A DNA stretch of 64,000 nt from Cellulosimicrobium sp. Marseille-Q4280 (GTDB lineage Bacteria > Actinomycetota > Actinomycetes > Actinomycetales > Cellulomonadaceae), in assembly GCF_943181405.1 (NCBI RefSeq), contig NZ_CALPBY010000009.1, forward strand, positions 151,174 through 215,173, read 5' to 3'. A program made the position numbers and the translations under genes. Shown here in pieces: positions 1 through 64,000 of this stretch. How positions within the stretch are numbered: the first letter of the stretch is position 1; each line of letters opens with the position of its first letter. The notes under the pieces are model-generated. The model saw only the letters and a program-made list of their open reading frames with translations, was not told where the DNA came from and did not search any database.

Positions 1-2096
1 TGCAGGACGCCACCCGCCCGGTGCTGCAGGTCACCACCGCGCGCGTCGGCGTCGACAAGCCGGTGCTGGAGTGGACGGACACCTCCCCGGAGCTCACCGA
101 GTCCTGGACCGTGTTCCGCATCGCCAACCCCGAGGGCACGGGGTCGGGCACCGCGACGACGTGGACCGCGGTGATGCACCTGGGCGCGGGCATGCTGACG
201 TGGACGGACACGACGCTGCCGGCCGGGTACACCGCGCAGTACACGGTGCAGGCGACCCTGGGCGACGGACGCCAGGGCCCGACGTCGAACCAGGTGAGCA
301 CCGGCCTGCGCCCGGCTGCCCCGACCCTGACCGCCACAGGCCGTCAGGCGTTCGTCGCCCTGTCCTGGAACCGCACCGACGGCGCCGACGCCTTCGACAT
401 CTACCGCGACGGGACCCTGTACCGGAACTGGGCCCAGATCCAGGGTGCGGCCACCGTCTCGGCGTCGAGCGTCGCCTGGTCGGACCAGACCGGCGTCGGG
501 CACTCCCACGACTACCGCGTCGTGGCGATCAACCGCTGGGAGCGCGCCGCCACCGACCCCGCCGGCGCGAGCTCGGGCAGCGCCCAGCGCAACGTCGTCC
601 CGGTGGGCACCGCACCGACCGCCGAGCTCGGCGAGCCCGGCCTGCGCACCACGCGCCTGGTCTCGGCCGCCAACGCCGCCGCCGGCGCGTTCACCGCGGC
701 CGCGACCCCGCGCATCGCGTCCACGGAGACGACCTCGGCGTCCTGGCAGAACACCGTCACCTGGACCCCAGCCGGGTGGACCGGCTCGGGCCCGACGACC
801 AAGGGCGGCGTGCACCGTGACCGCGGCTGGGAGACCCAGCAGCGCGCGACGACGTCGGCCGCGTGGGCGAACCTGTGGGCCGGGGCCTCTGAGCAGGTCG
901 GCGCAGCTGTCTCGCGCACGGCGACCGCGGGCTACTCCGAGGCGTCCATCGCCGGGCAGTACCGCTACTACCAGGTCCGCACGTGCAATGCGGTCGGATG
1001 CTCGGCGTGGTCCTCGCAGGGGTCCTCGCTGCAGCGCCCGCCGACGCCGTCGTGCACCGCCGTGGCGAACTCGACCCGTGCCGCGACGGTGAACGTCACC
1101 CGGCCGGCGATCGCCTCGACGTACACCAACACCGAGGTCGTCGGCGGCGTGCCCGCAGCGGGGGTCGGCGTCGCCGGCACCGGCAAGGCGAACAAGACCT
1201 CCTGGGGCATCGACCACCTGCGCCACTCCACGGGGCAGACCTTCACGACCCGCAACGCCAACGGCTCCAAGGCCAACGGCGGCTGGTCGAACACCCGCGC
1301 GTGCGCAACCACCACGCCCGTGCTCGCCGTGTCGATCAGCGGCGTGAGCTCGACGACCCGCACGGTCAACGCCTCCGCCGCGGTCACCAACGGCACCAGC
1401 CGCAACATCACGCTCGAGGGCGTGGCGACCGTCAACGGCACCAGCGGCCGGTGGGACCCGCTGCGCCACGCGACCGGTTTCACCGTCACCGCCCGCAACA
1501 GCGACGGCGTCAACAACGTCGCCGCCCAGCGCGCGATCTCCACCCAGCGCCTGACCGTGGCCACGCCGGCGCGCCCGTCGTGCTCGGCCACACGTGACGC
1601 CCAGTACGCCCCGACGACGGTGCGGTTCGCCTCGAACGGCGCCCTGTCGCGCTCGAGCGCCAACGCCTCCAGCCCGGGCTACTACTCGGCGTCGACGACG
1701 GCGACCAACACGAACTCCGACGGCTTCAACTCGGTCTCGGCGAGCTCGTCGAACTCGTGCGGCGTCACCGTCGAGCAGCGCCCGTGGATCAACGCGGGCG
1801 CGTCCGGCGGCGCCCCGTCGGCGGTCTGCGCCAACTACGTCGCGCACGGCAAGGTCAAGGACCTGCTGCGCTCTGCCTCCAGCGGCGCCACCTACCCGGG
1901 CTTCACCATCTCAAGCCCGGCCTCGGGCTCGTTCAACGCGGACTACGGCACCTACCTCGGTGGCCAGGCGAGCGACATGACGCTGCAGTGCGTGATGTAC
2001 CGCGACCACGACCTCGTCAACAACATCACCGGCCAGGTCAACGGCACGTACAAGCTGTCGGTCATCTGGAGCCTGGGCGCAGGCGGTGCCGTCTGA
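1..2096 (+). CDS. Large Fn3-like surface or structural protein, 5' end missing
   Basis: The frame is open from the first bases, so this is the C-terminal ~697 residues of a longer protein and its true start lies outside the window. The visible part is a chain of beta-rich, Ser/Thr/Ala/Asn-rich modules. Two near the start resemble fibronectin type III repeats (for example the stretch around LSWNRTDGADAFDIYRDG). Later modules share phrases such as LRHSTGQTF/LRHATGFTV and TARNSDG. There is no C-terminal membrane anchor or sorting signal; it ends in a plain beta-like segment. A hairpin follows. Such proteins occur as adhesins and as phage or conjugative-element surface proteins; I cannot choose between these. 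Confidence 0.75.
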   Translation, partial: QDATRPVLQVTTARVGVDKPVLEWTDTSPELTESWTVFRIANPEGTGSGTATTWTAVMHLGAGMLTWTDTTLPAGYTAQYTVQATLGDGRQGPTSNQVSTGLRPAAPTLTATGRQAFVALSWNRTDGADAFDIYRDGTLYRNWAQIQGAATVSASSVAWSDQTGVGHSHDYRVVAINRWERAATDPAGASSGSAQRNVVPVGTAPTAELGEPGLRTTRLVSAANAAAGAFTAAATPRIASTETTSASWQNTVTWTPAGWTGSGPTTKGGVHRDRGWETQQRATTSAAWANLWAGASEQVGAAVSRTATAGYSEASIAGQYRYYQVRTCNAVGCSAWSSQGSSLQRPPTPSCTAVANSTRAATVNVTRPAIASTYTNTEVVGGVPAAGVGVAGTGKANKTSWGIDHLRHSTGQTFTTRNANGSKANGGWSNTRACATTTPVLAVSISGVSSTTRTVNASAAVTNGTSRNITLEGVATVNGTSGRWDPLRHATGFTVTARNSDGVNNVAAQRAISTQRLTVATPARPSCSATRDAQYAPTTVRFASNGALSRSSANASSPGYYSASTTATNTNSDGFNSVSASSSNSCGVTVEQRPWINAGASGGAPSAVCANYVAHGKVKDLLRSASSGATYPGFTISSPASGSFNADYGTYLGGQASDMTLQCVMYRDHDLVNNITGQVNGTYKLSVIWSLGAGGAV

Positions 2097-2113
2097 CCTC
2101 TCGGCCACCGCGT

Positions 2114-2158
2114 GCCCGGGGCATCTGTACCCCGAACGGGTGAAAGAATGCCCCGGGC
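2114..2158. terminator. Hairpin after the Fn3-like gene
   Basis: An 11-bp perfect inverted repeat (GCCCGGGGCAT and its complement) flanks a 23-nt loop. There is no strong T run, as is common in actinobacteria, so it may terminate transcription or have another regulatory role. Confidence 0.45.
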
Positions 2159-2174
2159 CAGCCCGACTGCGAGG

Positions 2175-2184
2175 TGCCGCACAT
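2175..2184 (+). promoter_or_regulatory. TGCCGCACAT element upstream of the 2237 gene
   Basis: Exact TGCCGCACAT. The next start codon is 52 nt away and has a GGAG SD, so a transcript starting about 10 nt after the element would carry a short leader. Confidence 0.6.
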
Positions 2185-2236
2185 ATAGGCGCCACGACGA
2201 GGGAACGGCCCTCACAGTGACCGAACGGAGCAGACG

Positions 2237-2890
2237 ATGAGCATCAAGATGAACCGCCGCCAGCGGATCGCCGCCGCGATCGCCGCCGGTGTCGTCGCCC
2301 TGGGTGTCACCGCGGGCGTCGTCGTGGCGAACGTGCAGGACGAGCCGACCGTGCGCGAGCCGGTCGCCACCGCCGAGCCGGCCGCCACGACCGAGCCGAC
2401 CACCCCGTCGACCCCGGAGCCGACCGAGGCCGCCACCCCGGAGCCGGTCATCCCGGCAGCCGCAGGCGAGATCGTCTCGGCAGACCTCATCGACGCTGCC
2501 CGCGACGCGGGCGCACAGGTGTACGTCTCGCCGAACGGTGACGGCTCGGGTGTCGTGGTCGACCCGGCCGCGGCCCTGCCGGAGCAGGTGCAGGTCGACA
2601 TCACGTCGCTGCCCTCGCAGCCGAGCACGATGCAGGACTTCTCGGACATGTCCGTCGCGCAGGGTGCCCAGCACACCGCGATGAAGGACGCCGGCATCAA
2701 GGCGTTCTACGTGACCCGCGCCCCGTACATCGAGGGCACGAGCGTCGTCCGGCTGGACTGGATGGTGTTCGCGCTGGGTCTGGACGACGCCGGCTCGTTC
2801 GGCTCGACCATCGCCCCGACCCGTGAGGGTGCGCTGGCGGCGGCCGCTCCGATGCTGGCTGCCTACCCGGGCGTCCCGGTCATCGGCTGA
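2237..2890 (+). CDS. Membrane-anchored exported protein, function unknown
   Basis: The 217-residue product has a charged N terminus, one membrane segment at about residues 13-31 (AAAIAAGVVALGVTAGVVVA), then a Pro/Thr/Glu-rich linker with repeated EP pairs to about residue 75 and a compact C-terminal domain of about 140 residues. The layout suggests an extracytoplasmic domain held on a stalk. A GGAG SD lies before the ATG. I do not recognise the C-terminal domain. It sits ahead of the conjugation-like genes and may belong to the same envelope module. Confidence 0.7.
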   Translation: MSIKMNRRQRIAAAIAAGVVALGVTAGVVVANVQDEPTVREPVATAEPAATTEPTTPSTPEPTEAATPEPVIPAAAGEIVSADLIDAARDAGAQVYVSPNGDGSGVVVDPAAALPEQVQVDITSLPSQPSTMQDFSDMSVAQGAQHTAMKDAGIKAFYVTRAPYIEGTSVVRLDWMVFALGLDDAGSFGSTIAPTREGALAAAAPMLAAYPGVPVIG

Positions 2891-2893
2891 TCC

Positions 2894-2929
2894 CCACCGC
2901 CTCGCGGCCTCATCGTCGCGGGGCGGTGG
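2894..2929. terminator. Intrinsic terminator-like hairpin
   Basis: A 13-bp stem (CCACCGCCTCGCG with one G-T pair) and a 10-nt loop start just past the stop of the 2237 gene. Confidence 0.6.
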
Positions 2930-2985
2930 CTTCGGCTGCCAGCCGCTGCAGCAGCGGCGCGGGGAGTGATTCTCACCTTCCCCAT

Positions 2986-2995
2986 ATGTGCGGCG
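2986..2995 (-). promoter_or_regulatory. CGCCGCACAT element, minus orientation
   Basis: The + strand reads ATGTGCGGCG, so the element points left. I see no minus-strand gene to its left, which makes this copy an exception: inactive, bidirectional, or driving an antisense RNA against the 2237 gene. Confidence 0.4.
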
Positions 2996-3062
2996 CACGC
3001 CCGATTTCGTGCGCCCGCGTGCGCTTCACCCGACCCTCTTTCACCCCTCCTGGAGCCCCTCC

Positions 3063-3374
3063 ATGCTCGGTCTCGCCTTCCTCGTCGTCCTGGTCGCCAT
3101 CTGGCTGTGCTGGGGCTGGATCGGACGCATCTTCCTCACCGCCACGACCCTGTTCTGGGGCCTGGGCTGGCTGCTGTTCCAGGGCGCGCGCAACGACGCC
3201 GCGAGCGCCGACGACCTCGGCGTCATCGACGCCCTGCTGTGGGCCTGGCTGATCGGCGTGGCCCTGGCCAGCGCCCTGCGGTACCGCTCGCGCCGGCGCG
3301 CCGCCCAGGCCCGTGCGGGCGCCTACTACGCGGGCGGGTACGAGGACGGCTACACCGACGGGAGCGCCCGATGA
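3063..3374 (+). CDS. Small two-span membrane protein
   Basis: This 103-residue protein is read from ATG 3063, preceded by a GGAG sequence, and starts directly in a hydrophobic segment (MLGLAFLVVLVAIWLCWGW). A second hydrophobic stretch covers residues ~13-37 and a third ~55-70, followed by an Arg-rich stretch and a Tyr/Gly-rich tail. An upstream in-frame ATG at 2988 would add 25 unlikely residues. It overlaps the next gene by 4 bases (ATGA), so the two are probably co-translated. No family recognised. Confidence 0.6.
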   Translation: MLGLAFLVVLVAIWLCWGWIGRIFLTATTLFWGLGWLLFQGARNDAASADDLGVIDALLWAWLIGVALASALRYRSRRRAAQARAGAYYAGGYEDGYTDGSAR

Positions 3375-3826
3375 CCACCACCCTGCCCGGCCTGCCGTAC
3401 CTGGCGCCGGCCACGACCCCCACCGACGACCTGCAGGCCGCCACCGGTGACGCGAACGCCACCTGGCTGCTCGCCGAGACGCAGGACGTCGCGCCGGGCG
3501 ACCTGGTCCTGCTCGGCGTCGAGGGCACCGAGCTCGCCGTCGCCGTCGTCGTCGAGGTGAACCAGCACTGGGCCGCCGTCCTGCCTGCCGCCGTCGCGGG
3601 CGCGAACGCGGCCGGCCGCCTGCTCACCCCGGCTGGCCTGCCCGCCGTGCAGGCGTGGCCCGTCGAGGTGAGCGTGCACACCGGCCTGATCGAGCGCCGC
3701 ATCGCCCCGGTCGCCACCGCCAGCGAGCTTGCAGCGCTGACCGCGGGCGCCAGCGACGAGCCGATGCCCGGCGACATCGAGGCGCTGTGGTCGAGCCTGA
3801 ACCTCGGCATCGACACGGGGCGCTGA
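3371..3826 (+). CDS. Soluble hypothetical protein
   Basis: The 151-residue product has no membrane segment or signal peptide. Its centre (residues ~40-80) alternates Val/Ala/Leu-rich strands (GDLVLLGVEGTELAVAVVVE), suggesting a small beta-barrel. The start overlaps the stop of the preceding membrane protein, and the DnaJ-like gene begins 5 nt after its own stop, so 3063-4437 looks like one transcript. Function unknown. Confidence 0.65.
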   Translation: MTTTLPGLPYLAPATTPTDDLQAATGDANATWLLAETQDVAPGDLVLLGVEGTELAVAVVVEVNQHWAAVLPAAVAGANAAGRLLTPAGLPAVQAWPVEVSVHTGLIERRIAPVATASELAALTAGASDEPMPGDIEALWSSLNLGIDTGR

Positions 3827-3831
3827 GCGAC

Positions 3832-4437
3832 GTGACGACCTTCTACGACCTCCTCGGCGTCACCCCCGACGCCTCGCGCGCCCAGGTGGTGCGGGCTTAC
3901 CGGACGCAGATGCGCGCCGTGCACCCCGACACCGCTGGGGAGGCCGCCGATCCCGCGGCCGCCGACGCGCTGCACAAGGCCCACGAGGTCCTCTCGGACG
4001 CCGAGCGGCGAGCCACCTACGACCAGACCCTCGGCGGGGACGCGCCCGCAGAGGCCCTGCCGCAGCTGGCCGGTGCGCCCGTCGTGCGCCGCCCGTACTG
4101 GCGCGCGATCGTCCCGGCGGCCGTGATGGCCGCCGCCGTGGCCGTCCAGCTGGCCGTGCCCGTGCTGCGCGCCGAGATCGGCGTGTTCGGCGTCGTGCTG
4201 TGGGCGCTGGGCGCCGGCGGGGCGGTGGCCGGGTTCGCGGGCCTGCGGGCACCGGCGGCCATCGTCGCGGCGCTCGTCACGGCCCTGTACGTCGGGCTCG
4301 ATGCCCCGGCCGGGCTGCTGACCTGGGACCGGCTGCTGCTGGACGCCCCGTACCTGGCGTACCTGTTCAGCGCGGTCGCGGTCGCCTCCGCGCTGCGCTC
4401 GAGGTACCTGGACCGGCTGGCCGCGCGCACCGTCTGA
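3832..4437 (+). CDS. J-domain protein with C-terminal membrane segments
   Basis: The first ~65 residues are a J domain, with YDLLGV, a basic helix and the diagnostic HPD in AVHPDTAG at about residue 31-33. J domains stimulate Hsp70 ATPases. The rest (about residues 85-195) is four or five hydrophobic helices, so the J domain is probably tethered to the inner face of the membrane. I chose GTG 3832 because it directly precedes the conserved FYDLLGV. In this position it may recruit host DnaK to an envelope complex; that role is inference. Confidence 0.8.
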   Translation: MTTFYDLLGVTPDASRAQVVRAYRTQMRAVHPDTAGEAADPAAADALHKAHEVLSDAERRATYDQTLGGDAPAEALPQLAGAPVVRRPYWRAIVPAAVMAAAVAVQLAVPVLRAEIGVFGVVLWALGAGGAVAGFAGLRAPAAIVAALVTALYVGLDAPAGLLTWDRLLLDAPYLAYLFSAVAVASALRSRYLDRLAARTV

Positions 4438-4463
4438 GGCGTTTCGGCGCATGTTGGAACCAT

Positions 4464-6413
4464 GTGAGCGCCACACCCCCTCCTCGCCGCCGTCGCGACT
4501 CCTCGCCGAACCCGGCCGCGAAGCCGTCGCCGAAGCCTGAGGCGACCACGTCCGGCGCGAGCGGCGCCGCAGCTGGTGGCGCCGGGGAAGCGCAGGGCCC
4601 GGGAGCAGGTGGCCGGCGTGCCGCCCGCGCGAACCGTGAGTCCTCCCCGAACCCGGCCGCGCCGCCGGCCGGTGAGGGCGAGGGCCCCCGCGAGCGGCCG
4701 TCCGGGCGAGCTCGTGCCGCGCGCGCGTCGGCGGCCGTCGGCAGCGCCGCCGGGGTCGCGGGCAAGACCACCGTCGGGCGGGTCGCCAACGCGGCCGCCA
4801 CGGTCGCCGACCCGAACGCCACCGCGGGGGAGAAGGCCAAGGAGGCTGCGTTCACCGGCGCCGAGGCTGCTGTCACCGCTGCGGTCTCCGTCGCGGCCAC
4901 CCCGCTCGCCGGGAAGGTCGCCGGCCAGGTCACCGGCAAGGCGATCCGGTCGCGCAAGGTGCAGATGCTCATCGTCGGTCTCATCCTGCTGCCGTTCCTG
5001 TCGGTCGGCGGGCTCGTGATCGCGTCGGTCACGATGATGAACCAGGTCGGCGCGCTGCTGATCGGCATCGCCGAGGAGGAGGAGCGCGAAGCTGGCGGCG
5101 GCGACGTCTGCCTGCCGACCGGAGGCGCGGACGGCGGCACGGTCTCCGACCTGACCGAGGAGCAGACCGGCAACGCCCGCATCATCGTCGAGGTCGGCCA
5201 GGAGCGCGGCATCGCGCCCCAGGGGTTCGTCGTGGCGATCGCTACGGCGATGCAGGAGTCCCGGCTGCGCAACCTCGACTACGGCGACCTGGACTCCATC
5301 GGGCTGTTCCAGCAGCGCCCTTCCCAGGGGTGGGGCACCATCGACCAGATCATGGACCCCTGGTACTCGGCCGGGAAGTTCTACGACGCGCTGGTCGCTG
5401 TGCCCGGCTGGGAGCAGATGGAGGTCACGGTCGCCGCGCAGACCGTGCAGCGATCGCTCTACCCCGACCTGTACGCCCAGTGGGAGGCCACGGCCCGCGC
5501 CGCGGTCACCGAGATCACCGGCAGCACCGTCCCGAGCGCAGGCGGCGGTTGCGCCGGTGCGGTCGCGGACTGCGTCGCCCTGCCGGCGAGCCTCGAGAAC
5601 GGGCTGACCCCCGACGCCCTGAACGTGGCGCGCTGCACCGCCGCCCAGTTCTCCATCCCGGCCCGTGACATCGGGGGCGTCGGCCTGCGGCCCGCGAACC
5701 CCAAGTCCGACCACGCCACGGGCAAGGCCGTGGACTTCATGGTCCCGGACTACAAGTCCTCCGCCGGCGTCGCGACCGGCGACACGTGGGCCGCGTGGCT
5801 GATCGAGCACCACACCGAGCTCGGCATCAACTACGTGATCTGGAACGTCAAGATCTGGGTCGCGTCGAGCGCTGATGCCGGGTGGCAGCCCTACACGCAC
5901 CCGTCCGGCGCGACCGACGACACCAACGCGCACAAGGATCACGTGCACGTGTCGGTCCACGGCAACGCCGGCACCGGGTTCGCGCCGGGTGGCGACGTCG
6001 TCGGCGGCTGGGCATTCCCCGCGAAGGCAGGAGCGGTCGTCACGTCCAGCTACAGCCCCTCGCGCTTCCACCCGACCCTGGGGATCTGGCGGCCGCACAA
6101 CGGGACCGACTTCGCCTCGGCGGTCGGTGACCCGATCTACGCCGCGGCTGGCGGCACGGTCAAGTCCGTCACGCGCATGCACTTCTCGGCCGGGAACTGG
6201 GTCGTGATCTCCCACGGCGGCGGCGTGGAGACCGGGTACATGCACATGAGCCGCATCGACGTCGCAGAGGGTCAGGTCGTCCAGGCCGGCCAGCTCATCG
6301 GTGCCGCTGGCGCCACCGGCGGCGTGAGCGGCCCGCACCTGCACTTCGAGGTGAAGGTCAACGGCCTCTACACCGACCCTGTCCCGTTCCTGCAGCAGAA
6401 GGGCGTCTACTGA
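4464..6413 (+). CDS. Three-domain cell-wall hydrolase (transglycosylase-like, carboxypeptidase-like, M23)
   Basis: The 649-residue product has a long Pro/Ala/Arg-rich cytoplasmic N terminus (1-170), one membrane segment (about 172-195, LIVGLILLPFLSVGGLVI) and an extracellular part with three modules. Residues ~245-320 look like a lysozyme/transglycosylase fold (ATAMQESRLRN, SIGLFQQRPSQGWG). Residues ~385-510 resemble a D-Ala-D-Ala carboxypeptidase-like fold with Zn ligands (KSDHATGKAVDF, KDHVHVSVHG). Residues ~535-640 are an M23 peptidase (HNGTDFA, GYMHM, HLHFEV). Actinobacterial conjugation systems use such multi-domain enzymes to open peptidoglycan. It overlaps the VirB8-like gene by one base. 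Confidence 0.85.
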   Translation: MSATPPPRRRRDSSPNPAAKPSPKPEATTSGASGAAAGGAGEAQGPGAGGRRAARANRESSPNPAAPPAGEGEGPRERPSGRARAARASAAVGSAAGVAGKTTVGRVANAAATVADPNATAGEKAKEAAFTGAEAAVTAAVSVAATPLAGKVAGQVTGKAIRSRKVQMLIVGLILLPFLSVGGLVIASVTMMNQVGALLIGIAEEEEREAGGGDVCLPTGGADGGTVSDLTEEQTGNARIIVEVGQERGIAPQGFVVAIATAMQESRLRNLDYGDLDSIGLFQQRPSQGWGTIDQIMDPWYSAGKFYDALVAVPGWEQMEVTVAAQTVQRSLYPDLYAQWEATARAAVTEITGSTVPSAGGGCAGAVADCVALPASLENGLTPDALNVARCTAAQFSIPARDIGGVGLRPANPKSDHATGKAVDFMVPDYKSSAGVATGDTWAAWLIEHHTELGINYVIWNVKIWVASSADAGWQPYTHPSGATDDTNAHKDHVHVSVHGNAGTGFAPGGDVVGGWAFPAKAGAVVTSSYSPSRFHPTLGIWRPHNGTDFASAVGDPIYAAAGGTVKSVTRMHFSAGNWVVISHGGGVETGYMHMSRIDVAEGQVVQAGQLIGAAGATGGVSGPHLHFEVKVNGLYTDPVPFLQQKGVY

Positions 6414-7036
6414 TGAACCTCAACCCGAAGTGGATCGGCATCGGCGCGGGCGTGGTGCTCGTGGTCGCCGCCGTGATCGCCGTGCTCCTGGGCCGCGGCG
6501 GCAGCGAGCCGGAGCCGGAGCCGACGGCGGGCAGCGGACCGGGCGTGACGATCACCTCCCCGGTACCGACCGAGGCCCCCGCCGACGACGAGGACGGGCA
6601 GGACGACTACGAGCACGCAGAGCACGACGAGGTCGTGGTCGACCCCGAGCTCCTGAACTCGCAGTGGACCTTCGCCGAGGACGCCGACGAGCACGACGCC
6701 CACGAGCACGCCGAGGGTGACGCCTCGCAGTGGACCCCCGTCGTGGAGGAGTTCGTCGCGGCGTTCCAGAACACCGGCGTGGACGACGCGACGTGGCTGG
6801 CCGGCGTCGCCCCGTACCTCGACTCCCGGCTCGTCGAGGCGTACTCGATCCCCGGGGTCCGCGAGAACGTGATGGTCTCGTCCCTGCAGGAGGTCCGGGT
6901 GCTGTCCAGCGGGTTCTCCACCGCGCGCGCCGCCGTGATCTTCGCCGACCACGACGCTGACATGATGGTCGACCTCGGCCTTGCGGACACGCCCTCCGGC
7001 TGGGCCATCGCCCGCATCGCACCGTGGGAGGGCTGA
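6413..7036 (+). CDS. Single-span membrane protein, VirB8/TcpC-like candidate
   Basis: The 207-residue product has a membrane segment at residues ~8-27 (IGIGAGVVLVVAAVIAVLLG), an acidic His/Glu/Asp-rich linker to about 100, and a compact C-terminal domain (about 105-207). The layout and the fold-like pattern (WTPVVEEFVAAFQN, then beta strands ending WAIARIAPW) resemble VirB8/TcpC-type proteins of Gram-positive conjugation machines. The similarity is structural and weak. The start overlaps the stop of the wall hydrolase (TGATG), supporting a shared function. Confidence 0.55.
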   Translation: MNLNPKWIGIGAGVVLVVAAVIAVLLGRGGSEPEPEPTAGSGPGVTITSPVPTEAPADDEDGQDDYEHAEHDEVVVDPELLNSQWTFAEDADEHDAHEHAEGDASQWTPVVEEFVAAFQNTGVDDATWLAGVAPYLDSRLVEAYSIPGVRENVMVSSLQEVRVLSSGFSTARAAVIFADHDADMMVDLGLADTPSGWAIARIAPWEG

Positions 7037-7038
7037 GG

Positions 7039-7368
7039 GTGCCTGGAGCTCACCAGGCGCGCATCGACACCGTCCTCGGCGACTACCGCACGGCGGCCCA
7101 GCTGGCCGACGCGCTCGGACTGAGCGAGTCCGGGTTCCGCTCACGTCGAGCTCGCGAGGCGCAGCGTCGCGCCGACCTGCCCGACCCGGACCGGGCCCTG
7201 CCGGGGCAGATCGCGACGCCCGCGGCCCGCGTGCTGGGCCTGGAGGTCTGGCACGTCGACCAGGTCGACCGGATGCTCGAGCAGATCCCGCACCACCGCG
7301 CGCCCGGGCGGCCCAAGGGCGCTGGCGACGTGCGCCCGCGCCGAAGGCACGCGCCCGCGGCTTCGTGA
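7039..7368 (+). CDS. Small helix-turn-helix protein
   Basis: This 109-residue protein, read from GTG 7039 two bases past the previous stop, has an HTH-like segment at about residues 12-40 (YRTAAQLADALGLSESGFRSRR), a central region (ARVLGLEVWHVDQVDRMLEQIP) and a basic C-terminal tail. It could be a DNA-binding regulator of the upstream envelope operon. A perfect 12-bp inverted repeat lies ~22 bases downstream and is a possible binding site; that link is a guess. Confidence 0.55.
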   Translation: MPGAHQARIDTVLGDYRTAAQLADALGLSESGFRSRRAREAQRRADLPDPDRALPGQIATPAARVLGLEVWHVDQVDRMLEQIPHHRAPGRPKGAGDVRPRRRHAPAAS

Positions 7369-7390
7369 GGCGCGTCACGCCGTCGATGCA

Positions 7391-7426
7391 CGCTGCTGCA
7401 CCGCGATGCACCGAGGTGCAGCAGCG
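7391..7426. repeat. 12-bp perfect inverted repeat between HTH gene and helicase
   Basis: CGCTGCTGCACC and its exact complement flank a 12-nt spacer. It may be an operator for the adjacent HTH protein or a terminator; there is no T run. Confidence 0.55.
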
Positions 7427-7474
7427 CGCTGACGTGCCCGGACGCAGCGCGCACGGTGCGTGACGACGCGGGCG

Positions 7475-7484
7475 TGCCGCACAT
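7475..7484 (+). promoter_or_regulatory. TGCCGCACAT element before the helicase
   Basis: Exact copy; GTG 7492 follows after 7 nt. It decides the helicase start: an upstream in-frame ATG at 7456 would put the element inside the gene. Confidence 0.65.
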
Positions 7485-7491
7485 CCACCTG

Positions 7492-10221
7492 GTGACCGAA
7501 CAGGACGGAGCCCCACCCGTGCACCAGCTGCGCCCGTACCAGCAGCCCATCAGCGACGCGACCGTCGCCGCCCTCACCCACGGCGGCCGCGCCCAGATCG
7601 TCATGGCCTGCGGCACCGGCAAGACCCTGACGGGCATGCGCACCGTCGAGGCCACCCTGGCCGCCGCCGGGCTCGACGCACCCGTCGTCGTGCTGGCGTT
7701 CCCGAACCTCGCCCTGCTCGGGCAGACCGTGCGCGAGTGGCGCGCCCAGTCGGCCTGGCGCACGCCGCTCGGGGTGCCCCGGTACGCCGACCTGGCCGTG
7801 TGCTCGGACGAGACCATCTCCCCGACGCAGCTGGCCGCCACCCGCCGCAAGGCCCTCAAGGCCGGCGCCGTCGAGCCTGACCCGGTGACCGCGTCCGTCG
7901 CCGACGCGCTGGCCGGGCAGGCGCTGCCGGCCACCACCGACCCGGCCAAGGTCGCCGCGTTCCTGCGCGCGAACACCTCCGCCCCGCGCGTGCTGTTCAC
8001 CACGTACCAGTCGATGGACGTCGTCGCCTCGGCCGCCACGCTCATGCGCGCGCTCGACCCGACCTGGCAGATCGACCTGGTGCTCGCCGACGAGGCCCAC
8101 CGCACCGCGGGCAACGACCTCGCCGCAGCCTTCGGCACCGTGCTGTTCGACGTCAACGTCCCCGCGACCCGGCGCCTGTTCATGACCGCCACCCAGCGCG
8201 TCGTCGAGCGTCGCCGCGGCCGCAAGGTCTCCTCGGTCCGCTCGATGGACGACGAGACCCTGTACGGCCCCGTCACGGGCCAGTACACGTTCAAGGAGGC
8301 GATCGAGGCCGGGCACCTGTCGGACTACCAGGTGCACGTCGTGCTCGTACGCCAGGCCGACGTCGAGACCGTCGCCGGGGCGCCCCTGGACGAGCTCGAC
8401 GCGCTGCGCTCCGGCACCACGGCCCACACGATCACCGCGGCGATCGCCACCGCGAAGATGGCCCGCAAGCACCGCCTGCACCGCGTCATGGCGTTCCACA
8501 ACCGCGTCGCGCACTCCACCGCGTTCGTCGCCGCGATGGGCACCGCCCACGACCTGCTGACCCGGGCCCGGCACAAGGTGAACACCGACCTGCTCACCTT
8601 CCACGTCGACGGGGCGACCCCGCCGGCCGACCGCGACCACGCCATCGCCACCCTGCGCGACTTGGACGAGTCCGCCGGCCAGTGGGCCGTGGTCTCCAAC
8701 GTCTCGGTGTTCACCGAGGGCATCGACGTGCCCACCCTGGACTGCGTCGTGTTTGCCGACCCCCGCGACAGCGAGGTCGACGTCGCCCAGATTGTCGGGC
8801 GCGCCCTGCGCAAGTCCGCCCGCAACCGGCCCGCCGCGATCCTCGTGCCGGTGCTCGTGCGCGAGGGCCAGGACCCCGACGCCGTGCTCGCGTCCTCGGA
8901 GTTCTCCGGCGCGGTGCAGGTCATCAAGGCGATGCGCACCGTGGACGCCCGGATCGTGGAGCGCTTCACCGCCGCCCACCTCGAGGACCTGTCCACCGAG
9001 GATCCCACATCGGGCCCCACGGACGGCGAGGCGACGGACGAGGGGCTCGCCGCGGGCGACGACGAGTACGACAAGGCATCCGCGTGGTGCACCGACCCGG
9101 ACGGCGGCAGCTACCACGACGTCGGCGGCGACGGCTCGCCCGTCCGCGTCACCTCCGGCCCGATCGACGGCGCCACCGCGCCCGTCGAGGCGCCGCGCGG
9201 CCCGCTTCCCATGCTCGTCATCGAGACCCCCGACGCGCTCGACGACCTCGACGGAGCATCTGCCGCGGAGCCGGCGACCCCGGCACCCAGAGCCACCGGC
9301 CGCCTGGCCGGCCTCGCGAGCCTCGCCCGCGCCGTCGGCACCGCCGTCGTCGACCTCGTCCTTGAGCCCTGGGAGCTGCTGGCAGATCGGGCCGCGGCGT
9401 TCCGCGCCGCGCATGGGCGCCACCCCAACCGGGCATCCGCGGACGAGCAGGAGCGACGGTTGGCCGCATGGCTCAACGACCAGCGCCAGGCTGAGCGTGC
9501 CAGGCGGCTCAGTGCATCTCGCCGCGCCCACCTAGACCGGACGTACCCCGACTGGAGCGAGAGTCGCGAGGCTGGCTGGCTTGATGCCGCGGACCGCCTC
9601 GCTGCCTTCATGCGCGCCCACGATCGCACGCCGAGCTCGCACTCGTCGAACCCAGAAGAACGGGCGCTTGGCCAGTGGCTGAACGTGCAACGCGGAGCGA
9701 TCCGGGGCACGCGTGGGAGGGCTCCTATGCCCGCAGAGCGGCAGCGGTACCTCAACGAGAACTGCCCCGGATGGTCAAGCGGGCGCCCCAGCTGGGACGA
9801 CCGTCTGGCCGAACTCGCGAACTTCCGTGCCAGCAGTGGCCGCCTTCCGTCGATCAGTTCTCCGTCCGAGATCGAGCGAAGCGTCGCCGAGTGGCTGAGA
9901 AAGCAGGTCGCCAGCGCGAGGAAGCGCAACCTCTCGGCCGAACGCCGCGAGCGACTCGACGCCGCCTTCCCGGGATGGAACGCAGCCATCAAGCGGATCG
10001 GGGCATGGGGCGAGCGTGTCGAGGAACTTCGCCAGTTCCGTGCAGCCACAGGCAAGTACCCGTCGACCGCGAGCAGCTCGCCGGCAGAAAGGTCGCTCGG
10101 GTTCTGGCTGACCACACAGCGCAGCAGGGCCCGGAGCGGTGACCCACGCCTCACCGCTGACCAGCGCGCGTTGCTGGATGCGTCGTTCCCTGACTGGGCA
10201 CCAGACCTTCGGCGGGGATAA
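7492..10221 (+). CDS. SF2 DEAH-box helicase with C-terminal helicase-associated repeats
   Basis: The 909-residue product has an N-terminal SF2 motor with Walker A (MACGTGKT) near residue 40, the DEAH box (LADEAHRTAG) near residue 200, motif III-like FMTATQR, and a C-terminal RecA lobe with TEGIDVPTLD and QIVGRALR. After an acidic linker, residues ~640-905 hold four copies of a Trp-rich helical repeat (pattern LG.WL..QR...R....L...R...LD..FP.W), as in the helicase-associated domain family (PF03457). Such enzymes unwind or remodel DNA and are common on plasmids and phages. Base use becomes less GC-rich over the repeats, suggesting a different history for that part. Confidence 0.9.
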   Translation: MTEQDGAPPVHQLRPYQQPISDATVAALTHGGRAQIVMACGTGKTLTGMRTVEATLAAAGLDAPVVVLAFPNLALLGQTVREWRAQSAWRTPLGVPRYADLAVCSDETISPTQLAATRRKALKAGAVEPDPVTASVADALAGQALPATTDPAKVAAFLRANTSAPRVLFTTYQSMDVVASAATLMRALDPTWQIDLVLADEAHRTAGNDLAAAFGTVLFDVNVPATRRLFMTATQRVVERRRGRKVSSVRSMDDETLYGPVTGQYTFKEAIEAGHLSDYQVHVVLVRQADVETVAGAPLDELDALRSGTTAHTITAAIATAKMARKHRLHRVMAFHNRVAHSTAFVAAMGTAHDLLTRARHKVNTDLLTFHVDGATPPADRDHAIATLRDLDESAGQWAVVSNVSVFTEGIDVPTLDCVVFADPRDSEVDVAQIVGRALRKSARNRPAAILVPVLVREGQDPDAVLASSEFSGAVQVIKAMRTVDARIVERFTAAHLEDLSTEDPTSGPTDGEATDEGLAAGDDEYDKASAWCTDPDGGSYHDVGGDGSPVRVTSGPIDGATAPVEAPRGPLPMLVIETPDALDDLDGASAAEPATPAPRATGRLAGLASLARAVGTAVVDLVLEPWELLADRAAAFRAAHGRHPNRASADEQERRLAAWLNDQRQAERARRLSASRRAHLDRTYPDWSESREAGWLDAADRLAAFMRAHDRTPSSHSSNPEERALGQWLNVQRGAIRGTRGRAPMPAERQRYLNENCPGWSSGRPSWDDRLAELANFRASSGRLPSISSPSEIERSVAEWLRKQVASARKRNLSAERRERLDAAFPGWNAAIKRIGAWGERVEELRQFRAATGKYPSTASSSPAERSLGFWLTTQRSRARSGDPRLTADQRALLDASFPDWAPDLRRG

Positions 10222-10327
10222 CCGGTCGACCCGACAGCCCTGCACGCAGCGCGGCGCTCATGCGTCCGGCGACCTACCACGCCGCGGCGCCGGCGCGGCC
10301 AGACCCGCACCTAGAGCGCAACGCGGA

Positions 10328-10337
10328 GCCCGCACAT
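10328..10337 (+). promoter_or_regulatory. GCCCGCACAT element variant
   Basis: GCCCGCACAT, two changes from consensus, then 9 nt and ATG 10347 with no SD in the usual place. Confidence 0.55.
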
Positions 10338-10346
10338 CTACCGGCC

Positions 10347-10793
10347 ATGAACGAACCGAACCCCGCCCGAGTCCCCGCCGGCGTCTCGACCGGCGGCCAG
10401 TTCGCGCGCACCGCCCGGGTGGAGTCCCCGCTGCGGCTGGTGCCCGAGCCGTTCAGGCTCGCCGACGGCGAGGAGCCGGTCAACGGACTCGTCGCCCGCG
10501 AGAACCGCCGCGGCACCTACATGCTCGTCGACGCCGCCACCGGCCGCCCGGCCCTGCACGGCGCCGAGCGCGGCAGGCGCGGCGCGCACCCCACGCCCGA
10601 GGCGGCGCTGGAGTGGGCGGCGGTCACCTACCCGCTGGTGCAGCGCGTGGCGTCCACGGTCGCTCGCGCGCACCCGGTCCTGGTGCCCAAGTGCGGCGAC
10701 TGCCAGGTCGACATGGTGCAGGAGCTCGACGACGAGAAGGACCGCCCGACGCCCATCTGGACGTGCCCGATCTGCGGCGACACGCCGCGCTGA
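10347..10793 (+). CDS. Hypothetical protein with N-terminal GVSTGGQF tag and C-terminal zinc ribbon
   Basis: The 148-residue product begins with a short motif, PAGVSTGGQFA at about residues 11-21, that also starts the unrelated LPD29 protein at 37827 (AAGVTTGGQF). The C terminus has two Cys pairs, CGDC and CPIC, about 27 residues apart, forming a likely zinc ribbon. The middle is Ala/Val-rich helical. The start is set by the promoter-like element 9 nt upstream. Function unknown; a nucleic-acid binding role is plausible from the zinc ribbon. Confidence 0.65.
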   Translation: MNEPNPARVPAGVSTGGQFARTARVESPLRLVPEPFRLADGEEPVNGLVARENRRGTYMLVDAATGRPALHGAERGRRGAHPTPEAALEWAAVTYPLVQRVASTVARAHPVLVPKCGDCQVDMVQELDDEKDRPTPIWTCPICGDTPR

Positions 10794-10821
10794 GGAAATA
10801 CCCTTCCAACTCGGGCACTCG

Positions 10822-10834
10822 TGACATACACTCA
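10822..10834 (+). promoter_or_regulatory. Candidate sigma-70-type -10 region (TACACT)
   Basis: GTGACATACACTC contains TACACT, a fair actinobacterial -10 hexamer, about 50 nt before the SD of the 43-residue ORF. No clear -35 was seen. Confidence 0.35.
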
Positions 10835-10879
10835 TCCACGAACGCCAACACGGACACGAGACGCAAGGAGGTGGCGGAG

Positions 10880-11011
10880 ATGGATCGCTTCGGACGCAAG
10901 CAGGCCCTGAGCACCGCGTACCCCACGCTGTCGATCACGCGTGTCCCCGGTGAGCGCAACCACGTCTCGATGGCGTGGTCCCAGCTCCCGCGGGAGGCGG
11001 CCCAGACGTAG
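10880..11011 (+). CDS. 43-residue small protein
   Basis: A very strong SD (AAGGAGGTG at 10865-10873) lies 6 nt before ATG 10880. The product is basic at its N terminus (MDRFGRKQAL), has no membrane segment, and contains a beta-like stretch (LSITRVPGERNHVSMAW). A good terminator follows at 11037, so it looks like a complete one-gene unit. I do not recognise it. Confidence 0.6.
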   Translation: MDRFGRKQALSTAYPTLSITRVPGERNHVSMAWSQLPREAAQT

Positions 11012-11036
11012 GACGATCACATCCAGATCGCCTCGG

Positions 11037-11068
11037 AAGGCCGCCCCTGCAACGCAGGAGGCGGCCTT
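11037..11068 (+). terminator. Terminator separating the small ORF from the tRNA array
   Basis: The stem AAGGCCGCC..GGCGGCCTT has an internal CCTG/CAGG extension and is followed by a short T/C-rich tract. Confidence 0.65.
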
Positions 11069-11084
11069 CGTCGTATCGGCCACG

Positions 11085-11094
11085 TGCCGCACAT
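11085..11094 (+). promoter_or_regulatory. TGCCGCACAT element at the head of the tRNA array
   Basis: Exact copy 45 nt before the first tRNA (Trp), with no reading frame between. This copy argues that the element acts in transcription rather than translation. Confidence 0.65.
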
Positions 11095-11139
11095 AGAACT
11101 GGAGCCGGACCAGAACGCCGGCACCGACAGCACCACCTA

Positions 11140-11210
11140 GGGATGTAGTTCAGCTGGAAGAACGCCGGTCTCCAAAACCGGAAGTCGGGGGTTCGAACCC
11201 CTCCATCCCT
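11140..11210 (+). tRNA. tRNA-Trp(CCA)
   Basis: Anticodon stem CCGGT/ACCGG with loop CTCCAAA. The acceptor GGGATGT pairs with CCATCCC except for one T-C at the base. No encoded CCA. First gene of the array. Confidence 0.85.
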
Positions 11211-11533
11211 GCTCGGCTCTCGGTCACTGTGGCACCTCGCGTGTCATACACCGCGAAGCGAACGTGCCGCCCTCGGGCGGATTGTCAACTGCACAGAGAC
11301 GAGAAGTAGCCGACCGGCACCATCCGGTCGGCCCTCGATGAGCACCGCGTCCCCCGGGGCGCGCCCACGACGTGGAACCCGCCGAGCGCGGGGGAGTCAC
11401 GGGCGACCCGGATCTGAGCGCGGCGCATCGTCGAGAACCCCAGGTGGCGCCGACCCCGCGCGCCCGGCCTCCGCGTACAGCGTGCCGGGTGTCCCGCGAG
11501 GGCATGGCGGACGGCGCCACCTGGGTTCATCAG
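11211..11533. other. Gap in array without recognisable gene
   Basis: About 320 bases with no convincing ORF and no TTC-type T loop. TGTCATACA at 11241 resembles sequences at 10822 and 22529. Otherwise nothing assignable. Confidence 0.5.
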
Positions 11534-11618
11534 GCGTCGATGACCCGAGCGGACGAAGGGCCCCGGCTGTAAACCGGGCACGTCAGAGACATCGGAGGTT
11601 CGAATCCTCCTCGGCGCA
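11534..11618 (+). tRNA. tRNA-Tyr(GTA)
   Basis: Class II tRNA with long variable arm. Loop CTGTAAA in stem CCCGG/CCGGG. Acceptor GCGTCGA/TCGGCGC, discriminator A, no CCA. Confidence 0.85.
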
Positions 11619-11623
11619 CTCAC

Positions 11624-11699
11624 GTCACGGAACGATCCCCCTACGGCAGGCGGGCGGCCGACGAGCTGGCCCGGGTTCGAGCCCCGGCGGTCCGTGACG
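11624..11699 (+). other. tRNA-like unit, isotype unresolved
   Basis: A 7-bp outer stem GTCACGG/CCGTGAC spans 76 nt and encloses a perfect T arm (CCGGG, TTCGAGC, CCCGG). I cannot fit a normal anticodon arm; the candidate loop between GGCC and GGCC is GACGAGCT (8 nt). The T arm is also displaced from the outer stem. Degenerate or non-standard tRNA. A second isolated T arm (GCCGG, TTCGATC, CCGGC) follows near 11730. Confidence 0.35.
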
Positions 11700-11965
11700 A
11701 TCAGACCTCCGGGGACGGAGAGAAGGCCGGTTCGATCCCGGCCGGCGGGCCCGCCTCGTGCGGACCTCCCGCCGTTGGCAGCACCGAGTCCCCGCCGCAC
11801 GGCATGCGGCAGGCCCCGTCGGGCCAGGAACCAAGCGACGGCCGGTCCTCTCCGGTGAACAGGGGCGCCAGGCACCTGGCGGACGAAGGTGGCGGCCGGG
11901 GGACACCCCGGATACGGCCGGGATGGTGTCGAGGGTGAGCCCCGCCAGGGCAAGTCCCTCATCGG

Positions 11966-12042
11966 GCGCCTCTAGCTCAATCGGTCAGAGCATCTGACTC
12001 TTAATCAGAGGGTTCTGGGTTCGAGTCCCAGGGGGCGCACCA
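11966..12042 (+). tRNA. tRNA-Lys(CTT)
   Basis: Stem TCTGA/TCAGA, loop CTCTTAA. Acceptor GCGCCTC/GGGGCGC, discriminator A followed by an encoded CCA. Confidence 0.95.
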
Positions 12043-12142
12043 GGTCGACGTAGGGCCCACGCCGCGGAGGCGTGGACGGCGGGCGTCCCGCGAGACGTGC
12101 CGTCGGCGGGTCGCGGCCCGTGAACCTGCGCCGACCGCACAC

Positions 12143-12218
12143 GGTGACGTAGCTCAGCTGGCAGAGCAGCGCGCTCATAACGCGCAGGTCAGGGGATCGA
12201 GACCCCTCGTCACTACCA
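12143..12218 (+). tRNA. tRNA-Met(CAT), elongator-type or Ile2
   Basis: Stem GCGCG/CGCGC, loop CTCATAA. Acceptor GGTGACG/CGTCACT, discriminator A plus encoded CCA. The T loop is ATCGAGA (A54 and A60 instead of T54 and a pyrimidine). The CAT anticodon could also belong to a lysidine-modified Ile tRNA. Confidence 0.85.
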
Positions 12219-12241
12219 GGCCGCCTGACCGCGGCCAGCAA

Positions 12242-12314
12242 GGCCCTGTAGCTCACTCGGGAGAGCACCGCCCTGTCACGGCGGAGGTAGCCGGATCGAA
12301 ACCGGTCAGGGTCG
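12242..12314 (+). tRNA. tRNA-Asp(GTC)
   Basis: Stem CCGCC/GGCGG, loop CTGTCAC, discriminator G as usual for Asp. The T loop ATCGAAA again has A54 and A60. No CCA. Confidence 0.85.
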
Positions 12315-12421
12315 CGTAGGCACCTCGCCCGTTCAAGTCGGGCAGGCAAACCCCAGCGGTTCGACTCCGCGCAGCCAGTGGTTGGCGTGGGGAGCGGGTC
12401 CGGATGACCCAGGTGTCGTGA

Positions 12422-12495
12422 TGGCGGGTAGCTCAGTCGGTTAGAGCGCGGTCCTGATAAGACCGAGGTCGGCGGTTCGATCCCGCCCCTGCCAA
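12422..12495 (+). tRNA. tRNA-Ile(GAT)
   Basis: Stem CGGTC/GACCG, loop CTGATAA. Acceptor TGGCGGG/CCTGCCA, discriminator A, no CCA. Confidence 0.92.
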
Positions 12496-12634
12496 CTGGA
12501 ACCACCTGCTCGAGGCGCTGCGCAGCGCCGAGGGCGGGCAGGTGCCGAGACCGCTGAGAGGAGCGGCAGCACCGCCCGGGCTGAGGCAGCGACCGGGCGA
12601 CGGGCACGACCAGTCCGCCGGGGCACCGGGAAGC

Positions 12635-12704
12635 ATGCGGGTTCGCTGTGGTGTGTCGCCGGCCGTTCCAGGTCGGAGCGGAGGTTCGATTCCTCCACCG
12701 CACG
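12635..12704 (+). other. tRNA-like unit with unusual anticodon loop
   Basis: Good T arm (GGAGG, TTCGATT, CCTCC) and an anticodon-like stem CCGGC/GTCGG enclosing CGTTCCAG, 8 nt, or 6 nt if C-G closes. The acceptor ATGCGGG/ACCGCAC has two mismatches. The loop contains TTCC, recalling Gly(TCC), but the register is not normal. Confidence 0.4.
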
Positions 12705-12715
12705 CAGGTCAACAC

Positions 12716-12788
12716 GGACGGCTAGCTCAGCTGGCAGAGCATTCCCTTCACACGGGAGAGGCCGGGGGTTCAAGTCCCTCGCCGTCCA
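12716..12788 (+). tRNA. tRNA-Val(CAC)
   Basis: Stem TTCCC/GGGAG, loop TTCACAC. Acceptor GGACGGC/GCCGTCC, discriminator A, no CCA. Confidence 0.93.
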
Positions 12789-12974
12789 CAGTGCGCACCG
12801 CAGTACCGCCCACACAGGTAGCGGGACGCGGCAACCCGGAACGCAGCGCCAGCGCGGGAGCTAGCTGCAGCACGACGGGCCGAGCCTTCCATCCGTGGGT
12901 GGCCCGGGACCGGTCACCCGTTGCCTCGTGCGAGCACGGCAGGTACCCCCGGACCTGCCCAGACGGGAACACAC

Positions 12975-13048
12975 GCCCCCACGGTCTAGAGGCCTTGGAC
13001 GTCGCCCTCTCACGGCGAAGGACGCCGGTTCGAATCCGGCTGGGGGTG
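12975..13048 (+). tRNA. tRNA-Glu(CTC)
   Basis: Stem TCGCC/GGCGA, loop CTCTCAC. Acceptor GCCCCCA/TGGGGGT, discriminator G. Confidence 0.93.
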
Positions 13049-13229
13049 CTCGAATGCGAGAACACGACCCGAGCCGTGCGCGGCCCGGGGAGCGCGAAGG
13101 TCACGCGAGAGTCCAGCCCATCGGCACGGGAGCGCAACCCCGCCGGCGGGTGTCCGCACGGTGGACAGACCTGACTGGCGACGGGACAGACGTCGCAACT
13201 GGCCCACCAGGTTGGAGTGGTGGGAACCT

Positions 13230-13300
13230 GCCCCGCTGGTGTAGCGGTAGCACGCCGGCCCCTCAAGCCGGTAACACGGGTTCGATCCCCGTGCGGGGTA
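13230..13300 (+). tRNA. tRNA with CTC-like anticodon and C33
   Basis: Acceptor GCCCCGC/GCGGGGT, T arm ACGGG/CCCGT and D arm GTGTAGCGGTAGCAC are all sound. The anticodon stem CCGGC/GCCGG holds CCCTCAA: position 33 is C rather than the near-invariant T and positions 34-36 read CTC. It may be a second Glu tRNA or have another identity. Confidence 0.6.
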
Positions 13301-13588
13301 CGTAGCGCCAGCGCGCGGCGCGCACTACCGGGCTTCGGCTGACGCGGTGCGAACGTGCGAACGGGACGGCCCCGTCAGGGCCGCCAGCCACCCCGGTGCA
13401 GCCCGTGAAGGCCCGGGGACAGCAGCACCCGGCCGCTGACGGCGGTCGCTGCACCAGCCTGAGCAGCACGCTCGAGGACCGCGATGACCGGGTGTGACCC
13501 GGCGGATCGGTCGACCACCATCAGGACCGGTGGGAACCCGCCCGTGCGGGGCCAGCGCCAAGGGTGCGCGCCGGCCGACACGGAACGA

Positions 13589-13665
13589 CGCGGAGTGGAG
13601 CAGTTCGGTAGCTCGCTGGGCTCATAACCCGGAGGTCGCCGGTTCGAATCCGGCCTCCGCAACCA
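13589..13665 (+). tRNA. Initiator tRNA-fMet(CAT)
   Basis: Carries the bacterial initiator marks: C1-A72 mismatch (CGCGGAG against CTCCGCA), three G-C pairs at the base of the anticodon stem (CTGGG/CCCGG), loop CTCATAA, and D arm GGAGCAG..GGTAGCTC. An encoded CCA follows discriminator A. Confidence 0.95.
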
Positions 13666-13734
13666 CGGTCCTGGCCCCAGCCTCCACCTGGGCGGACCCG
13701 GGGGTAGCCGCAGCCAGGCGCGGACCCCCGACTT

Positions 13735-13807
13735 GCCCGCGTGGCGCAGCGGATAGCGCGTCGCACTACGGATGCGAAGGTCAGGGGTTCGAATCCCTTC
13801 GCGGGCA
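13735..13807 (+). tRNA. tRNA-Arg(ACG)
   Basis: Stem TCGCA/TGCGA, loop CTACGGA. Acceptor GCCCGCG/CGCGGGC, discriminator A. The A34 would need inosine modification by host TadA. Confidence 0.95.
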
Positions 13808-13841
13808 CACGTCACACACCGACCAGGACAGGAGGACCGAC

Positions 13842-14165
13842 ATGGCCATCAACGCCGCAGCCGTCGTGCTGCCCGAGCTGCTGGGCTCGCGAGGATCGGC
13901 CGCGGCCCTCATCCGCCGGTCGGTTCCCGCCGGCACCACCGAAGTCGCCGTCTCGGCGGCGCACACCGTCACGGTCGCGGCCAGCGCCGCAGCGGAGCTC
14001 GTCAAGGTGCTGCTCGACGTCGGCGTCGACCGGGTCGTCCTGGTCGAGGCGAACGAGCGCGTCGAGAGCCACCTGCGCGACGCGCTGGACCGCCAGGCAC
14101 GCCCCGAGCGGACGTTCCTGCTGACCGCCCAGCGCGGACGTGAGGACGCGGTGTACCGCACCTAG
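13842..14165 (+). CDS. Small alpha/beta hypothetical protein inside the tRNA array
   Basis: The 107-residue product has an AGGAGG SD 6 nt before ATG 13842 and lies between tRNA-Arg(ACG) and tRNA-Leu(CAG). Strand-helix alternation (TTEVAVSAAHTVTVAA, AAELVKVLLDVGVDRVVLVEA) loosely resembles a STAS fold, but there is no diagnostic residue. No signal or membrane segment. Its placement suggests it is made from the same transcript as the tRNAs. Confidence 0.6.
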   Translation: MAINAAAVVLPELLGSRGSAAALIRRSVPAGTTEVAVSAAHTVTVAASAAAELVKVLLDVGVDRVVLVEANERVESHLRDALDRQARPERTFLLTAQRGREDAVYRT

Positions 14166-14238
14166 ACCCGGGTGGACCCGCCCTGCCCCCTTGCGGGGCG
14201 CAACGAGGCCCGGCGCGCGGCCGGTCATCCCGCGCACT

Positions 14239-14323
14239 GCCCCGATGGCGGAACTGGCAGACGCGCACGGTTCAGGTCCGTGTGCCTTCGGGCGTCCGGG
14301 TTCGACTCCCGGTCGGGGCACCA
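14239..14323 (+). tRNA. tRNA-Leu(CAG)
   Basis: Class II. Stem CACGG/CCGTG, loop TTCAGGT. Acceptor GCCCCGA/TCGGGGC, discriminator A, encoded CCA. Confidence 0.95.
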
Positions 14324-14505
14324 GCTCGCCCAGCGCGAGCGCACTACTTGAGAGCACGCCTGCGGCCACTGACCCGCTGCCTCCCAGCAGCCGGCCAGCC
14401 GCGGTGTGCGCCCTCCCGGGCGGGACGTAGACCTCGGGGACCGAGCCGGACGGCGAGCACCGGCAGCCTGGCGGCCCTTCTGGGAGGGGGCGGCCGCCAG
14501 GACCA

Positions 14506-14577
14506 GCCCAGGTAGCTCAGTGGTAGAGCAGCCGCCTCGTAAGCGGCAGGTCGCGGGTTCGACCCCCGCCTTGGGCT
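14506..14577 (+). tRNA. tRNA-Thr(CGT)
   Basis: Stem GCCGC/GCGGC, loop CTCGTAA. Acceptor GCCCAGG/CTTGGGC, discriminator T. Confidence 0.94.
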
Positions 14578-14701
14578 CTGGCGCGGAAGCGCCGCACGAC
14601 GACGGACTGGCGTGCCGTCGCGGCACGACGGCGGGACACCCCTTCGCGGGGCCCCGTGCGTCGACCGCACACCTACACGCCCGGGCCCCAGCGGCCCGCC
14701 T

Positions 14702-14776
14702 GCCCGGCTAGCTCAGTGGTAGAGCGCACCCTTGGTAAGGGTGAGGTCGCGGGTTCGAACCCCGCGTTGGGCTCCA
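14702..14776 (+). tRNA. tRNA-Thr(GGT)
   Basis: Stem CACCC/GGGTG, loop TTGGTAA. Acceptor GCCCGGC/GTTGGGC, discriminator T, encoded CCA. Confidence 0.94.
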
Positions 14777-14806
14777 GGTCCGCGGCCAGCACCGGCCGCC
14801 GGCCAT

Positions 14807-14891
14807 GTCTCCGTGGCGAAATGGCAGACGCGCGGCCTTGAGGTGGCCGTGCCCCGGAAGGGGCGTCCCGGTTCAAGTCCGGGTGGAGACA
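14807..14891 (+). tRNA. tRNA-Leu(GAG)
   Basis: Class II. Stem CGGCC/GGCCG, loop TTGAGGT. Acceptor GTCTCCG/TGGAGAC. It has the same anticodon as the chromosomal tRNA-Leu at 49260 where the element is integrated. Confidence 0.94.
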
Positions 14892-15000
14892 CGTCGCGGT
14901 CAACGTCAGCCGCTCCCGGTCGTTCATCGCCGGGGTGGAGCGAAGGTCGGCACAGAGGCGGGTTCCTCCCTGATCTCCCGCCGCCAGACCTGCCGCGCAT

Positions 15001-15090
15001 GGAGGGTTGCCAGAGATAGGACGATAGGGCCCGCCTCGAAAGCGGTGCGGCGGCGCGAGCCGCTCGGGGGTTCGAATCCCTCACCCTCCG
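15001..15090 (+). tRNA. tRNA-Ser(CGA)
   Basis: Class II with long variable arm. Loop CTCGAAA, acceptor GGAGGGT/ACCCTCC, discriminator G. The 10 bases just before it read TGCCGCGCAT, one change from the element consensus. Confidence 0.92.
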
Positions 15091-15108
15091 CACAGCGGCC
15101 ACGCCACG

Positions 15109-15118
15109 TGCCGCACAT
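15109..15118 (+). promoter_or_regulatory. TGCCGCACAT element inside the tRNA array
   Basis: Exact copy 8 nt before the 5' end of the tRNA-like unit at 15127, close to the spacing seen before leaderless ATGs. It could start a second array transcript. Confidence 0.6.
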
Positions 15119-15126
15119 AGGTACCT

Positions 15127-15207
15127 CGAGCGAGAGACCCCGCCGCAGTGGTAGCGGGGCGAGCCGGGCACATGAACCCGGCCACGACGCGGACCCGTGT
15201 CGCTCGA
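15127..15207 (+). other. tRNA-like unit with non-canonical T loop and 8-nt anticodon loop
   Basis: Perfect 7-bp acceptor CGAGCGA/TCGCTCG, discriminator A. The D arm (CCGCAGTGGTAGCGG) looks normal. The anticodon stem CCGGG/CCCGG encloses CACATGAA (8 nt). The T arm is CACG/CGTG around ACGCGGACC, with no TTC. It starts 8 nt after a promoter-like element. Confidence 0.45.
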
Positions 15208-15278
15208 ACGGTCCGAAGTCGGTGGGACTGCAGCCCGCCGGCCGACACCAGAGGTGCTGCGCGCGTCGCGGCTCCACG

Positions 15279-15352
15279 CCTGGCAGAAGCACGAGGGACG
15301 TGCACCCGCCCGTCAGGGCGGGAGGAAGCGGGTTCGACTCCCGTCGCTGAGG
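15279..15352 (+). other. tRNA-like unit, acceptor not resolved
   Basis: Anticodon-like stem CCCGC/GCGGG with an 8-nt loop CCGTCAGG, then a 5-nt variable region and a good T arm (GCGGG, TTCGACT, CCCGT). I find no 5' partner for the expected acceptor strand CGCTGAG. Possible pseudo-tRNA or a tRNA with an expanded loop; the 5' end is approximate. Confidence 0.35.
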
Positions 15353-15388
15353 AGGTGGACGCCAGCCGTGCCGCGGCAGCCCTCGACT

Positions 15389-15461
15389 GGGGAGCCATGT
15401 TCCTTGGTGGCGACTGATCCTTGCAAGATCGGTGCGGCGGGTTCGATCCCCGTGCTCTCCA
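15389..15461 (+). tRNA. tRNA-Ala(TGC)
   Basis: Stem TGATC/GATCG, loop CTTGCAA. Acceptor GGGGAGC/GCTCTCC, discriminator A. Confidence 0.9.
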
Positions 15462-15573
15462 CAGATCCGTCCGACCGTGCCGGTGCCGCGACCCCTTCGT
15501 CGCCGCGCCGCCCGACGTAGGCGGGTCCCTGGTGGCCCCCGGATGCTCGAGTAGCGCCCGGGGGTCGCCGCCT

Positions 15574-15646
15574 CTGGATGTAGCGCAGTTGGTAGCGCGC
15601 CCCGTTCGGGACGGGGAGGCCGTGGGTTCGAGTCCCGCCATCCGGA
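15574..15646 (+). tRNA. tRNA-Pro(CGG)
   Basis: Stem CCCCG/CGGGG, loop TTCGGGA. Acceptor CTGGATG/CATCCGG, discriminator A. Confidence 0.94.
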
Positions 15647-15793
15647 CGTAGCCGCCTCGCGCGGCACCTGCCCGCGGACCACCTTGCCGGTCCGGCCGCG
15701 GGCCGAGTGGACCGGCGATGGGTGCTCTCGCGGGTCGACCCGAACTCGACTCGCCACAGCCGCCGGACCACCTGCACGGGTGGGCCGGCGTGC

Positions 15794-15866
15794 GCCCGCC
15801 TAGCTCAGAGGTCAGAGCGTCCGCCTTGTAAGCGGAGGGTCGTGGGTTCGACTCCCACGGTGGGCT
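15794..15866 (+). tRNA. tRNA-Thr(TGT)
   Basis: Stem TCCGC/GCGGA, loop CTTGTAA. Acceptor GCCCGCC/GGTGGGC, discriminator T. Third Thr tRNA of the array. Confidence 0.94.
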
Positions 15867-16004
15867 CATGGTCGCGCGACGCGTCCACACCCGGGCCCGG
15901 CCCGGGCAGGCGGCAGGACTCTCCAGCAGGGTGGACTCGGAGACCAGGAATCCGCCCGTCGCACGACCAGCACGACGGCCCGCGCGAGCCGTGATCGCGT
16001 CCCT

Positions 16005-16076
16005 TCCCCGGTAGCTCAACGGCAGAGCGTCCGATTGTTAATCGGCAGGTTCCTGGTTCGAATCCAGGTCGGGGAG
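16005..16076 (+). tRNA. tRNA-Asn(GTT)
   Basis: Loop TTGTTAA in stem CCGA/TCGG. Acceptor TCCCCGG/TCGGGGA, discriminator G. Confidence 0.94.
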
Positions 16077-16135
16077 CGCAGCAGTCGTGGCGCGCAGCAC
16101 CACGGCGTGCACGGGTCGCCCACGTCACGGGCGGT

Positions 16136-16255
16136 GCAGGGCTGCCGGAGCGGCCGAACGGAACCGCCCCCTCGTGGGCGGTGGGATGCACCGCGTCGCC
16201 TGCCCTCGGGTGGGCGCGCGGTGGGTCCCCGGAGGTTCGAATCCTCCGCCCTGTG
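16136..16255 (+). other. Oversized Ser-like tRNA unit (120 nt)
   Basis: Acceptor GCAGGGC/GCCCTGT with discriminator G, Ser-like D arm (TGCCGGAGCGGCCGAA), and T arm GGAGG, TTCGAAT, CCTCC. The anticodon-like stem ACCGCC/GGCGGT encloses CCCTCGTG (8 nt, or 6 nt with a C-G closing pair). A ~45-nt variable region can form a nested hairpin (ACCGCG/CGCGGT outside, CGCC/GGCG inside), far longer than normal Ser arms. Confidence 0.5.
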
Positions 16256-16321
16256 CGTGGGTCCACCAGCGATGCCCAGGCTGCGGCCGAAGCTGGCGTT
16301 GGCCGTCGACAAGGCCACCCT

Positions 16322-16409
16322 GGTAGGTGAACTCCGCGGTGGCGCGGGGCCCCGGTTGCTAACCGGGTGGGTCGCTTCGGCGGCTGAGGTTCGAGCCCTC
16401 CGGCTACCG
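16322..16409 (+). tRNA. tRNA-Ser(GCT)
   Basis: Stem CCCGG/CCGGG, loop TTGCTAA, long variable arm, discriminator G. The acceptor GGTAGGT/GGCTACC has one G-G mismatch. Confidence 0.88.
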
Positions 16410-16411
16410 CG

Positions 16412-16978
16412 TCAGCGGCGCGCCAGGTTCCGCCAGATCGGCAGCCGGCCGACCGCGTCGTACTTGCTCATGAGCACCTGCAGGTCGTTCAGCCCGTGCC
16501 TGGCGGCGTCCAGGTCTGACCGAGCCGCGTCCATCGCGCGCTTGAAGTCGCCGCCGGCCGGCCGTCCGCTGCGGCTCGCCATCCGCGCTCGCACCACAGC
16601 AAGCTCCTGGACGTCGGCGCGTGCCAGGTCCAGCGCCGTGAGCACGCGCGACCCACCGGTCACCAGGCGCGGGGAGACGATCTCCATCTCGATGAGCGTG
16701 GCGCGGGTCTCCTGCATCGCCGGGTCGAGCTCGGCGGGCTCGGGCAGATCCTTGCCCTGGTTGGACTGCTGCATCGACGCCTCGCGCTCCTGCAGCAGGC
16801 GCAGCGAGGTGTTCGCCGCCCGCCAGAACCGCAGGTGCACGTCGCGGCGGCGGTTCGCGGCATCCCCGCGCTGCTGCAGCCGCACTGCGGTCAGGGCCAC
16901 GACGCCGCTGAGGAGAGCTGCGACGAGCGCGACGCCCACCGCGGCGGTCGCGATCACGTTCTCCGGTGTCCAGGTCAC
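16412..16978 (-). CDS. Membrane-anchored coiled-coil hypothetical protein
   Basis: Read from GTG 16978, this is a 188-residue product. Residues ~8-30 form one membrane segment (VIATAAVGVALVAALLSGVV), followed by long Arg/Glu/Gln-rich helices (FWRAANTSLRLLQEREASMQQ and onward), probably coiled coil. It runs opposite to the array and its stop lies 2 bases from the 3' end of tRNA-Ser(GCT). No family recognised. The coding pattern fits a real gene despite its position. Confidence 0.6.
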   Translation of the reverse strand: MTWTPENVIATAAVGVALVAALLSGVVALTAVRLQQRGDAANRRRDVHLRFWRAANTSLRLLQEREASMQQSNQGKDLPEPAELDPAMQETRATLIEMEIVSPRLVTGGSRVLTALDLARADVQELAVVRARMASRSGRPAGGDFKRAMDAARSDLDAARHGLNDLQVLMSKYDAVGRLPIWRNLARR

Positions 16979-17356
16979 ACGCGCACTCTAGTGGCGCGCG
17001 TGCCGGTCTCTGGCGGCCGCACCGCGGCCCCACGACGCTGTCCGAACCCACCGTTCAGACGCCACCCCGGACCTCCCCGGAGCGGTCGAGCGAAGGCGGG
17101 TACGACAGATGCTCCTGGCGGACAGCGCGAGGAGAGCCACCACGAAGCCTGAGTCCGGCGGAGGTGGGTGGCGACCCGGCTCGGGGACGTCGCGCGGCGG
17201 TGCGCGGCGTGCAGAGCGACATGGAAGGTGAACCGGACAGGCGTGCCGGGACCGCCTGGAAAGCGCGTCGGTCGGCCTCGGGCCGGCTGGGGATCACGTC
17301 CTCCTCCTTCCGCCTCGCCGCCTTTGCGGTGCGTCTGGCCCACGACACGGGCTCAT
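16979..17356. other. Array spacer without recognisable gene
   Basis: About 380 bases. ORFs here are artefacts of high GC, and no tRNA-type T arm is visible on either strand. It should hold the promoter for the minus-strand gene at 16978. Confidence 0.5.
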
Positions 17357-17432
17357 GTGGGTGTAGCTCAGCTGGTAGAGCGCGAGGTCGCCATCCTCGA
17401 GGCCGCGGGTTCGAACCCCGTCTCCCACTCCA
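17357..17432 (+). tRNA. tRNA-Gly(GCC) with C33
   Basis: Stem CGAGG/CCTCG, loop TCGCCAT: C at position 33. Acceptor GTGGGTG/CTCCCAC has one T-T mismatch. Discriminator T with encoded CCA. The body resembles tRNA-His, but the anticodon and T73 indicate Gly. Confidence 0.8.
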
Positions 17433-17512
17433 GTCACGCGCTCGGCTCCGGCCGGGCGGGTTGCGGCCATCGCCCAGCCGCACGCGCCCCGGCGCGGACC
17501 TCCGGGGATCTC

Positions 17513-17585
17513 GCGGATGAAGCTCAACAGGTTGAGCGCGACCCTCCCACGGTCGAGGCAGCGGGTTCGAGTCCCGTCATCCGCT
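17513..17585 (+). tRNA. tRNA-Gly(CCC)
   Basis: Stem CGACC/GGTCG, loop CTCCCAC. Acceptor GCGGATG/CATCCGC, discriminator T. Confidence 0.93.
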
Positions 17586-17753
17586 CGAGGCAGGCCACCT
17601 GCCGTCGCGTCGCCCCGCCCGCACCGGGACGGCGAGGCACGAGTGGCAGGAGCGTCCCGCGGCGCCCGACGCCCGGCCTTGACAGCCGGGCACCTTCACC
17701 GCCCCTCAGTAGGGGGTATGGGGAGGCGGGGTGCGACGTCGCGGGGCGATCTT

Positions 17754-17826
17754 GGGGACGTGGCGCAGCTGGTAGCGCACCTGCATGGCATGCAGGGGGT
17801 CGCGGGTTCGAACCCCGCCGTCTCCA
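17754..17826 (+). tRNA. tRNA-Ala(GGC)
   Basis: Stem CCTGC/GCAGG, loop ATGGCAT. Acceptor GGGGACG/CGTCTCC, discriminator A. Confidence 0.93.
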
Positions 17827-17856
17827 CAGGCGCCGGCCCATCATCGGGCCGGACTC

Positions 17857-17929
17857 GCGCTCGTAGCTCAGCGGATAGAGCACCTGCCTCCGGCGCAGGG
17901 GGTCGCAGGTTCGAGTCCTGCCGAGCGCA
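17857..17929 (+). tRNA. tRNA-Arg(CCG)
   Basis: Stem CCTGC/GCAGG, loop CTCCGGC. Acceptor GCGCTCG/CGAGCGC, discriminator A. Confidence 0.94.
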
Positions 17930-17965
17930 CGCAGCATCACCACGTCGGCCCTGTGTGGGCCGCAC

Positions 17966-18038
17966 GCGCGGCTAGCTCAGTTGGTAGAGCGCCGGCACGA
18001 CATGCCGGATGTCCGGGGTTCGAGTCCCTGGTCGCGCA
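17966..18038 (+). tRNA. tRNA-Val(GAC) with C33
   Basis: Stem CCGGC/GCCGG, loop ACGACAT: C at position 33. Acceptor GCGCGGC/GTCGCGC, discriminator A. Confidence 0.88.
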
Positions 18039-18040
18039 CT

Positions 18041-18117
18041 GTGTCCGTAGCTCAGACGGCTAGAGCGCCTGGATGTGGCCCAGGAGGTCGCGGGTTCGAG
18101 TCCCGTCGGACACCCCA
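18041..18117 (+). tRNA. tRNA-His(GTG)
   Basis: Stem CCTGG/CCAGG, loop ATGTGGC. Acceptor GTGTCCG/CGGACAC, discriminator C73 as in other His tRNAs, encoded CCA. The base at -1 is T, so G-1 would have to be added or the 5' end differs. Confidence 0.9.
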
Positions 18118-18120
18118 CGT

Positions 18121-18171
18121 ACCGAGCTCACCGCCGCGCCCCTCCCTGGGCGCGCGGCGGTGAGCTCGGGT
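18121..18171. terminator. Strong hairpin between array segment and minus-strand gene
   Basis: An almost perfect stem of about 20 bp (ACCGAGCTCACCGCCGCGC with small bulges) lies between tRNA-His and the convergent gene at 18176 and probably terminates both. Confidence 0.75.
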
Positions 18172-18175
18172 GCGG

Positions 18176-18742
18176 CTACAGCCAGACGGCGGACAGGATC
18201 TCCTGCTCCTGCCAGGCGTCCTCACCGTCGAGCGCGCGCAGCCCTGCGACGGTGACCTCGACGCGACGGCCGGCCACGTGCACCGTCGTGTCGTCGGGGC
18301 CGTAGTCGTCGTCGGCCTTGAGCCCTTCGGCGCTCAGGCTCTCAGGGGCACGGTAGGTGTCCAGCAGCCCCGTGACCTCGACCTCCAGCGTGAAGGTCAG
18401 GTTCCACAGCTCGTCGCCGTCGTAGTCGTCGACGTGCTGGACGTCGTTGACGTCGACCACGAGGGCACTGGCGTACCAGGCGTCGTGGAGCACCGCCGTC
18501 GTCGACTTCGCTGCCGCGAGCGCCCCCGCGGGGTGCCGCCGGGGCAGCTCGGAGGCGAAGTCGTCGGCCGCGCGGTCGGCCCAGCGCGGCCAGCCGAGCG
18601 AACGGGCTCGTGCGGCGCGCACGACGCCCAGGTGCCGGTTCGGGTCGAGAGCCGCGAGCTCACGCTGCGCGGCGGCGTAGGAGATGCCCTTCGCAGCGGC
18701 CAGTCGGCGCGCGTCACGGGGATCCACAGGGTAGGTCGTCAT
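18176..18742 (-). CDS. Hypothetical protein with N-terminal GISYAAAQREL motif
   Basis: A GAGAG SD precedes ATG 18742, giving 188 residues. Residues ~9-30 (ARRLAAAKGISYAAAQRELAAL) form a short helical motif also seen at the start of the ATPase at 26696 (ALAASRGTTYTAALREHE). The C-terminal ~90 residues are acidic and beta-rich (ALVVDVNDVQHVDDYDGDELWNL onward). Function unknown; the shared N-terminal helix suggests a common docking or processing signal. Confidence 0.65.
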   Translation of the reverse strand: MTTYPVDPRDARRLAAAKGISYAAAQRELAALDPNRHLGVVRAARARSLGWPRWADRAADDFASELPRRHPAGALAAAKSTTAVLHDAWYASALVVDVNDVQHVDDYDGDELWNLTFTLEVEVTGLLDTYRAPESLSAEGLKADDDYGPDDTTVHVAGRRVEVTVAGLRALDGEDAWQEQEILSAVWL

Positions 18743-18959
18743 GATCAGCTCTCTGCTGGGTGCTCGTCCCGCGCCGCGCATCCCAGTCTGCTGCTGGTCT
18801 GACGGTGATGAGGGCCCTGCAGCATCGGCGGTCCCGCCTTGTCCTCGTGGCGGCCGCCGCGGGGCTGGTCGCTCGGAGACCGGTCCATGCCATCACCGGT
18901 GCCTGAGAATGTAGCACCGCCACGAGCGGTGGCGTGGCGTTGTGGAGCGGCACCAGCGC

Positions 18960-18969
18960 TGCCGCACAT
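18960..18969 (+). promoter_or_regulatory. TGCCGCACAT element, 9 nt before ATG 18979
   Basis: Exact copy; the intervening bases are CGGTAGGGC. Confidence 0.7.
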
Positions 18970-18978
18970 CGGTAGGGC

Positions 18979-19365
18979 ATGGCCACCACGACCGTGAACC
19001 GCCCGTCCCTGCCTGCTGTGCCGCAGGGCTGCCCTGCCCCGTCCCGGTTCAAGCTGCTGCTGCAGCCGCTGCGTGACGGGTCGACGTACGGCACGTCGCC
19101 GTACGCCCCGTTCGTGCTCAAGATCGAGTTCGAGGGTGAGCCCGGCCACGTCTCCTTCGACGAGGACTCCGGGCAGCTGTTCGCGCTGCTGATCGGCGGC
19201 GACGGCCGCATCGTCACCGGCCGCACGACGCCCGCGCTGGACGCCGCGCTGGCCTGGTCCTCCCAGGTCTGGGCGGCCGTCTACCGCGAGCTGCTGACCG
19301 GCGGCATCGACCACCTGCGTCTGTGGGCGCTGGCGGCCGGGTTCGCCGTCTGGGAGCAGGACTGA
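18979..19365 (+). CDS. Hypothetical protein in the tRNA array
   Basis: The 128-residue soluble product has a Pro-rich N terminus and a mixed alpha/beta body (FVLKIEFEGEPGHVSFDEDSGQLFALLIGG, then a helix WAAVYRELLTGGIDHLRLWALAAGF). The start is fixed by the element 9 nt upstream and implies a leaderless mRNA. tRNA-Cys follows 34 nt after the stop, so gene and tRNA may share a transcript. No family recognised. Confidence 0.65.
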   Translation: MATTTVNRPSLPAVPQGCPAPSRFKLLLQPLRDGSTYGTSPYAPFVLKIEFEGEPGHVSFDEDSGQLFALLIGGDGRIVTGRTTPALDAALAWSSQVWAAVYRELLTGGIDHLRLWALAAGFAVWEQD

Positions 19366-19398
19366 CCGACCGACCCGCGCGCCCCCGGGCGCGCACCT

Positions 19399-19472
19399 GG
19401 TGCTGTGGCCGAGAGGCGAGGCAGCGGCCTGCAAAGCCGTCCACGCGGGTTCGAATCCCGCCAGCACCTCCA
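19399..19472 (+). tRNA. tRNA-Cys(GCA)
   Basis: Loop CTGCAAA in stem GCGGC/GCCGT. Acceptor GGTGCTG/CAGCACC, discriminator T, encoded CCA. Confidence 0.94.
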
Positions 19473-19478
19473 CCCCGC

Positions 19479-19553
19479 GCCCCTGTAGCTCAGCGGATCC
19501 AGAGCGGCCGGCTCCTACCCGGCAGGTCCCGGGTTCGAGTCCCGGCAGGGGCA
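19479..19553 (+). tRNA. tRNA-Arg(CCT)
   Basis: Stem GCCGG/CCGGC, loop CTCCTAC. Acceptor GCCCCTG/CAGGGGC, discriminator A. Confidence 0.94.
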
Positions 19554-19584
19554 CACCGACGACGCGACGACACCGAGGAGACAC

Positions 19585-20043
19585 GTGGCGACCGACGAGG
19601 ACATCGACTGGGCGCAGAACGCGCGCGAGGCCGCCACCATCCTGGAGGCGCAGATCCCGGGCCTGCGGTTCGAGCGCCGCCGCGGCGACGTCGCCTCCTG
19701 GGGCTCCATCCCGATGCAGGCCTGGGGCATGCTCGACGACGCGCCGTTCTACTTCCGCTTCCGCAGCGACTACGCCTCCCTCGAGGTGTACCCCGGCGGG
19801 CAGGGCCTGGACGAGCGCAACATCCGCGCCCACCGCTCGGTGCGCGCCGTGCTCGTCGCGTCCCGCTCGCGCGTGACCGGCGACCCGTACGCGGGGTACC
19901 TCGGCGGGGCGAAGGCCGCAGAGGTGTTCGCCGACCTGCACGCCCGCCTGGCCCCGCCGAGCGAGGACAACCTGACGACGTCCGAGAGCATCGGCCGCGC
20001 CGTCGAGGCCCTCATGGCCCGCACGGAGCGCAGTGACGGCTGA
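19585..20043 (+). CDS. Hypothetical protein, 152 residues
   Basis: A GAGGAG SD precedes GTG 19585, 31 nt after tRNA-Arg(CCT). The product is soluble with mixed alpha/beta content (PFYFRFRSDYASLEVYPGG is a likely beta pair) and ends in an Arg/Glu helix. There is no known motif. It probably sits on the transcript that carries tRNA-Cys and tRNA-Arg. Confidence 0.6.
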   Translation: MATDEDIDWAQNAREAATILEAQIPGLRFERRRGDVASWGSIPMQAWGMLDDAPFYFRFRSDYASLEVYPGGQGLDERNIRAHRSVRAVLVASRSRVTGDPYAGYLGGAKAAEVFADLHARLAPPSEDNLTTSESIGRAVEALMARTERSDG

Positions 20044-20049
20044 CATCTC

Positions 20050-20059
20050 TGCCGCACAT
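20050..20059 (+). promoter_or_regulatory. TGCCGCACAT element, 34 nt before ATG 20094
   Basis: Exact copy. The gene has a GAGGAG SD, matching the long-gap class. Confidence 0.6.
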
Positions 20060-20093
20060 CAGCACGGGGACCACCCGAGCCTGAGGAGCGACA

Positions 20094-20566
20094 TGAGCAC
20101 CGACACCACCGCCGAGCCCGCGGGCCTGCCCGCCGAGACCGTGCTGCACACCACCAGCGGGCTCGCGAGTGTGGCCGACCTGGCCGCGACCGGCCGACCG
20201 GTGCACCTGCTGGCCCGTGGCCGCAAGGGCGGCATCGGGCACGCCAAGGCCCGCATCGTGCCAGTCGAGGGCGCCGCGACGCTGGTCCAGGTGGGGCTGG
20301 AGCACGGCGACGCCGTGGTGCTGGCCGCCACGCAGGGCGTCATCGCGCCGAGCGGCGACGTCCGGTGGGCCCACGAGCTCGCCGCCGGCACCGCCGTCGC
20401 GAGCACCCGCCCCCGCGGCTTCCGCGGCTGCGTCACCCCGAACCGCCAGCAGGTGCGGTCGGTCGCCAAGGTCGCCGAGCGCCAGCCGGTGTACCGGGTC
20501 ATCGCGCCTGGGTACGTCGGCGTCGCGACGGCGGCAGGGATCTACGTCCAGGTCGACCAGGCCTGA
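20094..20566 (+). CDS. Stand-alone Hint (intein-like) domain protein
   Basis: The 157-residue product reads as one Hint fold. An N-terminal block (AETVLHTTSGLASVADLAATGRP) resembles intein block A, a central block (AATQGVIAPSGDVRWAHELAAG) resembles the TPDH..G.W..A.EL..GD pattern, and the end (VRSVAKVAERQPVYRVIAPG, GVATAAGIYVQV) resembles blocks F and G. The nucleophile position is Thr rather than Cys, the block B His is missing, and there is no HN/S extein junction, so splicing is unlikely. It may be a decayed intein or a Hint fold reused for binding. There are no flanking extein parts. Confidence 0.6.
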
Positions 20567-20643
20567 GCGTGCACGTAGGGCCTCCGCGGGCCCTCCGGCC
20601 ACCGAGCCGGTGACGACGAGGTCGTCGAGCAAACCGCGGGCGA

Positions 20644-20717
20644 TGGGCACTAGCACAACTGGCAGTTGCGCCCGGCTCTGGACCGGGAGGTTCCAGGTTC
20701 GAATCCTGGGTGCCCAG
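20644..20717 (+). tRNA. tRNA-Gln(CTG)
   Basis: Stem CCCGG/CCGGG, loop CTCTGGA. Acceptor TGGGCAC/GTGCCCA, discriminator G. Confidence 0.95.
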
Positions 20718-20893
20718 CTCGAGGTCGAACGCCACCCGGATCCGCCGCACGCACCGCGGCGCCCGGGCGGGCACGGCCAGTCCTACCAGGCCCCAGTCCC
20801 AGGGGGCCCTTGCCGGTGCGAGCCGGTGGTGGGCAACGACGTCGCGGCACCGGGTGCGCTCGGGGCGGGCGTCGCGCAACACCTGGGACGCGA

Positions 20894-20967
20894 CGGGATG
20901 TGGCGCAGCTTGGTAGCGCGCGCGGCTGGGGGCCGCGAGGTCGCAGGTTCGAACCCTGTCATCCCGA
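20894..20967 (+). tRNA. tRNA-Pro(GGG)
   Basis: Stem CGCGG/CCGCG, loop CTGGGGG. Acceptor CGGGATG/CATCCCG, discriminator A. Confidence 0.93.
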
Positions 20968-21015
20968 CTCGTCGCCGGCTCGCCCGGCGCACCGCCGGCC
21001 ACCGCGCCGGCACCT

Positions 21016-21088
21016 GGCTCCCTAGCTCAGTTGGTAGAGCGCTCGACTGAAAATCGAGAGGTCACCGGTTCGACCCCGGTGGGCGCCA
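21016..21088 (+). tRNA. tRNA-Phe(GAA)
   Basis: Stem CTCGA/TCGAG, loop CTGAAAA. Acceptor GGCTCCC/GGGCGCC has one T-C mismatch; discriminator A. Confidence 0.9.
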
Positions 21089-21402
21089 CGCAGCCGTCCG
21101 TGACCGCGGGCGGCAGCTCGGGGCTGACCGGTTTCGATCGGGCCCAGGGCGGTTGTTCAGGTCGAGCCGAGGCAGGCGACGCACCCTCGCAAATCAGGTG
21201 TCGCACCAAGAAGCGCCAAGCGCGACTTCGCCCTCACCGCGTAGCGGTGACGTCCGCGGCCGGGAAGTCCTGCCCCGAGCCGTACGGGCGCCGAGAAGCA
21301 GGACTCACCCCTTCGGCCGCGTCACGTGCGGGCCGTGCGGGGGACACCTCCACGTGACGACCAGGCGCTGCATCCGGCCCCCTCGGCAGCGCTCGGAACC
21401 CC
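21089..21402. other. Array tail without recognisable gene
   Basis: About 310 bases with a locally lower-GC patch (around 21190-21230). No convincing ORF or tRNA. It may hold decayed array material. Confidence 0.4.
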
Positions 21403-21476
21403 GGGGCCGGTGACGCTCGTGAGGATCCCTTTCTGCCGTCCGGTCCGAGACGCGGGTTCGACTCCCGCCAGCTCCA
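21403..21476 (+). other. tRNA-like unit with expanded anticodon loop
   Basis: Acceptor GGGGCCG/CAGCTCC (one mismatch), discriminator A, good T arm (GCGGG, TTCGACT, CCCGC). The only pairing anticodon stem, GGATC/GGTCC, leaves a 14-nt loop that includes TTTCTG. Isotype unresolved (Glu, Lys or Gln possible). Confidence 0.4.
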
Positions 21477-21552
21477 CAACCCGAGGCCCGTCGCCCGCGC
21501 GCACCCAACGCGCCGGCGCCTGGCCGCTCCTTCTCGTCTCTGTGCAGCCCAC

Positions 21553-21562
21553 TGCCGCACAT
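21553..21562 (+). promoter_or_regulatory. TGCCGCACAT element upstream of HNH/deaminase operon
   Basis: Exact copy 51 nt before ATG 21614, which has an AGAGGAG SD. Confidence 0.6.
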
Positions 21563-21613
21563 GTACTTAGCGAGCCCCGACACCCTGCCGGGAGCCGACC
21601 AGAGGAGACGACG

Positions 21614-22060
21614 ATGGCCGCCCAGCCCGGCGTGCTCGTGCTGAACGCGGGCATGGAGCCGCTGCACCGCGTCACGCTGCAGCACGCGGTGCGCATGCTG
21701 GTTCGCAAGGTCGCCGTCGTCCACGAGGCCGCCACCGGCAAGATCGGCCCCTACGAGCGCCCGCGCGTGCTGCGCCTGGTCCGCTACGTCGCGATGGGGT
21801 GGGCCTACGCCCGCACCGGGTACGGCCCCGTCTCCAAGCAGGCGGTGCGCCGCCGTGACGGCGCCTGCGCGTACTGCGGCGGCCCGCCCGACACCGTCGA
21901 CCACGTCCAGCCCAAGTCCCGCGGTGGGGCGAGCTCGTGGCTCAACCTCGTCGGCGCGTGCGTGCCGTGCAACCAGTTCAAGGCCGACCGCACGCCTGAG
22001 GAGGCTGGCATGACCCTGCTCATCACCCCGTACGACCCGACCCTGCGGCGCGCGGCGTGA
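21614..22060 (+). CDS. HNH endonuclease
   Basis: The 148-residue protein has an N-terminal region of ~75 residues and a C-terminal HNH domain: Zn pair CAYCGG, DHVQPKSRGG with the catalytic His, N in SSWLNLVGAC, and the second Zn pair CVPCNQFK. HNH nucleases nick or cut DNA in homing, restriction or packaging roles. It is translationally coupled (GTGA overlap) to the deaminase gene. Its target cannot be read from sequence. Confidence 0.88.
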   Translation: MAAQPGVLVLNAGMEPLHRVTLQHAVRMLVRKVAVVHEAATGKIGPYERPRVLRLVRYVAMGWAYARTGYGPVSKQAVRRRDGACAYCGGPPDTVDHVQPKSRGGASSWLNLVGACVPCNQFKADRTPEEAGMTLLITPYDPTLRRAA

Positions 22061-22506
22061 GCCCGGTCGTCGTCGGCGAGCCGCAGACGCGACCCGACTG
22101 GGACGAGTGGCTGCTGGGCATCGCGCTGGCCGTGTCCCGGCGCGCCGACTGCCGCCGCCGCCAGGTCGGCGCCGTCGCGATGCACAACGACACCCACCGC
22201 ATCCTGGGGACCGGGTACAACGGCTACCCCGCGGGCAAGCCCGGCTGCCTGAGCGCCGGCGCCTGCCCGCGGGGCCAGCGGTCCTACGAGGAGGTCTCTG
22301 CGTCGACGACGTACGTCGGCTCGGCGACCGGCTCGTGCGACGCGCTGCACGCCGAGGAGAACCTGATGCTGGAGCTGACCCGCGAGGAGCGGGCGAACTG
22401 CACCATCGGCGTCACCGACGAGCCGTGCCCGAACTGCCGGCGCGTGCTGGCCGGTTCCGGCGTCCGTCGCGTGATCTGGCCCGGCGGCGAGCTCACCTTC
22501 GACTGA
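22057..22506 (+). CDS. Cytidine/deoxycytidylate deaminase family protein
   Basis: This 149-residue protein shows the deaminase zinc site: HAEEN at about residue 103 (His ligand and catalytic Glu) and PCPNC about 30 residues later (two Cys ligands). The spacing and length suit the ComEB/dCMP deaminase group, with an extra Cys pair (CLSAGACPRG) in the insert, as in enzymes with a structural zinc. It would supply dUMP for thymidylate synthesis, which fits an element with its own polymerase. The start overlaps the HNH stop. Confidence 0.85.
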   Translation: MSPVVVGEPQTRPDWDEWLLGIALAVSRRADCRRRQVGAVAMHNDTHRILGTGYNGYPAGKPGCLSAGACPRGQRSYEEVSASTTYVGSATGSCDALHAEENLMLELTREERANCTIGVTDEPCPNCRRVLAGSGVRRVIWPGGELTFD

Positions 22507-22592
22507 CCCGCCGACGTGGCCCCTCCGATGTATGACACCCGGACGTGTGGGCGCGGCGACACACCACCAATCCTCCCCTCGGCGACGTCCAC

Positions 22593-22607
22593 AGGTGACA
22601 TACAGTC
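22593..22607 (+). promoter_or_regulatory. Candidate promoter -10 (TACAGT) for the surface protein
   Basis: GGTGACATACAGTCG contains TACAGT about 60 nt before ATG 22669. A near-inverse of TGTCATACA lies at 22529. The -35 is unclear. Confidence 0.35.
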
Positions 22608-22668
22608 GAGGGGTGATCACCGCCCCGACCCCGGGGCGTTTCGTACGTACGGCAGGAGACCCTCGCAG

Positions 22669-24411
22669 ATGACGACGTCCACCACCCGCGGCCGCGGCCG
22701 CCCCAACCGGGCCGTAGCCCTGCTGGCCGTGAGCGCCATCGGCGCCGTGGGCCTCGTCGCCGGCGCGGCGCCCGCCTTCGCGGCGCCCGTCCTGGTCGAG
22801 CCCGGCGTGATCAGCCTCGACCCGGACTGCCCGACCGACGTCGGCGACACCAGCGACGGCACCTGCACCTGGCTGCGCGTCTCCCCGTCGTCGTACCTGA
22901 CCTCGGCGGAGCTCACGCCCGCCCAGCTCGAGGCGACGGTCGTGAACCTCTACCAGGGCGAGACCCTGGTGGCGTCCGGCAGCCCGGCGGCCGAGTTCGG
23001 CATCGCGGACCTGTACTTCTTCGGGCTGCGCGCGGGCACCTACACCGTCGAGGTCGTCAGCCCCGACGGCTTCCAGCAGGTCGGCGACTTCGCCACGGGC
23101 GTCGTCCCGGGCACCACGACCCGCACCGAGGTGACCTTCGCCCCGTCCGGCGGCGTGCTGACGTCGCGGTCCCTGCAGATGCGCATGGCCCCGGCGGACC
23201 TGGAGCTCGGCCAGCTGGGGATCGACGTGTGGGTCGACACGAACCTCAACGGCATCCGCGACGCCGGCGAGACCGGCCCGTCGTCCTCGGTGTCGATCGA
23301 CATCCGCAACCAGGACTCCGCGCGCGACGGCATGACGCCGATCAACGCGTTCAACGAGTACCTGTACGACTACGAGCGCACGTACCACGTGGCGACCGGC
23401 ACCTACGACGTCGAGTACGACTACTTCGGCTCCGACGGCCTGGTCCCGCTGGCCGGCATCGACCCGCAGACCGGAACGGGCACCGTGACGGTCGCGCCGA
23501 ACGGCGTGCTGCGGATCCCGCTCGGCCAGCCCGGTGACGTCGTCACCCCGCCGGCCCCGGCCGCCCCGGTGGTCTCGCTGAGCTCGGGTCCGGGGGACCA
23601 GACGCAGTCCACGACCGCGGAGTTCGTGTTCGTGGTCGACAGCCCCGAGGCGACGCTGAACTGGTCGCTGGACGGCGGCCCGAGCACCGGCACCCTCGGG
23701 CGCACGGTGTCGCTGGCCGACCTGAGCGTGGGTGCGCACGAGCTGCGTGCCACCGCGGCGCTCGACGGCCTGGTCTCCAACGAGATCGTCGTCAACTGGG
23801 AGGTCCTCGCCGAGGGCACCACGCCCACGCCGAACCCCTCCCCGTCGCCGGGCGAGGGCGAGGGCACGGACCCGGCCCCCGGCCAGGGCACCGGTGAGGA
23901 CGGCGAGGTCCAGCGGTTCGACGTCGCCCAGGGCCAGGCGCTGGTCGTCAACGGCTTCGGCTTCGACGCCGGCGAGCAGGTCGAGGTCCGCTTCCTGCCC
24001 GAGGACGTCATCCTCGACACGGTGACGGCCGAGGCTGACGGCACGGTCCGCGTCCAGGTGAGCGTGCCGACCGACGCCGAGGTGGGCCTGCACTCGCTGC
24101 GGCTGACCGGCCTGACGTCGGGCGTCACGCAGTACGTGGACCTGAACGTCTCCGAGGCGCCGGCCGCCCCGGTCGACGGCGAGGACCCGGCCGCGACGCC
24201 GGGCGCCGGGCAGGACGCGACCGAGGTCCAGGCGACCAACGGCCGCACCGAGCTCGAGATGACCGGTGTCGACGAGACCACGAAGTACGTCGGCGCGGCC
24301 GCGCTGGCGGCGGTGGCGCTCGGCGGCGGGCTGGTGCTCGCGCGCAAGCGCATGAACCGCAACGGCGAGGCGGCCTACCAGGCGCAGCGTCTGAGCATGC
24401 TGATCGGCTGA
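22669..24411 (+). CDS. Cell-surface protein with signal peptide and LEMTG-type wall-sorting signal
   Basis: The 580-residue product has a classical signal peptide (residues 1-~40, basic start then AVALLAVSAIGAVGLVAGAA, cleavage near AFAAP). One module has a Ca-binding SdrD-B look (VWVDTNLNGIRDAGETG); Ig-like beta modules and a Pro/Gly/Glu linker follow. The C terminus has the three parts of a sortase signal: LEMTG, a hydrophobic helix (AAALAAVALGGGLVLA) and RKRMNRN. LEMTG is a variant of LPXTG. AGGAGA is the SD. It faces a convergent sortase-like gene across a terminator. Confidence 0.85.
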   Translation: MTTSTTRGRGRPNRAVALLAVSAIGAVGLVAGAAPAFAAPVLVEPGVISLDPDCPTDVGDTSDGTCTWLRVSPSSYLTSAELTPAQLEATVVNLYQGETLVASGSPAAEFGIADLYFFGLRAGTYTVEVVSPDGFQQVGDFATGVVPGTTTRTEVTFAPSGGVLTSRSLQMRMAPADLELGQLGIDVWVDTNLNGIRDAGETGPSSSVSIDIRNQDSARDGMTPINAFNEYLYDYERTYHVATGTYDVEYDYFGSDGLVPLAGIDPQTGTGTVTVAPNGVLRIPLGQPGDVVTPPAPAAPVVSLSSGPGDQTQSTTAEFVFVVDSPEATLNWSLDGGPSTGTLGRTVSLADLSVGAHELRATAALDGLVSNEIVVNWEVLAEGTTPTPNPSPSPGEGEGTDPAPGQGTGEDGEVQRFDVAQGQALVVNGFGFDAGEQVEVRFLPEDVILDTVTAEADGTVRVQVSVPTDAEVGLHSLRLTGLTSGVTQYVDLNVSEAPAAPVDGEDPAATPGAGQDATEVQATNGRTELEMTGVDETTKYVGAAALAAVALGGGLVLARKRMNRNGEAAYQAQRLSMLIG

Positions 24412-24429
24412 GCCTGACCGGCTGAGCAA

Positions 24430-24473
24430 CGACGAAGCCCCCGGACCCTCACCAGGGCCGGGGGCTTCGTCGT
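24430..24473. terminator. Bidirectional terminator between convergent genes
   Basis: Long stem (ACGACGAAGCCCCCGG and its complement) between the surface-protein stop and the minus-strand stop at 24487. Confidence 0.85.
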
Positions 24474-24486
24474 TCGCGGGGTGGGG

Positions 24487-25407
24487 TCAGCCGACCTTGA
24501 CCACGCCGACGATCCGCATGAGGTTGGAGTTCACGTAGCAGGTCTGCAGCAGGACCGACCCGCCGATGCCGTAGGCCGCGGTGACGGAGTCGCCCTTGGC
24601 GACGTTGCGCGAGTCGACGACCTGGTAGACGCCGTCGAGGCCGCCGCCGGAGATCGCGACCATCTGGCCCATGCCGAGCGACAGGATCGGCGAGCCGCCG
24701 CAGTGCTCGTGGATCGGCAGGTACGCCTTGCCCTCGATGTTCGACGACCAGCGGGTCACGCCGCCGGCGCAGGCGTCGACCGCGCCCTGGCCGCCGGAGT
24801 TCACGATCCGGGTGGACCAGGCGACGCCGGACGGGGCGACCTGCTCGACGACCGCGGCGGTGCGCTCGGACTGGTTGGCGCGCTGGGCGGCCTTGCGTGC
24901 CGCGGCCTCGGCGGCTGCCTTCTCGGCGGCGATCCGCTCGGCCTCGATGCGGGCGTCCTCGGCGGCCTGCCACGCGGCCTGAGACTCGGTGACGGCCGGG
25001 GCGGCGTCTGTCGCGGCGGTGCCGGCGGCGCGGATGGCGACGACGTCGAGGTCCTCGCCGTCCTGGGTGGCGGCCTGGGTGGCGGCGGTGATCGCGGTGG
25101 CCAGGGCGGTGCGCAGCGTCTCGTCGGCGTTGGGGGAGGCATCGAGCACAGCCTGGGCCGCGGCGGCACCGGCAGTGGCGGCCTTGCGCGCCTCGGTGAT
25201 CTCGATGGCGTCGCGGCGGGCGATCTCGCGGCCGAGCCACCCGTTGTAGGCCTCGGCGCGGATGGACGTGGCCTCGGCCTGCAGGGCGACCTGGGCGATG
25301 TTGTGCCGGTCGAGCGCGATGGCGCCGGTGGCCGCTGCGCCGACGGTGATGGTCGTGGTCAGGGTGATGGCGACGAGGCGGCGGGTGGTGGTCTTGCGCT
25401 GCGACAC
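24487..25407 (-). CDS. Exported coiled-coil protein with C-terminal sortase-like domain
   Basis: Read from GTG 25407 with an AGGAG SD, this is a 306-residue protein. It has an N-terminal membrane/signal segment (about 10-32), a long Ala/Glu/Arg-rich coiled coil (about 40-190), and a C-terminal domain of ~110 residues. That domain follows the sortase pattern: an early His (YLPIHEHCGG), a central strand set (MGQMVAISGGGLDGVYQVV), the catalytic-type LLQTCY and a later Arg (LMRIVGVV). H, C and R are all present, but the domain is small and the fit is by eye. The convergent neighbour carries a sorting signal, a natural substrate. Confidence 0.6.
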   Translation of the reverse strand: MSQRKTTTRRLVAITLTTTITVGAAATGAIALDRHNIAQVALQAEATSIRAEAYNGWLGREIARRDAIEITEARKAATAGAAAAQAVLDASPNADETLRTALATAITAATQAATQDGEDLDVVAIRAAGTAATDAAPAVTESQAAWQAAEDARIEAERIAAEKAAAEAAARKAAQRANQSERTAAVVEQVAPSGVAWSTRIVNSGGQGAVDACAGGVTRWSSNIEGKAYLPIHEHCGGSPILSLGMGQMVAISGGGLDGVYQVVDSRNVAKGDSVTAAYGIGGSVLLQTCYVNSNLMRIVGVVKVG

Positions 25408-25457
25408 GGTGGTTCTCCTGTTCGGGTGCCAGCCCCATCGGCTGGCTCGGAGGAGAG

Positions 25458-25467
25458 ATGTGCGGCA
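25458..25467 (-). promoter_or_regulatory. TGCCGCACAT element, minus strand
   Basis: Exact copy on the minus strand, 50 nt before GTG 25407, which has an SD. It shows that the element follows gene orientation. Confidence 0.65.
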
Positions 25468-25524
25468 ACGCGCCAATCTGAGACGTTCGGGAGTAAAGTG
25501 AATCAAGGGGGTACGACGGTGGCC

Positions 25525-25534
25525 TGCCGCACAT
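25525..25534 (+). promoter_or_regulatory. TGCCGCACAT element ahead of a possible small RNA
   Basis: Exact copy with no gene directly after it; a terminator follows 67 nt later. Confidence 0.5.
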
Positions 25535-25543
25535 CTACTCAGC

Positions 25544-25633
25544 ACGCGGTCGCGCGTGGAGCTGGACCTGATCCCTCCGGTGTGGCCGCACCAACTCGCA
25601 CGACGCCCGCCGGAATTTCATCCGGCGGGCGTC
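25544..25633 (+). ncRNA. Candidate small RNA between promoter element and terminator
   Basis: If transcription starts about 10 nt after the element at 25525, it would end at the strong hairpin 25602-25633, giving a ~90-nt RNA. A GTG-started frame from 25548 (VELDLIPPVW..) would read through the terminator to 25690 and has no SD, so a non-coding product is favoured. Structure and function unknown. Confidence 0.35.
25602..25633 (+). terminator. Intrinsic terminator
   Basis: 13-bp perfect stem (GACGCCCGCCGGA) with a 6-nt loop ATTTCA, then TGTCGC. Confidence 0.8.
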
Positions 25634-25675
25634 TGTCGCGCCCGGGCCTTGACCTGCCACAATGGCGCGCCATCT

Positions 25676-25685
25676 TGCCGCACAT
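25676..25685 (+). promoter_or_regulatory. TGCCGCACAT element, 9 nt before ATG 25695
   Basis: Exact copy; spacer AGGTAGACC, no usable SD. Confidence 0.7.
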
Positions 25686-25694
25686 AGGTAGACC

Positions 25695-26486
25695 ATGACC
25701 ACCACCGACTATCCCGAAGTCGCCCTCGCCTGGGTCGACGTGGAGACCACCGACCTGAACCCCTGGGTCGGCCCCGACTTCCCCGGCAAGCCGATCGTGG
25801 AGGCCCACGCCGAGCGCGGACGCCTGCTCGAGATCGCCATGCACGTGACCGACCTCGACCTGAACGTCCTCGACGGTGAGGGCCTGAGCTTCGTCGTGGC
25901 GTACAGCCCCGAGGAGGCAGCCGATCTGCGCCAGCGCGCCTCGGGGTTCGTGCAGCAGATGCACGCCAACACCGGCCTGTGGGACCGGATCGCCGACCCG
26001 AAGCAGAGCACGCCGCTGGACCAGGTCGACAAGCTGCTCACCGAGCACCTGCAGCGGTTCGCGCCCGAGGCGCGCACGGCGCGTGTGGCCGGCAACTCCG
26101 TTCGCCTGGACCTGAACTACCTCGAGGCGAACGTGCCGAGCCTGTACCAGCACGCGCACTACCGGATGCTCGACGTCTCGTCCTGGGCCGGGCCGGCGCA
26201 GTGGTGGTGCGACATCAAGCCGATGACCAAGAAGCTCGCGCACACCGCGACCGGCGACATCCGCGAGTCCATCGCCGAGATGCGCTACCTGCGCGACGCG
26301 ATCGGCATGGGCCCCAAGCCCATGACCATCGCCCAGGCCGCGGCCGAGCTCGACGTCTCGCGCGCCACCGTCGACCGGATGCTGCGCGCGGGGCACCTGC
26401 GCGTGGCGAGCGTCAGCGCGGGCGGCCAGCGCCGCGTCGAGGCGGCCTCCGTCCACGAGTTCCGCACCGCCCGGATGGGTGGCTGA
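25695..26486 (+). CDS. Oligoribonuclease-like DEDD exonuclease fused to a C-terminal HTH domain
   Basis: Residues 1-~205 of this 263-residue protein follow the DEDDh exonuclease pattern: WVDVETTDLNPW (D, E), LLEIAMHVTDLDL, GNSVRLDLNYLE (third D), and a terminal HTATGDIRESIAEMRYLR (H and D). This is the Orn arrangement, although ~30 residues longer near the N terminus. Residues ~208-263 are a MerR/excisionase-type HTH (MTIAQAAAELDVSRATVDRMLRAGHLRVASV) with a wing. Orn degrades 2-5-nt RNAs; the DNA-binding fusion is unusual and may localise or autoregulate it. Confidence 0.8.
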   Translation: MTTTDYPEVALAWVDVETTDLNPWVGPDFPGKPIVEAHAERGRLLEIAMHVTDLDLNVLDGEGLSFVVAYSPEEAADLRQRASGFVQQMHANTGLWDRIADPKQSTPLDQVDKLLTEHLQRFAPEARTARVAGNSVRLDLNYLEANVPSLYQHAHYRMLDVSSWAGPAQWWCDIKPMTKKLAHTATGDIRESIAEMRYLRDAIGMGPKPMTIAQAAAELDVSRATVDRMLRAGHLRVASVSAGGQRRVEAASVHEFRTARMGG

Positions 26487-26695
26487 CCGGCGCGTCGGCG
26501 CACTCCTGACCTGCTGCCACCGGCCCCGCACGTAGCGTGATCGGTGGCAGCAGGCGTCGCCACCCGCTCGTTCGCACGGCCCCCGCACGGCCCGCGAGCA
26601 CCACGAGCCAAGGTCCCTTCGGATCACGCCCAGCAGATCCTTCGTGCCGCGACCCAGGCGCGCCAGTGCGGGAGGAGCGCCGGGAAGAACACGTC

Positions 26696-29137
26696 ATGAC
26701 CCGCAACGCCCGCCGCAAGGCCGCCGTCCGCGCCCTCGCCGCCTCCCGCGGCACCACCTACACCGCCGCGCTGCGCGAGCACGAGCACCACCCCGCGGTC
26801 GTGCACCTGGCCCTGCACCCCGGCGCCAGCACGAGCGACCTCGTCGCCGCGACCGGCATGTCGCTGCTCGACCTGCGGCGCACCGGCCGGGCGGCCGGGT
26901 TCGGCCAGCTCGCCGACGGCACCTGGTGGCTGAGCGAGCAGGACGAGGGCATCTCCGCGGCGGTCGCCGCCCACCAGGCGACCGCGCCCGGGCCGCTGGA
27001 CGTCCTGCTCGGGCACACCGGCGACCTCAAGGCGGTCCACCTGACCGGCGGGCGCACCTGGGCCGTGACCGGCATCGCCGGCGTCGGCAAGACGACGCTC
27101 GTGCGCCGGGTCATCGACGCCGCCCTCGAGCAGGGGCGGACCGTCTACCGCATCTGCGGCGACACCGAGGTCGGCGGCCTGGCCGGTGAGCTGTGCACCT
27201 GGAGCACCCTGACCCACCGGTTCCCGGCCGAGATGGCCGACCTCCTGGAGCGCGCCTTCGCCGACGCCACCGGCCCGCTGGTCGTGGTCGACGACATCGC
27301 ATCGGTGCTGCACGCACTCGACGAGCGCGAGCGCGCCCAGGTGGCCTCCGGCGCCCGGCGCACCGACACCTGGCGCGCCCGCGCCGCCCTGGCCCGGGTC
27401 GTGGACACCTACGACAGCTCGGGGCGCACCGTCGTGCTGGCCGGCGTCGTCGACCTGGAGCGCGACGACCCGCGACTGCACCCGTGGCTGGGGTGGGCCT
27501 CGCGCACGATCGACGCGCGCTTCGGTCAGCCGTGGCACGAGCGCGTCGGCGTGCTGCACGACGGCTCCGTCCGCACGAGGTTCGCGCTGCAGCCCCTGCA
27601 GATGCAGGTGCGCGCCCTGGCGGCGGGGGAGCGGGTCCAGTTCACCGACTCCGGGCGCTGGTGGCTCGTGCGGGCCGTGTCCTCCTCGGGCCGCTACGTC
27701 GCCCTGTCCTCCCCGCACAACCTCACCGGCGACGACTTCTACACCGTCATCGACCGCGCCCGCGCGATCCGCGCCGCGGACGACCGCGTGCTCGGCGCCG
27801 GGTGGCGCACCGACGAGGACTTCACCACCAACCTGCGCCGCATCGAGTCCGGCGACCTGCGCCTGTCGGTGCGCAACCGCGCGGGCGCCGACATCGCCGC
27901 CGTCCGCGACCCGGACCCGGCGCGCAAGCCGTCCCCGCCCGCGCGCCTGGCCGCGCCGGCCGGGCTGCAGCGCACCGTCGTGCCCATCGCGACCACCGAC
28001 GCCGGCACCGCGACGCTCGGCGGGCACCAGACCTCGCACGTCCTGGTGACCGGCCCGAACCGGTACGCGGCCGCGCAGGACCTGATCGACCGGCTGCAGG
28101 ACGCCGGATGGCACGGCGAAGCGTCCCTGGACCCCGAGTCCGGGTCCGAGGCGGCGCTGGCGACCGCGAGCACCCACGACGAGACGCAGATCGTGGTCGC
28201 CGACGCCCTGGCCGAGCTCGATCGCCGGTACGCGCTGCTGCGCCAGCACGACGTCACCGGGCACGCCGACCTGCCCGCGCCGGTCCGCGTGCCCGACCGG
28301 TTCCTGATGATCGACGTCGACCACGCCGCGGCCGTGCCCGCCCTGGAGGTGAGCCTGAACCGCATCGCCCGCACCGGGCGCGCCGTCGGCGTCCACCTGG
28401 TCGCGATCGCCGAGCGCACCGGCGGCGACATGTCGTGGCGCACCGACGTCTCCCAGCTGCAGACCGACGAGGGCGTGACGTTCTGGCGCGAAGGACTCGG
28501 CAGCTGGGCCACGGTCACCGGCCCGCCGCCCGCGGCCGATCCGGACGCCGTCCCGGGCGACCACGAGGCAGGGGTCGTGCTCGCCGCGAACGCCGGCGGC
28601 CAGCCCGCGCGCTTCGACCTGACCCGAGGGCTGCTCACCGGCGGCACGTACAACCGGCCCGCGAGCGTCATGCGCCTGCTCGCTGACCAGGCCGCGGCCG
28701 CCGGGCGCACCGTGCACCTGGTCACCGCCCGCGCTGACGAGCCGCTGTCCCGCACCTTCCGCGGCGCGACCCTGCACACCCCGGACGAGCTGCCCGACCT
28801 GCTGGAGCAGGCGTCGCGCAGCGACCTCGGCGTGCTCGTGGTCGCCGACGTGCCGGTGGCGGACACCTGGCACGGGCTGAACGGCGACGTCGAGGCGCTC
28901 ACCGCCATCGCGTCGGCAGCCACGGCCGGCGGCACCTGGCTCGTCGACGACACCGGGATCCACGGGTCCCAGCACGCCGCGCGCGGCTGGGCCGGGGCGC
29001 TGGGGTTCCGCTACGGCGCCATCCGATCGCTGTACGGCCGCCAGGCGACCCGCAAGCGCCTCCTGCCGGTCGACGGCGCCGGGCTGGCCCGAACGGCGCC
29101 CGACGGGCCGCTGGAGCTCGTGCGCGCCTACTGCTGA
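26696..29137 (+). CDS. FtsK/EccC-like multi-domain ATPase (DNA or protein translocase)
   Basis: The 813-residue product starts with ALAASRGTTYTAALREHE (the motif shared with the 18176 protein) and a winged-helix-like region. It then has three RecA-like lobes. Lobe 1 has an intact Walker A (GIAGVGKTTL, near residue 130) and Walker B (LVVVDDI). Lobe 2 (from ~430) lacks the GK[ST] loop but keeps FLMIDVDHAAAVP and GRAVGVHLVAIAERTGG, as in FtsK/EccC proteins. Lobe 3 (from ~640) is also degenerate. One active and two degenerate lobes recall EccC. ATG 26696 is preceded by GGGAAG. No membrane anchor is present. Confidence 0.7.
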   Translation: MTRNARRKAAVRALAASRGTTYTAALREHEHHPAVVHLALHPGASTSDLVAATGMSLLDLRRTGRAAGFGQLADGTWWLSEQDEGISAAVAAHQATAPGPLDVLLGHTGDLKAVHLTGGRTWAVTGIAGVGKTTLVRRVIDAALEQGRTVYRICGDTEVGGLAGELCTWSTLTHRFPAEMADLLERAFADATGPLVVVDDIASVLHALDERERAQVASGARRTDTWRARAALARVVDTYDSSGRTVVLAGVVDLERDDPRLHPWLGWASRTIDARFGQPWHERVGVLHDGSVRTRFALQPLQMQVRALAAGERVQFTDSGRWWLVRAVSSSGRYVALSSPHNLTGDDFYTVIDRARAIRAADDRVLGAGWRTDEDFTTNLRRIESGDLRLSVRNRAGADIAAVRDPDPARKPSPPARLAAPAGLQRTVVPIATTDAGTATLGGHQTSHVLVTGPNRYAAAQDLIDRLQDAGWHGEASLDPESGSEAALATASTHDETQIVVADALAELDRRYALLRQHDVTGHADLPAPVRVPDRFLMIDVDHAAAVPALEVSLNRIARTGRAVGVHLVAIAERTGGDMSWRTDVSQLQTDEGVTFWREGLGSWATVTGPPPAADPDAVPGDHEAGVVLAANAGGQPARFDLTRGLLTGGTYNRPASVMRLLADQAAAAGRTVHLVTARADEPLSRTFRGATLHTPDELPDLLEQASRSDLGVLVVADVPVADTWHGLNGDVEALTAIASAATAGGTWLVDDTGIHGSQHAARGWAGALGFRYGAIRSLYGRQATRKRLLPVDGAGLARTAPDGPLELVRAYC

Positions 29138-29174
29138 TCGCCCAGTGCGGCACCCGGCCGCCAGCCCCGCCGGG

Positions 29175-29184
29175 TGCCGCACAT
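29175..29184 (+). promoter_or_regulatory. TGCCGCACAT element, 8 nt before ATG 29193
   Basis: Exact copy with an 8-nt spacer. Confidence 0.65.
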
Positions 29185-29192
29185 CAGCAGGC

Positions 29193-29564
29193 ATGGACTT
29201 CACCGCACCGGCCGCGACCCGCACCGACTCGCGCGTCGTCAAGGTCACCACGACCAGCATCGACCTCGACAGCTGCGACCCGCTGCCGCTGCCCGGGGTG
29301 ATCCACGACCTCGTGCCCTTCGCCGCCACCCTGCGCACGCAGGCCGAGGGGCTCACCCTCACCGACGCCACCCTCACGCTCGAGGTCACCGGCCCCGGCC
29401 AGATCATCCAGACCGGCACCTGGAACGCGCCGCAGGCCCACCGCGACGAGCGCGACCACAGCCCGCTGCGGGGGCACCTGCGTGACCTGCCGGCCGACCT
29501 GCTCTCCGCCATCGCCGCGGCGGCCGATGTCGACCTGACACCCGTGCTGCAGGAGACGCCGTGA
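29193..29564 (+). CDS. Hypothetical protein, tandem paralogue A
   Basis: The 123-residue soluble product has a beta-rich body (LTDATLTLEVTGPGQIIQTGTWNAP) and a C-terminal helix (GHLRDLPADLLSAIAAA). It shares spacing and key phrases with the next gene, so the two are probably duplicates that diverged. The start is defined by the upstream element. The stop overlaps the next GTG (GTGA). Confidence 0.65.
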   Translation: MDFTAPAATRTDSRVVKVTTTSIDLDSCDPLPLPGVIHDLVPFAATLRTQAEGLTLTDATLTLEVTGPGQIIQTGTWNAPQAHRDERDHSPLRGHLRDLPADLLSAIAAAADVDLTPVLQETP

Positions 29565-29923
29565 GCGGCCCGACCGCGAACCTCGTCCGCCGCACCGAGA
29601 CCATCGAGGTCGCCGCGCGGGTCGAGCTGGGCGGCTTCCCCGACCTGAGCCTGCTGCGGGGCGACTCTCCGCTGATCCTGACCCACGCCACGGTCACCGC
29701 CACCGAGCACGACGGCCACGCCTCGTGCCGCGTCCACGTGGTCGGGACGAACCACTGGAACGTCCAGCAGACCGGCACCTTCACCGCCCCGCGCGGCACC
29801 GACACCGACCCCAACGACGCGTACAACGCCCGGGTCGGGCACGTGTCGGACCTGCCCGCAGACCTGCGCGCCGCGCTCGAGGCCGCCACCGGCATCCGCT
29901 TCGCCGACTACGGCGTGGCGTGA
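29561..29923 (+). CDS. Hypothetical protein, tandem paralogue B
   Basis: The 120-residue product parallels its neighbour: LTHATVTATEHDG aligns with LTDATLTLEVTG, QQTGTFTAP with IQTGTWNAP, and GHVSDLPADLRAALEAA with GHLRDLPADLLSAIAAA. Translational coupling suggests the pair works as a heteromer. Function unknown. Confidence 0.65.
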   Translation: MSGPTANLVRRTETIEVAARVELGGFPDLSLLRGDSPLILTHATVTATEHDGHASCRVHVVGTNHWNVQQTGTFTAPRGTDTDPNDAYNARVGHVSDLPADLRAALEAATGIRFADYGVA

Positions 29924-29981
29924 GCGTTCCCGCGCCCGAGCACGACCCGACCAGCACGCGGCCACACCCGAGGAGCGACCG

Positions 29982-30209
29982 ATGGCCCTGACCGCCAGGC
30001 AGACCACCAACCCCGACGAGCTGCGCGTCAACGTCAGCGGGCGCAGCGCGCTCACCGGCGAGCCGTTCGACCCCGACCGCGACGCCGGGTTCTTCGAGCT
30101 GTGCGTCCGCAACGACTACGGGCGGCACTGGCGGTTCGACCGGCACGACGCAGACGCCGGCGAGGCCGTGTTCCGTCGCGAGGCAGAGCAGGACCCGCCC
30201 AGCGCATAG
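29982..30209 (+). CDS. Small hypothetical protein, 75 residues
   Basis: A GAGGAG SD lies before ATG 29982. The product is acidic and soluble, with NVSGRSALTGEPFDPDRDAGFF and WRFDRHDADAGEAVFR. It lies downstream of the paralogue pair and is probably in the same operon. No family recognised. Confidence 0.6.
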   Translation: MALTARQTTNPDELRVNVSGRSALTGEPFDPDRDAGFFELCVRNDYGRHWRFDRHDADAGEAVFRREAEQDPPSA

Positions 30210-30229
30210 CGGCACCCACGCCCGGCGCG

Positions 30230-30239
30230 TGCCGCACAT
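30230..30239 (+). promoter_or_regulatory. TGCCGCACAT element upstream of the C5 methyltransferase
   Basis: Exact copy. ATG 30249 follows after 9 nt and ATG 30245 after 5 nt; the 9-nt ATG opens a short leader ORF. Confidence 0.65.
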
Positions 30240-30248
30240 CGGTCATGC

Positions 30249-30290
30249 ATGAACCTCGACCTGCCGACCCCCGCGCGGGCCGCATCATGA
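30249..30290 (+). CDS. Possible 13-residue leader peptide coupled to the methyltransferase
   Basis: The ATG at the standard 9-nt distance from the promoter element encodes MNLDLPTPARAAS and stops at TGA 30288-30290, which overlaps the ATG of the methyltransferase (ATGA). This arrangement allows translational coupling on a leaderless mRNA. The alternative is direct initiation at ATG 30245 in the methyltransferase frame. Confidence 0.4.
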   Translation: MNLDLPTPARAAS

Positions 30291-31213
30291 CGCTGGCCGC
30301 GATCGACTTGTTCGCCGGGTTCGGCGGCCTGACCCTCGGCTCCGAGCAGGCCGGGGTGCCCGTGGTGTGGGCGGGCAACCACTGGCGCACCGCCGTGGAC
30401 ACCCACGCCCGCAACCACCCCGCCACCGTGCACGCCTGCCAGGACCTGCGCCAGGTCGACTGGTCGACGCTGCCGCCGTTCCGGATCCAGCTGAGCGCCC
30501 CGGCATGCCAGGGCCACAGCTCGGCCTCCCAGCCCAAGCGGCGTGCCTTCCACGACGCGATGCGAGGGACCGCGTTCGCCGTCATCGACTGCGCCGACGT
30601 CACCGAGCCGGACGCGATCATCGTCGAGAACGTCCCGTCGTTCTTGAGCTGGCGGCTGTACCCGTGGTGGAAGGAGGGTCTGGAGCGCCTCGGCTACCAG
30701 GTCGACCCGCGCATCGTGCACGCCTCGCGGGTCGGGGTCGCCCAGCGCCGCAAGCGCCTGTTCGTCATCGCCACCCGCCCCGGCGTCAAGGTCCGTCCGC
30801 TGCGCCACGACGCCGTCGAGCCCGCCTTCGGTCAGCACCTGCACCGCCGCACCAGCGACGCGCTGTGGCGTCCGGTCGCGGCCGCGACGCCGTCCGTGCG
30901 TGCCCGCATCGAGCGCGGCCGGGCGCGGCACGGCGCACGGTTCTTGACCCAGCACGTCACCGGGCACCCCGGGGTCGGGCTGCACGAGCCGATCCGCACC
31001 ATCACGACGGCCTCCCAGCACTGGAACCTCGTCGACGGTGACCGCTACCGGGCGCTGACCTCGCGCGAGCTCGCCCGCGGGATGGGGTTCCCCGACACCT
31101 ACACCTGGGACCCGGCGCTCAGCGTCGCCGACGTCACCAAGGGGCTGGGCAACGCCGTGTGCCCGCCGGTCGGACGCGAGGTCGTCTCCGCCGTCGCCGA
31201 GGCGATCGCGTGA
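30287..31213 (+). CDS. DNA (cytosine-5) methyltransferase
   Basis: The 308-residue enzyme has the ordered C5-methyltransferase motifs: I AIDLFAGFGGLTLG, IV APACQGHS with the catalytic Cys (PACQ in place of the usual PPCQ), VI IIVENVPSF, VIII QRRKRLFV, IX IRTITT and X GNAVCPPVG. The target-recognition region between VIII and IX is short. I chose ATG 30287, directly before motif I and coupled to the leader ORF; ATG 30245 would add 14 residues. No cognate restriction enzyme is adjacent, so it is probably an orphan protecting the element. Confidence 0.9.
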   Translation: MTLAAIDLFAGFGGLTLGSEQAGVPVVWAGNHWRTAVDTHARNHPATVHACQDLRQVDWSTLPPFRIQLSAPACQGHSSASQPKRRAFHDAMRGTAFAVIDCADVTEPDAIIVENVPSFLSWRLYPWWKEGLERLGYQVDPRIVHASRVGVAQRRKRLFVIATRPGVKVRPLRHDAVEPAFGQHLHRRTSDALWRPVAAATPSVRARIERGRARHGARFLTQHVTGHPGVGLHEPIRTITTASQHWNLVDGDRYRALTSRELARGMGFPDTYTWDPALSVADVTKGLGNAVCPPVGREVVSAVAEAIA

Positions 31214-31452
31214 GCGACCCGACGCCCGAGCAGGTCGCCTCAGCGCAGCGGCTCGCGCTGCTGACGAGCGAGGACGGCGACTGGCTCGTCGACCCCGAGT
31301 CCGCCCAGTTCCACGCCGACATCGCCACCCTCGTGCGCATGGCCGGCGTCGAGCCCGTCGCCCACTCCTACGGCCACGAGCACGAGCTGCCGGACTGGGC
31401 CCGCGAGCAGATCCGGGCGCGCTACGGCGACGGCGATGCCGCACATCGGTAG
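31210..31452 (+). CDS. Small acidic hypothetical protein, 80 residues
   Basis: GTG 31210 overlaps the methyltransferase stop (GTGA). The product is helical and acidic (EQVASAQRLALLTSEDGDWLV, FHADIATLVRMAGVEPV). Its last codons contain the next promoter element, so 3' coding sequence and promoter overlap. No family recognised. Confidence 0.6.
   Translation: MSDPTPEQVASAQRLALLTSEDGDWLVDPESAQFHADIATLVRMAGVEPVAHSYGHEHELPDWAREQIRARYGDGDAAHR
31437..31446 (+). promoter_or_regulatory. TGCCGCACAT element, 9 nt before ATG 31456
   Basis: Exact copy lying within the last codons of the preceding gene. Confidence 0.7.
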
Positions 31453-31455
31453 GCC

Positions 31456-32052
31456 ATGAGCACCGACACCGCCCAGCCCGGCATCGGCCCGGCCGAGATC
31501 TCCCACGCCCTGACCTTCGCCGGCCTGAGCGCCGACGCGTCCGTCGACTACGACGGCGACTGGACGGTCGCGTTCAAGCTCGACGTCGACGAGGACCGGC
31601 GCCCCACCCGCGACGCCTGGCTCGCGATCGAGTTCGTCGTCTGGTTCGCCCGCGACGTCGCCCGAGGCCAGCTCATGACCTCCAAGCGCCCCGCGCTGAC
31701 GGCGTGGAACCACGCCGCCCCGCCGCACCTGAACCGGCCCGGGCACATGCTCACGTTCTGCTTCGGCGCGAACGAGGAGCAGTACACGCTGCTCGACTTC
31801 GCCACGTCCCTCATCGAGTCGTGGAACGGCACCCTCACCTCGCCGCAGCTGCCCCTGTCGGCACCCGGCGTCGTCGCGCCGCAGTCCACGCCCACCGACC
31901 TCGTGCGCCGCACCCTGGCGAGCCTGGACATCACCGCCACCGACGCCCAGGTCGCCCGCCTCGTGGCCTCGACGAGCCACATCGCCGACCCGGCGCCGCG
32001 CTCGGGTGCCATCGCCGAGATCGCCCTGACCCGGGGGCTGGGGCCTGCCTGA
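31456..32052 (+). CDS. Hypothetical protein, 198 residues
   Basis: Soluble and mixed alpha/beta. The centre has beta segments (DWTVAFKLDVDED, HMLTFCFGANEEQYTLLDF); the C terminus is helical (VRRTLASLDITATDAQVARLVASTSH). The start is set by the upstream element. No motif of a known family is visible. Confidence 0.65.
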   Translation: MSTDTAQPGIGPAEISHALTFAGLSADASVDYDGDWTVAFKLDVDEDRRPTRDAWLAIEFVVWFARDVARGQLMTSKRPALTAWNHAAPPHLNRPGHMLTFCFGANEEQYTLLDFATSLIESWNGTLTSPQLPLSAPGVVAPQSTPTDLVRRTLASLDITATDAQVARLVASTSHIADPAPRSGAIAEIALTRGLGPA

Positions 32053-32059
32053 ACGACCG

Positions 32060-32069
32060 CCGCGCACAT
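32060..32069 (+). promoter_or_regulatory. CCGCGCACAT element variant
   Basis: Variant with an extra CG before CACAT, about 42 nt before the likely start of the kinase-like gene. Confidence 0.4.
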
Positions 32070-32111
32070 CAGCGGCGAACCCCACCCGAGACCCAGAAAC
32101 CGAGGCACCCC

Positions 32112-32735
32112 ATCAGCGAGCCCACCACGGCCTCCCGGGCAACGCCGGCCGCGGCGCCCGCGACAGCAGCCGCCTCACCGGAGCTGGTCGTGATCGTCGG
32201 GGCACCCGGCACGGGAAAGTCCACCCTCGGCCGCGCTCTGGCGCGCCAGCTCGGGGCAGCGCTGGTCGACCGGGACACCTTCTACGCACCGCTGGCGGCG
32301 GTCGCTCTCGAGCAGACCGGCCACGATCCGGCAGACCTCGACAGCGACGTGGGCAAGGCGCTGTCGGCGGCGGCGTACCAGGCAGGGGAGGACCTCGCTG
32401 GGGAGATCGTCTCCGCGGGCTGTCCGGTCGTGCTGGTCGCCCCGTACTCGGGCCGCGCCAGACCCGGGTGGCGCGATCGCCTGGACCGCCTCGACGCGCA
32501 GGTGCACGTCGTGTGGCTGGACGGCCCGTTCCGCCTGCTGCACGACCGGATCACCGAGCGGGGAGCCGCCCGCGACGCCGCCACCCTCGCCAGCTGGGAC
32601 AGGTTCGTCGCGCTCGCGCAGATGGGACCGCCCGTGGGTGCGCATGTGCGCGTTGACGCCGCACTGGAGACGGACGAGGCCCTCGCCGCGATCCTGAGGG
32701 CGATGAACGGGCGACCCGACCTCCCCGTGCCCTAG
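32112..32735 (+). CDS. P-loop kinase-like ATPase; start codon uncertain
   Basis: The product of ~207 residues has Walker A GAPGTGKST near residue 28, a strand/acid pair (LVDRDTFYAPL), a base-binding-like VVWLDGPFRLLHDRI and a lid Arg cluster (RITERGAARDA). This resembles small nucleoside/shikimate kinase or zeta-toxin folds. No ATG, GTG or TTG lies near the expected start; ATC 32112, 8 nt after AAACCGAGG, fits best and would read as a rare ATC start (SEPTTAS..). A sequencing error for ATG is possible. Substrate unknown. Confidence 0.6.
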   Translation: MSEPTTASRATPAAAPATAAASPELVVIVGAPGTGKSTLGRALARQLGAALVDRDTFYAPLAAVALEQTGHDPADLDSDVGKALSAAAYQAGEDLAGEIVSAGCPVVLVAPYSGRARPGWRDRLDRLDAQVHVVWLDGPFRLLHDRITERGAARDAATLASWDRFVALAQMGPPVGAHVRVDAALETDEALAAILRAMNGRPDLPVP

Positions 32736-32757
32736 GACCCCGCACACCGGGCCGCGC

Positions 32758-32767
32758 TGCCGCACAT
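32758..32767 (+). promoter_or_regulatory. TGCCGCACAT element, 9 nt before ATG 32777
   Basis: Exact copy; spacer CAGCAGGGC. Confidence 0.7.
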
Positions 32768-32776
32768 CAGCAGGGC

Positions 32777-33040
32777 ATGACCACCGACGCCACCGCACCC
32801 GCCATCCCCATCACTCCCGCGCAGCGCCGCACCCTGCACGTCCTGAACCACTGGACGATGGGCGGCCCGCGCGCCGGCAAGGTGGCCTCCATGCTCGGGC
32901 ACGACTCGGCGACCAACGCCGCCCGCACGCTCGACAACCTCGTGCTCAAGGGCCTGGCCGAGACCTACGACGACGCCTCCGGGCGCCGCCGCTGGCGCCT
33001 GAGCGACGCCGGCCGCGCCGTGGCCGACCCCATCGTGTGA
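32777..33040 (+). CDS. MarR-type winged-helix DNA-binding protein
   Basis: The 87-residue product is a single winged helix: QRRTLHVLNHWTMGG, the HTH at ~30-55 (AGKVASMLGHDSATNAARTLDNLVLKGL) and a wing (YDDASGRRRWRLSDAGRAV). The pattern resembles replacement of phage or plasmid transcription controllers. No ligand pocket is expected at this size. It could regulate the many element promoters; that is speculation. Confidence 0.75.
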   Translation: MTTDATAPAIPITPAQRRTLHVLNHWTMGGPRAGKVASMLGHDSATNAARTLDNLVLKGLAETYDDASGRRRWRLSDAGRAVADPIV

Positions 33041-33083
33041 CCTCGCGGCAGGCGCGCAGCCGACCGGCTCGATCCTGTGCGTC

Positions 33084-33093
33084 TGCCGCACAT
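33084..33093 (+). promoter_or_regulatory. TGCCGCACAT element, 9 nt before ATG 33103
   Basis: Exact copy; spacer CAGCACGGC. Confidence 0.7.
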
Positions 33094-33102
33094 CAGCACG
33101 GC

Positions 33103-33549
33103 ATGACGATCTTCGCCCTGACGCCTAACCCCGGAACAGCCCGCCTCGAGCTCGACGCCACCGACGGCACCAACCTCGCCGGCCTGCACCTGTACGCGAT
33201 GGGCGAGGACATCACCGTCCTGACCGTCGACGACGTCGGCGAGCAGAGCGTGCTCGCCGTCCTGCCCGCGAACAGCCTGCTCGACGCCGTCGGCTACATG
33301 GCGATCGAGCCGCACTTCGAGTTCACGGTGCGCCACCAGGACTCCGGCAGTGCGGTGCGCTTCACGCGCCCCAACGGCGAACGTCTGGTCGTCTCCGCGA
33401 CCAGCGACGTCAACGGCCGCCACCGCTCGAACATCGTCCTGCAGCCCGACCAGGTGCCGCGCCTGCTCGTCTGGCTGACCACAGCCTTCTCGCGCGCCAT
33501 GAGCGTGACCGACGCAGCCGCCGTGCTGGCGACCCCGACCCGCCGATGA
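33103..33549 (+). CDS. Hypothetical protein, 148 residues
   Basis: Beta-rich soluble product (ARLELDATDGTNLAGLHLY, FEFTVRHQDSGSAVRF, RLVVSATSDVNGRHRSNIVL), ending in a helix (QVPRLLVWLTTAFSRAMSV). It begins an operon in which each gene overlaps the next: the stop is shared with ATG 33546. No family recognised. Confidence 0.65.
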   Translation: MTIFALTPNPGTARLELDATDGTNLAGLHLYAMGEDITVLTVDDVGEQSVLAVLPANSLLDAVGYMAIEPHFEFTVRHQDSGSAVRFTRPNGERLVVSATSDVNGRHRSNIVLQPDQVPRLLVWLTTAFSRAMSVTDAAAVLATPTRR

Positions 33550-33806
33550 GCGGGCCGTCCGCAGCCCAGCGCTTCCCGGCGGCGGGCGGCCCGGGGCTGC
33601 TCGCCGCGATCATCCGCGCAGAGCGGGGCCAGACGCCCGAGGAGGCCGAGCAGGAAGCGTCCATCGTGTTGGACCTGCTCCTCATCGAGCCGACCCCCGA
33701 GCGCGTCCAGTTCCTCGTCGAGCCGCCCGCCCAGAGCCCGCAGGTGCCCTCGCCGCGTCGCGCGACTGGCCTCTACCTCGACCCGGTCCGCGAGGCGCAC
33801 CTGTGA
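33546..33806 (+). CDS. Small hypothetical protein, 86 residues
   Basis: ATG overlaps the preceding stop (ATGA), and the adenine methyltransferase GTG overlaps its own stop (GTGA). The product is helical with an acidic centre (AEQEASIVLDLLLIEPTPERVQ) and a Pro-rich linker. Its position suggests an accessory role for the methyltransferase. Confidence 0.6.
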   Translation: MSGPSAAQRFPAAGGPGLLAAIIRAERGQTPEEAEQEASIVLDLLLIEPTPERVQFLVEPPAQSPQVPSPRRATGLYLDPVREAHL

Positions 33807-34729
33807 GCGCGCGCCGGTACGTCTCCCCGCTGCGCTACCCGGGCGGCAAGGCCCGCATGGCGCCCTACCTCGAGCACATGTTCGCCCAGCAGATCTCGGA
33901 CATGGAGGTCGAGGTGTGGCTGGAGCCGTTCGCCGGCGGCGCCGGCGCGGGCCTGAGCATGCTCAACGACGACGCCGTCGGGGAGATCTGGCTGACCGAG
34001 AAGAACCCCGCCCTGGCCGCCCTGTGGCGGACCATGCTGAGCGACCCCGAGACGCTCGCGACCCGCGTCGAGCAGACCGCCCCCGACCTGGACCTGTGGG
34101 CCTGGGCCCGCGAGCGGGTCGGGCGCGCAGGGGTCCCCGGGACGGCCGACGCCGACACCGCCTTCGCCGCCCTCGTGCTCAACCGGTGCTCGCGCTCGGG
34201 CATGGTCAACGACCGCGTCGGGCCCATCGGCGGCAAGAACCAGGACGGCCCCTGGACGCTCGCGTCCCGCTGGAACGCCCCCGCCCTCGCGATGCGGATC
34301 CGCCACGTCGGCTACCTCAGCAACCGCATCCGCTTCACCCAGGGCGACGCCGTCATCGCCATCGCCGACCTGGCCGACTCCGGCATCGAGGACGAGGTCC
34401 TGGTGTTCGTCGACCCGCCCTACCTGCGCGAGGGCAACCGGCTGTACGCCAACGGCATGACCGCCGCCGACCACCAGCGCCTGGCCGACGCGCTCAACGC
34501 CAGCCCGGCCCGGTGGATGCTCACCTACGACGACGAGCCCACCGTCGCCGCCGACCTGTACCCCCGCCGGCGCGTGCTGGCCTACCGCATCGCCAACACC
34601 GCCAACCGGGCCCGGATCGCCACCGAGCACGCCGTCGTGTCCGACAACCTCGTCCTGCCCGAGCCGCACGAGCTCGTGCCCGGCGCCGAGGCGACCTGGG
34701 TGCGCGCCCAGCCCGCGACGGCCGCCTGA
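33803..34729 (+). CDS. DNA adenine methyltransferase, Dam/D12 class
   Basis: The 308-residue enzyme has the N-terminal SAM-binding signature (SPLRYPGGKARM), motif I (WLEPFAGGAGAG) near residue 40, and the catalytic motif DPPY (VFVDPPYLREGNRLY) near residue 200. These define the D12-class N6-adenine methyltransferases. The central part is the target-recognition region. No restriction partner is next to it. With the C5 enzyme at 30287, the element can mark its DNA in two ways. Confidence 0.92.
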   Translation: MSARRYVSPLRYPGGKARMAPYLEHMFAQQISDMEVEVWLEPFAGGAGAGLSMLNDDAVGEIWLTEKNPALAALWRTMLSDPETLATRVEQTAPDLDLWAWARERVGRAGVPGTADADTAFAALVLNRCSRSGMVNDRVGPIGGKNQDGPWTLASRWNAPALAMRIRHVGYLSNRIRFTQGDAVIAIADLADSGIEDEVLVFVDPPYLREGNRLYANGMTAADHQRLADALNASPARWMLTYDDEPTVAADLYPRRRVLAYRIANTANRARIATEHAVVSDNLVLPEPHELVPGAEATWVRAQPATAA

Positions 34730-34769
34730 GGCCACGGCCCTGACCTGCACCTCGACGAGGCATCGCCGA

Positions 34770-34779
34770 CGCCGCACAT
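34770..34779 (+). promoter_or_regulatory. CGCCGCACAT element, 9 nt before ATG 34789
   Basis: One change from consensus (C for T at position 1). Confidence 0.65.
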
Positions 34780-34788
34780 AGGTTCCTC

Positions 34789-35736
34789 ATGACCGCAACC
34801 ATCACCCCGCTGGCCATGAGCCGGCGCACCCACGCACAGCCGCCGCCGACCATCATCGCCCCGCCCAGAGCTGCGCTGTCCCTGCGCACCCTGTCCAAGC
34901 GGATCGTGGTGTGGGCCGCGGTGTGCGACGCCGACCCCGAGCCCATGCACGGGCACGTCGAGCTCGCCGAGACCGGCGGGTCAGACGCGCCGGCGTCCGC
35001 CTTCGTCGCCGCGCTGCCGGCGATCATGGACCAGGTCCGCCCGTGGCTGGCACGCCTGGCCGCCCCGTCGACGCACAAGGTCACCGAGCTGGCCGTGCCG
35101 AACCCGTCCCTGCGCGCCCGGCTGCGCGAGGGCGAGCCGATCGAGGGCGTCATGATCCTGCCCGCCTCCGAGGTGTCCGGCACCGACCCCGTCGTGGCCG
35201 CCGCCTCCGACATCGCCGAGCGCCTGCACCGCGAGGTCATCTCCCCGGACGAGACCGGCACCGTCCAGCTGGCCGTGGCCGCCTCCCTGCGCGCCCACCA
35301 CCGCGGCGCCGGCATCGCCTGGACCCGCGCCGACGGCCTGTACGAGACCCAGATCGCCGACACCTCCGACCAGACCGCCGCGCTGGTGCGCGCCATCGCG
35401 ATGGCCGTGCGCGCCCACCGGCGCCACCTGGGCACCGTGGTGATCTCCTGCGAGTCCCGGGCCGCCGTCGAGCTCGCCCGCGCCGCCCTGGAGCGCAAGC
35501 CCACCACCGGCCACCCGGCCCGCGCGTCCGCCCAGCGAGCCCTGAGCTACCTGGAGATCGCCGGCGACGTGCGCGTGGTGTCGCGCACCGCACCCGACGC
35601 GCTGCGCTCCGGCGCGACACGCCTGGCCCAGCTCACGCGCCGCGACGCCGAGTTCGACATCACCGGGCCCGAGCACGAGAAGCGCGCCGCGGCCGCCCTG
35701 GCCGACGAGCTCGCCGGCGCGGAGGTGAGCGCCTGA
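34789..35736 (+). CDS. Hypothetical protein with RNase H-like C-terminal half, catalytic acids missing
   Basis: In this 315-residue product, residues ~155-290 show an RNase H-like order: GAGIAWTRADGLYETQIAD (first strands), a helix with QTAALVRAIAMAVRAH, then LGTVVISCESRAAVELARAAL. The usual D, E and D residues are replaced (AWT, QTAA, SCES), so nuclease activity is unlikely. The N-terminal half is Pro/Ala-rich with a helical segment. It may be a binding protein derived from an RNase HI. Confidence 0.5.
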   Translation: MTATITPLAMSRRTHAQPPPTIIAPPRAALSLRTLSKRIVVWAAVCDADPEPMHGHVELAETGGSDAPASAFVAALPAIMDQVRPWLARLAAPSTHKVTELAVPNPSLRARLREGEPIEGVMILPASEVSGTDPVVAAASDIAERLHREVISPDETGTVQLAVAASLRAHHRGAGIAWTRADGLYETQIADTSDQTAALVRAIAMAVRAHRRHLGTVVISCESRAAVELARAALERKPTTGHPARASAQRALSYLEIAGDVRVVSRTAPDALRSGATRLAQLTRRDAEFDITGPEHEKRAAAALADELAGAEVSA

Positions 35737-35772
35737 CCTGCCACGACCAGCACCTTCACGGCGGACCCGGGC

Positions 35773-35782
35773 CCCCGCACAT
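35773..35782 (+). promoter_or_regulatory. CCCCGCACAT element variant
   Basis: Two changes from consensus, 42 nt before ATG 35825, which has a GAAGGA SD. Confidence 0.5.
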
Positions 35783-35824
35783 CTACCCCTTCACCATCAC
35801 CCGAGCCGCCGAGAAGGAACACCG

Positions 35825-36175
35825 ATGACTGCCAGCACGACCACCTTGACCGTCTACACCAAGCCGAACTGCGTCCAGTGCAACGCGACGTACCGCGCCC
35901 TGGACAAGGCGAAGGCGAAGTTCGGCGTCCAGTACGACGTCGTCGACATCACCACCGACCCCAGCGCCCGCGACTACGCGATGTCGCTCGGGCACCTGGC
36001 CGCCCCGGTCGTCGTGGTGACCGCCCCGGACGGCTCGATCACGCACTGGGGCGGGTACTCGCCCGACAGCATCAAGGCGTTCGTCGAGGTCTGGCGCGCC
36101 GAGCACCCGCAGGAGGCCAAGGAGACGTCCGCCGCGGACGCAGGCGCCGAGGAGCTCGCCACCGCGGCTGCCTGA
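35825..36175 (+). CDS. NrdH-type glutaredoxin
   Basis: The 116-residue protein is a thioredoxin-fold redoxin: YTKPNCVQCNATYRAL holds the CVQC active site typical of NrdH, followed by VVDITTD and the cis-Pro loop APVVVV. NrdH reduces class Ib ribonucleotide reductase, supplying dNTPs. The acidic Ala/Glu tail is longer than in most family members. It lies alone and ends at a bidirectional terminator. It fits with the deaminase and polymerase as a DNA-precursor set. Confidence 0.85.
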   Translation: MTASTTTLTVYTKPNCVQCNATYRALDKAKAKFGVQYDVVDITTDPSARDYAMSLGHLAAPVVVVTAPDGSITHWGGYSPDSIKAFVEVWRAEHPQEAKETSAADAGAEELATAAA

Positions 36176-36205
36176 GCCGCGAGGCAGGTCCTGCACCGCG
36201 CCACG

Positions 36206-36246
36206 ACGAAGCCCCCGCCACGCGCAGAGCGTGACGGGGGCTTCGT
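36206..36246. terminator. Bidirectional terminator
   Basis: Stem ACGAAGCCCCCG with a CACGC/GCGTG inner part, between the redoxin and the convergent gene ending at 36256. Confidence 0.85.
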
Positions 36247-36255
36247 GCTGGGCGA

Positions 36256-37734
36256 TCAGGCCGCGGGGATCTGCTCGTCGTAGAAGTCGACCGCCGGCCG
36301 GTAGGTCGTCGCGGCCACCATCACCAGCGTGCGGGCGTCCGAGAACGGACCGACCAGCAGGTCGCCGATCATCGCGTACACCGCCTCGTGCGAGGCGCCG
36401 GCCGGCAGCGCCTGCGCGAGCTGGGTCACCTGCTCGTCGGCCTGGCGGGACTTCACGCGGGCGATCTGCTCGACCTGCAGGACGTAGGCCATGTCCTCGG
36501 CCGGGTCCAGCGTCGTCTCGGCCAGCTCAGCCTCGATCGTGTCGTACCCCGCCTCGAACGCCGCGCGGGCGTGGCGCAGCAGCCGGCTCGTCTCGGTGGT
36601 CGCCAGCGCCGCCAGGGCGCGCGGCAGGTCACCGCCCCACGCCGGGGTCAGCGCCGCGCTCATCCGCGCGGACTCCTCGGCGTCCGGCTGGGTGCCGGTG
36701 AGCACCTTGGCCATCACGCCGGTGAGGTAGTCCATCTCGCCGTCGTCGGGCAGCTCGTCGGCCATGTCGGCCACCGTCATCGCCGCGAGCCGCGCCAGGT
36801 CGTTCGCCTTGTCGGGGTCGGACAGGTCGCCCTGCCCGGCGACCAGGTCGCCCAGCAGCGCGAGCCAGGACCACTCGTCGGTCATGTCCGACCCGATGCG
36901 GCCCCACGCGGTGCGCCAGTTCAGCTCCCACATGGCGTGCACGACGTCCAGCGCCCAGCTCGGGTCGGAGGTGGCCAGCAGCGGCTCGAGGTCGATGGTG
37001 TCCAGGTCGGGGTCGAACGCCCCGTCCAGCCACGCGGCGATCCGCTCGGCGTCCGCGACGTCGGCCGGGTCCAGGTCGACCATCGCGAGCACGTCGAGCC
37101 AGGTCCCGGCGTTCTCGTCGCCCGGGTCCAGGATCGGCATGCCGGCGGAGTCGAGCACCAGGTTGCCCTGCTCGTCGCGGACGGCGGCACCCGGGTGGTA
37201 CAGGCCGGACTCGGTCAGCACGAGCGCCACACGCAGAGCCCAGGCGTCGTCGGTCTCGACCCACAGGCCGCTGTCCTCGTCCAGCTCGAACTGCGCCGGG
37301 GCGAGCGGGTCGGTGCTGCGCGGGTCCGGGGCGGCCCAGGGGTCGTTGTCCGCCCCCGTCGGCTCCGGGCGCACCTGACGCTCGTACAGCGACGGCGGCA
37401 GCCAGAACAGCGGGTTGCGCAGCGCCTCGGCGGACACGTGCGGGAACCGGCGCCGGGTGTCGTACTGCCCGGCCAGCGGCGCCGGGCCGAGGTCGCCGCA
37501 GATCGGGAACGGCATGGTCAGCAGCGGCGAGGCGATCACCTCGTCCTCGACGAGACCGGTGGCGGTCAGGAACGCCAGGCGGCGGCCCTCGAGGACGGCG
37601 TAGGTGTCCAGCGCCCCCGACATGACCTGCAGGTCACCGTCGACCGCCTCGGCGATGCTGAACGCCGGCGCTGCGGTCTGCAGCTGCTCGCCCGGGTTGA
37701 GCAGGAACTTGTAGCGCGGGTACTGGGTGGTCAT
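36256..37734 (-). CDS. Large acidic hypothetical protein
   Basis: Read from ATG 37734 (GAGG SD), this is a 492-residue acidic product with no signal peptide or membrane segment. It is mostly helical and rich in Asp, Ala and Leu. An N-terminal region (YPRYKFLLNPGEQLQTAAPAF) precedes several acidic segments (DLDPADVADAERIAAWLDGAFDPDLDTIDLEPLL). No catalytic motif or known family is visible. Being one of few minus-strand genes in this arm, it may be regulated separately. Confidence 0.7.
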   Translation of the reverse strand: MTTQYPRYKFLLNPGEQLQTAAPAFSIAEAVDGDLQVMSGALDTYAVLEGRRLAFLTATGLVEDEVIASPLLTMPFPICGDLGPAPLAGQYDTRRRFPHVSAEALRNPLFWLPPSLYERQVRPEPTGADNDPWAAPDPRSTDPLAPAQFELDEDSGLWVETDDAWALRVALVLTESGLYHPGAAVRDEQGNLVLDSAGMPILDPGDENAGTWLDVLAMVDLDPADVADAERIAAWLDGAFDPDLDTIDLEPLLATSDPSWALDVVHAMWELNWRTAWGRIGSDMTDEWSWLALLGDLVAGQGDLSDPDKANDLARLAAMTVADMADELPDDGEMDYLTGVMAKVLTGTQPDAEESARMSAALTPAWGGDLPRALAALATTETSRLLRHARAAFEAGYDTIEAELAETTLDPAEDMAYVLQVEQIARVKSRQADEQVTQLAQALPAGASHEAVYAMIGDLLVGPFSDARTLVMVAATTYRPAVDFYDEQIPAA

Positions 37735-37807
37735 GGGTGGCGGCTCCTCGATGGCGGTGACCCCTGTGCAACTGATCAACATGCGCCGAAGTTCGAAGCC
37801 GGGAAGT

Positions 37808-37817
37808 CGCCGCACAT
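37808..37817 (+). promoter_or_regulatory. CGCCGCACAT element, 9 nt before ATG 37827
   Basis: One change from consensus; spacer CTACCGGGC. Confidence 0.65.
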
Positions 37818-37826
37818 CTACCGGGC

Positions 37827-38666
37827 ATGGCGACCTTCGACAGCGCACACCCGCGGCAGGCAGCAGGGGTGACCACCGGCGGGCAGTTCGTGACCAAGGC
37901 GCGTCAGGAGGCTGACGTCGACCTGGGCGCGAGCGCACCGCAGGCACCCCAGGGTACCGGCGCGGCGACAGCCGACGCGGCCCGCGAGCTCATGGCCCTG
38001 TGGTCCGGCACCGGCAACGCCGAGGCGTACTACGCCCGCGAGGCCGAGGTGCTGGCGTCCGCCCCCGAGGTGCCCGAGGAGGTGTTCCGCGACGACTTCT
38101 ACCACCCGATGCTGCAGGCGGTGCACTGCGGAGACGACGCCGAACTGGAGCGCCTGGCGGGCCAGCTCGACGCGATCGGCGAGCGTGAGCGCGCCTGGCG
38201 CGCGGCCGGGTACCAGCCCCCGGGCGCCGAGTTCGCCGAGTCCCCGACCGGCGGTCCGGTCGTCTACCAGCACCGCACCGGGTCGAAGTACGACGGCTTC
38301 CGCGACGTGGCGCAGATCGCCAAGGACGTGCGCGCCGACCTCAAGGCCGCGCAGAAGGCCGGGTACCTGCCGCCCGACATGAGGATCTCGGTCCGCTCCG
38401 ACAAGTATTCGATGGGCCAGGCCATGCGACTGGCTGTGTCCGGCCTCAGCGACGAGGACCTGTACCAGCCCAAGTCGGACCTCGACCTGTCCTACGGGCG
38501 CCGCAACACCGCGTACGCCCGCGAGGTCCGCGACCGCATCGAGGCGATCGCCAAGGCCTACGACCAGACCGAGAGCGAGTCCCAGACGGACTACTACCAC
38601 GGCACCTACCACTGCTTCGTCGAGCTGATCGACGCCGAGCGCGCCGCGCTCTACGCCCGCGCCTGA
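37827..38666 (+). CDS. LPD29-like domain protein with N-terminal GVTTGGQF tag
   Basis: The 279-residue protein starts with HPRQAAGVTTGGQF, the tag also found at 10347. The middle is helical. Residues ~165-230 (FRDVAQIAKDVRADLKAAQ, LPPDMRISVRSDKYSMGQAMRLAV) match the pattern of the large-polyvalent-protein-associated domain LPD29, a domain known from giant phage and conjugative-element polyproteins. A C-terminal Tyr-rich segment (QTDYYHGTYHCFVEL) follows. Such proteins are thought to be delivered with DNA into new hosts; that role is inferred here. Confidence 0.65.
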   Translation: MATFDSAHPRQAAGVTTGGQFVTKARQEADVDLGASAPQAPQGTGAATADAARELMALWSGTGNAEAYYAREAEVLASAPEVPEEVFRDDFYHPMLQAVHCGDDAELERLAGQLDAIGERERAWRAAGYQPPGAEFAESPTGGPVVYQHRTGSKYDGFRDVAQIAKDVRADLKAAQKAGYLPPDMRISVRSDKYSMGQAMRLAVSGLSDEDLYQPKSDLDLSYGRRNTAYAREVRDRIEAIAKAYDQTESESQTDYYHGTYHCFVELIDAERAALYARA

Positions 38667-38680
38667 GGAGACCCCACCCC

Positions 38681-39253
38681 GTGACCACCACCCCCTTCGT
38701 CGTCGGCCTGGACCTGTCCATGACGTCCACCGGCGTGTGCCGCATCGACCACGACTTGGTCGCCACCGTCACGCGCGAGAAGTCCAAGGGCTCGCGCGAC
38801 GACAGCCTGGCCGCCCGCCGTGCCCGGCTGCGCGACCTGGCCGACCGGATCGTGGCCCACGCCGTCGGCGCGGACCTGGTCGCTGTCGAGGGGCCCTCGT
38901 TCGCCTCCTCCGGCGCCGGGACCCACGACCGCTCCGGCCTGTGGTGGCTGGTCGTCGACAGCCTGCACGGGCACGGCCTGCCCGTCCTGGAGGTCACCCC
39001 GTCCCAGCGCATGATCTACGCCACCGGCAAGGGCAACGCCGGCAAGGACGAGGTGCTCGCCAGCGTCATCCGCCGCTACTGGGGCGTGACGGTCGCCGGC
39101 AACGACGAGGCCGACGCCCTGGCGATCGCCGCGTCCGCCGCCCGCCTGTTCGGACGTCCGATCGAGGACTCCCTGCCGCAGACCCACCTGCGCGCCCTGG
39201 CCAAGCTCACCCTGCCCGCCGGGCTCACGCCGCTGACCGCGGCCGCCGCCTGA
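38681..39253 (+). CDS. RuvC-like Holliday-junction resolvase family nuclease
   Basis: The 190-residue protein has a RuvC/RNase H fold with the acidic active site: D in VGLDLSMTSTG, E in LVAVEGPSF and D in NDEADALAIAASA. It lacks other recognisable domains. It starts at GTG 38681 with GAGGAG. RuvC-like phage and plasmid enzymes resolve recombination and replication intermediates. The gene follows the LPD29 gene by 14 nt and probably shares its transcript. Confidence 0.85.
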   Translation: MTTTPFVVGLDLSMTSTGVCRIDHDLVATVTREKSKGSRDDSLAARRARLRDLADRIVAHAVGADLVAVEGPSFASSGAGTHDRSGLWWLVVDSLHGHGLPVLEVTPSQRMIYATGKGNAGKDEVLASVIRRYWGVTVAGNDEADALAIAASAARLFGRPIEDSLPQTHLRALAKLTLPAGLTPLTAAAA

Positions 39254-39299
39254 CCTTCCCCGCACCACCCACCCCTCCCATCACAGCAAGGACCACGCC

Positions 39300-39785
39300 A
39301 TGCACACCGCCGTTCCCCACCTGACCGTCGTCGGCCCCGCCCACGCCCAGGCGCTGCTGCCCGACCCGCAGGACGTGCGAGCCGCCGTCGACATCACCGG
39401 CTACCCCGTTCCCACCACGAACGCCCACGTGCGCGCCTACGTGCGCGGACGCGCCCGCCACGGCCGGTCCCTGCTGTGCATCCAGCTGCCCCACGCCGAC
39501 CTGTCCGAGCTCGACATCCCCGGCGCCGACTTCGCCCACGCCGACCTGTACGGCTCCTCATTCGAGAAGGCCGAGCTCACCGGCGCCAACTTCGCCGACG
39601 CCGACCTGCGCCTGGCCAACTTCGAGGGCGCGGACCTGACCGGCGCGAACTTTCGCGGGGCGGACCTGCTCGGTGCCCGGTTCGACGACGACACGCAGAT
39701 GTCCGGCATCGACTGGGACGTCACCACCCGCTGGCCCATCGGATTCAAGGCTCCCGAGGCCCTGTTCGCCACCGCCGGCCACTGA
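39300..39785 (+). CDS. Pentapeptide-repeat protein
   Basis: Residues ~65-125 of the 161-residue product follow A(D/N)LXX with a regular five-residue period (HADLSELDIPGADFAHADL, GANFADADLRLANFEGADL and so on), forming a right-handed beta-helix. Some such proteins mimic DNA and inhibit gyrase (Qnr, MfpA), but this repeat is short and the function is open. The first 60 residues are not repetitive. It lies between the RuvC-like gene and dnaE. Confidence 0.85.
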   Translation: MHTAVPHLTVVGPAHAQALLPDPQDVRAAVDITGYPVPTTNAHVRAYVRGRARHGRSLLCIQLPHADLSELDIPGADFAHADLYGSSFEKAELTGANFADADLRLANFEGADLTGANFRGADLLGARFDDDTQMSGIDWDVTTRWPIGFKAPEALFATAGH

Positions 39786-39793
39786 CCGGTGCC

Positions 39794-39803
39794 TGCCGCA
39801 CAT
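39794..39803 (+). promoter_or_regulatory. TGCCGCACAT element, 9 nt before dnaE ATG 39813
   Basis: Exact copy; spacer ATATCCACG. It fixes the dnaE start at 39813 rather than at the in-frame GTG 39789. Confidence 0.7.
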
Positions 39804-39812
39804 ATCCACGAC

Positions 39813-42800
39813 ATGGTCCAGACCTCCACGCGCGGGTTCGTGCACCTGCACACCCACACCGAGTACAGCCCCCTCGACGGCATGGGCCGCATGGCCGACC
39901 TCGTCAAGGCGGCAGCAGCCGACGGCAACATCGCCTTCGCCGCGACCGACCACGGCACCCTCGGTGGCCTGTGGAAGCTGCGCAAGTTCGCCAAGGCCGC
40001 CGGTATCACCCCGATCCCCGGGTGCGAGGTCTACATGGCCATCGGCTCGCGGTTCGACCCCCAGATCATGTGGGTCGACGCCGACGACGAGTCCGGCGAC
40101 GCGATCGACGAGGACAAGGGCACCGTCGGCGCGCTGGGGGAGAAGCGCAAGAAGAAGAAGATCTACGAGCACCTGACTCTGCTCGCGGTCTCCGAGCAGG
40201 GCTGGAAGAACCTCGTGCGGCTGCACAACTCCGCCCAGCAGACCTACTCCCCGGGCGGTGGCGGGCTCGCCAAGCCGCAGCCGCTCATGGACTTCGACCT
40301 GCTCGAGAAGTACCACGAGGGCATCGTCGTGCTGACCGGCTGCCTCGGCGGCGGGGTGGCCGGCGCGCTCGTGCGCGAGGACGTCGAGGCCGCCCGGTCC
40401 TACCTGACGAACCTGGTGCGGATCTTCGGCCCCGAGAACGTCTACGTCGAGGTGATGGACCACGCCATCCCCGACCAGCGCAAGATCATCGGCGGCCTGC
40501 GCGACCTGGCCGCCGAGTTCGACCTGCCGCTGGTGGCGACCAACGACTCGCACTACACCTCCTGCGACCACGACAAGGCGCACGAGGCGTGGCTGGCCGT
40601 CGGCACCAAGAAGGTCCTGTCCTCGGAGAAGCGCTTCAAGTTCCACGGGCACGGGCACCACCTGCGCACCGAGGCCGAGATGCGCGCGCTGTTCGACGGC
40701 GCCGACTGGTGGCAGGCCGCCTGCGACACGACGGTCGACATCGCCGAGCGCGTGAGCGAGGACGTGTTCGGGGCCACCGGCATGCGCCTGCCCGTCTACG
40801 ACGTCGCCTCGCTGCACCCGGACTTCCGGCCCGCCGGCGTCGACCACTCCGACAAGCGCGCCATGTCCAACGCCTACTTCCGCCACCTGGTCTCCCAGGG
40901 GCTGCGCGAGCGGTACGGCATCGCGCCGGGCGAGAAGCTCTCCGCCGAGGTGAACAAGCGCACCGGCTGGGAGTACACGGTCATCCGCGACCTGGGCTTC
41001 GCCGACTACTTCCTCATCGTGCGCGACGTCATCGAGTGGTGCCGCTCCACCCGCGGCCTGCCGACCAAGGCGAACCCGCGCGGCCGCGAGGGGCAGAAGA
41101 AGCCCATCCGTGTCGGCCCGGGGCGTGGCTCTGCGGCAGGCTCGCTGTGCTCGTGGGCGCTGCGTATCGTCGGCCCGGACCCCATCAAGAACGGCCTGCT
41201 GTTCGAGCGGTTCCTGGACCCCGAGCGTTCCGGCATGCCCGACATCGACGTGGACTTCGAGCAGGGCCGGCGCCCCGAGGTGCTGGTCTACCTGGCCCGC
41301 CGCTGGGGCTCCGAGCGCGTCGCCCAGATCGGCACGTTCGGCGTCGCGCGCACCCGCGCCGCGATCAAGGACGCCGCGCGCGTGCTCGAGATGACCCCGC
41401 TGGGCGAGAAGCTGTCCAAGCTCGTGCCCGTCGAGGGCGGCAAGCCGTTCTCCATCGCCCAGGTGGAGAGCCCCGACCTGGCCGCGGGCGCCGACTTCCG
41501 CACCCTGGTGACCCGCGAGGGTGACAAGGCTGCGGCGATCCTGGACCTGGCCCGGGTGTTCGAGGACGTCATCAAGACGCCCGGCGTGCACCCGTGCGGC
41601 GTGCTGATCGCCGACGAGCCGATGTTCGACCTGGTGCCGCTGCGCGTGAACCGCTCCGCGAACGCACCCGCCAACGCCCCCATGATCACCGAGTGGGACG
41701 GCGAGGACGTGGGCGACTACGGTCTGCTCAAGCTCGACGTGCTCGGGCTGCGCAACCTCGACGTCATCTCCTACACGGTCGATTTCATCCAGCGGCGCAC
41801 CGGCGAGCTCGTCGAGCCCGACGACGTCGACCCGGACAACGGCGACCTGCGCGCGCAGGCCGCCTGGGCGCTGCTGCGCGCCGGCAAGACGCCGGGCGTG
41901 TTCCAGATGGAGTCCGAGGGGATGACCGCCCTGGCGATGGACGCCGGCCCCGACTGCCTGGACGACCTGTCCTCCATCGTCGCGCTGTACCGCCCGGGCC
42001 CGCTCGGGCAGCACATGGACAGGCGCTGGGCCGCCCGCAAGCGCGGCACCGAGCCGGTCGACTACTCGATCTTCACCAACGACCCGGCTGAGCAGGCCGC
42101 GATCGCCACGGTGCTCGACGAGTCGATGGCCGTGCCGGTGTTCCAGGAGCAGTCGATGCGTCTGGGCGAGGTCGTGGCCGGGTTCGGACCCGCGGAGAAG
42201 AACCGCCTGCGCAAGGCCATCTCCAAGAAGAAGGCCGACGAGATCGAGCGGATCGGCAAGCTCTGGTTCGTCGGCGCCGGCAAGGAGATCCGCGACGAGG
42301 CCGGGAACGTCACCAAGATCGCGTTCGCCGAGCGGACCGCGACCCTGCTGTGGGACGCGATCAAGGAGGCGGGCAAGTACCAGTTCAACAAGGCTCACTC
42401 CACCGCGTACGGGCAGATCGCGTTCGAGACGTCCTGGCTCAAGGCGAACTGGGGGGCGGAGTTCGCCGCGGCGATCCTCGCGACCACCAAGAAGGACGCG
42501 GACAAGCGCGGCGCGGCGATCCTGTCGATGCGCGGCGAGGGCATCGAGCTGCTGCCCCCGGACGTCAACCTCTCGGGCGTGGACACCCAGCCGGAGGAGA
42601 CCAACGTGCGCCTGGGCCTGTCCGAGGTGCGCGGCGTGGGCGCCAACGCCGCCGCGATCGTCGCCGAGCGCGACGCGAACGGCCCGTTCACGTCCCTGGC
42701 CGACCTGCTCGGGCGCGTGCGCGCCGTCCCCAAGGGCGCGGCAGGCGAGACCGACGAGGACGCACCGGACGACCTCGAGCCGGACGCCGAGACCGAGGTC

Positions 42801-43745
42801 GAGGAGCCCACGGAGACCGGCGCGATGCTGCCGGTGAACGTCGTGGAGTCCCTCATCGCCTCCGGCGCGCTGGACGCCTTCGGGCCCCGGCGCGGGCAGA
42901 TGATGATCACCCGCGCGGTGCGCGAGCACCCCGACACCGCGGTGCCCGACGTCGAGTGGGGCCTGCTGGAGCGTTCGGGCCGCCAGCGCCAGGCGATCGG
43001 CGTCATCACCGGCCAGCACCCGCTGTCCCTGCTGGGCGACCAGCTGCGCGCGTACACCACGCCGAACGGCAAGTACGCCCGCCCGGTGTCCACGGTCCAC
43101 GAGGCGCCCGAGCGCGCCCAGGTGCTGCTGCTGGGCGTCCTGGCCGGGTACTCCGAGAAGGCGTACTCCAAGGGCCGCATGGGGCGCATCACGCTGGAGG
43201 GCACGCAGGGCTCGATCGACGGCGTCATGTGGGACGACGACCGCCAGCGGCTGACGTTCGAGCCGGCCGTCGGGCAGGTCGTGGCGATCTCCGGGTCGGT
43301 GCGCCTGCGCGAGATCGAGGTCGAGGACGAGTCCGGCGAGGTCGAGATCGTCTACCGCCGCGAGCTCACCTTCCGCGACATGTGGCAGGTGCCGGTCGTC
43401 GACCCGGTCGTGAACAGGTTCTCGGTCCAGGCCGACGACCTCGCGGTCCCGGACGAGCGGGTCGAGCACGCCCCGATGGCGCTGCTCGCGCTGCCCGCGC
43501 CGGACCTGGCGCTGGCGACGTACACCGAGCGGCTGCCCGAGATGGTGCTGAACACCCTCGGCGACGCCGTCCACGACACCCCGTGGGCCGACGTCGCCGG
43601 GCCGGGCAGCACGTGGCTGTACGGGCGCGGGTCGGACGCCGTGATCGTCTCGGTCGGCAAGGTCACCGCCGCGGCGACCAACGCCGCCCGCGACCTGGCG
43701 CACGCCAACGAGCAGGACTGCTGGGTCCTGGTCGGTGACGCATGA
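39813..43745 (+). CDS. dnaE: DNA polymerase III alpha subunit (DnaE-type)
   Basis: The 1310-residue product is a full-length C-family polymerase. The N-terminal PHP domain is intact (HLHTHTEYS, ATDHGTLGG). The palm has GRGSAAGSL and the catalytic PDIDVDFE near residue 475. The fingers carry GVFQMESEGM and YRPGPLGQHMD; a DNA-binding tandem helix-hairpin-helix (EVRGVGANAAAIV) and an OB-fold-like C-terminal part follow. The PHP residues look complete, suggesting metal-dependent exonuclease activity. A replicative polymerase gene on a mobile element is unusual. It is ATGA-coupled to an MmcB-like nuclease. Confidence 0.95.
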   Translation: MVQTSTRGFVHLHTHTEYSPLDGMGRMADLVKAAAADGNIAFAATDHGTLGGLWKLRKFAKAAGITPIPGCEVYMAIGSRFDPQIMWVDADDESGDAIDEDKGTVGALGEKRKKKKIYEHLTLLAVSEQGWKNLVRLHNSAQQTYSPGGGGLAKPQPLMDFDLLEKYHEGIVVLTGCLGGGVAGALVREDVEAARSYLTNLVRIFGPENVYVEVMDHAIPDQRKIIGGLRDLAAEFDLPLVATNDSHYTSCDHDKAHEAWLAVGTKKVLSSEKRFKFHGHGHHLRTEAEMRALFDGADWWQAACDTTVDIAERVSEDVFGATGMRLPVYDVASLHPDFRPAGVDHSDKRAMSNAYFRHLVSQGLRERYGIAPGEKLSAEVNKRTGWEYTVIRDLGFADYFLIVRDVIEWCRSTRGLPTKANPRGREGQKKPIRVGPGRGSAAGSLCSWALRIVGPDPIKNGLLFERFLDPERSGMPDIDVDFEQGRRPEVLVYLARRWGSERVAQIGTFGVARTRAAIKDAARVLEMTPLGEKLSKLVPVEGGKPFSIAQVESPDLAAGADFRTLVTREGDKAAAILDLARVFEDVIKTPGVHPCGVLIADEPMFDLVPLRVNRSANAPANAPMITEWDGEDVGDYGLLKLDVLGLRNLDVISYTVDFIQRRTGELVEPDDVDPDNGDLRAQAAWALLRAGKTPGVFQMESEGMTALAMDAGPDCLDDLSSIVALYRPGPLGQHMDRRWAARKRGTEPVDYSIFTNDPAEQAAIATVLDESMAVPVFQEQSMRLGEVVAGFGPAEKNRLRKAISKKKADEIERIGKLWFVGAGKEIRDEAGNVTKIAFAERTATLLWDAIKEAGKYQFNKAHSTAYGQIAFETSWLKANWGAEFAAAILATTKKDADKRGAAILSMRGEGIELLPPDVNLSGVDTQPEETNVRLGLSEVRGVGANAAAIVAERDANGPFTSLADLLGRVRAVPKGAAGETDEDAPDDLEPDAETEVEEPTETGAMLPVNVVESLIASGALDAFGPRRGQMMITRAVREHPDTAVPDVEWGLLERSGRQRQAIGVITGQHPLSLLGDQLRAYTTPNGKYARPVSTVHEAPERAQVLLLGVLAGYSEKAYSKGRMGRITLEGTQGSIDGVMWDDDRQRLTFEPAVGQVVAISGSVRLREIEVEDESGEVEIVYRRELTFRDMWQVPVVDPVVNRFSVQADDLAVPDERVEHAPMALLALPAPDLALATYTERLPEMVLNTLGDAVHDTPWADVAGPGSTWLYGRGSDAVIVSVGKVTAAATNAARDLAHANEQDCWVLVGDA

Positions 43746-44557
43746 GCGAGAAGGTCACCTCCGGGCAGGTCCTCACCGCGGTGCGGGCCCACTTCGGCGC
43801 CGAGCACGACACCGTGTCGCCGGAGTGGGCAGCGCTGGACGAACTGACCGACGCCCCCGGGTACGCCGCCAGCCGCCGCGCAGACCTGTTCCTGGTGCGC
43901 GCCTGGAACGGCCGGCGCGGCCACGAGCGGATCCTGGTCGAGGTGAAGGTCTCGCGCGCCGACCTGCGGGCCGAGCTCGCCCGCCCCGAGAAGATGGACC
44001 AGATCGGGCGGTACGCCCACCGGCTCTACTTCGCTGCGCCCGCCGCCCTGGTCCGGCCCGAGGACGACCTGGGCGCGGGCGTCGGCCTGCTCGAGGTCGG
44101 CGAGCACGGGCGCGTGCGCGAGGTCCGCAAGGCCGCGCGCCGCGACCCGCAGCCGGTCCCGCCGGAGATGTTCGTCGAGACGTTCCGCCGCGCCGCCCGG
44201 GCCGAGGCCCGCATCCGCGCCGAGGACGACGGCGACCCGGCCGCGACGATCGTGGCGCTGCGCAAGCAGCTGGCGTCCGCGAACGCCGCCGCCGACCGTG
44301 CCCGCCAGGCCGCCGCGACCGAGCGGGCCCGCATGGTCACGTTCGAGAACCTCGTGCTGGCGTCCGGGGCGATCCCGTGCACCTGCGGGGCCGAGCTGCG
44401 CACCCCCAAGCGACGCTCGCACTGGGACCGGACGCACGCCGACGGGTCACCCTGCCCGGAGCGCTACGGCGCCGGTCCGGACCTGGACGTGATGCGTGCC
44501 CGCTTCGACGCGGTCCTGACCCCGTCCGGGGCATCAGATTCACACGAACGGCCCTAG
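43742..44557 (+). CDS. MmcB-like PD-(D/E)XK nuclease with zinc-binding tail
   Basis: Residues ~20-110 of this 271-residue protein match the MmcB-type nuclease core: RRADLFLVRAW (D), ILVEVKVSRADLRAEL (E-x-K) and MDQIGRYAHRLYFAAP. A long helical coil (about 150-200) follows, then a Cys/His cluster (CTCGAELRTPKRRSHWDRTH, with a further Cys) that could bind zinc. MmcB proteins act in DNA repair and often sit near dnaE2 or imuB. Coupling to dnaE by an ATGA overlap suggests work with the element polymerase. Confidence 0.75.
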   Translation: MSEKVTSGQVLTAVRAHFGAEHDTVSPEWAALDELTDAPGYAASRRADLFLVRAWNGRRGHERILVEVKVSRADLRAELARPEKMDQIGRYAHRLYFAAPAALVRPEDDLGAGVGLLEVGEHGRVREVRKAARRDPQPVPPEMFVETFRRAARAEARIRAEDDGDPAATIVALRKQLASANAAADRARQAAATERARMVTFENLVLASGAIPCTCGAELRTPKRRSHWDRTHADGSPCPERYGAGPDLDVMRARFDAVLTPSGASDSHERP

Positions 44558-44562
44558 CCGTG

Positions 44563-44572
44563 TGCCGCACAT
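44563..44572 (+). promoter_or_regulatory. TGCCGCACAT element, 68 nt before ATG 44641
   Basis: Exact copy. The gene has a CTGGAGAA SD. Confidence 0.6.
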
Positions 44573-44640
44573 AGGTAGATCAGAACCTGCAAGCCAAGCA
44601 GGAAGCCCCCGAACCACCACGAACCTGCTGGAGAACCACC

Positions 44641-45111
44641 ATGACCGTCAGCTCCGAGCTGGCCACCGCACGCACCGCGGCAACCGACCTGCTCAACCAC
44701 ATCCTGCTGCGCTGCAGCGGACGCCCCGACGGCTGCGTCGTCGTGGTCAGCTACACCGGCGAGGAGGACGTCGCCGACAAGCACCCGCTCGCCGTCGTCG
44801 AGATGAACCCGACCAACGGCAGCACCCCGCCGGCCGACTCGGTCCGCCACGCGATCGAGGCCGTCAAGGCCGCCGGCGCCGAGCGGATCGCGATGGTCGC
44901 CTTCGACGACGACATCCCGCAGATGCTCTCGCTCACCGCGACGTTCGCCGTCGCGATCGGCCTGCCCGTCCAGCGACTGCTGGTCGACCAGGAGATCTGG
45001 CTGGACCCCGACCACCCGTCCGTCACCGGCCGCCTGGACGACACCGTCACGGCCGCCGTCACGGCCGAGGTCGCCGCGGAGTTCCTCGCCCGGAGCGCGG
45101 GCCAGCAGTGA
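44641..45111 (+). CDS. DUF4192-like protein
   Basis: The 156-residue product has a TDLLNHILLRC start, a strand (GCVVVVSYTGEEDV), AIEAVKAAGAERIAMVAFDDD and a later VDQEIWLDPDHPSVTGRLDD. This order resembles the actinobacterial DUF4192 family, though shorter than usual. Function of that family is unknown. Its stop overlaps the start of the prepilin peptidase (GTGA), so the two genes are coupled. Confidence 0.6.
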   Translation: MTVSSELATARTAATDLLNHILLRCSGRPDGCVVVVSYTGEEDVADKHPLAVVEMNPTNGSTPPADSVRHAIEAVKAAGAERIAMVAFDDDIPQMLSLTATFAVAIGLPVQRLLVDQEIWLDPDHPSVTGRLDDTVTAAVTAEVAAEFLARSAGQQ

Positions 45112-45914
45112 TCGCCCTGCCCACCTGGCTCGTGCTGGTCTGGCTGGCCGGCGCCGGGGCGATCCTCGCCTCGTACGCCAACCTGGCCGCCGTGCGGATC
45201 CCGCGCGGGCAGTCCTCGGTGACCGGGGCGTCCGCGTGCGAGGCGTGCGGGCACAAGGTCCGTCCGTGGGACAACGTCCCGGTGCTGTCGTGGCTGGTGC
45301 TGCGCGGACGCTGCCGCGACTGCGGCGCGCGGTTCGGGGTGCGGCACCTGGTCGTCGAGCTCGTCGGTGCCGCCGCGTTCGTCGTGGCGGGCGCCGTGCT
45401 GCTCCCGACCGCCGGGTGGGCTGCGCTGGCCGTCGTGCTGGTGATGGTTGTCGGCGGGCTGGTCCTGTCGCTGATCGACCTGCAGACTCACCTGCTGCCC
45501 GACCGCGTGATGCTGCCGTGGTCGATCGTGCTGGCGGTGGCGATGGTAGCCGGCACGGCGGTCACGGGGGACTGGTGGGCGCTTGCTCGGGCGGGGATCG
45601 GCGCGGTCGCGCTGTTCGCGTTCTACTTCGCCGCCGCGATGGCCTACCCGGCCGGGATGGGGTTCGGCGACGTCAAGCTCGCCGCCCCGCTCGGCGCGGT
45701 GATGGCGTTCGTCGGCTGGCCGGCGCTGGCGGTGGGCGCGTTCTGCGCGTTCCTGCTGGGCGCGATCGGCTCGGCGGTGCTCGCGCTGCGCGGGCGCCTG
45801 AGGCGCAAGACGGAGGTGCCGTTCGGTCCGTGGATGGTCGCGGGCGCGCTCGTGGGCGTGCTGGCGGGCCCCGTGATCGCGAACTGGTACCTGTCGGTGG
45901 TCGGGCTCGCGTAA
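45108..45914 (+). CDS. Prepilin peptidase / leader peptidase, A24 family
   Basis: This 268-residue integral membrane protein has the cytoplasmic zinc loop with two Cys pairs (CEACGHKVRPWDN..CRDCGARF), the first catalytic Asp in LIDLQTHLLPD, and the second in GMGFGDVKLAAPLGA. Both domains, methyltransferase and peptidase, are present. About seven membrane helices are visible. A24 enzymes cleave type IV pilin and Com/Tad leader peptides. No pilin gene is visible in the window, so the substrate is either outside it or in the host. Confidence 0.92.
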   Translation: MIALPTWLVLVWLAGAGAILASYANLAAVRIPRGQSSVTGASACEACGHKVRPWDNVPVLSWLVLRGRCRDCGARFGVRHLVVELVGAAAFVVAGAVLLPTAGWAALAVVLVMVVGGLVLSLIDLQTHLLPDRVMLPWSIVLAVAMVAGTAVTGDWWALARAGIGAVALFAFYFAAAMAYPAGMGFGDVKLAAPLGAVMAFVGWPALAVGAFCAFLLGAIGSAVLALRGRLRRKTEVPFGPWMVAGALVGVLAGPVIANWYLSVVGLA

Positions 45915-45922
45915 TCGCGAAG

Positions 45923-45932
45923 TGCCGCACAT
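45923..45932 (+). promoter_or_regulatory. TGCCGCACAT element upstream of ssb
   Basis: Exact copy 95 nt before ATG 46028; an ATG directly abuts it but opens no convincing gene. Confidence 0.6.
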
Positions 45933-45966
45933 ATGAAGGTTGCGGGGGCTTCCCCGCCGGTCGACC

Positions 45967-45976
45967 TGCCGCACAG
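45967..45976 (+). promoter_or_regulatory. TGCCGCACAG element variant upstream of ssb
   Basis: Second, imperfect copy 51 nt before the ssb start; ssb may have two promoters. Confidence 0.45.
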
Positions 45977-46027
45977 GTCACAGGTAGAGCCGGATCTGAA
46001 CCGGACGAGCAGTAGGAGGAAGTACAC

Positions 46028-46519
46028 ATGGCTGGTGACACCCAGATCACGGTGATCGGGAACCTGACCGGCGACCCGGAGCTGCGGTTCACGCCCTCCG
46101 GCGCGGCGGTCGCGAACTTCACGGTCGCCTCCACCCCGCGCACCTTCGACCGGCAGACGAACGAGTGGAAGGACGGCGACACGCTGTTCCTGCGCGGCTC
46201 GATCTGGCGCGAGGCCGCGGAGAACGTCGCCGAGTCGCTCACGAAGGGCATGCGCGTCATCGTCCAGGGCCGCCTGGTCCAGCGCTCGTACGAGAAGGAC
46301 GGTGAGAACCGCACCGTCGTCGAGATGCAGGTCGACGAGATCGGCCCGTCGCTGCGCTACGCGTCGGCGAAGGTCACCCGCAAGCAGGGTGGCGGCAACG
46401 GCGGCGGCAACGGTGGCGGCCAGGCGGCCGCGTCCGCCCCGGCGGCGTCGGCGCCCGCCGCGTCGGCCCCGGCTGCGGCCCCGGCCGCGGAGTCCGCGGG
46501 CGGTGGCGAGGAGTTCTGA
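46028..46519 (+). CDS. ssb: Single-stranded DNA-binding protein
   Basis: The 163-residue protein has an N-terminal OB fold ([60 protein letters not shown]), a Gly/Ala/Pro-rich tail and a short acidic end (GGGEEF). Canonical SSBs end in DDDIPF; this reduced tip may change partner binding. It binds single-stranded DNA during replication. A strong AGGAGG SD precedes ATG 46028. With dnaE it forms an element replication set. Confidence 0.93.
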
Positions 46520-46538
46520 GCCCGGCTCCCTCCTGAGG

Positions 46539-46570
46539 CAGGCCCTCACCCCTTCGGGGGTGGGGGCCTG
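46539..46570 (+). terminator. Terminator after ssb
   Basis: 14-bp stem (CAGGCCCTCACCCC with one G-T) around a TTCG loop. Confidence 0.8.
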
Positions 46571-46611
46571 TCGCCGTTCCGGCGCATGTTCGTACACCGA
46601 GGAGGGGTTCG

Positions 46612-47319
46612 ATGCGATTCGTTGGTGTAGGGGTCGGCCTGGGGCTGGCTCTGGTAGGTGTGATCGCCGCCGGTGGCGGCCTGCAGGACCCGGTCGGTCC
46701 GGTCGGCGCGCTGCGGCAGTGGATGGTCGCCGTTGCGGCGCTGATCGCACTCGGGGCGCTCGCGCAGCGCCTGGGCGGGGGCACGGGCCGCTGGACGGGG
46801 GAGAAGGACCCGCAGCGCATGTACTCCGTGGAGCAGCGCCGGGTGATCCACGCCCGCGCCGGCGGGCAGTGCGAGTACACCGGGTGGGGCTGGCAGCGCT
46901 GCCGCAGCGCGTCCGAGCACGCCGACCACCTGCACCCGCACGCCAAGGGCGGGGCGACCAGCCTGCTCAACGGCGTCGCCTCGTGCGCGCACCACAACAC
47001 GTCCAAGGGCGCCAAGCTGCTGCCCAAGTCCAAGATCCGCTCCCTCGAGCGGCGCCGGCGCCGGTACTTCCCGCCGGGCGCCGAGGTGCGTGTCGGCGAG
47101 CTCTACGACCCCGCGACGACGCGCGTGGGGGAGATGGGCCTGGCCTCGGCCGCCCAGGCGCCGGCCGAGTTCGTGCTGCCGGCCGGCTGGGGCGACGAGC
47201 CCGAGTCGGCGCTGCCGCAGACGACTGCACCCCCGGTGCCGTTGTCGACTCCGGGGGTGCAGCGGGCGGCGAACGGCGCCGCGGTGCCGTCGCGGCCACG
47301 CGACGTGCCACTGTGGTGA
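46612..47319 (+). CDS. Membrane-anchored HNH endonuclease
   Basis: The 235-residue product has two N-terminal membrane spans (about 3-23 and 37-55) and then an HNH domain: QRRVIHARAGGQCEYTG, CRSASEHADHLHPHAKGG with the catalytic His, SLLNGVASCAHHNTSKGAK. The C-terminal ~80 residues are Pro/Ala-rich. A strong AGGAGG SD lies before ATG 46612. Membrane-tethered HNH proteins are uncommon; it may cut incoming DNA or act at the envelope during transfer. Confidence 0.85.
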   Translation: MRFVGVGVGLGLALVGVIAAGGGLQDPVGPVGALRQWMVAVAALIALGALAQRLGGGTGRWTGEKDPQRMYSVEQRRVIHARAGGQCEYTGWGWQRCRSASEHADHLHPHAKGGATSLLNGVASCAHHNTSKGAKLLPKSKIRSLERRRRRYFPPGAEVRVGELYDPATTRVGEMGLASAAQAPAEFVLPAGWGDEPESALPQTTAPPVPLSTPGVQRAANGAAVPSRPRDVPLW

Positions 47320-47358
47320 GATGTCCGGCTTGTGCACCCGCACTCGGGCGAGTCGCAA

Positions 47359-47368
47359 TGCCGCACAT
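47359..47368 (+). promoter_or_regulatory. TGCCGCACAT element, 9 nt before ATG 47378
   Basis: Exact copy; spacer ATACAGTTC. Confidence 0.7.
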
Positions 47369-47377
47369 ATACAGTTC

Positions 47378-47764
47378 ATGAGCACCACCACCTCTACGCG
47401 CCGCGGATCGGCTCGCCCTTCCCGATCGTCGAAGACGTCGCACCCGACGTCATCGCCCGCGCCGGTCGGCGCCGGCGCATTCGCGTCCGGCCCTCTGCTC
47501 ACGATCCCCGAGGCGGCCGAGGCGCTGAACATCCCCGAGGGTTCCCTGCGCAAGCAGGTGTCCGGCCGAAAGGTTCCGTTCACCCGCCTGGGCAAGCACG
47601 TGCGCTTCGCCGCTCACCACCTTGCTGCGATTGTCGCGGCGGGGGAGCAGGAGGTCCTCTCGCCGCAGGAGCGGCAGGACGAGCTGGGCGCGTCCGAGCC
47701 GATCGTGCGCCCTCCTTCGAGCGGGCGGCGGCACACGGGCGGGCGCCCCCGCTCGAAGCTGTAG
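47378..47764 (+). CDS. xis: Excisionase-like HTH protein
   Basis: The 128-residue protein has a Ser/Arg-rich N terminus (30-40 residues) and a MerR/excisionase HTH (LLTIPEAAEALNIPEGSLRKQVSGRKVPFTRLGKHVRFAAHHLAAIV), as in helix_turn_helix_17 proteins. It ends in a basic tail (SSGRRHTGGRPRSKL). Its place directly before the convergent integrase gene is the usual excisionase position. It would bend att DNA and favour excision; this is inferred from position and fold. Confidence 0.75.
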   Translation: MSTTTSTRRGSARPSRSSKTSHPTSSPAPVGAGAFASGPLLTIPEAAEALNIPEGSLRKQVSGRKVPFTRLGKHVRFAAHHLAAIVAAGEQEVLSPQERQDELGASEPIVRPPSSGRRHTGGRPRSKL

Positions 47765-47774
47765 ATCCTCACCG

Positions 47775-47824
47775 ACGACGAACGGCGTCCGCACCCGAGC
47801 CCCGGGGCGGACGCCGTTCGTCGT
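47775..47824. terminator. Bidirectional terminator between xis and integrase
   Basis: 18-bp stem (ACGACGAACGGCGTCCGC) around a 14-nt loop, with convergent stops on both sides. Confidence 0.88.
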
Positions 47825-47826
47825 GC

Positions 47827-49134
47827 TCAGGCGGTGCGGAGGCGCCGCGCTCCCCGCGGACCGGGGCGGACCGGCCGCGCGTCGACCTCGGCGCGAGTTG
47901 GCGCGGGCACAATCGCCTGCCGTACCGACGTCATCGCCGTAGCCATCGCCTGAGCCATGACGGGGTCGTGCAGGTCGATCAGGCCGCCGTAGATGTCGTA
48001 GGTGATCTGGATGCTGGCATGGCCGAGCATCTCGGAGACGACCTCGATGCGGACGCCGGCGGCGAGCGTCCACACAACCGCGGTGTGCCGCAGCATGTGC
48101 GGCGTCGCCTTCTTGGTTAGGCCGCGGCGCTCGGCCTCCCGGCGGGCGGGTAGCCACCGGTCGCTGTGGAACTCGGTGTAGCGCCAAGGGTTCCCTCGCG
48201 CGGTGACGAACACATACTCCGAGGCGCCTCGCCCCTCGACGATGGACAGCAGTCGGGATGCCTGGTCGCCGGTGACGACGACGTACCTCGAGCGCCGCGA
48301 CTTCGGCGGCCCGAGGACCCAGCGTGCGCTCTCGCCCTCGCGATGGCGGATCGGCGTCCGGTCGTCCGGCGCCCGCGTCGACCAGGCGCGCACGATGTGG
48401 ATGACCACAGACTCCTGCCCGTCGTCCTCGCGCACCGAGAGGTCGCCAACTCGCAGCGCCGAGACCTCGCCCCAGCGCATGCCCGTCGCGAGCAGCAGGT
48501 CCGCTAGAGGGAGAACGTCGGTCTTGAGGCACGATCGCAGCAGGGCCCACTCCCCGTGCTGGAAGAACCGGATCTGGCGCGCCTCGCGAGCGTCCGTGCT
48601 GGGGAGCTCCGTCAGCTGGCACGGGTTGTCGTGGCGAAGGCCTAGCTTGATCTGCCCGAACTTCATGATCGACGACAGCAGGCCGTGCCAGTTCTTGATC
48701 GACTTCGGCGTCCACGGGACATCGAGCTCGGCGTCGATCCAGTCGGAGATGTCCTCGGGCACGATGTCTGCGAAGGGCAACTTCCCGAACGCGGGCTCCA
48801 GGTGCAGCGCGTAGTTGCGCTGGTACCGGTGCACGGAGTACGCCTTGACGCGGCCGAGGTTGATCCGCCGCTGCTGCTCGGCGAAGAACTCCTCGGCAAC
48901 CGACGCGAAGGTGCGGCCGTCGATGATCGAGTCGATGTAGCCCTCGCCCTTGACCCAGCCGCGCGGCCAGTATTCGCCTGCGCGCTCGACGTCCTCCATG
49001 AAGGACTCGGCTCGTGCGCGGGACGTGAAGGTCTCGGACTGCATCGCGCCGTCGCGCGATCCGCCCAGCCGCCAGCGAACTCGAAAGGCGGTGGATCCGT
49101 CGGACGAGCGCGAGCGCTCGGAGATGTATGCCAT
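47827..49134 (-). CDS. int: Tyrosine site-specific integrase
   Basis: The 435-residue recombinase has an N-terminal arm-binding region (1-~75), a SAM-like core-binding domain (~75-185) and the catalytic domain with R220 (TGMRWGEV), the Lys region (PPKSRRSR), H346-x-x-R349 (HMLRH), H372 (LGHAS) and the Tyr nucleophile, most likely Y382 (YDIYG). All catalytic residues are present. Its start is ~125 bp from the 3' end of tRNA-Leu(GAG), the classic layout for elements that integrate into a tRNA 3' end. Confidence 0.95.
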   Translation of the reverse strand: MAYISERSRSSDGSTAFRVRWRLGGSRDGAMQSETFTSRARAESFMEDVERAGEYWPRGWVKGEGYIDSIIDGRTFASVAEEFFAEQQRRINLGRVKAYSVHRYQRNYALHLEPAFGKLPFADIVPEDISDWIDAELDVPWTPKSIKNWHGLLSSIMKFGQIKLGLRHDNPCQLTELPSTDAREARQIRFFQHGEWALLRSCLKTDVLPLADLLLATGMRWGEVSALRVGDLSVREDDGQESVVIHIVRAWSTRAPDDRTPIRHREGESARWVLGPPKSRRSRYVVVTGDQASRLLSIVEGRGASEYVFVTARGNPWRYTEFHSDRWLPARREAERRGLTKKATPHMLRHTAVVWTLAAGVRIEVVSEMLGHASIQITYDIYGGLIDLHDPVMAQAMATAMTSVRQAIVPAPTRAEVDARPVRPGPRGARRLRTA

Positions 49135-49259
49135 GTGCTGGTTCCTCGGGGTCGGGCCCCCGCCGGAAACCCCCGGCGGTGCGCCCCTGGTGCGCCCATT
49201 GGGAGGGGGCTTCCCCTCCGACCAGGGTGTTTTCCCAGGTCAGAGGGCATGCCCAGAAG
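49135..49259. other. Integrase promoter and att arm region
   Basis: 125 bp between integrase start and tRNA 3' end. It contains a hairpin (CCCCCGCCGG..CCCCCGGCGG type), two near-repeats of GGTGCGCCC, and a pair of pseudo-palindromic segments around CCCCTCCGACC. These are candidates for integrase and excisionase arm sites. Confidence 0.5.
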
Positions 49260-49344
49260 TGTCCGGAGGGGGACTTGAACCCCCACGCCCGATAAAGGGC
49301 ACTAGCACCTCAAGCTAGCGCGTCTGCCATTCCGCCACCCGGAC
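49260..49344 (-). tRNA. tRNA-Leu(GAG), chromosomal, site of integration
   Basis: Class II. Stem CTAGC/GCTAG, loop TTGAGGT. Acceptor GTCCGGG/TCCGGAC, discriminator A, no CCA. Its 3' end faces the integrase, so its 3' half should be the attR core. Confidence 0.95.
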
Positions 49345-49413
49345 GAGTGGACCTTCCCGGCGTTCCCGCCGTTCCGGTGCGGGGAAAAACATAGCACGGC
49401 TGGCGGGTGGATC

Positions 49414-49459
49414 CCGCATCGCGTCCGCCCGCCGACCCGCATCGCGTCCGCCCGCCGAC
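49414..49459. repeat. Tandem 23-bp direct repeat, two copies
   Basis: Two exact head-to-tail units beginning CCGCATCGCGTCCGCCCGCC lie upstream of the chromosomal tRNA-Leu. Confidence 0.85.
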
Positions 49460-49584
49460 CTGCACCGGGAGAGCGCGACGGCGGTGCGCGGGCGCCTGCT
49501 CCGGACCGGTGTGCCGTACCCGGCGTCGGGGGACGACCTGGGGCACACTGGGCGGATGACGGCGACCTCCGGACAGGACCAGGC

Positions 49585-50871
49585 GTGACGGACGAGCAGC
49601 GGCCCGTGAGCGGGCCCACGCCCACGCCACGTCCCGGTTCCGGCTCGGAGCGCTCGGCGGCGTCGGTCAAGCACCTCGCCGGGGCGTCGCGCGAGGCGCG
49701 CAAGGTGGCGGGTGCACGCCGGAACCCGTCGGTCGTCGGGTACGACGAGACGGTGCCCGCGTGGCTGCGGACGACGGCGGGCTGGTCCTGGCGGCTGCTC
49801 ATGGTCGTGGCCGCGGTCGCCCTGATCTTCTACGCGACGGCACAGGTCCAGCTCGTGTTCGTCGCGGTCTTCCTGGCGCTCGTCATCACGTCGGTGCTGC
49901 GGCCCGTGACGGACTTCTACGCGCGGATCATGCCGCGCGGGCTCGCGACCGCTCTCGCGATCCTCTCCGCGCTGCTCTTCTTCGCGGGTCTGCTGACGTA
50001 CATCATCACGTCGGTCGCGGGGCAGTGGGAGGAGCTCGCGGGCGAGTTCAGCGACGGCATCGACCAGATCCTCGACTTCCTGGAGAACGGTCCGCTCCCG
50101 GTCTCGATCACGGGCGACGACGTCAACGAGTGGATCGAGAACGGGCGGCAGTGGCTCACCGAGCACGGCGGCGACATCGCGAGCCAGGCGGCCGCGAGTG
50201 CCGGGTCGGTGTTCGAGGCGTTCGCCGCGATCGCCCTCGCCATCTTCTGCACCGTGTTCTTCCTCGCACGGGGCAAGGACCTGTGGACGTGGTTCCTCAA
50301 CCAGCTCCCGGCGCGCTCGCGCGAGAGCTGGAAGATCGCCGGGGGAGCGGGCTGGTACACGTTCTCGGGCTACGCGCGCGGCACCGTGCTCATCGCGCTC
50401 GCCGACGGCGCCCTCGCCTTCATCCTCCTCGCGATCCTCGGCGTCCCGCTCGCCGCGCCGCTCGCGGTGCTCGTGTTCATCGGTGCCTTCATCCCGATCA
50501 TCGGGGCGCCGCTCGCCATGATCATCGCCGCGGTCGTGGCGCTCGCCGCGGACGGCTTCGTCACGGCGCTCATCGTCACGGTCGGGATCGCCCTCATCGG
50601 GCAGTTCGAGGGCCACATCCTGCAGCCGCTCATCATGGGCGCCCAGGTCTCGCTGCACCCCGTGGTCGTCGCGCTCGCCGTCACCGGCGGGACGTTGCTG
50701 GCCGGGATCCTCGGTGCCGTGGTGTCCGTGCCGCTCGTCGCCGTCGCCTGGGCGGTGTTCTCGAAGCTGCGGCACAAGGACCCGCCGATGGAGGACGAGA
50801 TCCCCACGGCCAAGGAGATCGCCCTCTCGGAGGGGCCGTCGCCGACGTCGCCGACACGCGACGCCGGCTGA
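49585..50871 (+). CDS. AI-2E family transporter
   Basis: This 428-residue membrane protein has paired N-terminal spans (AVALIFYATAQVQLVFVAVFLALVITSVL), a large periplasmic-type helical segment, and C-terminal spans with the family motif PLIMGAQVSLHPVVVALAVTGG. The family (PF01594) exports small molecules or ions; AI-2 transport is proven for few members. It starts at GTG 49585 and is the first gene on the chromosomal side of the element. Confidence 0.9.
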   Translation: MTDEQRPVSGPTPTPRPGSGSERSAASVKHLAGASREARKVAGARRNPSVVGYDETVPAWLRTTAGWSWRLLMVVAAVALIFYATAQVQLVFVAVFLALVITSVLRPVTDFYARIMPRGLATALAILSALLFFAGLLTYIITSVAGQWEELAGEFSDGIDQILDFLENGPLPVSITGDDVNEWIENGRQWLTEHGGDIASQAAASAGSVFEAFAAIALAIFCTVFFLARGKDLWTWFLNQLPARSRESWKIAGGAGWYTFSGYARGTVLIALADGALAFILLAILGVPLAAPLAVLVFIGAFIPIIGAPLAMIIAAVVALAADGFVTALIVTVGIALIGQFEGHILQPLIMGAQVSLHPVVVALAVTGGTLLAGILGAVVSVPLVAVAWAVFSKLRHKDPPMEDEIPTAKEIALSEGPSPTSPTRDAG

Positions 50872-50925
50872 GTCCCCGGAGGGGCCGTGCCCCGCCGCTC
50901 CCCGTGCTGTGGCCCGGGCCCATCG

Positions 50926-51228
50926 TCAGCGCGGGACGGCGGAGACCCCCGCCGCGAGGCGGAGGGTGACGTGGACCTGGTCGCCCACGCCCTTGCCGAG
51001 CCGGTCCCGGATCGCCCGGAGGACGGCGAGCAGGTGAGGACCGCCGTAGGCGACGAGGGACGCGTGGTAGGCGACGTCGTCGACCTCGACCCGCACGGGC
51101 ACGCGCCCGCGCGTGCCGAACAGGTCCGTGGTGTCGACGGGCACCTCGACGAACACGCCCGACGCGGTGCCGGAGTCGACGAGGACGGCGTCGAACTCCA
51201 CCTCGCCGGGGTCCGTCCACGTGGGCAT
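50926..51228 (-). CDS. DUF1905 domain protein
   Basis: This 100-residue protein matches DUF1905 throughout: EFDAVLVDSG, FVEVPVDTTDLFGTRGRVPVRVEVDDVAYHASLVAYGG, then HLLAVLRAIRDRLGKGVGDQVHVTLRL. The family forms a small beta-barrel; function unknown. It runs convergent with the AI-2E gene. Confidence 0.85.
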   Translation of the reverse strand: MPTWTDPGEVEFDAVLVDSGTASGVFVEVPVDTTDLFGTRGRVPVRVEVDDVAYHASLVAYGGPHLLAVLRAIRDRLGKGVGDQVHVTLRLAAGVSAVPR

Positions 51229-51332
51229 GGCCCGACCGTAGCCGACGGGCCGGACCTGCGGAACCCTCGCCGCGCGCTGCGGCGCAGAGCGGTCGTCGTG
51301 CGCGCCGGGGCGACGCGCGACGACACTGGACC

Positions 51333-52448
51333 ATGAGGATCGGGATACCCACCGAGGTCAAGAACCACGAGGACCGCGTCGCGCTCACCCCCGCCGGCGC
51401 CCACCACCTCGTGCGGGCCGGGCACGACGTGCTCGTCCAGTCCGGGGCCGGCGCCGGCTCCCACCTGCCCGACGAGGAGTTCGAGCGCGCGGGCGCGCGC
51501 GTCGTCGCCACCGCCGAGGAGGTGTGGGGCGAGGCCGAGCTCGTGTGCAAGGTCAAGGAGCCGGTCGCGAGCGAGTACGGCCACCTGCGCGAGGACCTGC
51601 TGCTGTTCGCCTACCTGCACCTCGCCGCCGACGCCGCGGGCACGCGTGCGCTGCTCGACGCCGGGACGACGTCCGTCGCGTACGAGACCGCGCAGGCCCC
51701 GGACGGGAGCCTGCCCCTGCTCGCACCGATGAGCGAGGTCGCGGGGCGCATGGCGACCCAGGTGGGCGCATGGCTCCTGCAGCGCCCGGCCGGCGGCCGC
51801 GGCGTCCTGCTGGGCGGCGTGCCCGGGACGCCGCCGGGGCGGGTCGTCGTCCTGGGGGGTGGAACGGCGGGGCGCAACGCGGCGCAGGTCGCGGTCGGGT
51901 TGCGCGCCGAGGTGACCGTCCTCGACCTGTCGCTGCCCGTGCTGCGCGGCCTCGACGTCGAGTTCTCCGGTCACGTGCGGACGGTCGCGTCGAGCCTGTA
52001 CGCCGTCGAGCGGGCGGTGCTCGAGGCCGACCTCGTGGTCGGGGCCGTCCTCGTCGCCGGAGCCCGCGCTCCGCGGCTCGTGAGCGACGACCTCGTCGCC
52101 CGCATGCGCCCCGGAGCGGTGCTCGTCGACATCGCCGTCGACCAGGGCGGGTGCTTCGAGGGCTCGCACCCCACGACCCACGACGACCCGACGTTCGCCG
52201 TCCACGGCACGACCTTCTACTGCGTCGCCAACATGCCCGGCGCCGTCCCGGTCACGAGCACGCAGGCGCTGACGAGCGCGACGCTGCCGTACCTCGCGGC
52301 GCTCGCGGACGGAGGGCTCGACGCCCTCCGCGACGACCCGCTCCTGGCGTCCGGCGCGTCGACGCACCGCGGCGTGCTGCTCAACGAGGCCGTCGCGGCG
52401 GCGCACGGTCTCGGGTGGTCGCCCCTCGTCGAGGTGCTCGCGGGCTGA
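51333..52448 (+). CDS. ald: Alanine dehydrogenase
   Basis: The 371-residue protein fits the family length. MRIGIPTEVKNHEDRVALTPAG and KVKEP are the substrate-site motifs, with the catalytic His in LHLAAD; the NAD-binding GGGTAGRNAAQVA loop lies at about residue 175, and MPGAVPVTSTQALT follows. It converts L-alanine, NAD and water to pyruvate, ammonia and NADH. One internal loop (PAGGRGVLLGGVPGTPPG) is typical of this group. Confidence 0.95.
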   Translation: MRIGIPTEVKNHEDRVALTPAGAHHLVRAGHDVLVQSGAGAGSHLPDEEFERAGARVVATAEEVWGEAELVCKVKEPVASEYGHLREDLLLFAYLHLAADAAGTRALLDAGTTSVAYETAQAPDGSLPLLAPMSEVAGRMATQVGAWLLQRPAGGRGVLLGGVPGTPPGRVVVLGGGTAGRNAAQVAVGLRAEVTVLDLSLPVLRGLDVEFSGHVRTVASSLYAVERAVLEADLVVGAVLVAGARAPRLVSDDLVARMRPGAVLVDIAVDQGGCFEGSHPTTHDDPTFAVHGTTFYCVANMPGAVPVTSTQALTSATLPYLAALADGGLDALRDDPLLASGASTHRGVLLNEAVAAAHGLGWSPLVEVLAG

Positions 52449-52533
52449 GCGCGGGTCTCGCCGGTCCGGCGCGTCGCCGAACCCGTCCGAAAGGACGTGC
52501 GCCCTCGCGGCGGGTCGTGACAGGTTGGGTCCC

Positions 52534-53169
52534 GTGCAGCCCTTCGCCCTGGACGACGGCGTCGTCCACCTCGCCTCCCCGACCCTCGACGACGTCGACG
52601 CGATCACCGTCGCGTGCCAGGACCCCGACGTCGCCGCCTGGACCGTCGTCCCGTCGCCGTACACGCGCGACGACGCGCTGGGCTTCGTGCAGGGCTACGT
52701 GGCACCGGGCTGGGAGCGCGGGAGCGTCTTCACCTGGGCGGTGCGCGAGTCGGTCGGGCCGTCGGGCGTGCCCGGGCCGGAGGGCGCCGGACCGTTGCTC
52801 GGGATGTTCGGGCTGGGCCTCGACGACGGCCCGGACGGGCAGCGCTCCGCCGAGCTCGGCTACTGGATGTCGCCCGCCGGCCGCGGCCGCGGTCTCGCGA
52901 CGGCCGCCGGTCGCCTCGTCGTCGACTGGGCGTTCGACCCGGAGGGGCTCGGCCTCGCGCGCCTGTCCTGGGAGGCGTACGTCGGGAACTGGCCGTCGCG
53001 TCGCCTCGCGTGGCGGCTCGGCTTCCGTGTCGAGGGGACCGTGCGCGGTCACTCCCTGCAGCGGGGCGTCCGCCGCGACGCGTGGGTGGCGACGCTCCTG
53101 CCGGACGACCCGCGCGAGCCGGTCGAGCCGTGGCCCGACGCCGCACCCCGCCTCGCGACGACCTCCTGA
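52534..53169 (+). CDS. GNAT N-acetyltransferase, RimJ/RimL type
   Basis: Read from GTG 52534 this is 211 residues. It shows the GNAT order: LDDVDAITVACQDPDVAAW, an acetyl-CoA loop (SPAGRGRGLATAAGRLVVDWAF), and NWPSRRLAWRLGFRVEGTVR, as in RimJ/RimL-type ribosomal-protein acetyltransferases. TTG 52525 is possible but has a poorer SD. Substrate unknown. Confidence 0.85.
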   Translation: MQPFALDDGVVHLASPTLDDVDAITVACQDPDVAAWTVVPSPYTRDDALGFVQGYVAPGWERGSVFTWAVRESVGPSGVPGPEGAGPLLGMFGLGLDDGPDGQRSAELGYWMSPAGRGRGLATAAGRLVVDWAFDPEGLGLARLSWEAYVGNWPSRRLAWRLGFRVEGTVRGHSLQRGVRRDAWVATLLPDDPREPVEPWPDAAPRLATTS

Positions 53170-53236
53170 GGTCCGTCGCGCCGCCCGGGTGGATTCCGTT
53201 TCACCCGGGCGGCGCCGCGGGGCGAGGATGGGGGCC

Positions 53237-55354
53237 ATGACGTCCCATCCGCTCGCGCCCACCGGCGCAGACCTCGACCTCGATCCCGCCAACCCGTTCG
53301 CCGCCCCGTCGCGGCTGCCGTACGAGCTGCCCGACTACACCGCGGTGCGCGAGGAGCACTACGTGCCCGCGCTGCGCGCGGCGATGGCTGCGCAGCGTGC
53401 CGCCGTCGAGGCGATCGCCACCGACCCGGAGGCTCCCTCGGTGGCCAACACGCTCGAGGCTCTCGAGCGCTCCGGCCGCAGCCTGTCACGGGTCGCGCAC
53501 GCGTTCTACAACCAGCTCAGCGCCGACGCGACGCCGGGGCTGGAGGACATCGAGGAGGAGCTCGCACCCGAGTACGCGGCCCACCACGACGCGATCTACA
53601 TGGACGCGCGCCTGTACGCGCGGGCGCGGGCGCTCCAGGATGCCGTCGACGCCGGCGACGAGACGCTGGAGCCCGACGCCGCGTGGCTGCTGCACACGCT
53701 GCTCACCGACTTCCGCCGTTCGGGCGTCGAGCTCGACGCGGCGGAGCAGGAGCGCCTGCGCGAGATCAACGGCCGTCTGACGAGCCTCGAGGCGGCGTTC
53801 GGGCGCAAGCTCCTCGCCGGGGCCAACGCGGCGAGCGTGCTCGTGACGGACCGTGCCGAGCTCGTCGGCCTCGCGGACGACGCGGTCGCCGGTGCGGCCG
53901 AGGCCGCCGCGGCGCGCGGTCACGAGGGCGCGTGGCTGCTCGAGATGCAGCTCCCGACCCAGCAGGGCGTGCTCGCGTCCCTCACGGACCGCGACGTGCG
54001 CGAGCGCGTGCAGCGCGCGTCCGAGGGCCGCGGCGCGACGGGCGACGACCACGACACGCGCGAGATCGTCCTCGAGACCGTGCGCCTGCGCGCCGAGCGC
54101 GCGCGCCTCCTCGGTTACGAGCACCACGCCGCGTACGTCGCCGAGGACGCGACGGCGAAGACGACCGACGCCGTGAACGCGATGCTGTCCCGGCTCGCGC
54201 CGGCCGCCGTCGCGAACGCGCGCCGCGAGGCCGCGGACCTGGAGGCGGCCCTGCAGGCGGACCACGCCGGCGCGAGCCTGCGGGCCTCGGACTGGTCCTT
54301 CTACGCCGAGCGCGTGCGCAAGGACCGCTACGCGCTCGACGACGCGCTCCTGCGCCCGTACCTCGAGCTCGAGCGCGTCGTGCACGACGGCGTCTTCCGT
54401 GCCGCGAACCGGCTGTTCGGGATCTCGTTCACCGAGCGCGCGGACCTCGTCGGGTACCACCCGGACGTGCGCGTGTTCGAGGTGTTCGACGCCGAGACCC
54501 CGGGCCAGCCGGGCGAGGGGATGGGCCTGTTCCTCGCCGACTGGTACACGCGCGAGTCGAAGCGCGGCGGCGCCTGGATGAACAACCTCGTCGACCAGAA
54601 CCACCTGCTCGACCAGAAGCCGGTCGTCGTGAACAACCTCAACATCGTCAAGCCGCCGGCCGGACAGCCGACGCTGCTCGTGTGGGACGAGGTCATCACG
54701 CTGTTCCACGAGTTCGGGCACGCGCTGCACGGGCTCTTCTCCGACGTGCGGTTCCCGTCGCAGTCGGGCACCGACGTGCCGCGCGACTTCGTCGAGTACC
54801 CCTCGCAGGTCAACGAGATGTGGGCCTGGGAGCCGGAGATCCTGCGCGCCTACGCCGTGCACCACGAGACCGGGGAGCCCATGCCGGCGGAGTGGGTCGA
54901 CACGATGCTCGCGTCGCGCCAGTTCAACGAGGGCTTCGGCACGACCGAGTACCTTGCGGCGGCGCTGCTCGACCAGGCCTGGCACCAGCTCTCGGCCGAC
55001 GCCGTGCCGACGTCGGTGGAGGACGTGCTGCCCTTCGAGGCCGCCGCGCTCGACGGCGCGGGCGTGGCGTTCGCGCCGGTCCCGTCGCGGTACCGCACCA
55101 CGTACTACAACCACGTGTTCGGCGGCGGGTACTCGGCCGGGTACTACTCGTACATCTGGTCGGAGGTGCTCGACGCCGACACGGTCGAGTGGTACCGCGA
55201 GAACGGCGGCCTGACGCGCGAGAACGGCGAGCGGTTCCGTCGCGCGCTCCTCGCGCGCGGTGGCTCGCAGGACCCGCTGCAGTCCTTCCGCGAGCTGCGC
55301 GGTCGCGACGCGGACATCGCGCCGCTGCTCGCCCGCCGCGGCCTCGACGCCTGA
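53237..55354 (+). CDS. M3 family oligopeptidase / peptidyl-dipeptidase
   Basis: The 705-residue zinc peptidase starts with NPFAAPSRLPYELPDYTAVREEHYVPAL and carries HEFGHALHGLFSD (HExxH-type HEFGH), the downstream Glu ligand region (FVEYPSQVNEMW), and RYRTTYYNHVFGGGYSAGYYSY at the C terminus. This is the Dcp/oligopeptidase A group, which cuts small peptides in the cytosol. ATG 53237 is chosen; ATG 53228, three codons upstream, is equally possible. Confidence 0.93.
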   Translation: MTSHPLAPTGADLDLDPANPFAAPSRLPYELPDYTAVREEHYVPALRAAMAAQRAAVEAIATDPEAPSVANTLEALERSGRSLSRVAHAFYNQLSADATPGLEDIEEELAPEYAAHHDAIYMDARLYARARALQDAVDAGDETLEPDAAWLLHTLLTDFRRSGVELDAAEQERLREINGRLTSLEAAFGRKLLAGANAASVLVTDRAELVGLADDAVAGAAEAAAARGHEGAWLLEMQLPTQQGVLASLTDRDVRERVQRASEGRGATGDDHDTREIVLETVRLRAERARLLGYEHHAAYVAEDATAKTTDAVNAMLSRLAPAAVANARREAADLEAALQADHAGASLRASDWSFYAERVRKDRYALDDALLRPYLELERVVHDGVFRAANRLFGISFTERADLVGYHPDVRVFEVFDAETPGQPGEGMGLFLADWYTRESKRGGAWMNNLVDQNHLLDQKPVVVNNLNIVKPPAGQPTLLVWDEVITLFHEFGHALHGLFSDVRFPSQSGTDVPRDFVEYPSQVNEMWAWEPEILRAYAVHHETGEPMPAEWVDTMLASRQFNEGFGTTEYLAAALLDQAWHQLSADAVPTSVEDVLPFEAAALDGAGVAFAPVPSRYRTTYYNHVFGGGYSAGYYSYIWSEVLDADTVEWYRENGGLTRENGERFRRALLARGGSQDPLQSFRELRGRDADIAPLLARRGLDA

Positions 55355-55385
55355 CGCGCCGCCCGCACGCCCGAAGACCAGGAAC

Positions 55386-55490
55386 CGCGAGGTAGTACCC
55401 CGGTTCCGCGAGGTAGTACCGCTGTCACGACAGCGGTACTACCTCGCGCGACCGGGGTACGACGTCGTCCCACCGGGGTACTACCTCGCG
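55386..55490. repeat. Nested palindrome with four copies of CGCGAGGTAGTACC
   Basis: Two direct copies (55386 and 55407) and two inverted copies (55435 and 55477). The inner pair forms a 20-bp perfect palindrome around AC (55407-55448); the outer pair continues with ACCCCGG/CCGGGGT. It lies between M3 and M20 peptidase genes and may be a REP-like element, a terminator or an operator cluster. Confidence 0.8.
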
Positions 55491-55572
55491 GCCTCGCTCC
55501 GGCCGGGTCCGCCCGGCGAGCGGCCGACGGCGGTGCGACGTGCCGCCGTCGTGCCCGGGTAGCGTGGGGCGC

Positions 55573-56916
55573 ATGACGAGCGTTCGCCCCGAGTCCTCCG
55601 CCGTGCCCGTCCCGACCGCGCAGGACGAGGTGGTGGGCATCTGCCAGGACCTGCTGCGCATCGACACGTCCAACTTCGGCGACGGGTCGGGACCCGGTGA
55701 GCGCGCCGCGGCCGAGCACGTCATGGCCCTGCTGCACGAGGTGGGCCTCGAGCCCGAGCTGTTCGAGTCCGCGCCGGGGCGCGCGAGCGTCGTCGTGCGG
55801 CTCGAGGGCGCGGACCCGACCCGTCCCGCGCTCGTGCTGCACGGGCACCTCGACGTCGTGCCCGCGCAGGCGTCCGACTGGTCCGTCGACCCCTTCGCCG
55901 GGGAGGAGCGCGACGGGCTGCTGTGGGGACGCGGCGCCGTCGACATGAAGGACATGGACGCGATGATCCTCGCGGTCGTGCGCCAGATGGTGCGTGAGGG
56001 GCGCAAGCCCGCGCGCGACGTGGTCGTCGCCTTCTTCGCCGACGAGGAGGCGGGCGGGACCTACGGGGCGCGCTACGCCGTCGACCACCGCCCCGAGCTC
56101 TTCGAGGGGGCGACCGAGGCGATCAGCGAGGTGGGCGGCTTCTCCGTCGAGGTCGGCGGCCGGCGCGCCTACCTGCTCCAGACCGCGGAGAAGGGCATCG
56201 CGTGGCTGCGGCTCGTCGCCGACGGCCGCGCCGGTCACGGCTCGCAGGTCAACCACGACAACGCGGTGACGCGTCTTGCCGAGGCCGTCGCGCGCATCGG
56301 TACCCACCACTGGCCGTACACGCTCACGCCGACGGTCGACGCGCTCCTGCGGGGAGTCGCCGACCTCACCGGCCTGCGCTACGACGCCGAGGACCCGCGC
56401 AGCATCGACGCGCTGGTCGCGGCGCTCGGGCCGGCCTCGCGCTTCGTCGGGGCGACCGTGCGCCACACGTCGAACCCCACCCAGCTCGCCGCCGGGTACA
56501 AGGCCAACGTCATCCCGGGGCGGGCCGAGGCCACGATCGACGCGCGACTGCTCCCCGGGCACGAGGAGGACGGCTTCGAGCGTCTCCGCGAGCTCGCGGG
56601 CGAGCACGTGCGGATCGAGGCGATCCACCGGGACATCGCGCTCGAGGTGCCGTTCACGGGAGACCTCGTCGACTCGATGGTCGACGCGCTCGTCGCCGAG
56701 GACCCCGAGGCGACCGTCCTGCCGTACACGCTCTCGGGCGGGACGGACAACAAGTCGCTCGCGCGGCTCGGCATCACGGGGTACGGGTTCGCCCCGCTGC
56801 GCCTGCCCGGCGACCTCGACTTCTCGGGGATGTTCCACGGCGTCGACGAGCGCGTGCCCGTCGACTCGCTGCGGTTCGGGGTCCGCGTGCTCGACCGTCT
56901 CCTGCGCACCTGCTGA
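55573..56916 (+). CDS. M20/M28-type metallopeptidase (ArgE/DapE/ACY1 family)
   Basis: The 447-residue protein has the M20 metal sites in order: LHGHLDVVPA, GRGAVDMKDM, FFADEEAGG (catalytic Glu) and a final GGTDNKSLARLGITGYGF. The central dimerisation domain (KGIAWLRLVADGRAGHGSQVN) is present. It hydrolyses peptides or N-acyl amino acids; the substrate is not clear. ATG 55573 is chosen over an earlier in-frame ATG because family similarity begins there. Confidence 0.92.
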   Translation: MTSVRPESSAVPVPTAQDEVVGICQDLLRIDTSNFGDGSGPGERAAAEHVMALLHEVGLEPELFESAPGRASVVVRLEGADPTRPALVLHGHLDVVPAQASDWSVDPFAGEERDGLLWGRGAVDMKDMDAMILAVVRQMVREGRKPARDVVVAFFADEEAGGTYGARYAVDHRPELFEGATEAISEVGGFSVEVGGRRAYLLQTAEKGIAWLRLVADGRAGHGSQVNHDNAVTRLAEAVARIGTHHWPYTLTPTVDALLRGVADLTGLRYDAEDPRSIDALVAALGPASRFVGATVRHTSNPTQLAAGYKANVIPGRAEATIDARLLPGHEEDGFERLRELAGEHVRIEAIHRDIALEVPFTGDLVDSMVDALVAEDPEATVLPYTLSGGTDNKSLARLGITGYGFAPLRLPGDLDFSGMFHGVDERVPVDSLRFGVRVLDRLLRTC

Positions 56917-56943
56917 GACCGACGACGTGCTCCCGGCCGGCCG

Positions 56944-57768
56944 TCAGCGGTCGTCGAGGAGCGCCGCGACCGTCGAGCGCAGCTGCGTGCGGTAGCCCCC
57001 GCCGAACAGCACCGCGTGCACCGCGACCGGGTACACCTGGTGCAGCGCGACCCGGTGCCGCCAGCCCCGGGCCAACGGGTGCACCTCCTGGTAGCCCGCG
57101 ACGATCTCGTCGAGGTGCGGTGCGCCGAACAGCGCGAGCATCGCGAGGTCGGCCTCGCGGTGCCCGCCGTAGGCCGCGGGGTCGATGAGCACCGCCTCCA
57201 CGGCGGGGGCGGCCTCGCCGGACCCGGACGTCACCGGCGCGGCCCACAGGACGTTGCCCGACCACAGGTCGCCGTGCAGGCGCGCGGGGGAGTCGTCGAG
57301 CGCGGGCCGGGCGAGGTCCGGGAGACGTTCGGCCAGGCGCCCTAGGAGCGCCGCGTCGTCGGGCTCCAGGGCACCGCGCTCACGACCCTGCTCCGCGACG
57401 GGCGCGAGGCGGGCCTCGGCGTAGAACGACGGCCAGTCCGCCCAGGCGCCCGTCGGCAGGGGCAGCGAGTCGTCGAGCGGACCGAAGAACCCGTCCCCGT
57501 CCCACCCGGCGGGCGGTGCGCCCCAGGCGGGCGCGCCGGCGTCGTGCACGACGGCGAGGCGTCGCCCGAGGGCGCGGGCGGCCGACGGCGTCGGGCGGGC
57601 GGGCTGCAACCGCTCGAGGTCGAGGTGCGTGCGGCCGACGCCGCGGACCTCGACGACGCGCGGGCCGCCCGGCACGCGCAGCCACGCGAGCCCGGCGGCC
57701 TCGCACGCGAAGAAGCCCTCCGGCGCGTCGGCCCGGGACTTGGTGAACAGGTCGCTCACGCGTCCCAC
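56944..57768 (-). CDS. Fructosamine kinase family protein
   Basis: The 274-residue protein shows the kinase-like fold of the family: FFACEAAGLAWLRVPGG, the catalytic HGDLWSGNVLW near residue 175, and IDPAAYGGHREADLAMLALFG with the metal Asp. It phosphorylates ketosamines on glycated proteins so they can fall off (deglycation). The phosphate-binding loop region at the N terminus is reduced, as usual in bacterial members. Confidence 0.9.
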   Translation of the reverse strand: MGRVSDLFTKSRADAPEGFFACEAAGLAWLRVPGGPRVVEVRGVGRTHLDLERLQPARPTPSAARALGRRLAVVHDAGAPAWGAPPAGWDGDGFFGPLDDSLPLPTGAWADWPSFYAEARLAPVAEQGRERGALEPDDAALLGRLAERLPDLARPALDDSPARLHGDLWSGNVLWAAPVTSGSGEAAPAVEAVLIDPAAYGGHREADLAMLALFGAPHLDEIVAGYQEVHPLARGWRHRVALHQVYPVAVHAVLFGGGYRTQLRSTVAALLDDR

Positions 57769-57778
57769 GGGACCCGTG

Positions 57779-58012
57779 TCACAGCGTCGAGCGCACCCGG
57801 ATGATCTTGCGCCGCAGCCACACGCGGCGCTCGCCCCCGACGTACAGGCGCGTGCGGGCCAGCTCCCACCGGCCGTACTCGGCCTCGTCCGTCAGCAGCC
57901 TGGTCGCGTCGGACCGGCTCGTCGAGCGGTCGATCGTCAGGACGCGGTACTCGTACTGCCCACCCTGCGCGACCCTCTCGGGCCGCCGGCGTGACGTCGA
58001 CCTGCTCTCCAC
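57779..58012 (-). CDS. DUF5703 family protein
   Basis: This 77-residue basic protein contains YEYRVLTIDRSTSRSDATRL and YGRWELARTRLYVGGERRVWLRRKIIRV, the pattern of the actinobacterial DUF5703 family. Function unknown. It lies 10 nt beyond the start of the fructosamine kinase gene and may be co-transcribed with it. Confidence 0.8.
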   Translation of the reverse strand: MESRSTSRRRPERVAQGGQYEYRVLTIDRSTSRSDATRLLTDEAEYGRWELARTRLYVGGERRVWLRRKIIRVRSTL

Positions 58013-58114
58013 GTGTCACCGTCCTCGTTCCGCTGGTCCGTCGGCGGCCGGACGTGGTCGGCCACCGGCGTCTTTCGAGTGCCATTGTGCCCCGCTCAGG
58101 GCTACCGTCAGGGT

Positions 58115-58459
58115 ATGACCGCTGACCCGCGTGCCGCGCTCGACCGGTTCATCGCCGCGCTCGAGGCCCACTTCAACGCCGTCGCCGCCCGTCGGGGAGA
58201 CGACGACCCGTCCGTGGACGACGCCTACTACGTGCTCGCGGACGCCTTCGAGGTCTACGACGAGGCGCTCGGGCAGGTGCACGGGGAGGCGACGCCGTTC
58301 TACCTCGCCGAGGAGGACGACGAGGACGACGACGAGGACGCGGACGACGACGAGGACGCGGACGACGACGAGGACGCGGACGACGACGAGGACGACGCGC
58401 TCGACACGATCGACGACGACGAGCTCGCGGGCGAGCTCGAGACGGACGGGGCGCGCTGA
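58115..58459 (+). CDS. Acidic-tail hypothetical protein
   Basis: Residues 1-~65 of this 114-residue product form a conserved-looking helical region (ALDRFIAALEAHFNAVAARRGDDDPSVDDAYYVLADAFEVYDEAL), followed by a low-complexity Asp/Glu tail. Actinobacterial relatives are often annotated as primosomal protein, without evidence I know of. The tail is encoded by tandem 18-bp repeats. Confidence 0.7.
   Translation: MTADPRAALDRFIAALEAHFNAVAARRGDDDPSVDDAYYVLADAFEVYDEALGQVHGEATPFYLAEEDDEDDDEDADDDEDADDDEDADDDEDDALDTIDDDELAGELETDGAR
58321..58395 (+). repeat. Tandem 18-bp repeat in coding sequence
   Basis: About four units of GACGACGACGAGGACGCG encode repeated (D/E)-rich hexapeptides; copy number may vary between strains. 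Confidence 0.8.
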
Positions 58460-58466
58460 CCCGCGG

Positions 58467-59435
58467 TCACCACCGCTCGGGGTAGCCGACCTCGATCTCG
58501 CTCACGTCGTCGAGCGCCGCGCACACGGCGCGCGGCAGGACGAGGTCCGTCGCGTCGAGCGACGCGCGCAGCTGTGCGGGCGTGCGGGCCCCGACGACGG
58601 CGCTCGCCACGGTGGGCCGACCCAGCAGCCAGGACAGGGCGACGTCGAGCGGCGCTCGCCCGAGGCCCTCGGCAGCGGTCACGACGGCCTCGACCACGCC
58701 CGAGGACCCGTTGTCGAGGTAGGGCTCGACGAAGGCCGAGAGGTGCGGCGACGCGCCGCGGGAGTCGGCGGGCAACGACCGGCGGTACTTGCCCGTGAGC
58801 ACCCCGCGGCCGAGCGGTGACCACGCGAGCAGGCCGAGTCCCAGGGCGTCGGCGGCGGGCACGACCTCGCGCTCGGCACCGCGCTGCAGGAGCGAGTACT
58901 CGACCTCGACCGCCGCGAGCCCCACGTCGTCGGTCCCACCGAGGAGCGCCGCGGCCTGCGCCGTCGCCCACCCGGGATGGTTGGAGAGCCCCACGTACCG
59001 CGCGCGGCCCGACGTCACCGCGTGGCGCAGCGCGGAGAGCGTCTCCGTGAACGGCGTGCCGGCGTCGGGGGCGTGGACGAGGAACAGGTCGACGTGGTCG
59101 GTGCCCAGCCTGCCGAGCGAGTCGTCGAGCGAGTCGAGGAGCGCGCCGCGCGACGCGTCCACGACCGGTCCCGTCGGGGTGTGCCGCACGCCCGCCTTGG
59201 TGCACAGCAGGACGTCCCGGCGGGACACCTTGTTCCCCAGCAGGGACCCGAGCAGGGTCTCGGCGTCGCCGTCCGCGTACGACGCCGCGGTGTCGACGAG
59301 CGTCCCGCCGGCGTCCACGAAGTCGCGCAGCTGCTCGCCGGCGTCGAGCTCGTCGGTGTCGCGGGCCCACGTCATCGTCCCGAGGCCGAGGACGGACACG
59401 CGCAGGCCGGTGCGGCCGAGCTGGCGGAGTTCCAT
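58467..59435 (-). CDS. Aldo/keto reductase
   Basis: The 322-residue TIM-barrel oxidoreductase has [23 protein letters not shown], the catalytic region [19 protein letters not shown] (D, Y), LCTKAG (K), [10 protein letters not shown] (H), and a NADPH-binding end ([11 protein letters not shown]). ATG 59435 was chosen at the family's usual start. Substrate unknown. Confidence 0.92.
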
Positions 59436-59557
59436 GGGAGCCGAGGGTACCGGCGCGCACACGCTCGCGCGGGTCGGGCGCGCGCCGTCGGACGCGGACA
59501 CGGACAGGTTCACCCGGTGGTCCGCGCGGCACCCTGCGGCCGGTATCGTGGCCGCTC

Positions 59558-60433
59558 GTGAACGCGTGGGAAGCCGTCCTCCTCGGCCTCGTCCAGGGCC
59601 TGACCGAGTTCCTCCCGATCTCCTCGAGCGCCCACCTGCGCATCGTCGGGGAGCTCATCGGGTCCCAGGACCCGGGTGCGGCCTTCACGGCCATCACCCA
59701 GATCGGGACCGAGACCGCCGTCCTGCTCTACTTCCGCCGGGACATCGCGCGCATCTGCGTCGCCTGGTGGCGGTCGCTGCGCGGCGACCACGGCACGGAC
59801 TGGCGTTCCCGCATGGGCCGCGGGGACCACGACGCCCTCATGGCCTGGTACATCGCCCTGGGCTCGGTCCCCATCGTGGTGCTCGGCCTGCTGTTCCAGG
59901 ACGCCATCGAGAACACGTTCCGCAACCTCTACCTGACGGCCCTCATGCTCGCCGTGTTCGCGCTCCTGCTCGGCTGGGCGGACCGCGTCGGCGCCAAGCG
60001 TCGCGCGCTGCGCGAGCTGACGCCGGGGCAGGCGGTCGCGTTCGGGTTCGCGCAGGCGCTCGCGCTCGTGCCGGGCGTCTCGCGCTCGGGCGGGACGATC
60101 ACGGCCGGGCTCCTCATGGGCTTCACGCGCGAGGCGGCGGCCCGCTACTCGTTCCTCCTGGCGATCCCCGCGGTGCTCGGCTCCGGCTTCTACCAGCTCG
60201 TCAAGTCCGCGGGGGAGCCCGTGCCGGGCGCCCCGGGCGCCGGGGCGACGCTCATCGCCACGCTCGTCGCGTTCGTCGTGGGCTACTTCGTCATCATCGC
60301 GTTCCTCAAGATCGTGTCGACGTTCAGCTACACGCCGTTCGTCGTCTACCGCCTCGTGCTCGCCGCGCTCCTCGTGCTGCTCCTGCTCACGGGCGTGCTC
60401 GAGCCCGGCGGCACCACGGCCCCGACGCCCTGA
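59558..60433 (+). CDS. uppP: Undecaprenyl-diphosphatase
   Basis: The 291-residue membrane protein has the two family signatures: [19 protein letters not shown] near the start and [19 protein letters not shown] around residue 170, with eight or so spans. It dephosphorylates undecaprenyl diphosphate to recycle the lipid carrier for peptidoglycan synthesis and confers bacitracin tolerance. GTG 59558 is the start. Confidence 0.95.
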
Positions 60434-60455
60434 CCACCGTCCGCGGGACGGCGGT

Positions 60456-61526
60456 TCAGAGCCAGCCCGCGCGCCGGAAGACCCGGTAGAGCACGACGCA
60501 CCCGACCGCCATGAGCGCGAGGGCCATCGGGTAGCCGAGCGTCCACGCCAGCTCGGGCATGTGGGCGAAGTTCATCCCGTACACGCCCGCGACGATCGTC
60601 GGGTAGACGAGGATCGCCGCCCACGCGGAGATCTTGCGCATGTCCTCGTTCTGCCGGACCGAGACCTGCGACATGTGGACCTGCAGCATGTCCGAGAGCA
60701 GGTCGTCGTGGGCGTCGAGGTGCCGGTCGATGCGCTCGACGGTGGACACCAGACGTTCGAGCACGCGCCGGTCCACCCCGAGGTGGTCCGGCACGTCCGG
60801 GTCGAGGAGCTCGGGCAGCTCGGCGGTGACGGGCAGCAGCGCACGCCGCGCCTCGGTGATCTCGCGCTTGAGGTCGTAGATGCGCTGGACCGGGTCGGCG
60901 CGCCGCTGCTCGAAGACGAGGCGTTCGGTGCTCGCCACCGCGTCGCCGAGCTCGAGCTCGACGGCCGACGCCGCGGAGACGACGGCCGTGACGGCCGCCG
61001 CCGTGACGCGCCGGACCGCCCCGCCGCGGGGCGCGCCCGGACCGCGCAGGCGCTCGAGCATCGCGTCGTGCGTCCCGGCTCCACCGTCCTCGGCCGTGAG
61101 CACGACGCCGGGCCCCACGAGCGTCGCGAACGCGCCCGTGTGCACCTGGCGGTCGTGGGGCGTGTACCAGGCCGTCGGAGTCATGATGAGGAGCCAGTCG
61201 TCCGCGACGCGCTTGACCAGGGCGAGCGGGTGCCGCGCGCGCAGGTCGTCCGGCCTCGGGCTGCCCGCGACCGCGCCCGCGTCGGGGGCGAGCCCCGCCG
61301 CGGCGTCGTGCAGGGTCTCGACATCCGCCAGGCGCACCCACGTCGCCCGGTCCTCCGCCCCCGCGGCGGCGTGCCCGCGCAGCAGGTCCGCGACCGGGTC
61401 GACGGAGGCGGGGTCGAGCGGGCGGGCCTCGCCGCCGCCCGCGTCGACGTGCCATGCGGCGATCGGCCGCGGCGCGGCCCCCTCTCCACCCGTCGCGTGC
61501 GGGCCGGGGGGCGTGGGGTTCGTCAC
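60456..61526 (-). CDS. CorA-type magnesium/divalent cation transporter
   Basis: Read from GTG 61526, 356 residues. The cytoplasmic N-terminal domain ends in a long helix ([28 protein letters not shown]), and the C terminus has two membrane helices with the signature [11 protein letters not shown] (GMN). CorA forms pentameric Mg or Co channels. YGMNF is the key family residue set and is intact. Confidence 0.92.
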
Positions 61527-61610
61527 GTCCGCATTGTCGCGCGCCACCTGGGCCCGCGCCCGTGCGGGACACCGGCGCGTGGCGTGCGACCGGGCCGTTA
61601 TGGTGGTCGC

Positions 61611-62885
61611 GTGCACAGCTGGCCCGCCCCGCAGATCCCCGAGCTCCCCGGCCGTGGCCGCCCCGTCCGGGTGCACGACTCGACCACCGGCGAGCTCGTC
61701 GTCGCCGCCCAGGGCGACACCGCGACGCTCTACGCGTGCGGCATCACGCCGTACGACGCGACGCACATCGGCCACGCGAACACCTACGTCGCGTTCGACC
61801 TCCTCGTGCGCGCCTGGCGCGACGCCGGGTACCAGGTCACGTACGCGTCGAACGTCACGGACGTGGACGACCCGCTGCTCGAGCGCGCCGCGGCCACGGG
61901 CGTCGACTGGCGCGCGCTCGCGACGCAGCAGATCGCGCTCTTCGCCGAGGACATGACCGCGCTCGGCGTCGTGCCGCCCGACGTCTGGGACGGCGCGGTC
62001 GAGAAGATCCCCGCCGTCGTCGAGGCGGTCTCCGCGATGCTCGCGGAGGGGACGGCGTACCGCGTCCCGGTCGAGCCCGGCGCGGGAGGGACCGACGCCG
62101 GCCTCGGGGACGTCTACGCCGACCTGTCGGCCGACACGGCGTTCGGCTCCGTCTCGCGCCTCGGGCGCGACATGATGGAGCGGCTCTTCGCCGAGCGCGG
62201 GGGAGACCCCGACCGGGACGGCAAGAAGGACCCGCTCGACCCGCTGCTGTGGCGGCGCGAGCGACCGGGCGAGCCGGCGTGGGACGGTGGCGTGCTCGGC
62301 ACCGGCCGCCCGGGCTGGCACATCGAGTGCTCGGTCATCGGACGCGACGGGCTGGGGCTGCCGTTCGACGTCCAGGGCGGCGGGGCGGACCTCCTGTTCC
62401 CGCACCACGAGATGTCGTCGTCGCACGACCGCGTGCTCTCCGACGGCGCCGCGCCGCGCGTGCACGTGCACGCCGGGCTGGTCGCGTACGAGGGCCAGAA
62501 GATGAGCAAGTCGCTCGGCAACCTCGTGCTCGTGTCGAACCTGCGCGCGACCGGCGTCGACCCGATGGCGATCCGCCTCGCGCTCCTGGCCCACCACTAC
62601 CGCACCGAGTGGGAGTGGACCGACGACGACCTGCCGGCCGCCGCCGCGCGGCTCGAGACCTGGCGCGACGCCGTCTCCGGGAACGGCGGCCCCGACGCGA
62701 CGGCCATGCTCGACGCCGTGCGGGCCGCGCTCGCCACCGACCTCGACGCCCCCGCCGCGCTCGCCGCGGTCGACGCGTGGGCCGCGGAGTCGCTGCGACC
62801 CGGCCGCGACACGACGGCGGACGACGAGGGCGCGCCCGGCGTCGTCGCCCGGGCGGTCAACGCCCTGCTGGGCGTGCGGCTCTGA
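61611..62885 (+). CDS. mshC: Cysteine--1-D-myo-inosityl 2-amino-2-deoxy-glucopyranoside ligase
   Basis: The 424-residue class I synthetase relative has the HIGH-type [22 protein letters not shown], metal and Cys-site residues ([17 protein letters not shown]) and KMSKS in [12 protein letters not shown]. Like MshC rather than CysRS, it is short and has the mycothiol-specific N terminus ([12 protein letters not shown]). It joins Cys to GlcN-Ins in mycothiol synthesis, which marks the host as an actinobacterium. Start GTG 61611. Confidence 0.95.
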
Positions 62886-62908
62886 CCGCTCGGTAGCCGG
62901 CGGCGGTC

Positions 62909-63784
62909 CTAGACGGTGGGGCCCTTGCCCCGCTCGCCGGAGCTGCCCGGGTCGCGCCGCCGCAGGTAGCGCTCGAACTCGCGCGCGATCGCCTCGCCGC
63001 TCGCCTCGGGGAGCTCGGCCGTGTCCTTGGCCTCCTCGAGCTGCTGGACGTACTCGGCGATCTCGGTGTCCTCGGCCGCGAGCTCGTCGACGCCGTGCTG
63101 CCACGCCTGCGCGTCCTCCGGCAGCTCACCGAGCGGGATCGCCTCCGAGACGAGCTCCTCGACGCGCGCGAGGATCGCCAGGGTCGCCTTGGGGGACGGC
63201 GGGTGCGCGACGTAGTGCGGGACGGCCGCCCACAGCGAGACCGACTGCATGCCGCGCTCCGCCGCTGCGTGCTGCAGGACCCCGACGATGCCCGTCGGCC
63301 CCTCGTACGTGCTCGGCTCGACGTCGAGCACGGCCTGCAGGCCGACGCTCTCGGACGTCGCGGTCATGGGGATCGGGCGGGTGTGCGGAACGTCGGCGAG
63401 GAGCGCGCCGAGCGTCACGACCGTGCGGACGTCGTGCTCGACCGCGATGTCGAGGAGCTCCCGGCAGTAGCTGCGCCACCGCATCGACGGCTCGATGCCG
63501 TGCACGAGGACCACGCGACGACCGCTGGGCGCGATCGTCGCGGTCGCGATCGTCGTGGTCGGCCACGTGATCTCGCGCCGGCCGTCCTCGTCGGTCGTGA
63601 CGACCGGGCGGTTCACCTGGAAGTCGTGGTACTCCTCCGGGTCGAGCTCGTCGACGTCCTCGGCCCCCCAGACCTCGTGCAGGTGCGCCAGCGCGGACGT
63701 CGCGGCGCTCCCCGCGTCGTTCCAGCCCTCGAACGCCGCGATCATCACGGTCTGGCGGGCGCCGTCGTGCGCGTTCTCGCTCAT
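62909..63784 (-). CDS. PAC2 family protein
   Basis: The 291-residue protein has TVMIAAFEGWNDAGSAATSALAHL, a core with VVLVHGIEPSMRWRSYCRELLDIA and GALLADVPHTRP, and an acidic helical C terminus. This is the actinobacterial PAC2 (proteasome assembly chaperone-like) family, often next to mshC. Precise role is unknown. Confidence 0.9.
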   Translation of the reverse strand: MSENAHDGARQTVMIAAFEGWNDAGSAATSALAHLHEVWGAEDVDELDPEEYHDFQVNRPVVTTDEDGRREITWPTTTIATATIAPSGRRVVLVHGIEPSMRWRSYCRELLDIAVEHDVRTVVTLGALLADVPHTRPIPMTATSESVGLQAVLDVEPSTYEGPTGIVGVLQHAAAERGMQSVSLWAAVPHYVAHPPSPKATLAILARVEELVSEAIPLGELPEDAQAWQHGVDELAAEDTEIAEYVQQLEEAKDTAELPEASGEAIAREFERYLRRRDPGSSGERGKGPTV

Positions 63785-63912
63785 CGCCCCAGCCTATGCG
63801 GACCGGCCCGACGTCGGCGGGAGAGGTTCGCCCGTGGCGTACCTGCCCGCCGCGTAGGGTGGGAGCCGGCCGGCGCCGCGGCGCGGCCTGCGCACCGCCC
63901 CCCGCCCCCGTC

Positions 63913-64000
63913 CCTTTTTTACACCTCCCAGCCCACGAGACTCAAGCCAAAGCCGTCTGTCGGCCTCTTCTTGCAAAAAAAAACAATTGCGCCCAATACG
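63913..64000. other. Probable sequencing-adapter artefact at contig end
   Basis: AGCCCACGAGAC at 63930-63941 matches the Nextera transposase adapter; a degraded index/P7-like stretch with CTTCTTG follows, then a run of nine A. Composition changes abruptly from the GC-rich host sequence. Confidence 0.85.

Follow-up and report, generated by a model that had tools for sequence, protein, structure and literature searches.

A candidate promoter class with predicted leaderless starts, and its likely sigma-like reader, in an integrated conjugative-type element of Cellulosimicrobium

Described systems and the element motif

Phages are the best-known carriers of dedicated transcription systems. The promoters of the sigma28 (FliA/WhiG) type contain, like the candidate promoters of the element studied here, a composite extended -10/-10 sequence beginning with GCCG. 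Excerpts of two reports give the sigma28 (FliA) -10 consensus as GCCGATAA and the -10 of E. coli aer as GCCGACAT (PMC2859248, PMC8325347). The motif of the element has CCG, A-11 and T-10 in common with these promoters, whereas no TAAA -35 was found, our own alignment on A-11 puts the GCCG 3 bp farther upstream, the core is invariant and the predicted transcription start falls on the start codon. In Mycobacterium tuberculosis, leaderless genes make up 26% of the genes with a primary transcription start site; actinobacterial leaderless genes, as excerpted from the same report, also resemble the element in the start on the start codon, a purine at +1, C/T at -1 and no conserved -35 (PMC3898074). 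They mostly use the host -10 TANNNT, whereas the element motif is without that box and, unlike host leaderless promoters, is confined to one element family.

The start-associated sequences of the cluster K mycobacteriophages are likewise asymmetric repeats located just upstream of starts across one mobile genome; they differ in sequence (13-bp GGGATAGGAGCCC against CCGCACAT in the element), and their function is left open in the excerpted source (PMC3203893). A first-pass annotation of the locus had named such repeats as a partial analogue. The placement is indeed similar, but from the features compared the sigma28-type promoters are the closer analogue.

Among the conjugative elements, the bifidobacterial megaplasmids of the pMP7017 type are distantly related to the element in the VirB4-like ATPase and in some other core genes. 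They also carry a tRNA array and a tmRNA, and the mapped promoters of pMP7017 are given as TTGACA-n17-TATAAT in excerpts of the source (PMC10832533). In this distant relative we found neither a fixed-offset motif nor the sigma-like protein. The megaplasmids of the pACHL01 type, found in Pseudarthrobacter, Arthrobacter and Curtobacterium, share a common core of VirB4-like ATPase, DnaE, ligase, pilus ATPases and sigma-like protein with the element. The search of related elements, which the first-pass annotation had suggested, found these megaplasmids, the pACHL01 plasmid itself included, to carry motif variants that are specific to their lineages and keep the offset; they differ from the element in being recorded as plasmids and in the motif, which is CCG[CT]ACACA or CCGCGCATAG. 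The variant motif was present in 192 copies in W01 and 196 copies in W02. The VirB4 search of viral contigs gave no match. A pattern scan of the viral contigs returned at least 120 stretches, the listed ones with a single match each, which are probably due to chance, and the sigma profile matched one contig, L304, in which no enriched start-linked motif and one CCGCGCAT-N9-ATG were found over the 20.8 kb examined. Our literature searches found no description of this promoter class.

The motif and the element that carries it

The window, a stretch of 64 kb, contained 26 copies of TGCCGCACAT with at most one mismatch, against 4.0 expected (sd 2.0; maximum of 100 shuffles, 9). The copy number of about 26 in the first-pass annotation was thus reproduced, but 19 copies were exact rather than 17. 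The invariant part of the motif is the 8-bp core CCGCACAT, and the TG in front of it is optional. The first two positions are variable and differed at 10347, 34789 and 37827, three of the ten genes listed in that annotation. The window contained 25 CCGCACAT cores. None of them was located in the 14.7 kb to the right of the attachment site, in agreement with the earlier remark that the motif is absent among the chromosomal genes beyond 49260.

Genome-wide (genome G000), 98 exact TGCCGCACAT copies were found; the 315-kb element accounted for 92 of them and the remaining ~4.5 Mb for 6. The pattern read backwards, used as a control, occurred 21 times in the genome. The element contained 170 copies of CCGCACAT and 9 of the reversed octamer. 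An unbiased offset scan covering the called genes on contigs C9 and C3 showed that 92 of 410 genes match the 10-mer at -19 to -10 with at most two mismatches, none with exactly three and 318 with four or more. All the mismatches of the 92 genes were confined to the first two bases of the 10-mer. The core with its preceding base was mostly G/C-CCGCACAT in the element, and chromosomes as different in G+C content as 56% and 75% carry the identical CCGCACAT. The motif is a real feature, specific to the element, and extends far beyond the window.

The element was found to be at least 315 kb long (C9:1-200,432 and C3:1-114,810), and the window holds one end of it; the 45 kb of the first-pass annotation do carry the motif but understate its extent. 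The element is bounded by a 23-bp repeat of the 3' end of a tRNA-Leu. One copy is located at 49258–49280, at the 3' end of tRNA-Leu(gag), and the second copy at C3:114,788-114,810 on the minus strand. The integrase gene (Phage_integrase, E 1e-17; 47827–49134, minus strand) adjoins the attachment site at the right end of the element. The conjugation-type genes included a VirB4-like AAA_10 protein, an FtsK/SpoIIIE domain in a 2088-aa protein and an M23 peptidase, and no relaxase was identified among the element proteins scanned. Judged by the attachment repeat at a tRNA together with the integrase, it is an integrated element, of a putatively conjugative type.

Spacing and the predicted transcription start

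The core was located exactly 9 nt before the ATG in all of the ten genes for which this spacing had been claimed. These cores, all on the plus strand, are present at 10330–10337 (ATG 10347; gene of the VPAGV-TGGQF family, spacer CTACC), 18962–18969 (ATG 18979), 25678–25685 (ATG 25695), 31439–31446 (ATG 31456), 32760–32767 (ATG 32777), 33086–33093 (ATG 33103), 34772–34779 (ATG 34789), 37810–37817 (ATG 37827), 39796–39803 (ATG 39813; DnaE-like DNA polymerase III alpha) and 47361–47368 (ATG 47378). The plus-strand core at 30232–30239 also lies 9 nt before an ATG (30249), which opens a putatively leaderless ORF of 13 codons; the TGA of this ORF overlaps with the next start, at 30287. The core at 29177–29184 (plus) lies 8 nt before ATG 29193. 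Other plus-strand copies were followed by a more distant called start, namely 2177–2184 (predicted +1 A at 2194, next start 2237), 7477–7484 (G at 7494, next start 7519), 20052–20059 (G at 20069, next start 20093), 21555–21562 (G at 21572, next start 21614), 44565–44572 (A at 44582, next start 44641) and 45925–45932 (G at 45942, next start 46028, SSB). The plus-strand copy at 25527–25534 has its predicted +1 A at 25544, and that at 35775–35782 contains a C at the predicted +1 (35792) and is an exception to the purine rule. The tRNA array with its tmRNA (11139–21479, plus strand) contained 30 tRNAs according to ARAGORN and 28 according to Rfam. The earlier observation of copies before this array and before a minus-strand gene held: the copy at 11087–11094 (plus) has a G as its predicted +1 (11104), 35 nt upstream of tRNA-Trp, the copy at 15111–15118 (plus; G at 15128) is within the array, and the copy at 25458–25465 (minus; G at 25448) belongs to the gene 25407-24487. 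Two minus-strand cores are probably chance occurrences, one at 2986–2993 with GTG at +10, which opens a 37-codon ORF, and one at 48095–48102 inside the integrase gene with C at the predicted +1. The gene starts were obtained with our own codon-usage caller, not from curated annotation, with a bonus for starts preceded by Shine-Dalgarno sequences. The first calling, from which the gene coordinates in the window are taken, also rewarded the motif, and the gene-based counts are from later calls without that bonus.

Over the whole element, ATG or GTG was found exactly 9 nt after the core (+10) in 116 of 170 copies, and four control octamers, counted over the same element, had a start codon at that offset in 0 of 25 cases. 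The share of copies with a start codon at the predicted +1 was about two-thirds here and 44–61% in six relatives. Copies without a start codon there contained a purine at the same base in 332 of 380 cases over seven elements (G000 39/48, G043 40/48, G221 34/49, G132 23/25, W01 66/72, W02 79/86 and W03 51/52; background 49–54%), the preference being weaker in G221. In M. tuberculosis, 85% of the transcription start sites are purines, according to excerpts of the source (PMC3898074). Because copies without a start codon carry this purine, transcription very probably starts at that position, 10 nt past the core; if it does, it follows that the mRNAs of the start-codon copies would be leaderless. 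The purine and the copies of the tRNA array support the proposal of the first-pass annotation that the motif is a promoter core with a start about 10 nt downstream, and we consider a promoter with a leaderless start very likely.

A Shine-Dalgarno-like sequence preceded 3 of the 92 genes in which the core stands at -17 and 159 of 285 other element genes, the latter figure being inflated by the preference of the caller for such starts. Where the next called start was 18–160 nt from the copy, 39 of 58 starts had a Shine-Dalgarno-like sequence, as had been described for the genes with longer gaps. No conserved -35 was found, no position was conserved across elements in the 80 nt upstream, and no other common promoter element was found upstream or downstream of the motif. 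C rather than T was found at -12 in 92 of 92 motif genes, and T at -7 was rare (3% in C9, 5% in G132, 2% in G221; 2–5% also when W02 and W03 are included; 22% in W01). The motif is thus not a TANNNT box, as previously noted.

The sigma-like protein and the other possible readers

The element encodes a 294-aa sigma70-like protein at C9:118,646-119,530 (minus strand), 32 kb to the left of the window. In the profile-profile comparison its family scored 94.3% against chromosomal sigma factors (regions 3–4, mixed sigma profile), 82.7% against a FliA-like profile (regions 2–4) and 29.1% against a sigmaA profile, and single members scored only 4–50% against the sigma profile. It was at the top of 118 element families, followed by one with 8.4%, and its nearest sigma profiles were FliA/WhiG. 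Sigma factors made up 6 of 10 PDB profile matches (E 0.07–1.1, regions 2.4–3), but the best match, 8vd6 (E 0.01), is not a sigma factor. Sigma70_r3 was listed for all five family members (E 1e-4 to 1.3) and TIGR02937 matched the W01 and W02 members (E 0.015 and 0.016), all the sigma-family scores in Pfam and NCBIfam being under the curated cut-offs. The best Pfam match of the W01 and W02 members was HTH_11, which is not a sigma family, and the member of G000 had no NCBIfam match. A recognised sigma factor was also sought, and PF04542 and PF04539, with 19 matches and one match over the own genome, gave none in the element.

The sigma-like protein was found in seven of the nine motif-bearing elements examined (G000, G043, G221, W01, W02, W03 and G167). 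It is not present wherever its putative promoters are: no homologue was detectable in the whole genome or the element proteins (138 and 142 in two sets) of G132, whose element contains 62 cores over the 220 kb examined, 35 of them with a start codon at +1, nor on the G004 contig (43.5 kb, 15 motif copies). Nearly full-length homologues were found in eleven family genomes. One of them, G167, carries its own variant motifs, and the other ten had at most one match each to TGCCGCACAT-N9-ATG and to CGCATAG-N8-ATG; around the sigma-like gene in G168 (140 kb) and G120 (120 kb) only Shine-Dalgarno-like signals occurred at a fixed offset. Co-occurrence does not separate the sigma-like protein from other core proteins. 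No motif was found within 6 kb upstream of its gene in six of six elements, which fits an initial transcription by the host polymerase; this outcome is expected from motif density alone with a probability of 0.20–0.58 per element, and the six are related. The dedicated factor suggested in the first-pass annotation finds support in this divergent protein, in the missing -35 and in the lineage-specific variants at the same offset, and the sigma-like protein is likely the reader of the motif.

Another reader would leave the promoters and leaderless starts unchanged. A small activator, such as the WhiB-like protein of the element (C9:142,114-142,509, minus strand; Pfam E 4.9e-27), could direct the main sigma factor of the host to a non-standard -10. 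The A at -11 of the core is the most important base of ordinary -10 boxes, and WhiB-like proteins were found in G000, G043, G221, W03 and also G132, which is without the sigma-like protein. The rarity of T at -7 speaks against a host-sigma -10, and no WhiB homologue was found in W01 and W02 despite their many variant copies; WhiB was dropped as a general reader for this reason, and an activator of this kind is unlikely. Still less probable is another element protein, either an unusual RNA polymerase of the phage type or a factor that has escaped recognition, for which the 377-aa core protein at C9:135,039-136,172 is an example. One short rigid box without -35 would suit such a reader, and the divergent back-to-back copies at C9:69,940/69,941 leave no space for a -35. 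The 377-aa family, which W04 lacks and which is present in G000, G043, G221, G132, W01, W02 and W03, fits the motif better than the sigma-like protein, but no member was found in G004, and a further eleven family genomes contain it, of which ten have at most one match per searched motif (G166 being outside the CGCATAG-N8-ATG search). This protein, which adjoins VirB4 and contains a sigma-like stretch 'SGWIRQT', was rejected as a sigma factor (no Pfam, NCBIfam or PDB sigma match; 0.1–0.5% in profile comparison) and kept as a rival reader. The 964-aa core protein (C3:77,757-80,651) is likewise without a Pfam family, and PHROGs and inspection by eye gave nothing telling, but it is absent from W01 and W02; the 492-aa core protein was equally uninformative in Pfam, in PHROGs and by eye. 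A polymerase domain was found in 0 of 34 distinct element proteins scanned, out of 378.

Two alternatives would remove the promoter function from the motif. As an operator of an element repressor or silencer at host-read promoters, like phage stoperators or start-associated sequences, it would explain many identical, oriented sites in one element, and the cluster K sequences occur likewise just upstream of starts in the excerpted report (PMC3203893); the exact 9-nt register with the start codon, kept by the variants, and the lack of a second common promoter element up- or downstream make this improbable. A translation-start signal in the mRNA would agree with the fixed spacing and with the scarcity of Shine-Dalgarno-like sequences (3/92, in a comparison biased by the caller), but copies 18–160 nt before starts, mostly with such sequences of their own, copies before tRNA genes and the purine at the same +10 base where the start codon is missing make it very improbable indeed.

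The promoter reading as a whole, with the element sigma as the most likely reader, seems to us rather probable. In this model, CCGCACAT would be the core of an element-wide promoter class occupying -17 to -10, and RNA would start at a purine 10 nt after the last core base, no -35 box being conserved. At about two-thirds of the copies this base would coincide with the beginning of the start codon and the mRNAs would be leaderless; the remaining copies would give leadered mRNAs, often with a Shine-Dalgarno sequence, or tRNA transcripts. The reader would be the host RNA polymerase core with the very divergent 294-aa sigma70-type factor, which, resembling the FliA/WhiG branch, would recognise the composite extended -10/-10 element. 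On entry into a new cell the sigma-like gene would be transcribed first by the host polymerase, and the factor would then switch on the whole element.

We propose tentatively, with nearly even expectation, that actinobacterial conjugative elements and megaplasmids of ~300–570 kb have a private transcription system, in which a divergent sigma factor reads more than 100 near-identical promoters without -35, RNA starts on the start codon, much expression is leaderless and outside the promoter and Shine-Dalgarno rules of the host, and the motif has diverged in step with the sigma factor from lineage to lineage. If true, a conjugative element with its own sigma factor and >100 identical promoters would be a new way of uniform expression across hosts. 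The element would provide studies of leaderless translation with a natural set of leaderless genes that is defined by sequence, the motif would be a candidate for an orthogonal promoter in the genetics of actinobacteria, and the element family would be a testable case of a sigma factor and its promoter diverging together.

The integrated element and its genes

At window positions 49,258-49,280 lies a 23-bp sequence from the 3' end of tRNA-Leu, which is repeated at C3:114,788-114,810 (C9 and C3 are contigs of the studied genome, G000). As the repeat is present at both places, the two contig ends are the termini of a single integrated element, 315 kb or more in length (C9:1-200,432 plus C3:1-114,810), which a contig break divides. 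In the genome G043, homologues from both sides of the C9/C3 break adjoin each other. The fetched DNA of C9 and C3 contained 73-76% G+C, and the element was found to contain 378 called genes, including those for an integrase, DnaE, SSB, thymidylate synthase, a ParA-type ATPase, pilus ATPases with a pilus T2SSF protein (Pfam), NAD ligase, a VirB4-like ATPase and a DarB-like protein. The tRNA array at window 11139-21479 contained 30 tRNA genes (ARAGORN), whose anticodons cover all 20 amino acids, and a tmRNA; such an array with tmRNA is shared with the plasmid pMP7017. An FtsK-type protein of 2088 aa (contig stretch L003:3746-10012, minus strand) contained a homing-endonuclease (LAGLIDADG) domain near residue 1260, which is probably an intein. 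A 964-aa core protein without a family match (G000:C3:77,757-80,651) was conserved in G000, G043, G221, G132, G004 and the plasmid pCPAA3, and three large phages contained weakly similar proteins.

At least 51 element proteins (30 on C9, 21 on C3) begin with R-VPAGV-TGGQF-xxARxESxV-L. Their genes were found in L001-L003 (G000:C9:1-43,700), L012 (G000:C3:3,000-20,000) and at window 10347-10793 and 37827-38666, and the signature, which heads otherwise dissimilar proteins, looks like a tag for targeting or packaging. By eye, several proteins resembled SipW/TasA-type exported and pilin-like proteins (G000:C9:7,000-42,000, C3:11,000-56,000 and the gene ending at window 2096).

Sequence, register and distribution of the motif

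Gene starts were called in this analysis in the DNA fetched from C9 and C3, and bases -19 to -10 of the 410 genes were compared with the 10-mer TGCCGCACAT. In 92 genes the 10-mer was matched within two mismatches, all confined to its first two letters; the other 318 had four or more mismatches, and none had exactly three. Because of this confinement, the core was defined as the invariant CCGCACAT, which occupies -17 to -10 relative to the start codon. In the window, TGCCGCACAT was matched 26 times with up to one mismatch, against 4.0 expected; the first-pass annotation had the same total of about 26, but 17 exact copies where we counted 19. The 9-nt gap to ATG which it gave for ten genes was found in all ten. 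It had seen no copy between chromosomal genes right of 49260, and none of the 25 core copies in the window lay beyond the attachment site. Of the 98 exact TGCCGCACAT copies in the whole genome, 92 were inside the element.

The core occurred 118 times in C9 and 52 times in C3, against 7 and 2 for the reversed octamer and 1-6 copies each for three further control octamers. An ATG or GTG stood at +10, the predicted RNA start base, in 75 (C9) and 41 (C3) core copies; for the control octamers this was never found in C9, C3 or G043, and once in 19 in G132. The pattern TGCCGCACAT-N9-ATG was present in 18 of 221 family genomes, six or more times in only four (G000 51, G043 21, G132 21, G004 6) and once or twice in the remaining 14, and its backward form at most once per genome and strand. 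Among 396 genomes of the order, CCGCACA-N9-CATG was abundant only in G000 (106) and G476 (53), the latter being, judged by its coordinates, the Pseudactinotalea terrae genome also listed as G221; the rest had seven or fewer.

A search with the VirB4-like protein gave one relative in GTDB contigs (P. terrae) and 17 plasmids. De novo offset scans of relatives showed the same register with different letters, so that the search of related elements proposed in the first-pass annotation returned variants in three plasmids, CCG[CT]ACACA in pACHL01 (W01), CCGCACACATAGG in Arthrobacter zg-Y1110 (W02) and CCGCGCATAGG in Curtobacterium pCPAA3 (W03), and CCGCACAT itself in G221. CCGNACA-N10-ATG was found 108, 85, 22, 4 and 6 times in the plasmid records W01-W05 (backward 1, 1, 1, 2 and 1); in G221, where copies in the host are counted too, there were 76 (backward 3). 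In pMP7017 (W04) the scan gave no such motif, only SD-like signals; its published transcript map gives TTGACA-n17-TATAAT (PMC10832533). The genome G167 (L328-L334, G167:C3:40,001-180,000) contained two start-linked classes, CCCGTCAAC and, placed one base farther from the start, CGCATAGG; CGCATAG-N8-ATG matched 16 times there (backward 0), and five of nine genes with CCCGTCAAC begin ATGAGCACCCA.

A sigma-like protein as candidate reader

A protein of 278-301 aa, encoded here at C9:118,646-119,530 (minus strand), was common to G000, G043, G221 and W01-W03 and absent from W04. Elements with it include some that use CCGCACAT and some that use CCGCGCATAG. In pACHL01, the plasmid of Pseudarthrobacter chlorophenolicus A6, its gene is ACHL_RS22105 and it is annotated just as 'HTH domain-containing protein'. 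The protein has about 17 homologues. Sigma70_r3 was listed below cut-off in all five members scanned (E 1e-4 to 1.3), and NCBIfam sigma70, FliA or FliA/WhiG models matched three of four (E 0.015-0.05, leaving out a SigE-type hit at E 2.2), with no sigma model matching this element's own member. In a PDB profile search, six of ten hits were sigma factors (E 0.07-1.1), the best hit being a non-sigma protein. Compared profile to profile with chromosomal sigma factors of the family, it ranked top of 118 element families at 94.3%, followed by 8.4% for the next; single members reached 4-50%. The E. coli aer promoter, read by FliA, has the -10 sequence GCCGACAT (PMC2859248), close to GCCGCACAT of the element. 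No motif copy was found within 6 kb upstream of the gene on the same strand in any of six elements; by density alone, the chance of such a gap is 0.20-0.58 each. pCPAA3 contained three further partial homologues (359,675-360,394; 175,002-175,301; 180,642-180,995).

The first-pass annotation had suggested a dedicated sigma factor or activator; a sigma70-like candidate is indeed encoded, but two motif-bearing contigs are without a homologue. One is in G132 (one contig, 56% G+C, with 62 core copies over 220 kb), where no homologue was found and the motifs are intact. Its element may be a remnant, since the 2088-aa FtsK-type protein is missing, as are DnaE, SSB and ParA in the fetched stretch. The other, G004:C14 (43.5 kb, 15 core copies), carries a candidate integrase and could be a fragment, or a satellite relying on another element's reader. 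Conversely, homologues at E < 1e-30 were present in eleven further family genomes, of which G167 has variant motifs and the other ten matched either of two motif patterns no more than once; G168 (140 kb) and G120 (120 kb), as examined, showed SD-like signals only. Within the sample of the order, matches at E < 1e-5 were found in eleven genomes other than G000 and G476, including G167 and three others with nearly full-length matches, and none was rich in CCGCACA-N9-CATG. The sigma-like protein thus neither guarantees the motif nor is strictly required for it. A 377-aa core protein of unassigned function (C9:135,039-136,172) was found in all seven of G000, G043, G221, G132 and W01-W03, and not in W04. 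We favour the divergent sigma-like protein as the likely reader of this promoter class, with some reserve.

Promoter or translation signal

An RNA start base should show even where no gene starts, and the copies examined for it had none of ATG, GTG and TTG at +10, nor an ATG shifted by one base. A purine was found at +10 in 39/48 (G000), 40/48 (G043), 34/49 (G221), 23/25 (G132), 66/72 (W01), 79/86 (W02), 51/52 (W03) and 2/2 (G004), against a background of 47-54%. The preceding base was a pyrimidine in 63-76% in six of seven large sets (G221, 49%). Purines make up 85% of the starts mapped in Mycobacterium tuberculosis, where the surrounding bases are most often C or T (PMC3898074).

The first-pass annotation had placed copies before the tRNA array; two copies were found, ahead of the array and also inside it. 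Its SD contrast was also borne out, as an SD-like sequence was present in only 3 of the 92 genes whose core lies at -17 and in 39 of 58 starts with a copy 18-160 nt ahead. Of 185 genes that open a run, 107 had a copy within 160 nt, versus 50 of 193 internal genes. The upstream 80 nt contained no position conserved across elements, and copies standing back to back, for example at C9:69,940/69,941, leave no space for a -35. The spacer CTAC after the core was common to 29 of the 51 VPAGV-TGGQF genes, a possible subclass. At several of the predicted leaderless starts the ORF is very short, and its stop codon overlaps a further start or lies directly beside it (window 30249-30290; G000:C3:80,996; G000:C9:42,706), which suggests leaderless leader peptides coupled to the main gene.

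No description of this promoter class was found in the parts of the open-licence PubMed Central literature available. The purines at +10 of start-less copies, the copies at the tRNA array and the SD contrast agree with the earlier reading of a promoter core giving leaderless mRNAs, and on these sequence patterns the motif is very likely a real, element-wide promoter class which would fix RNA starts on start codons.
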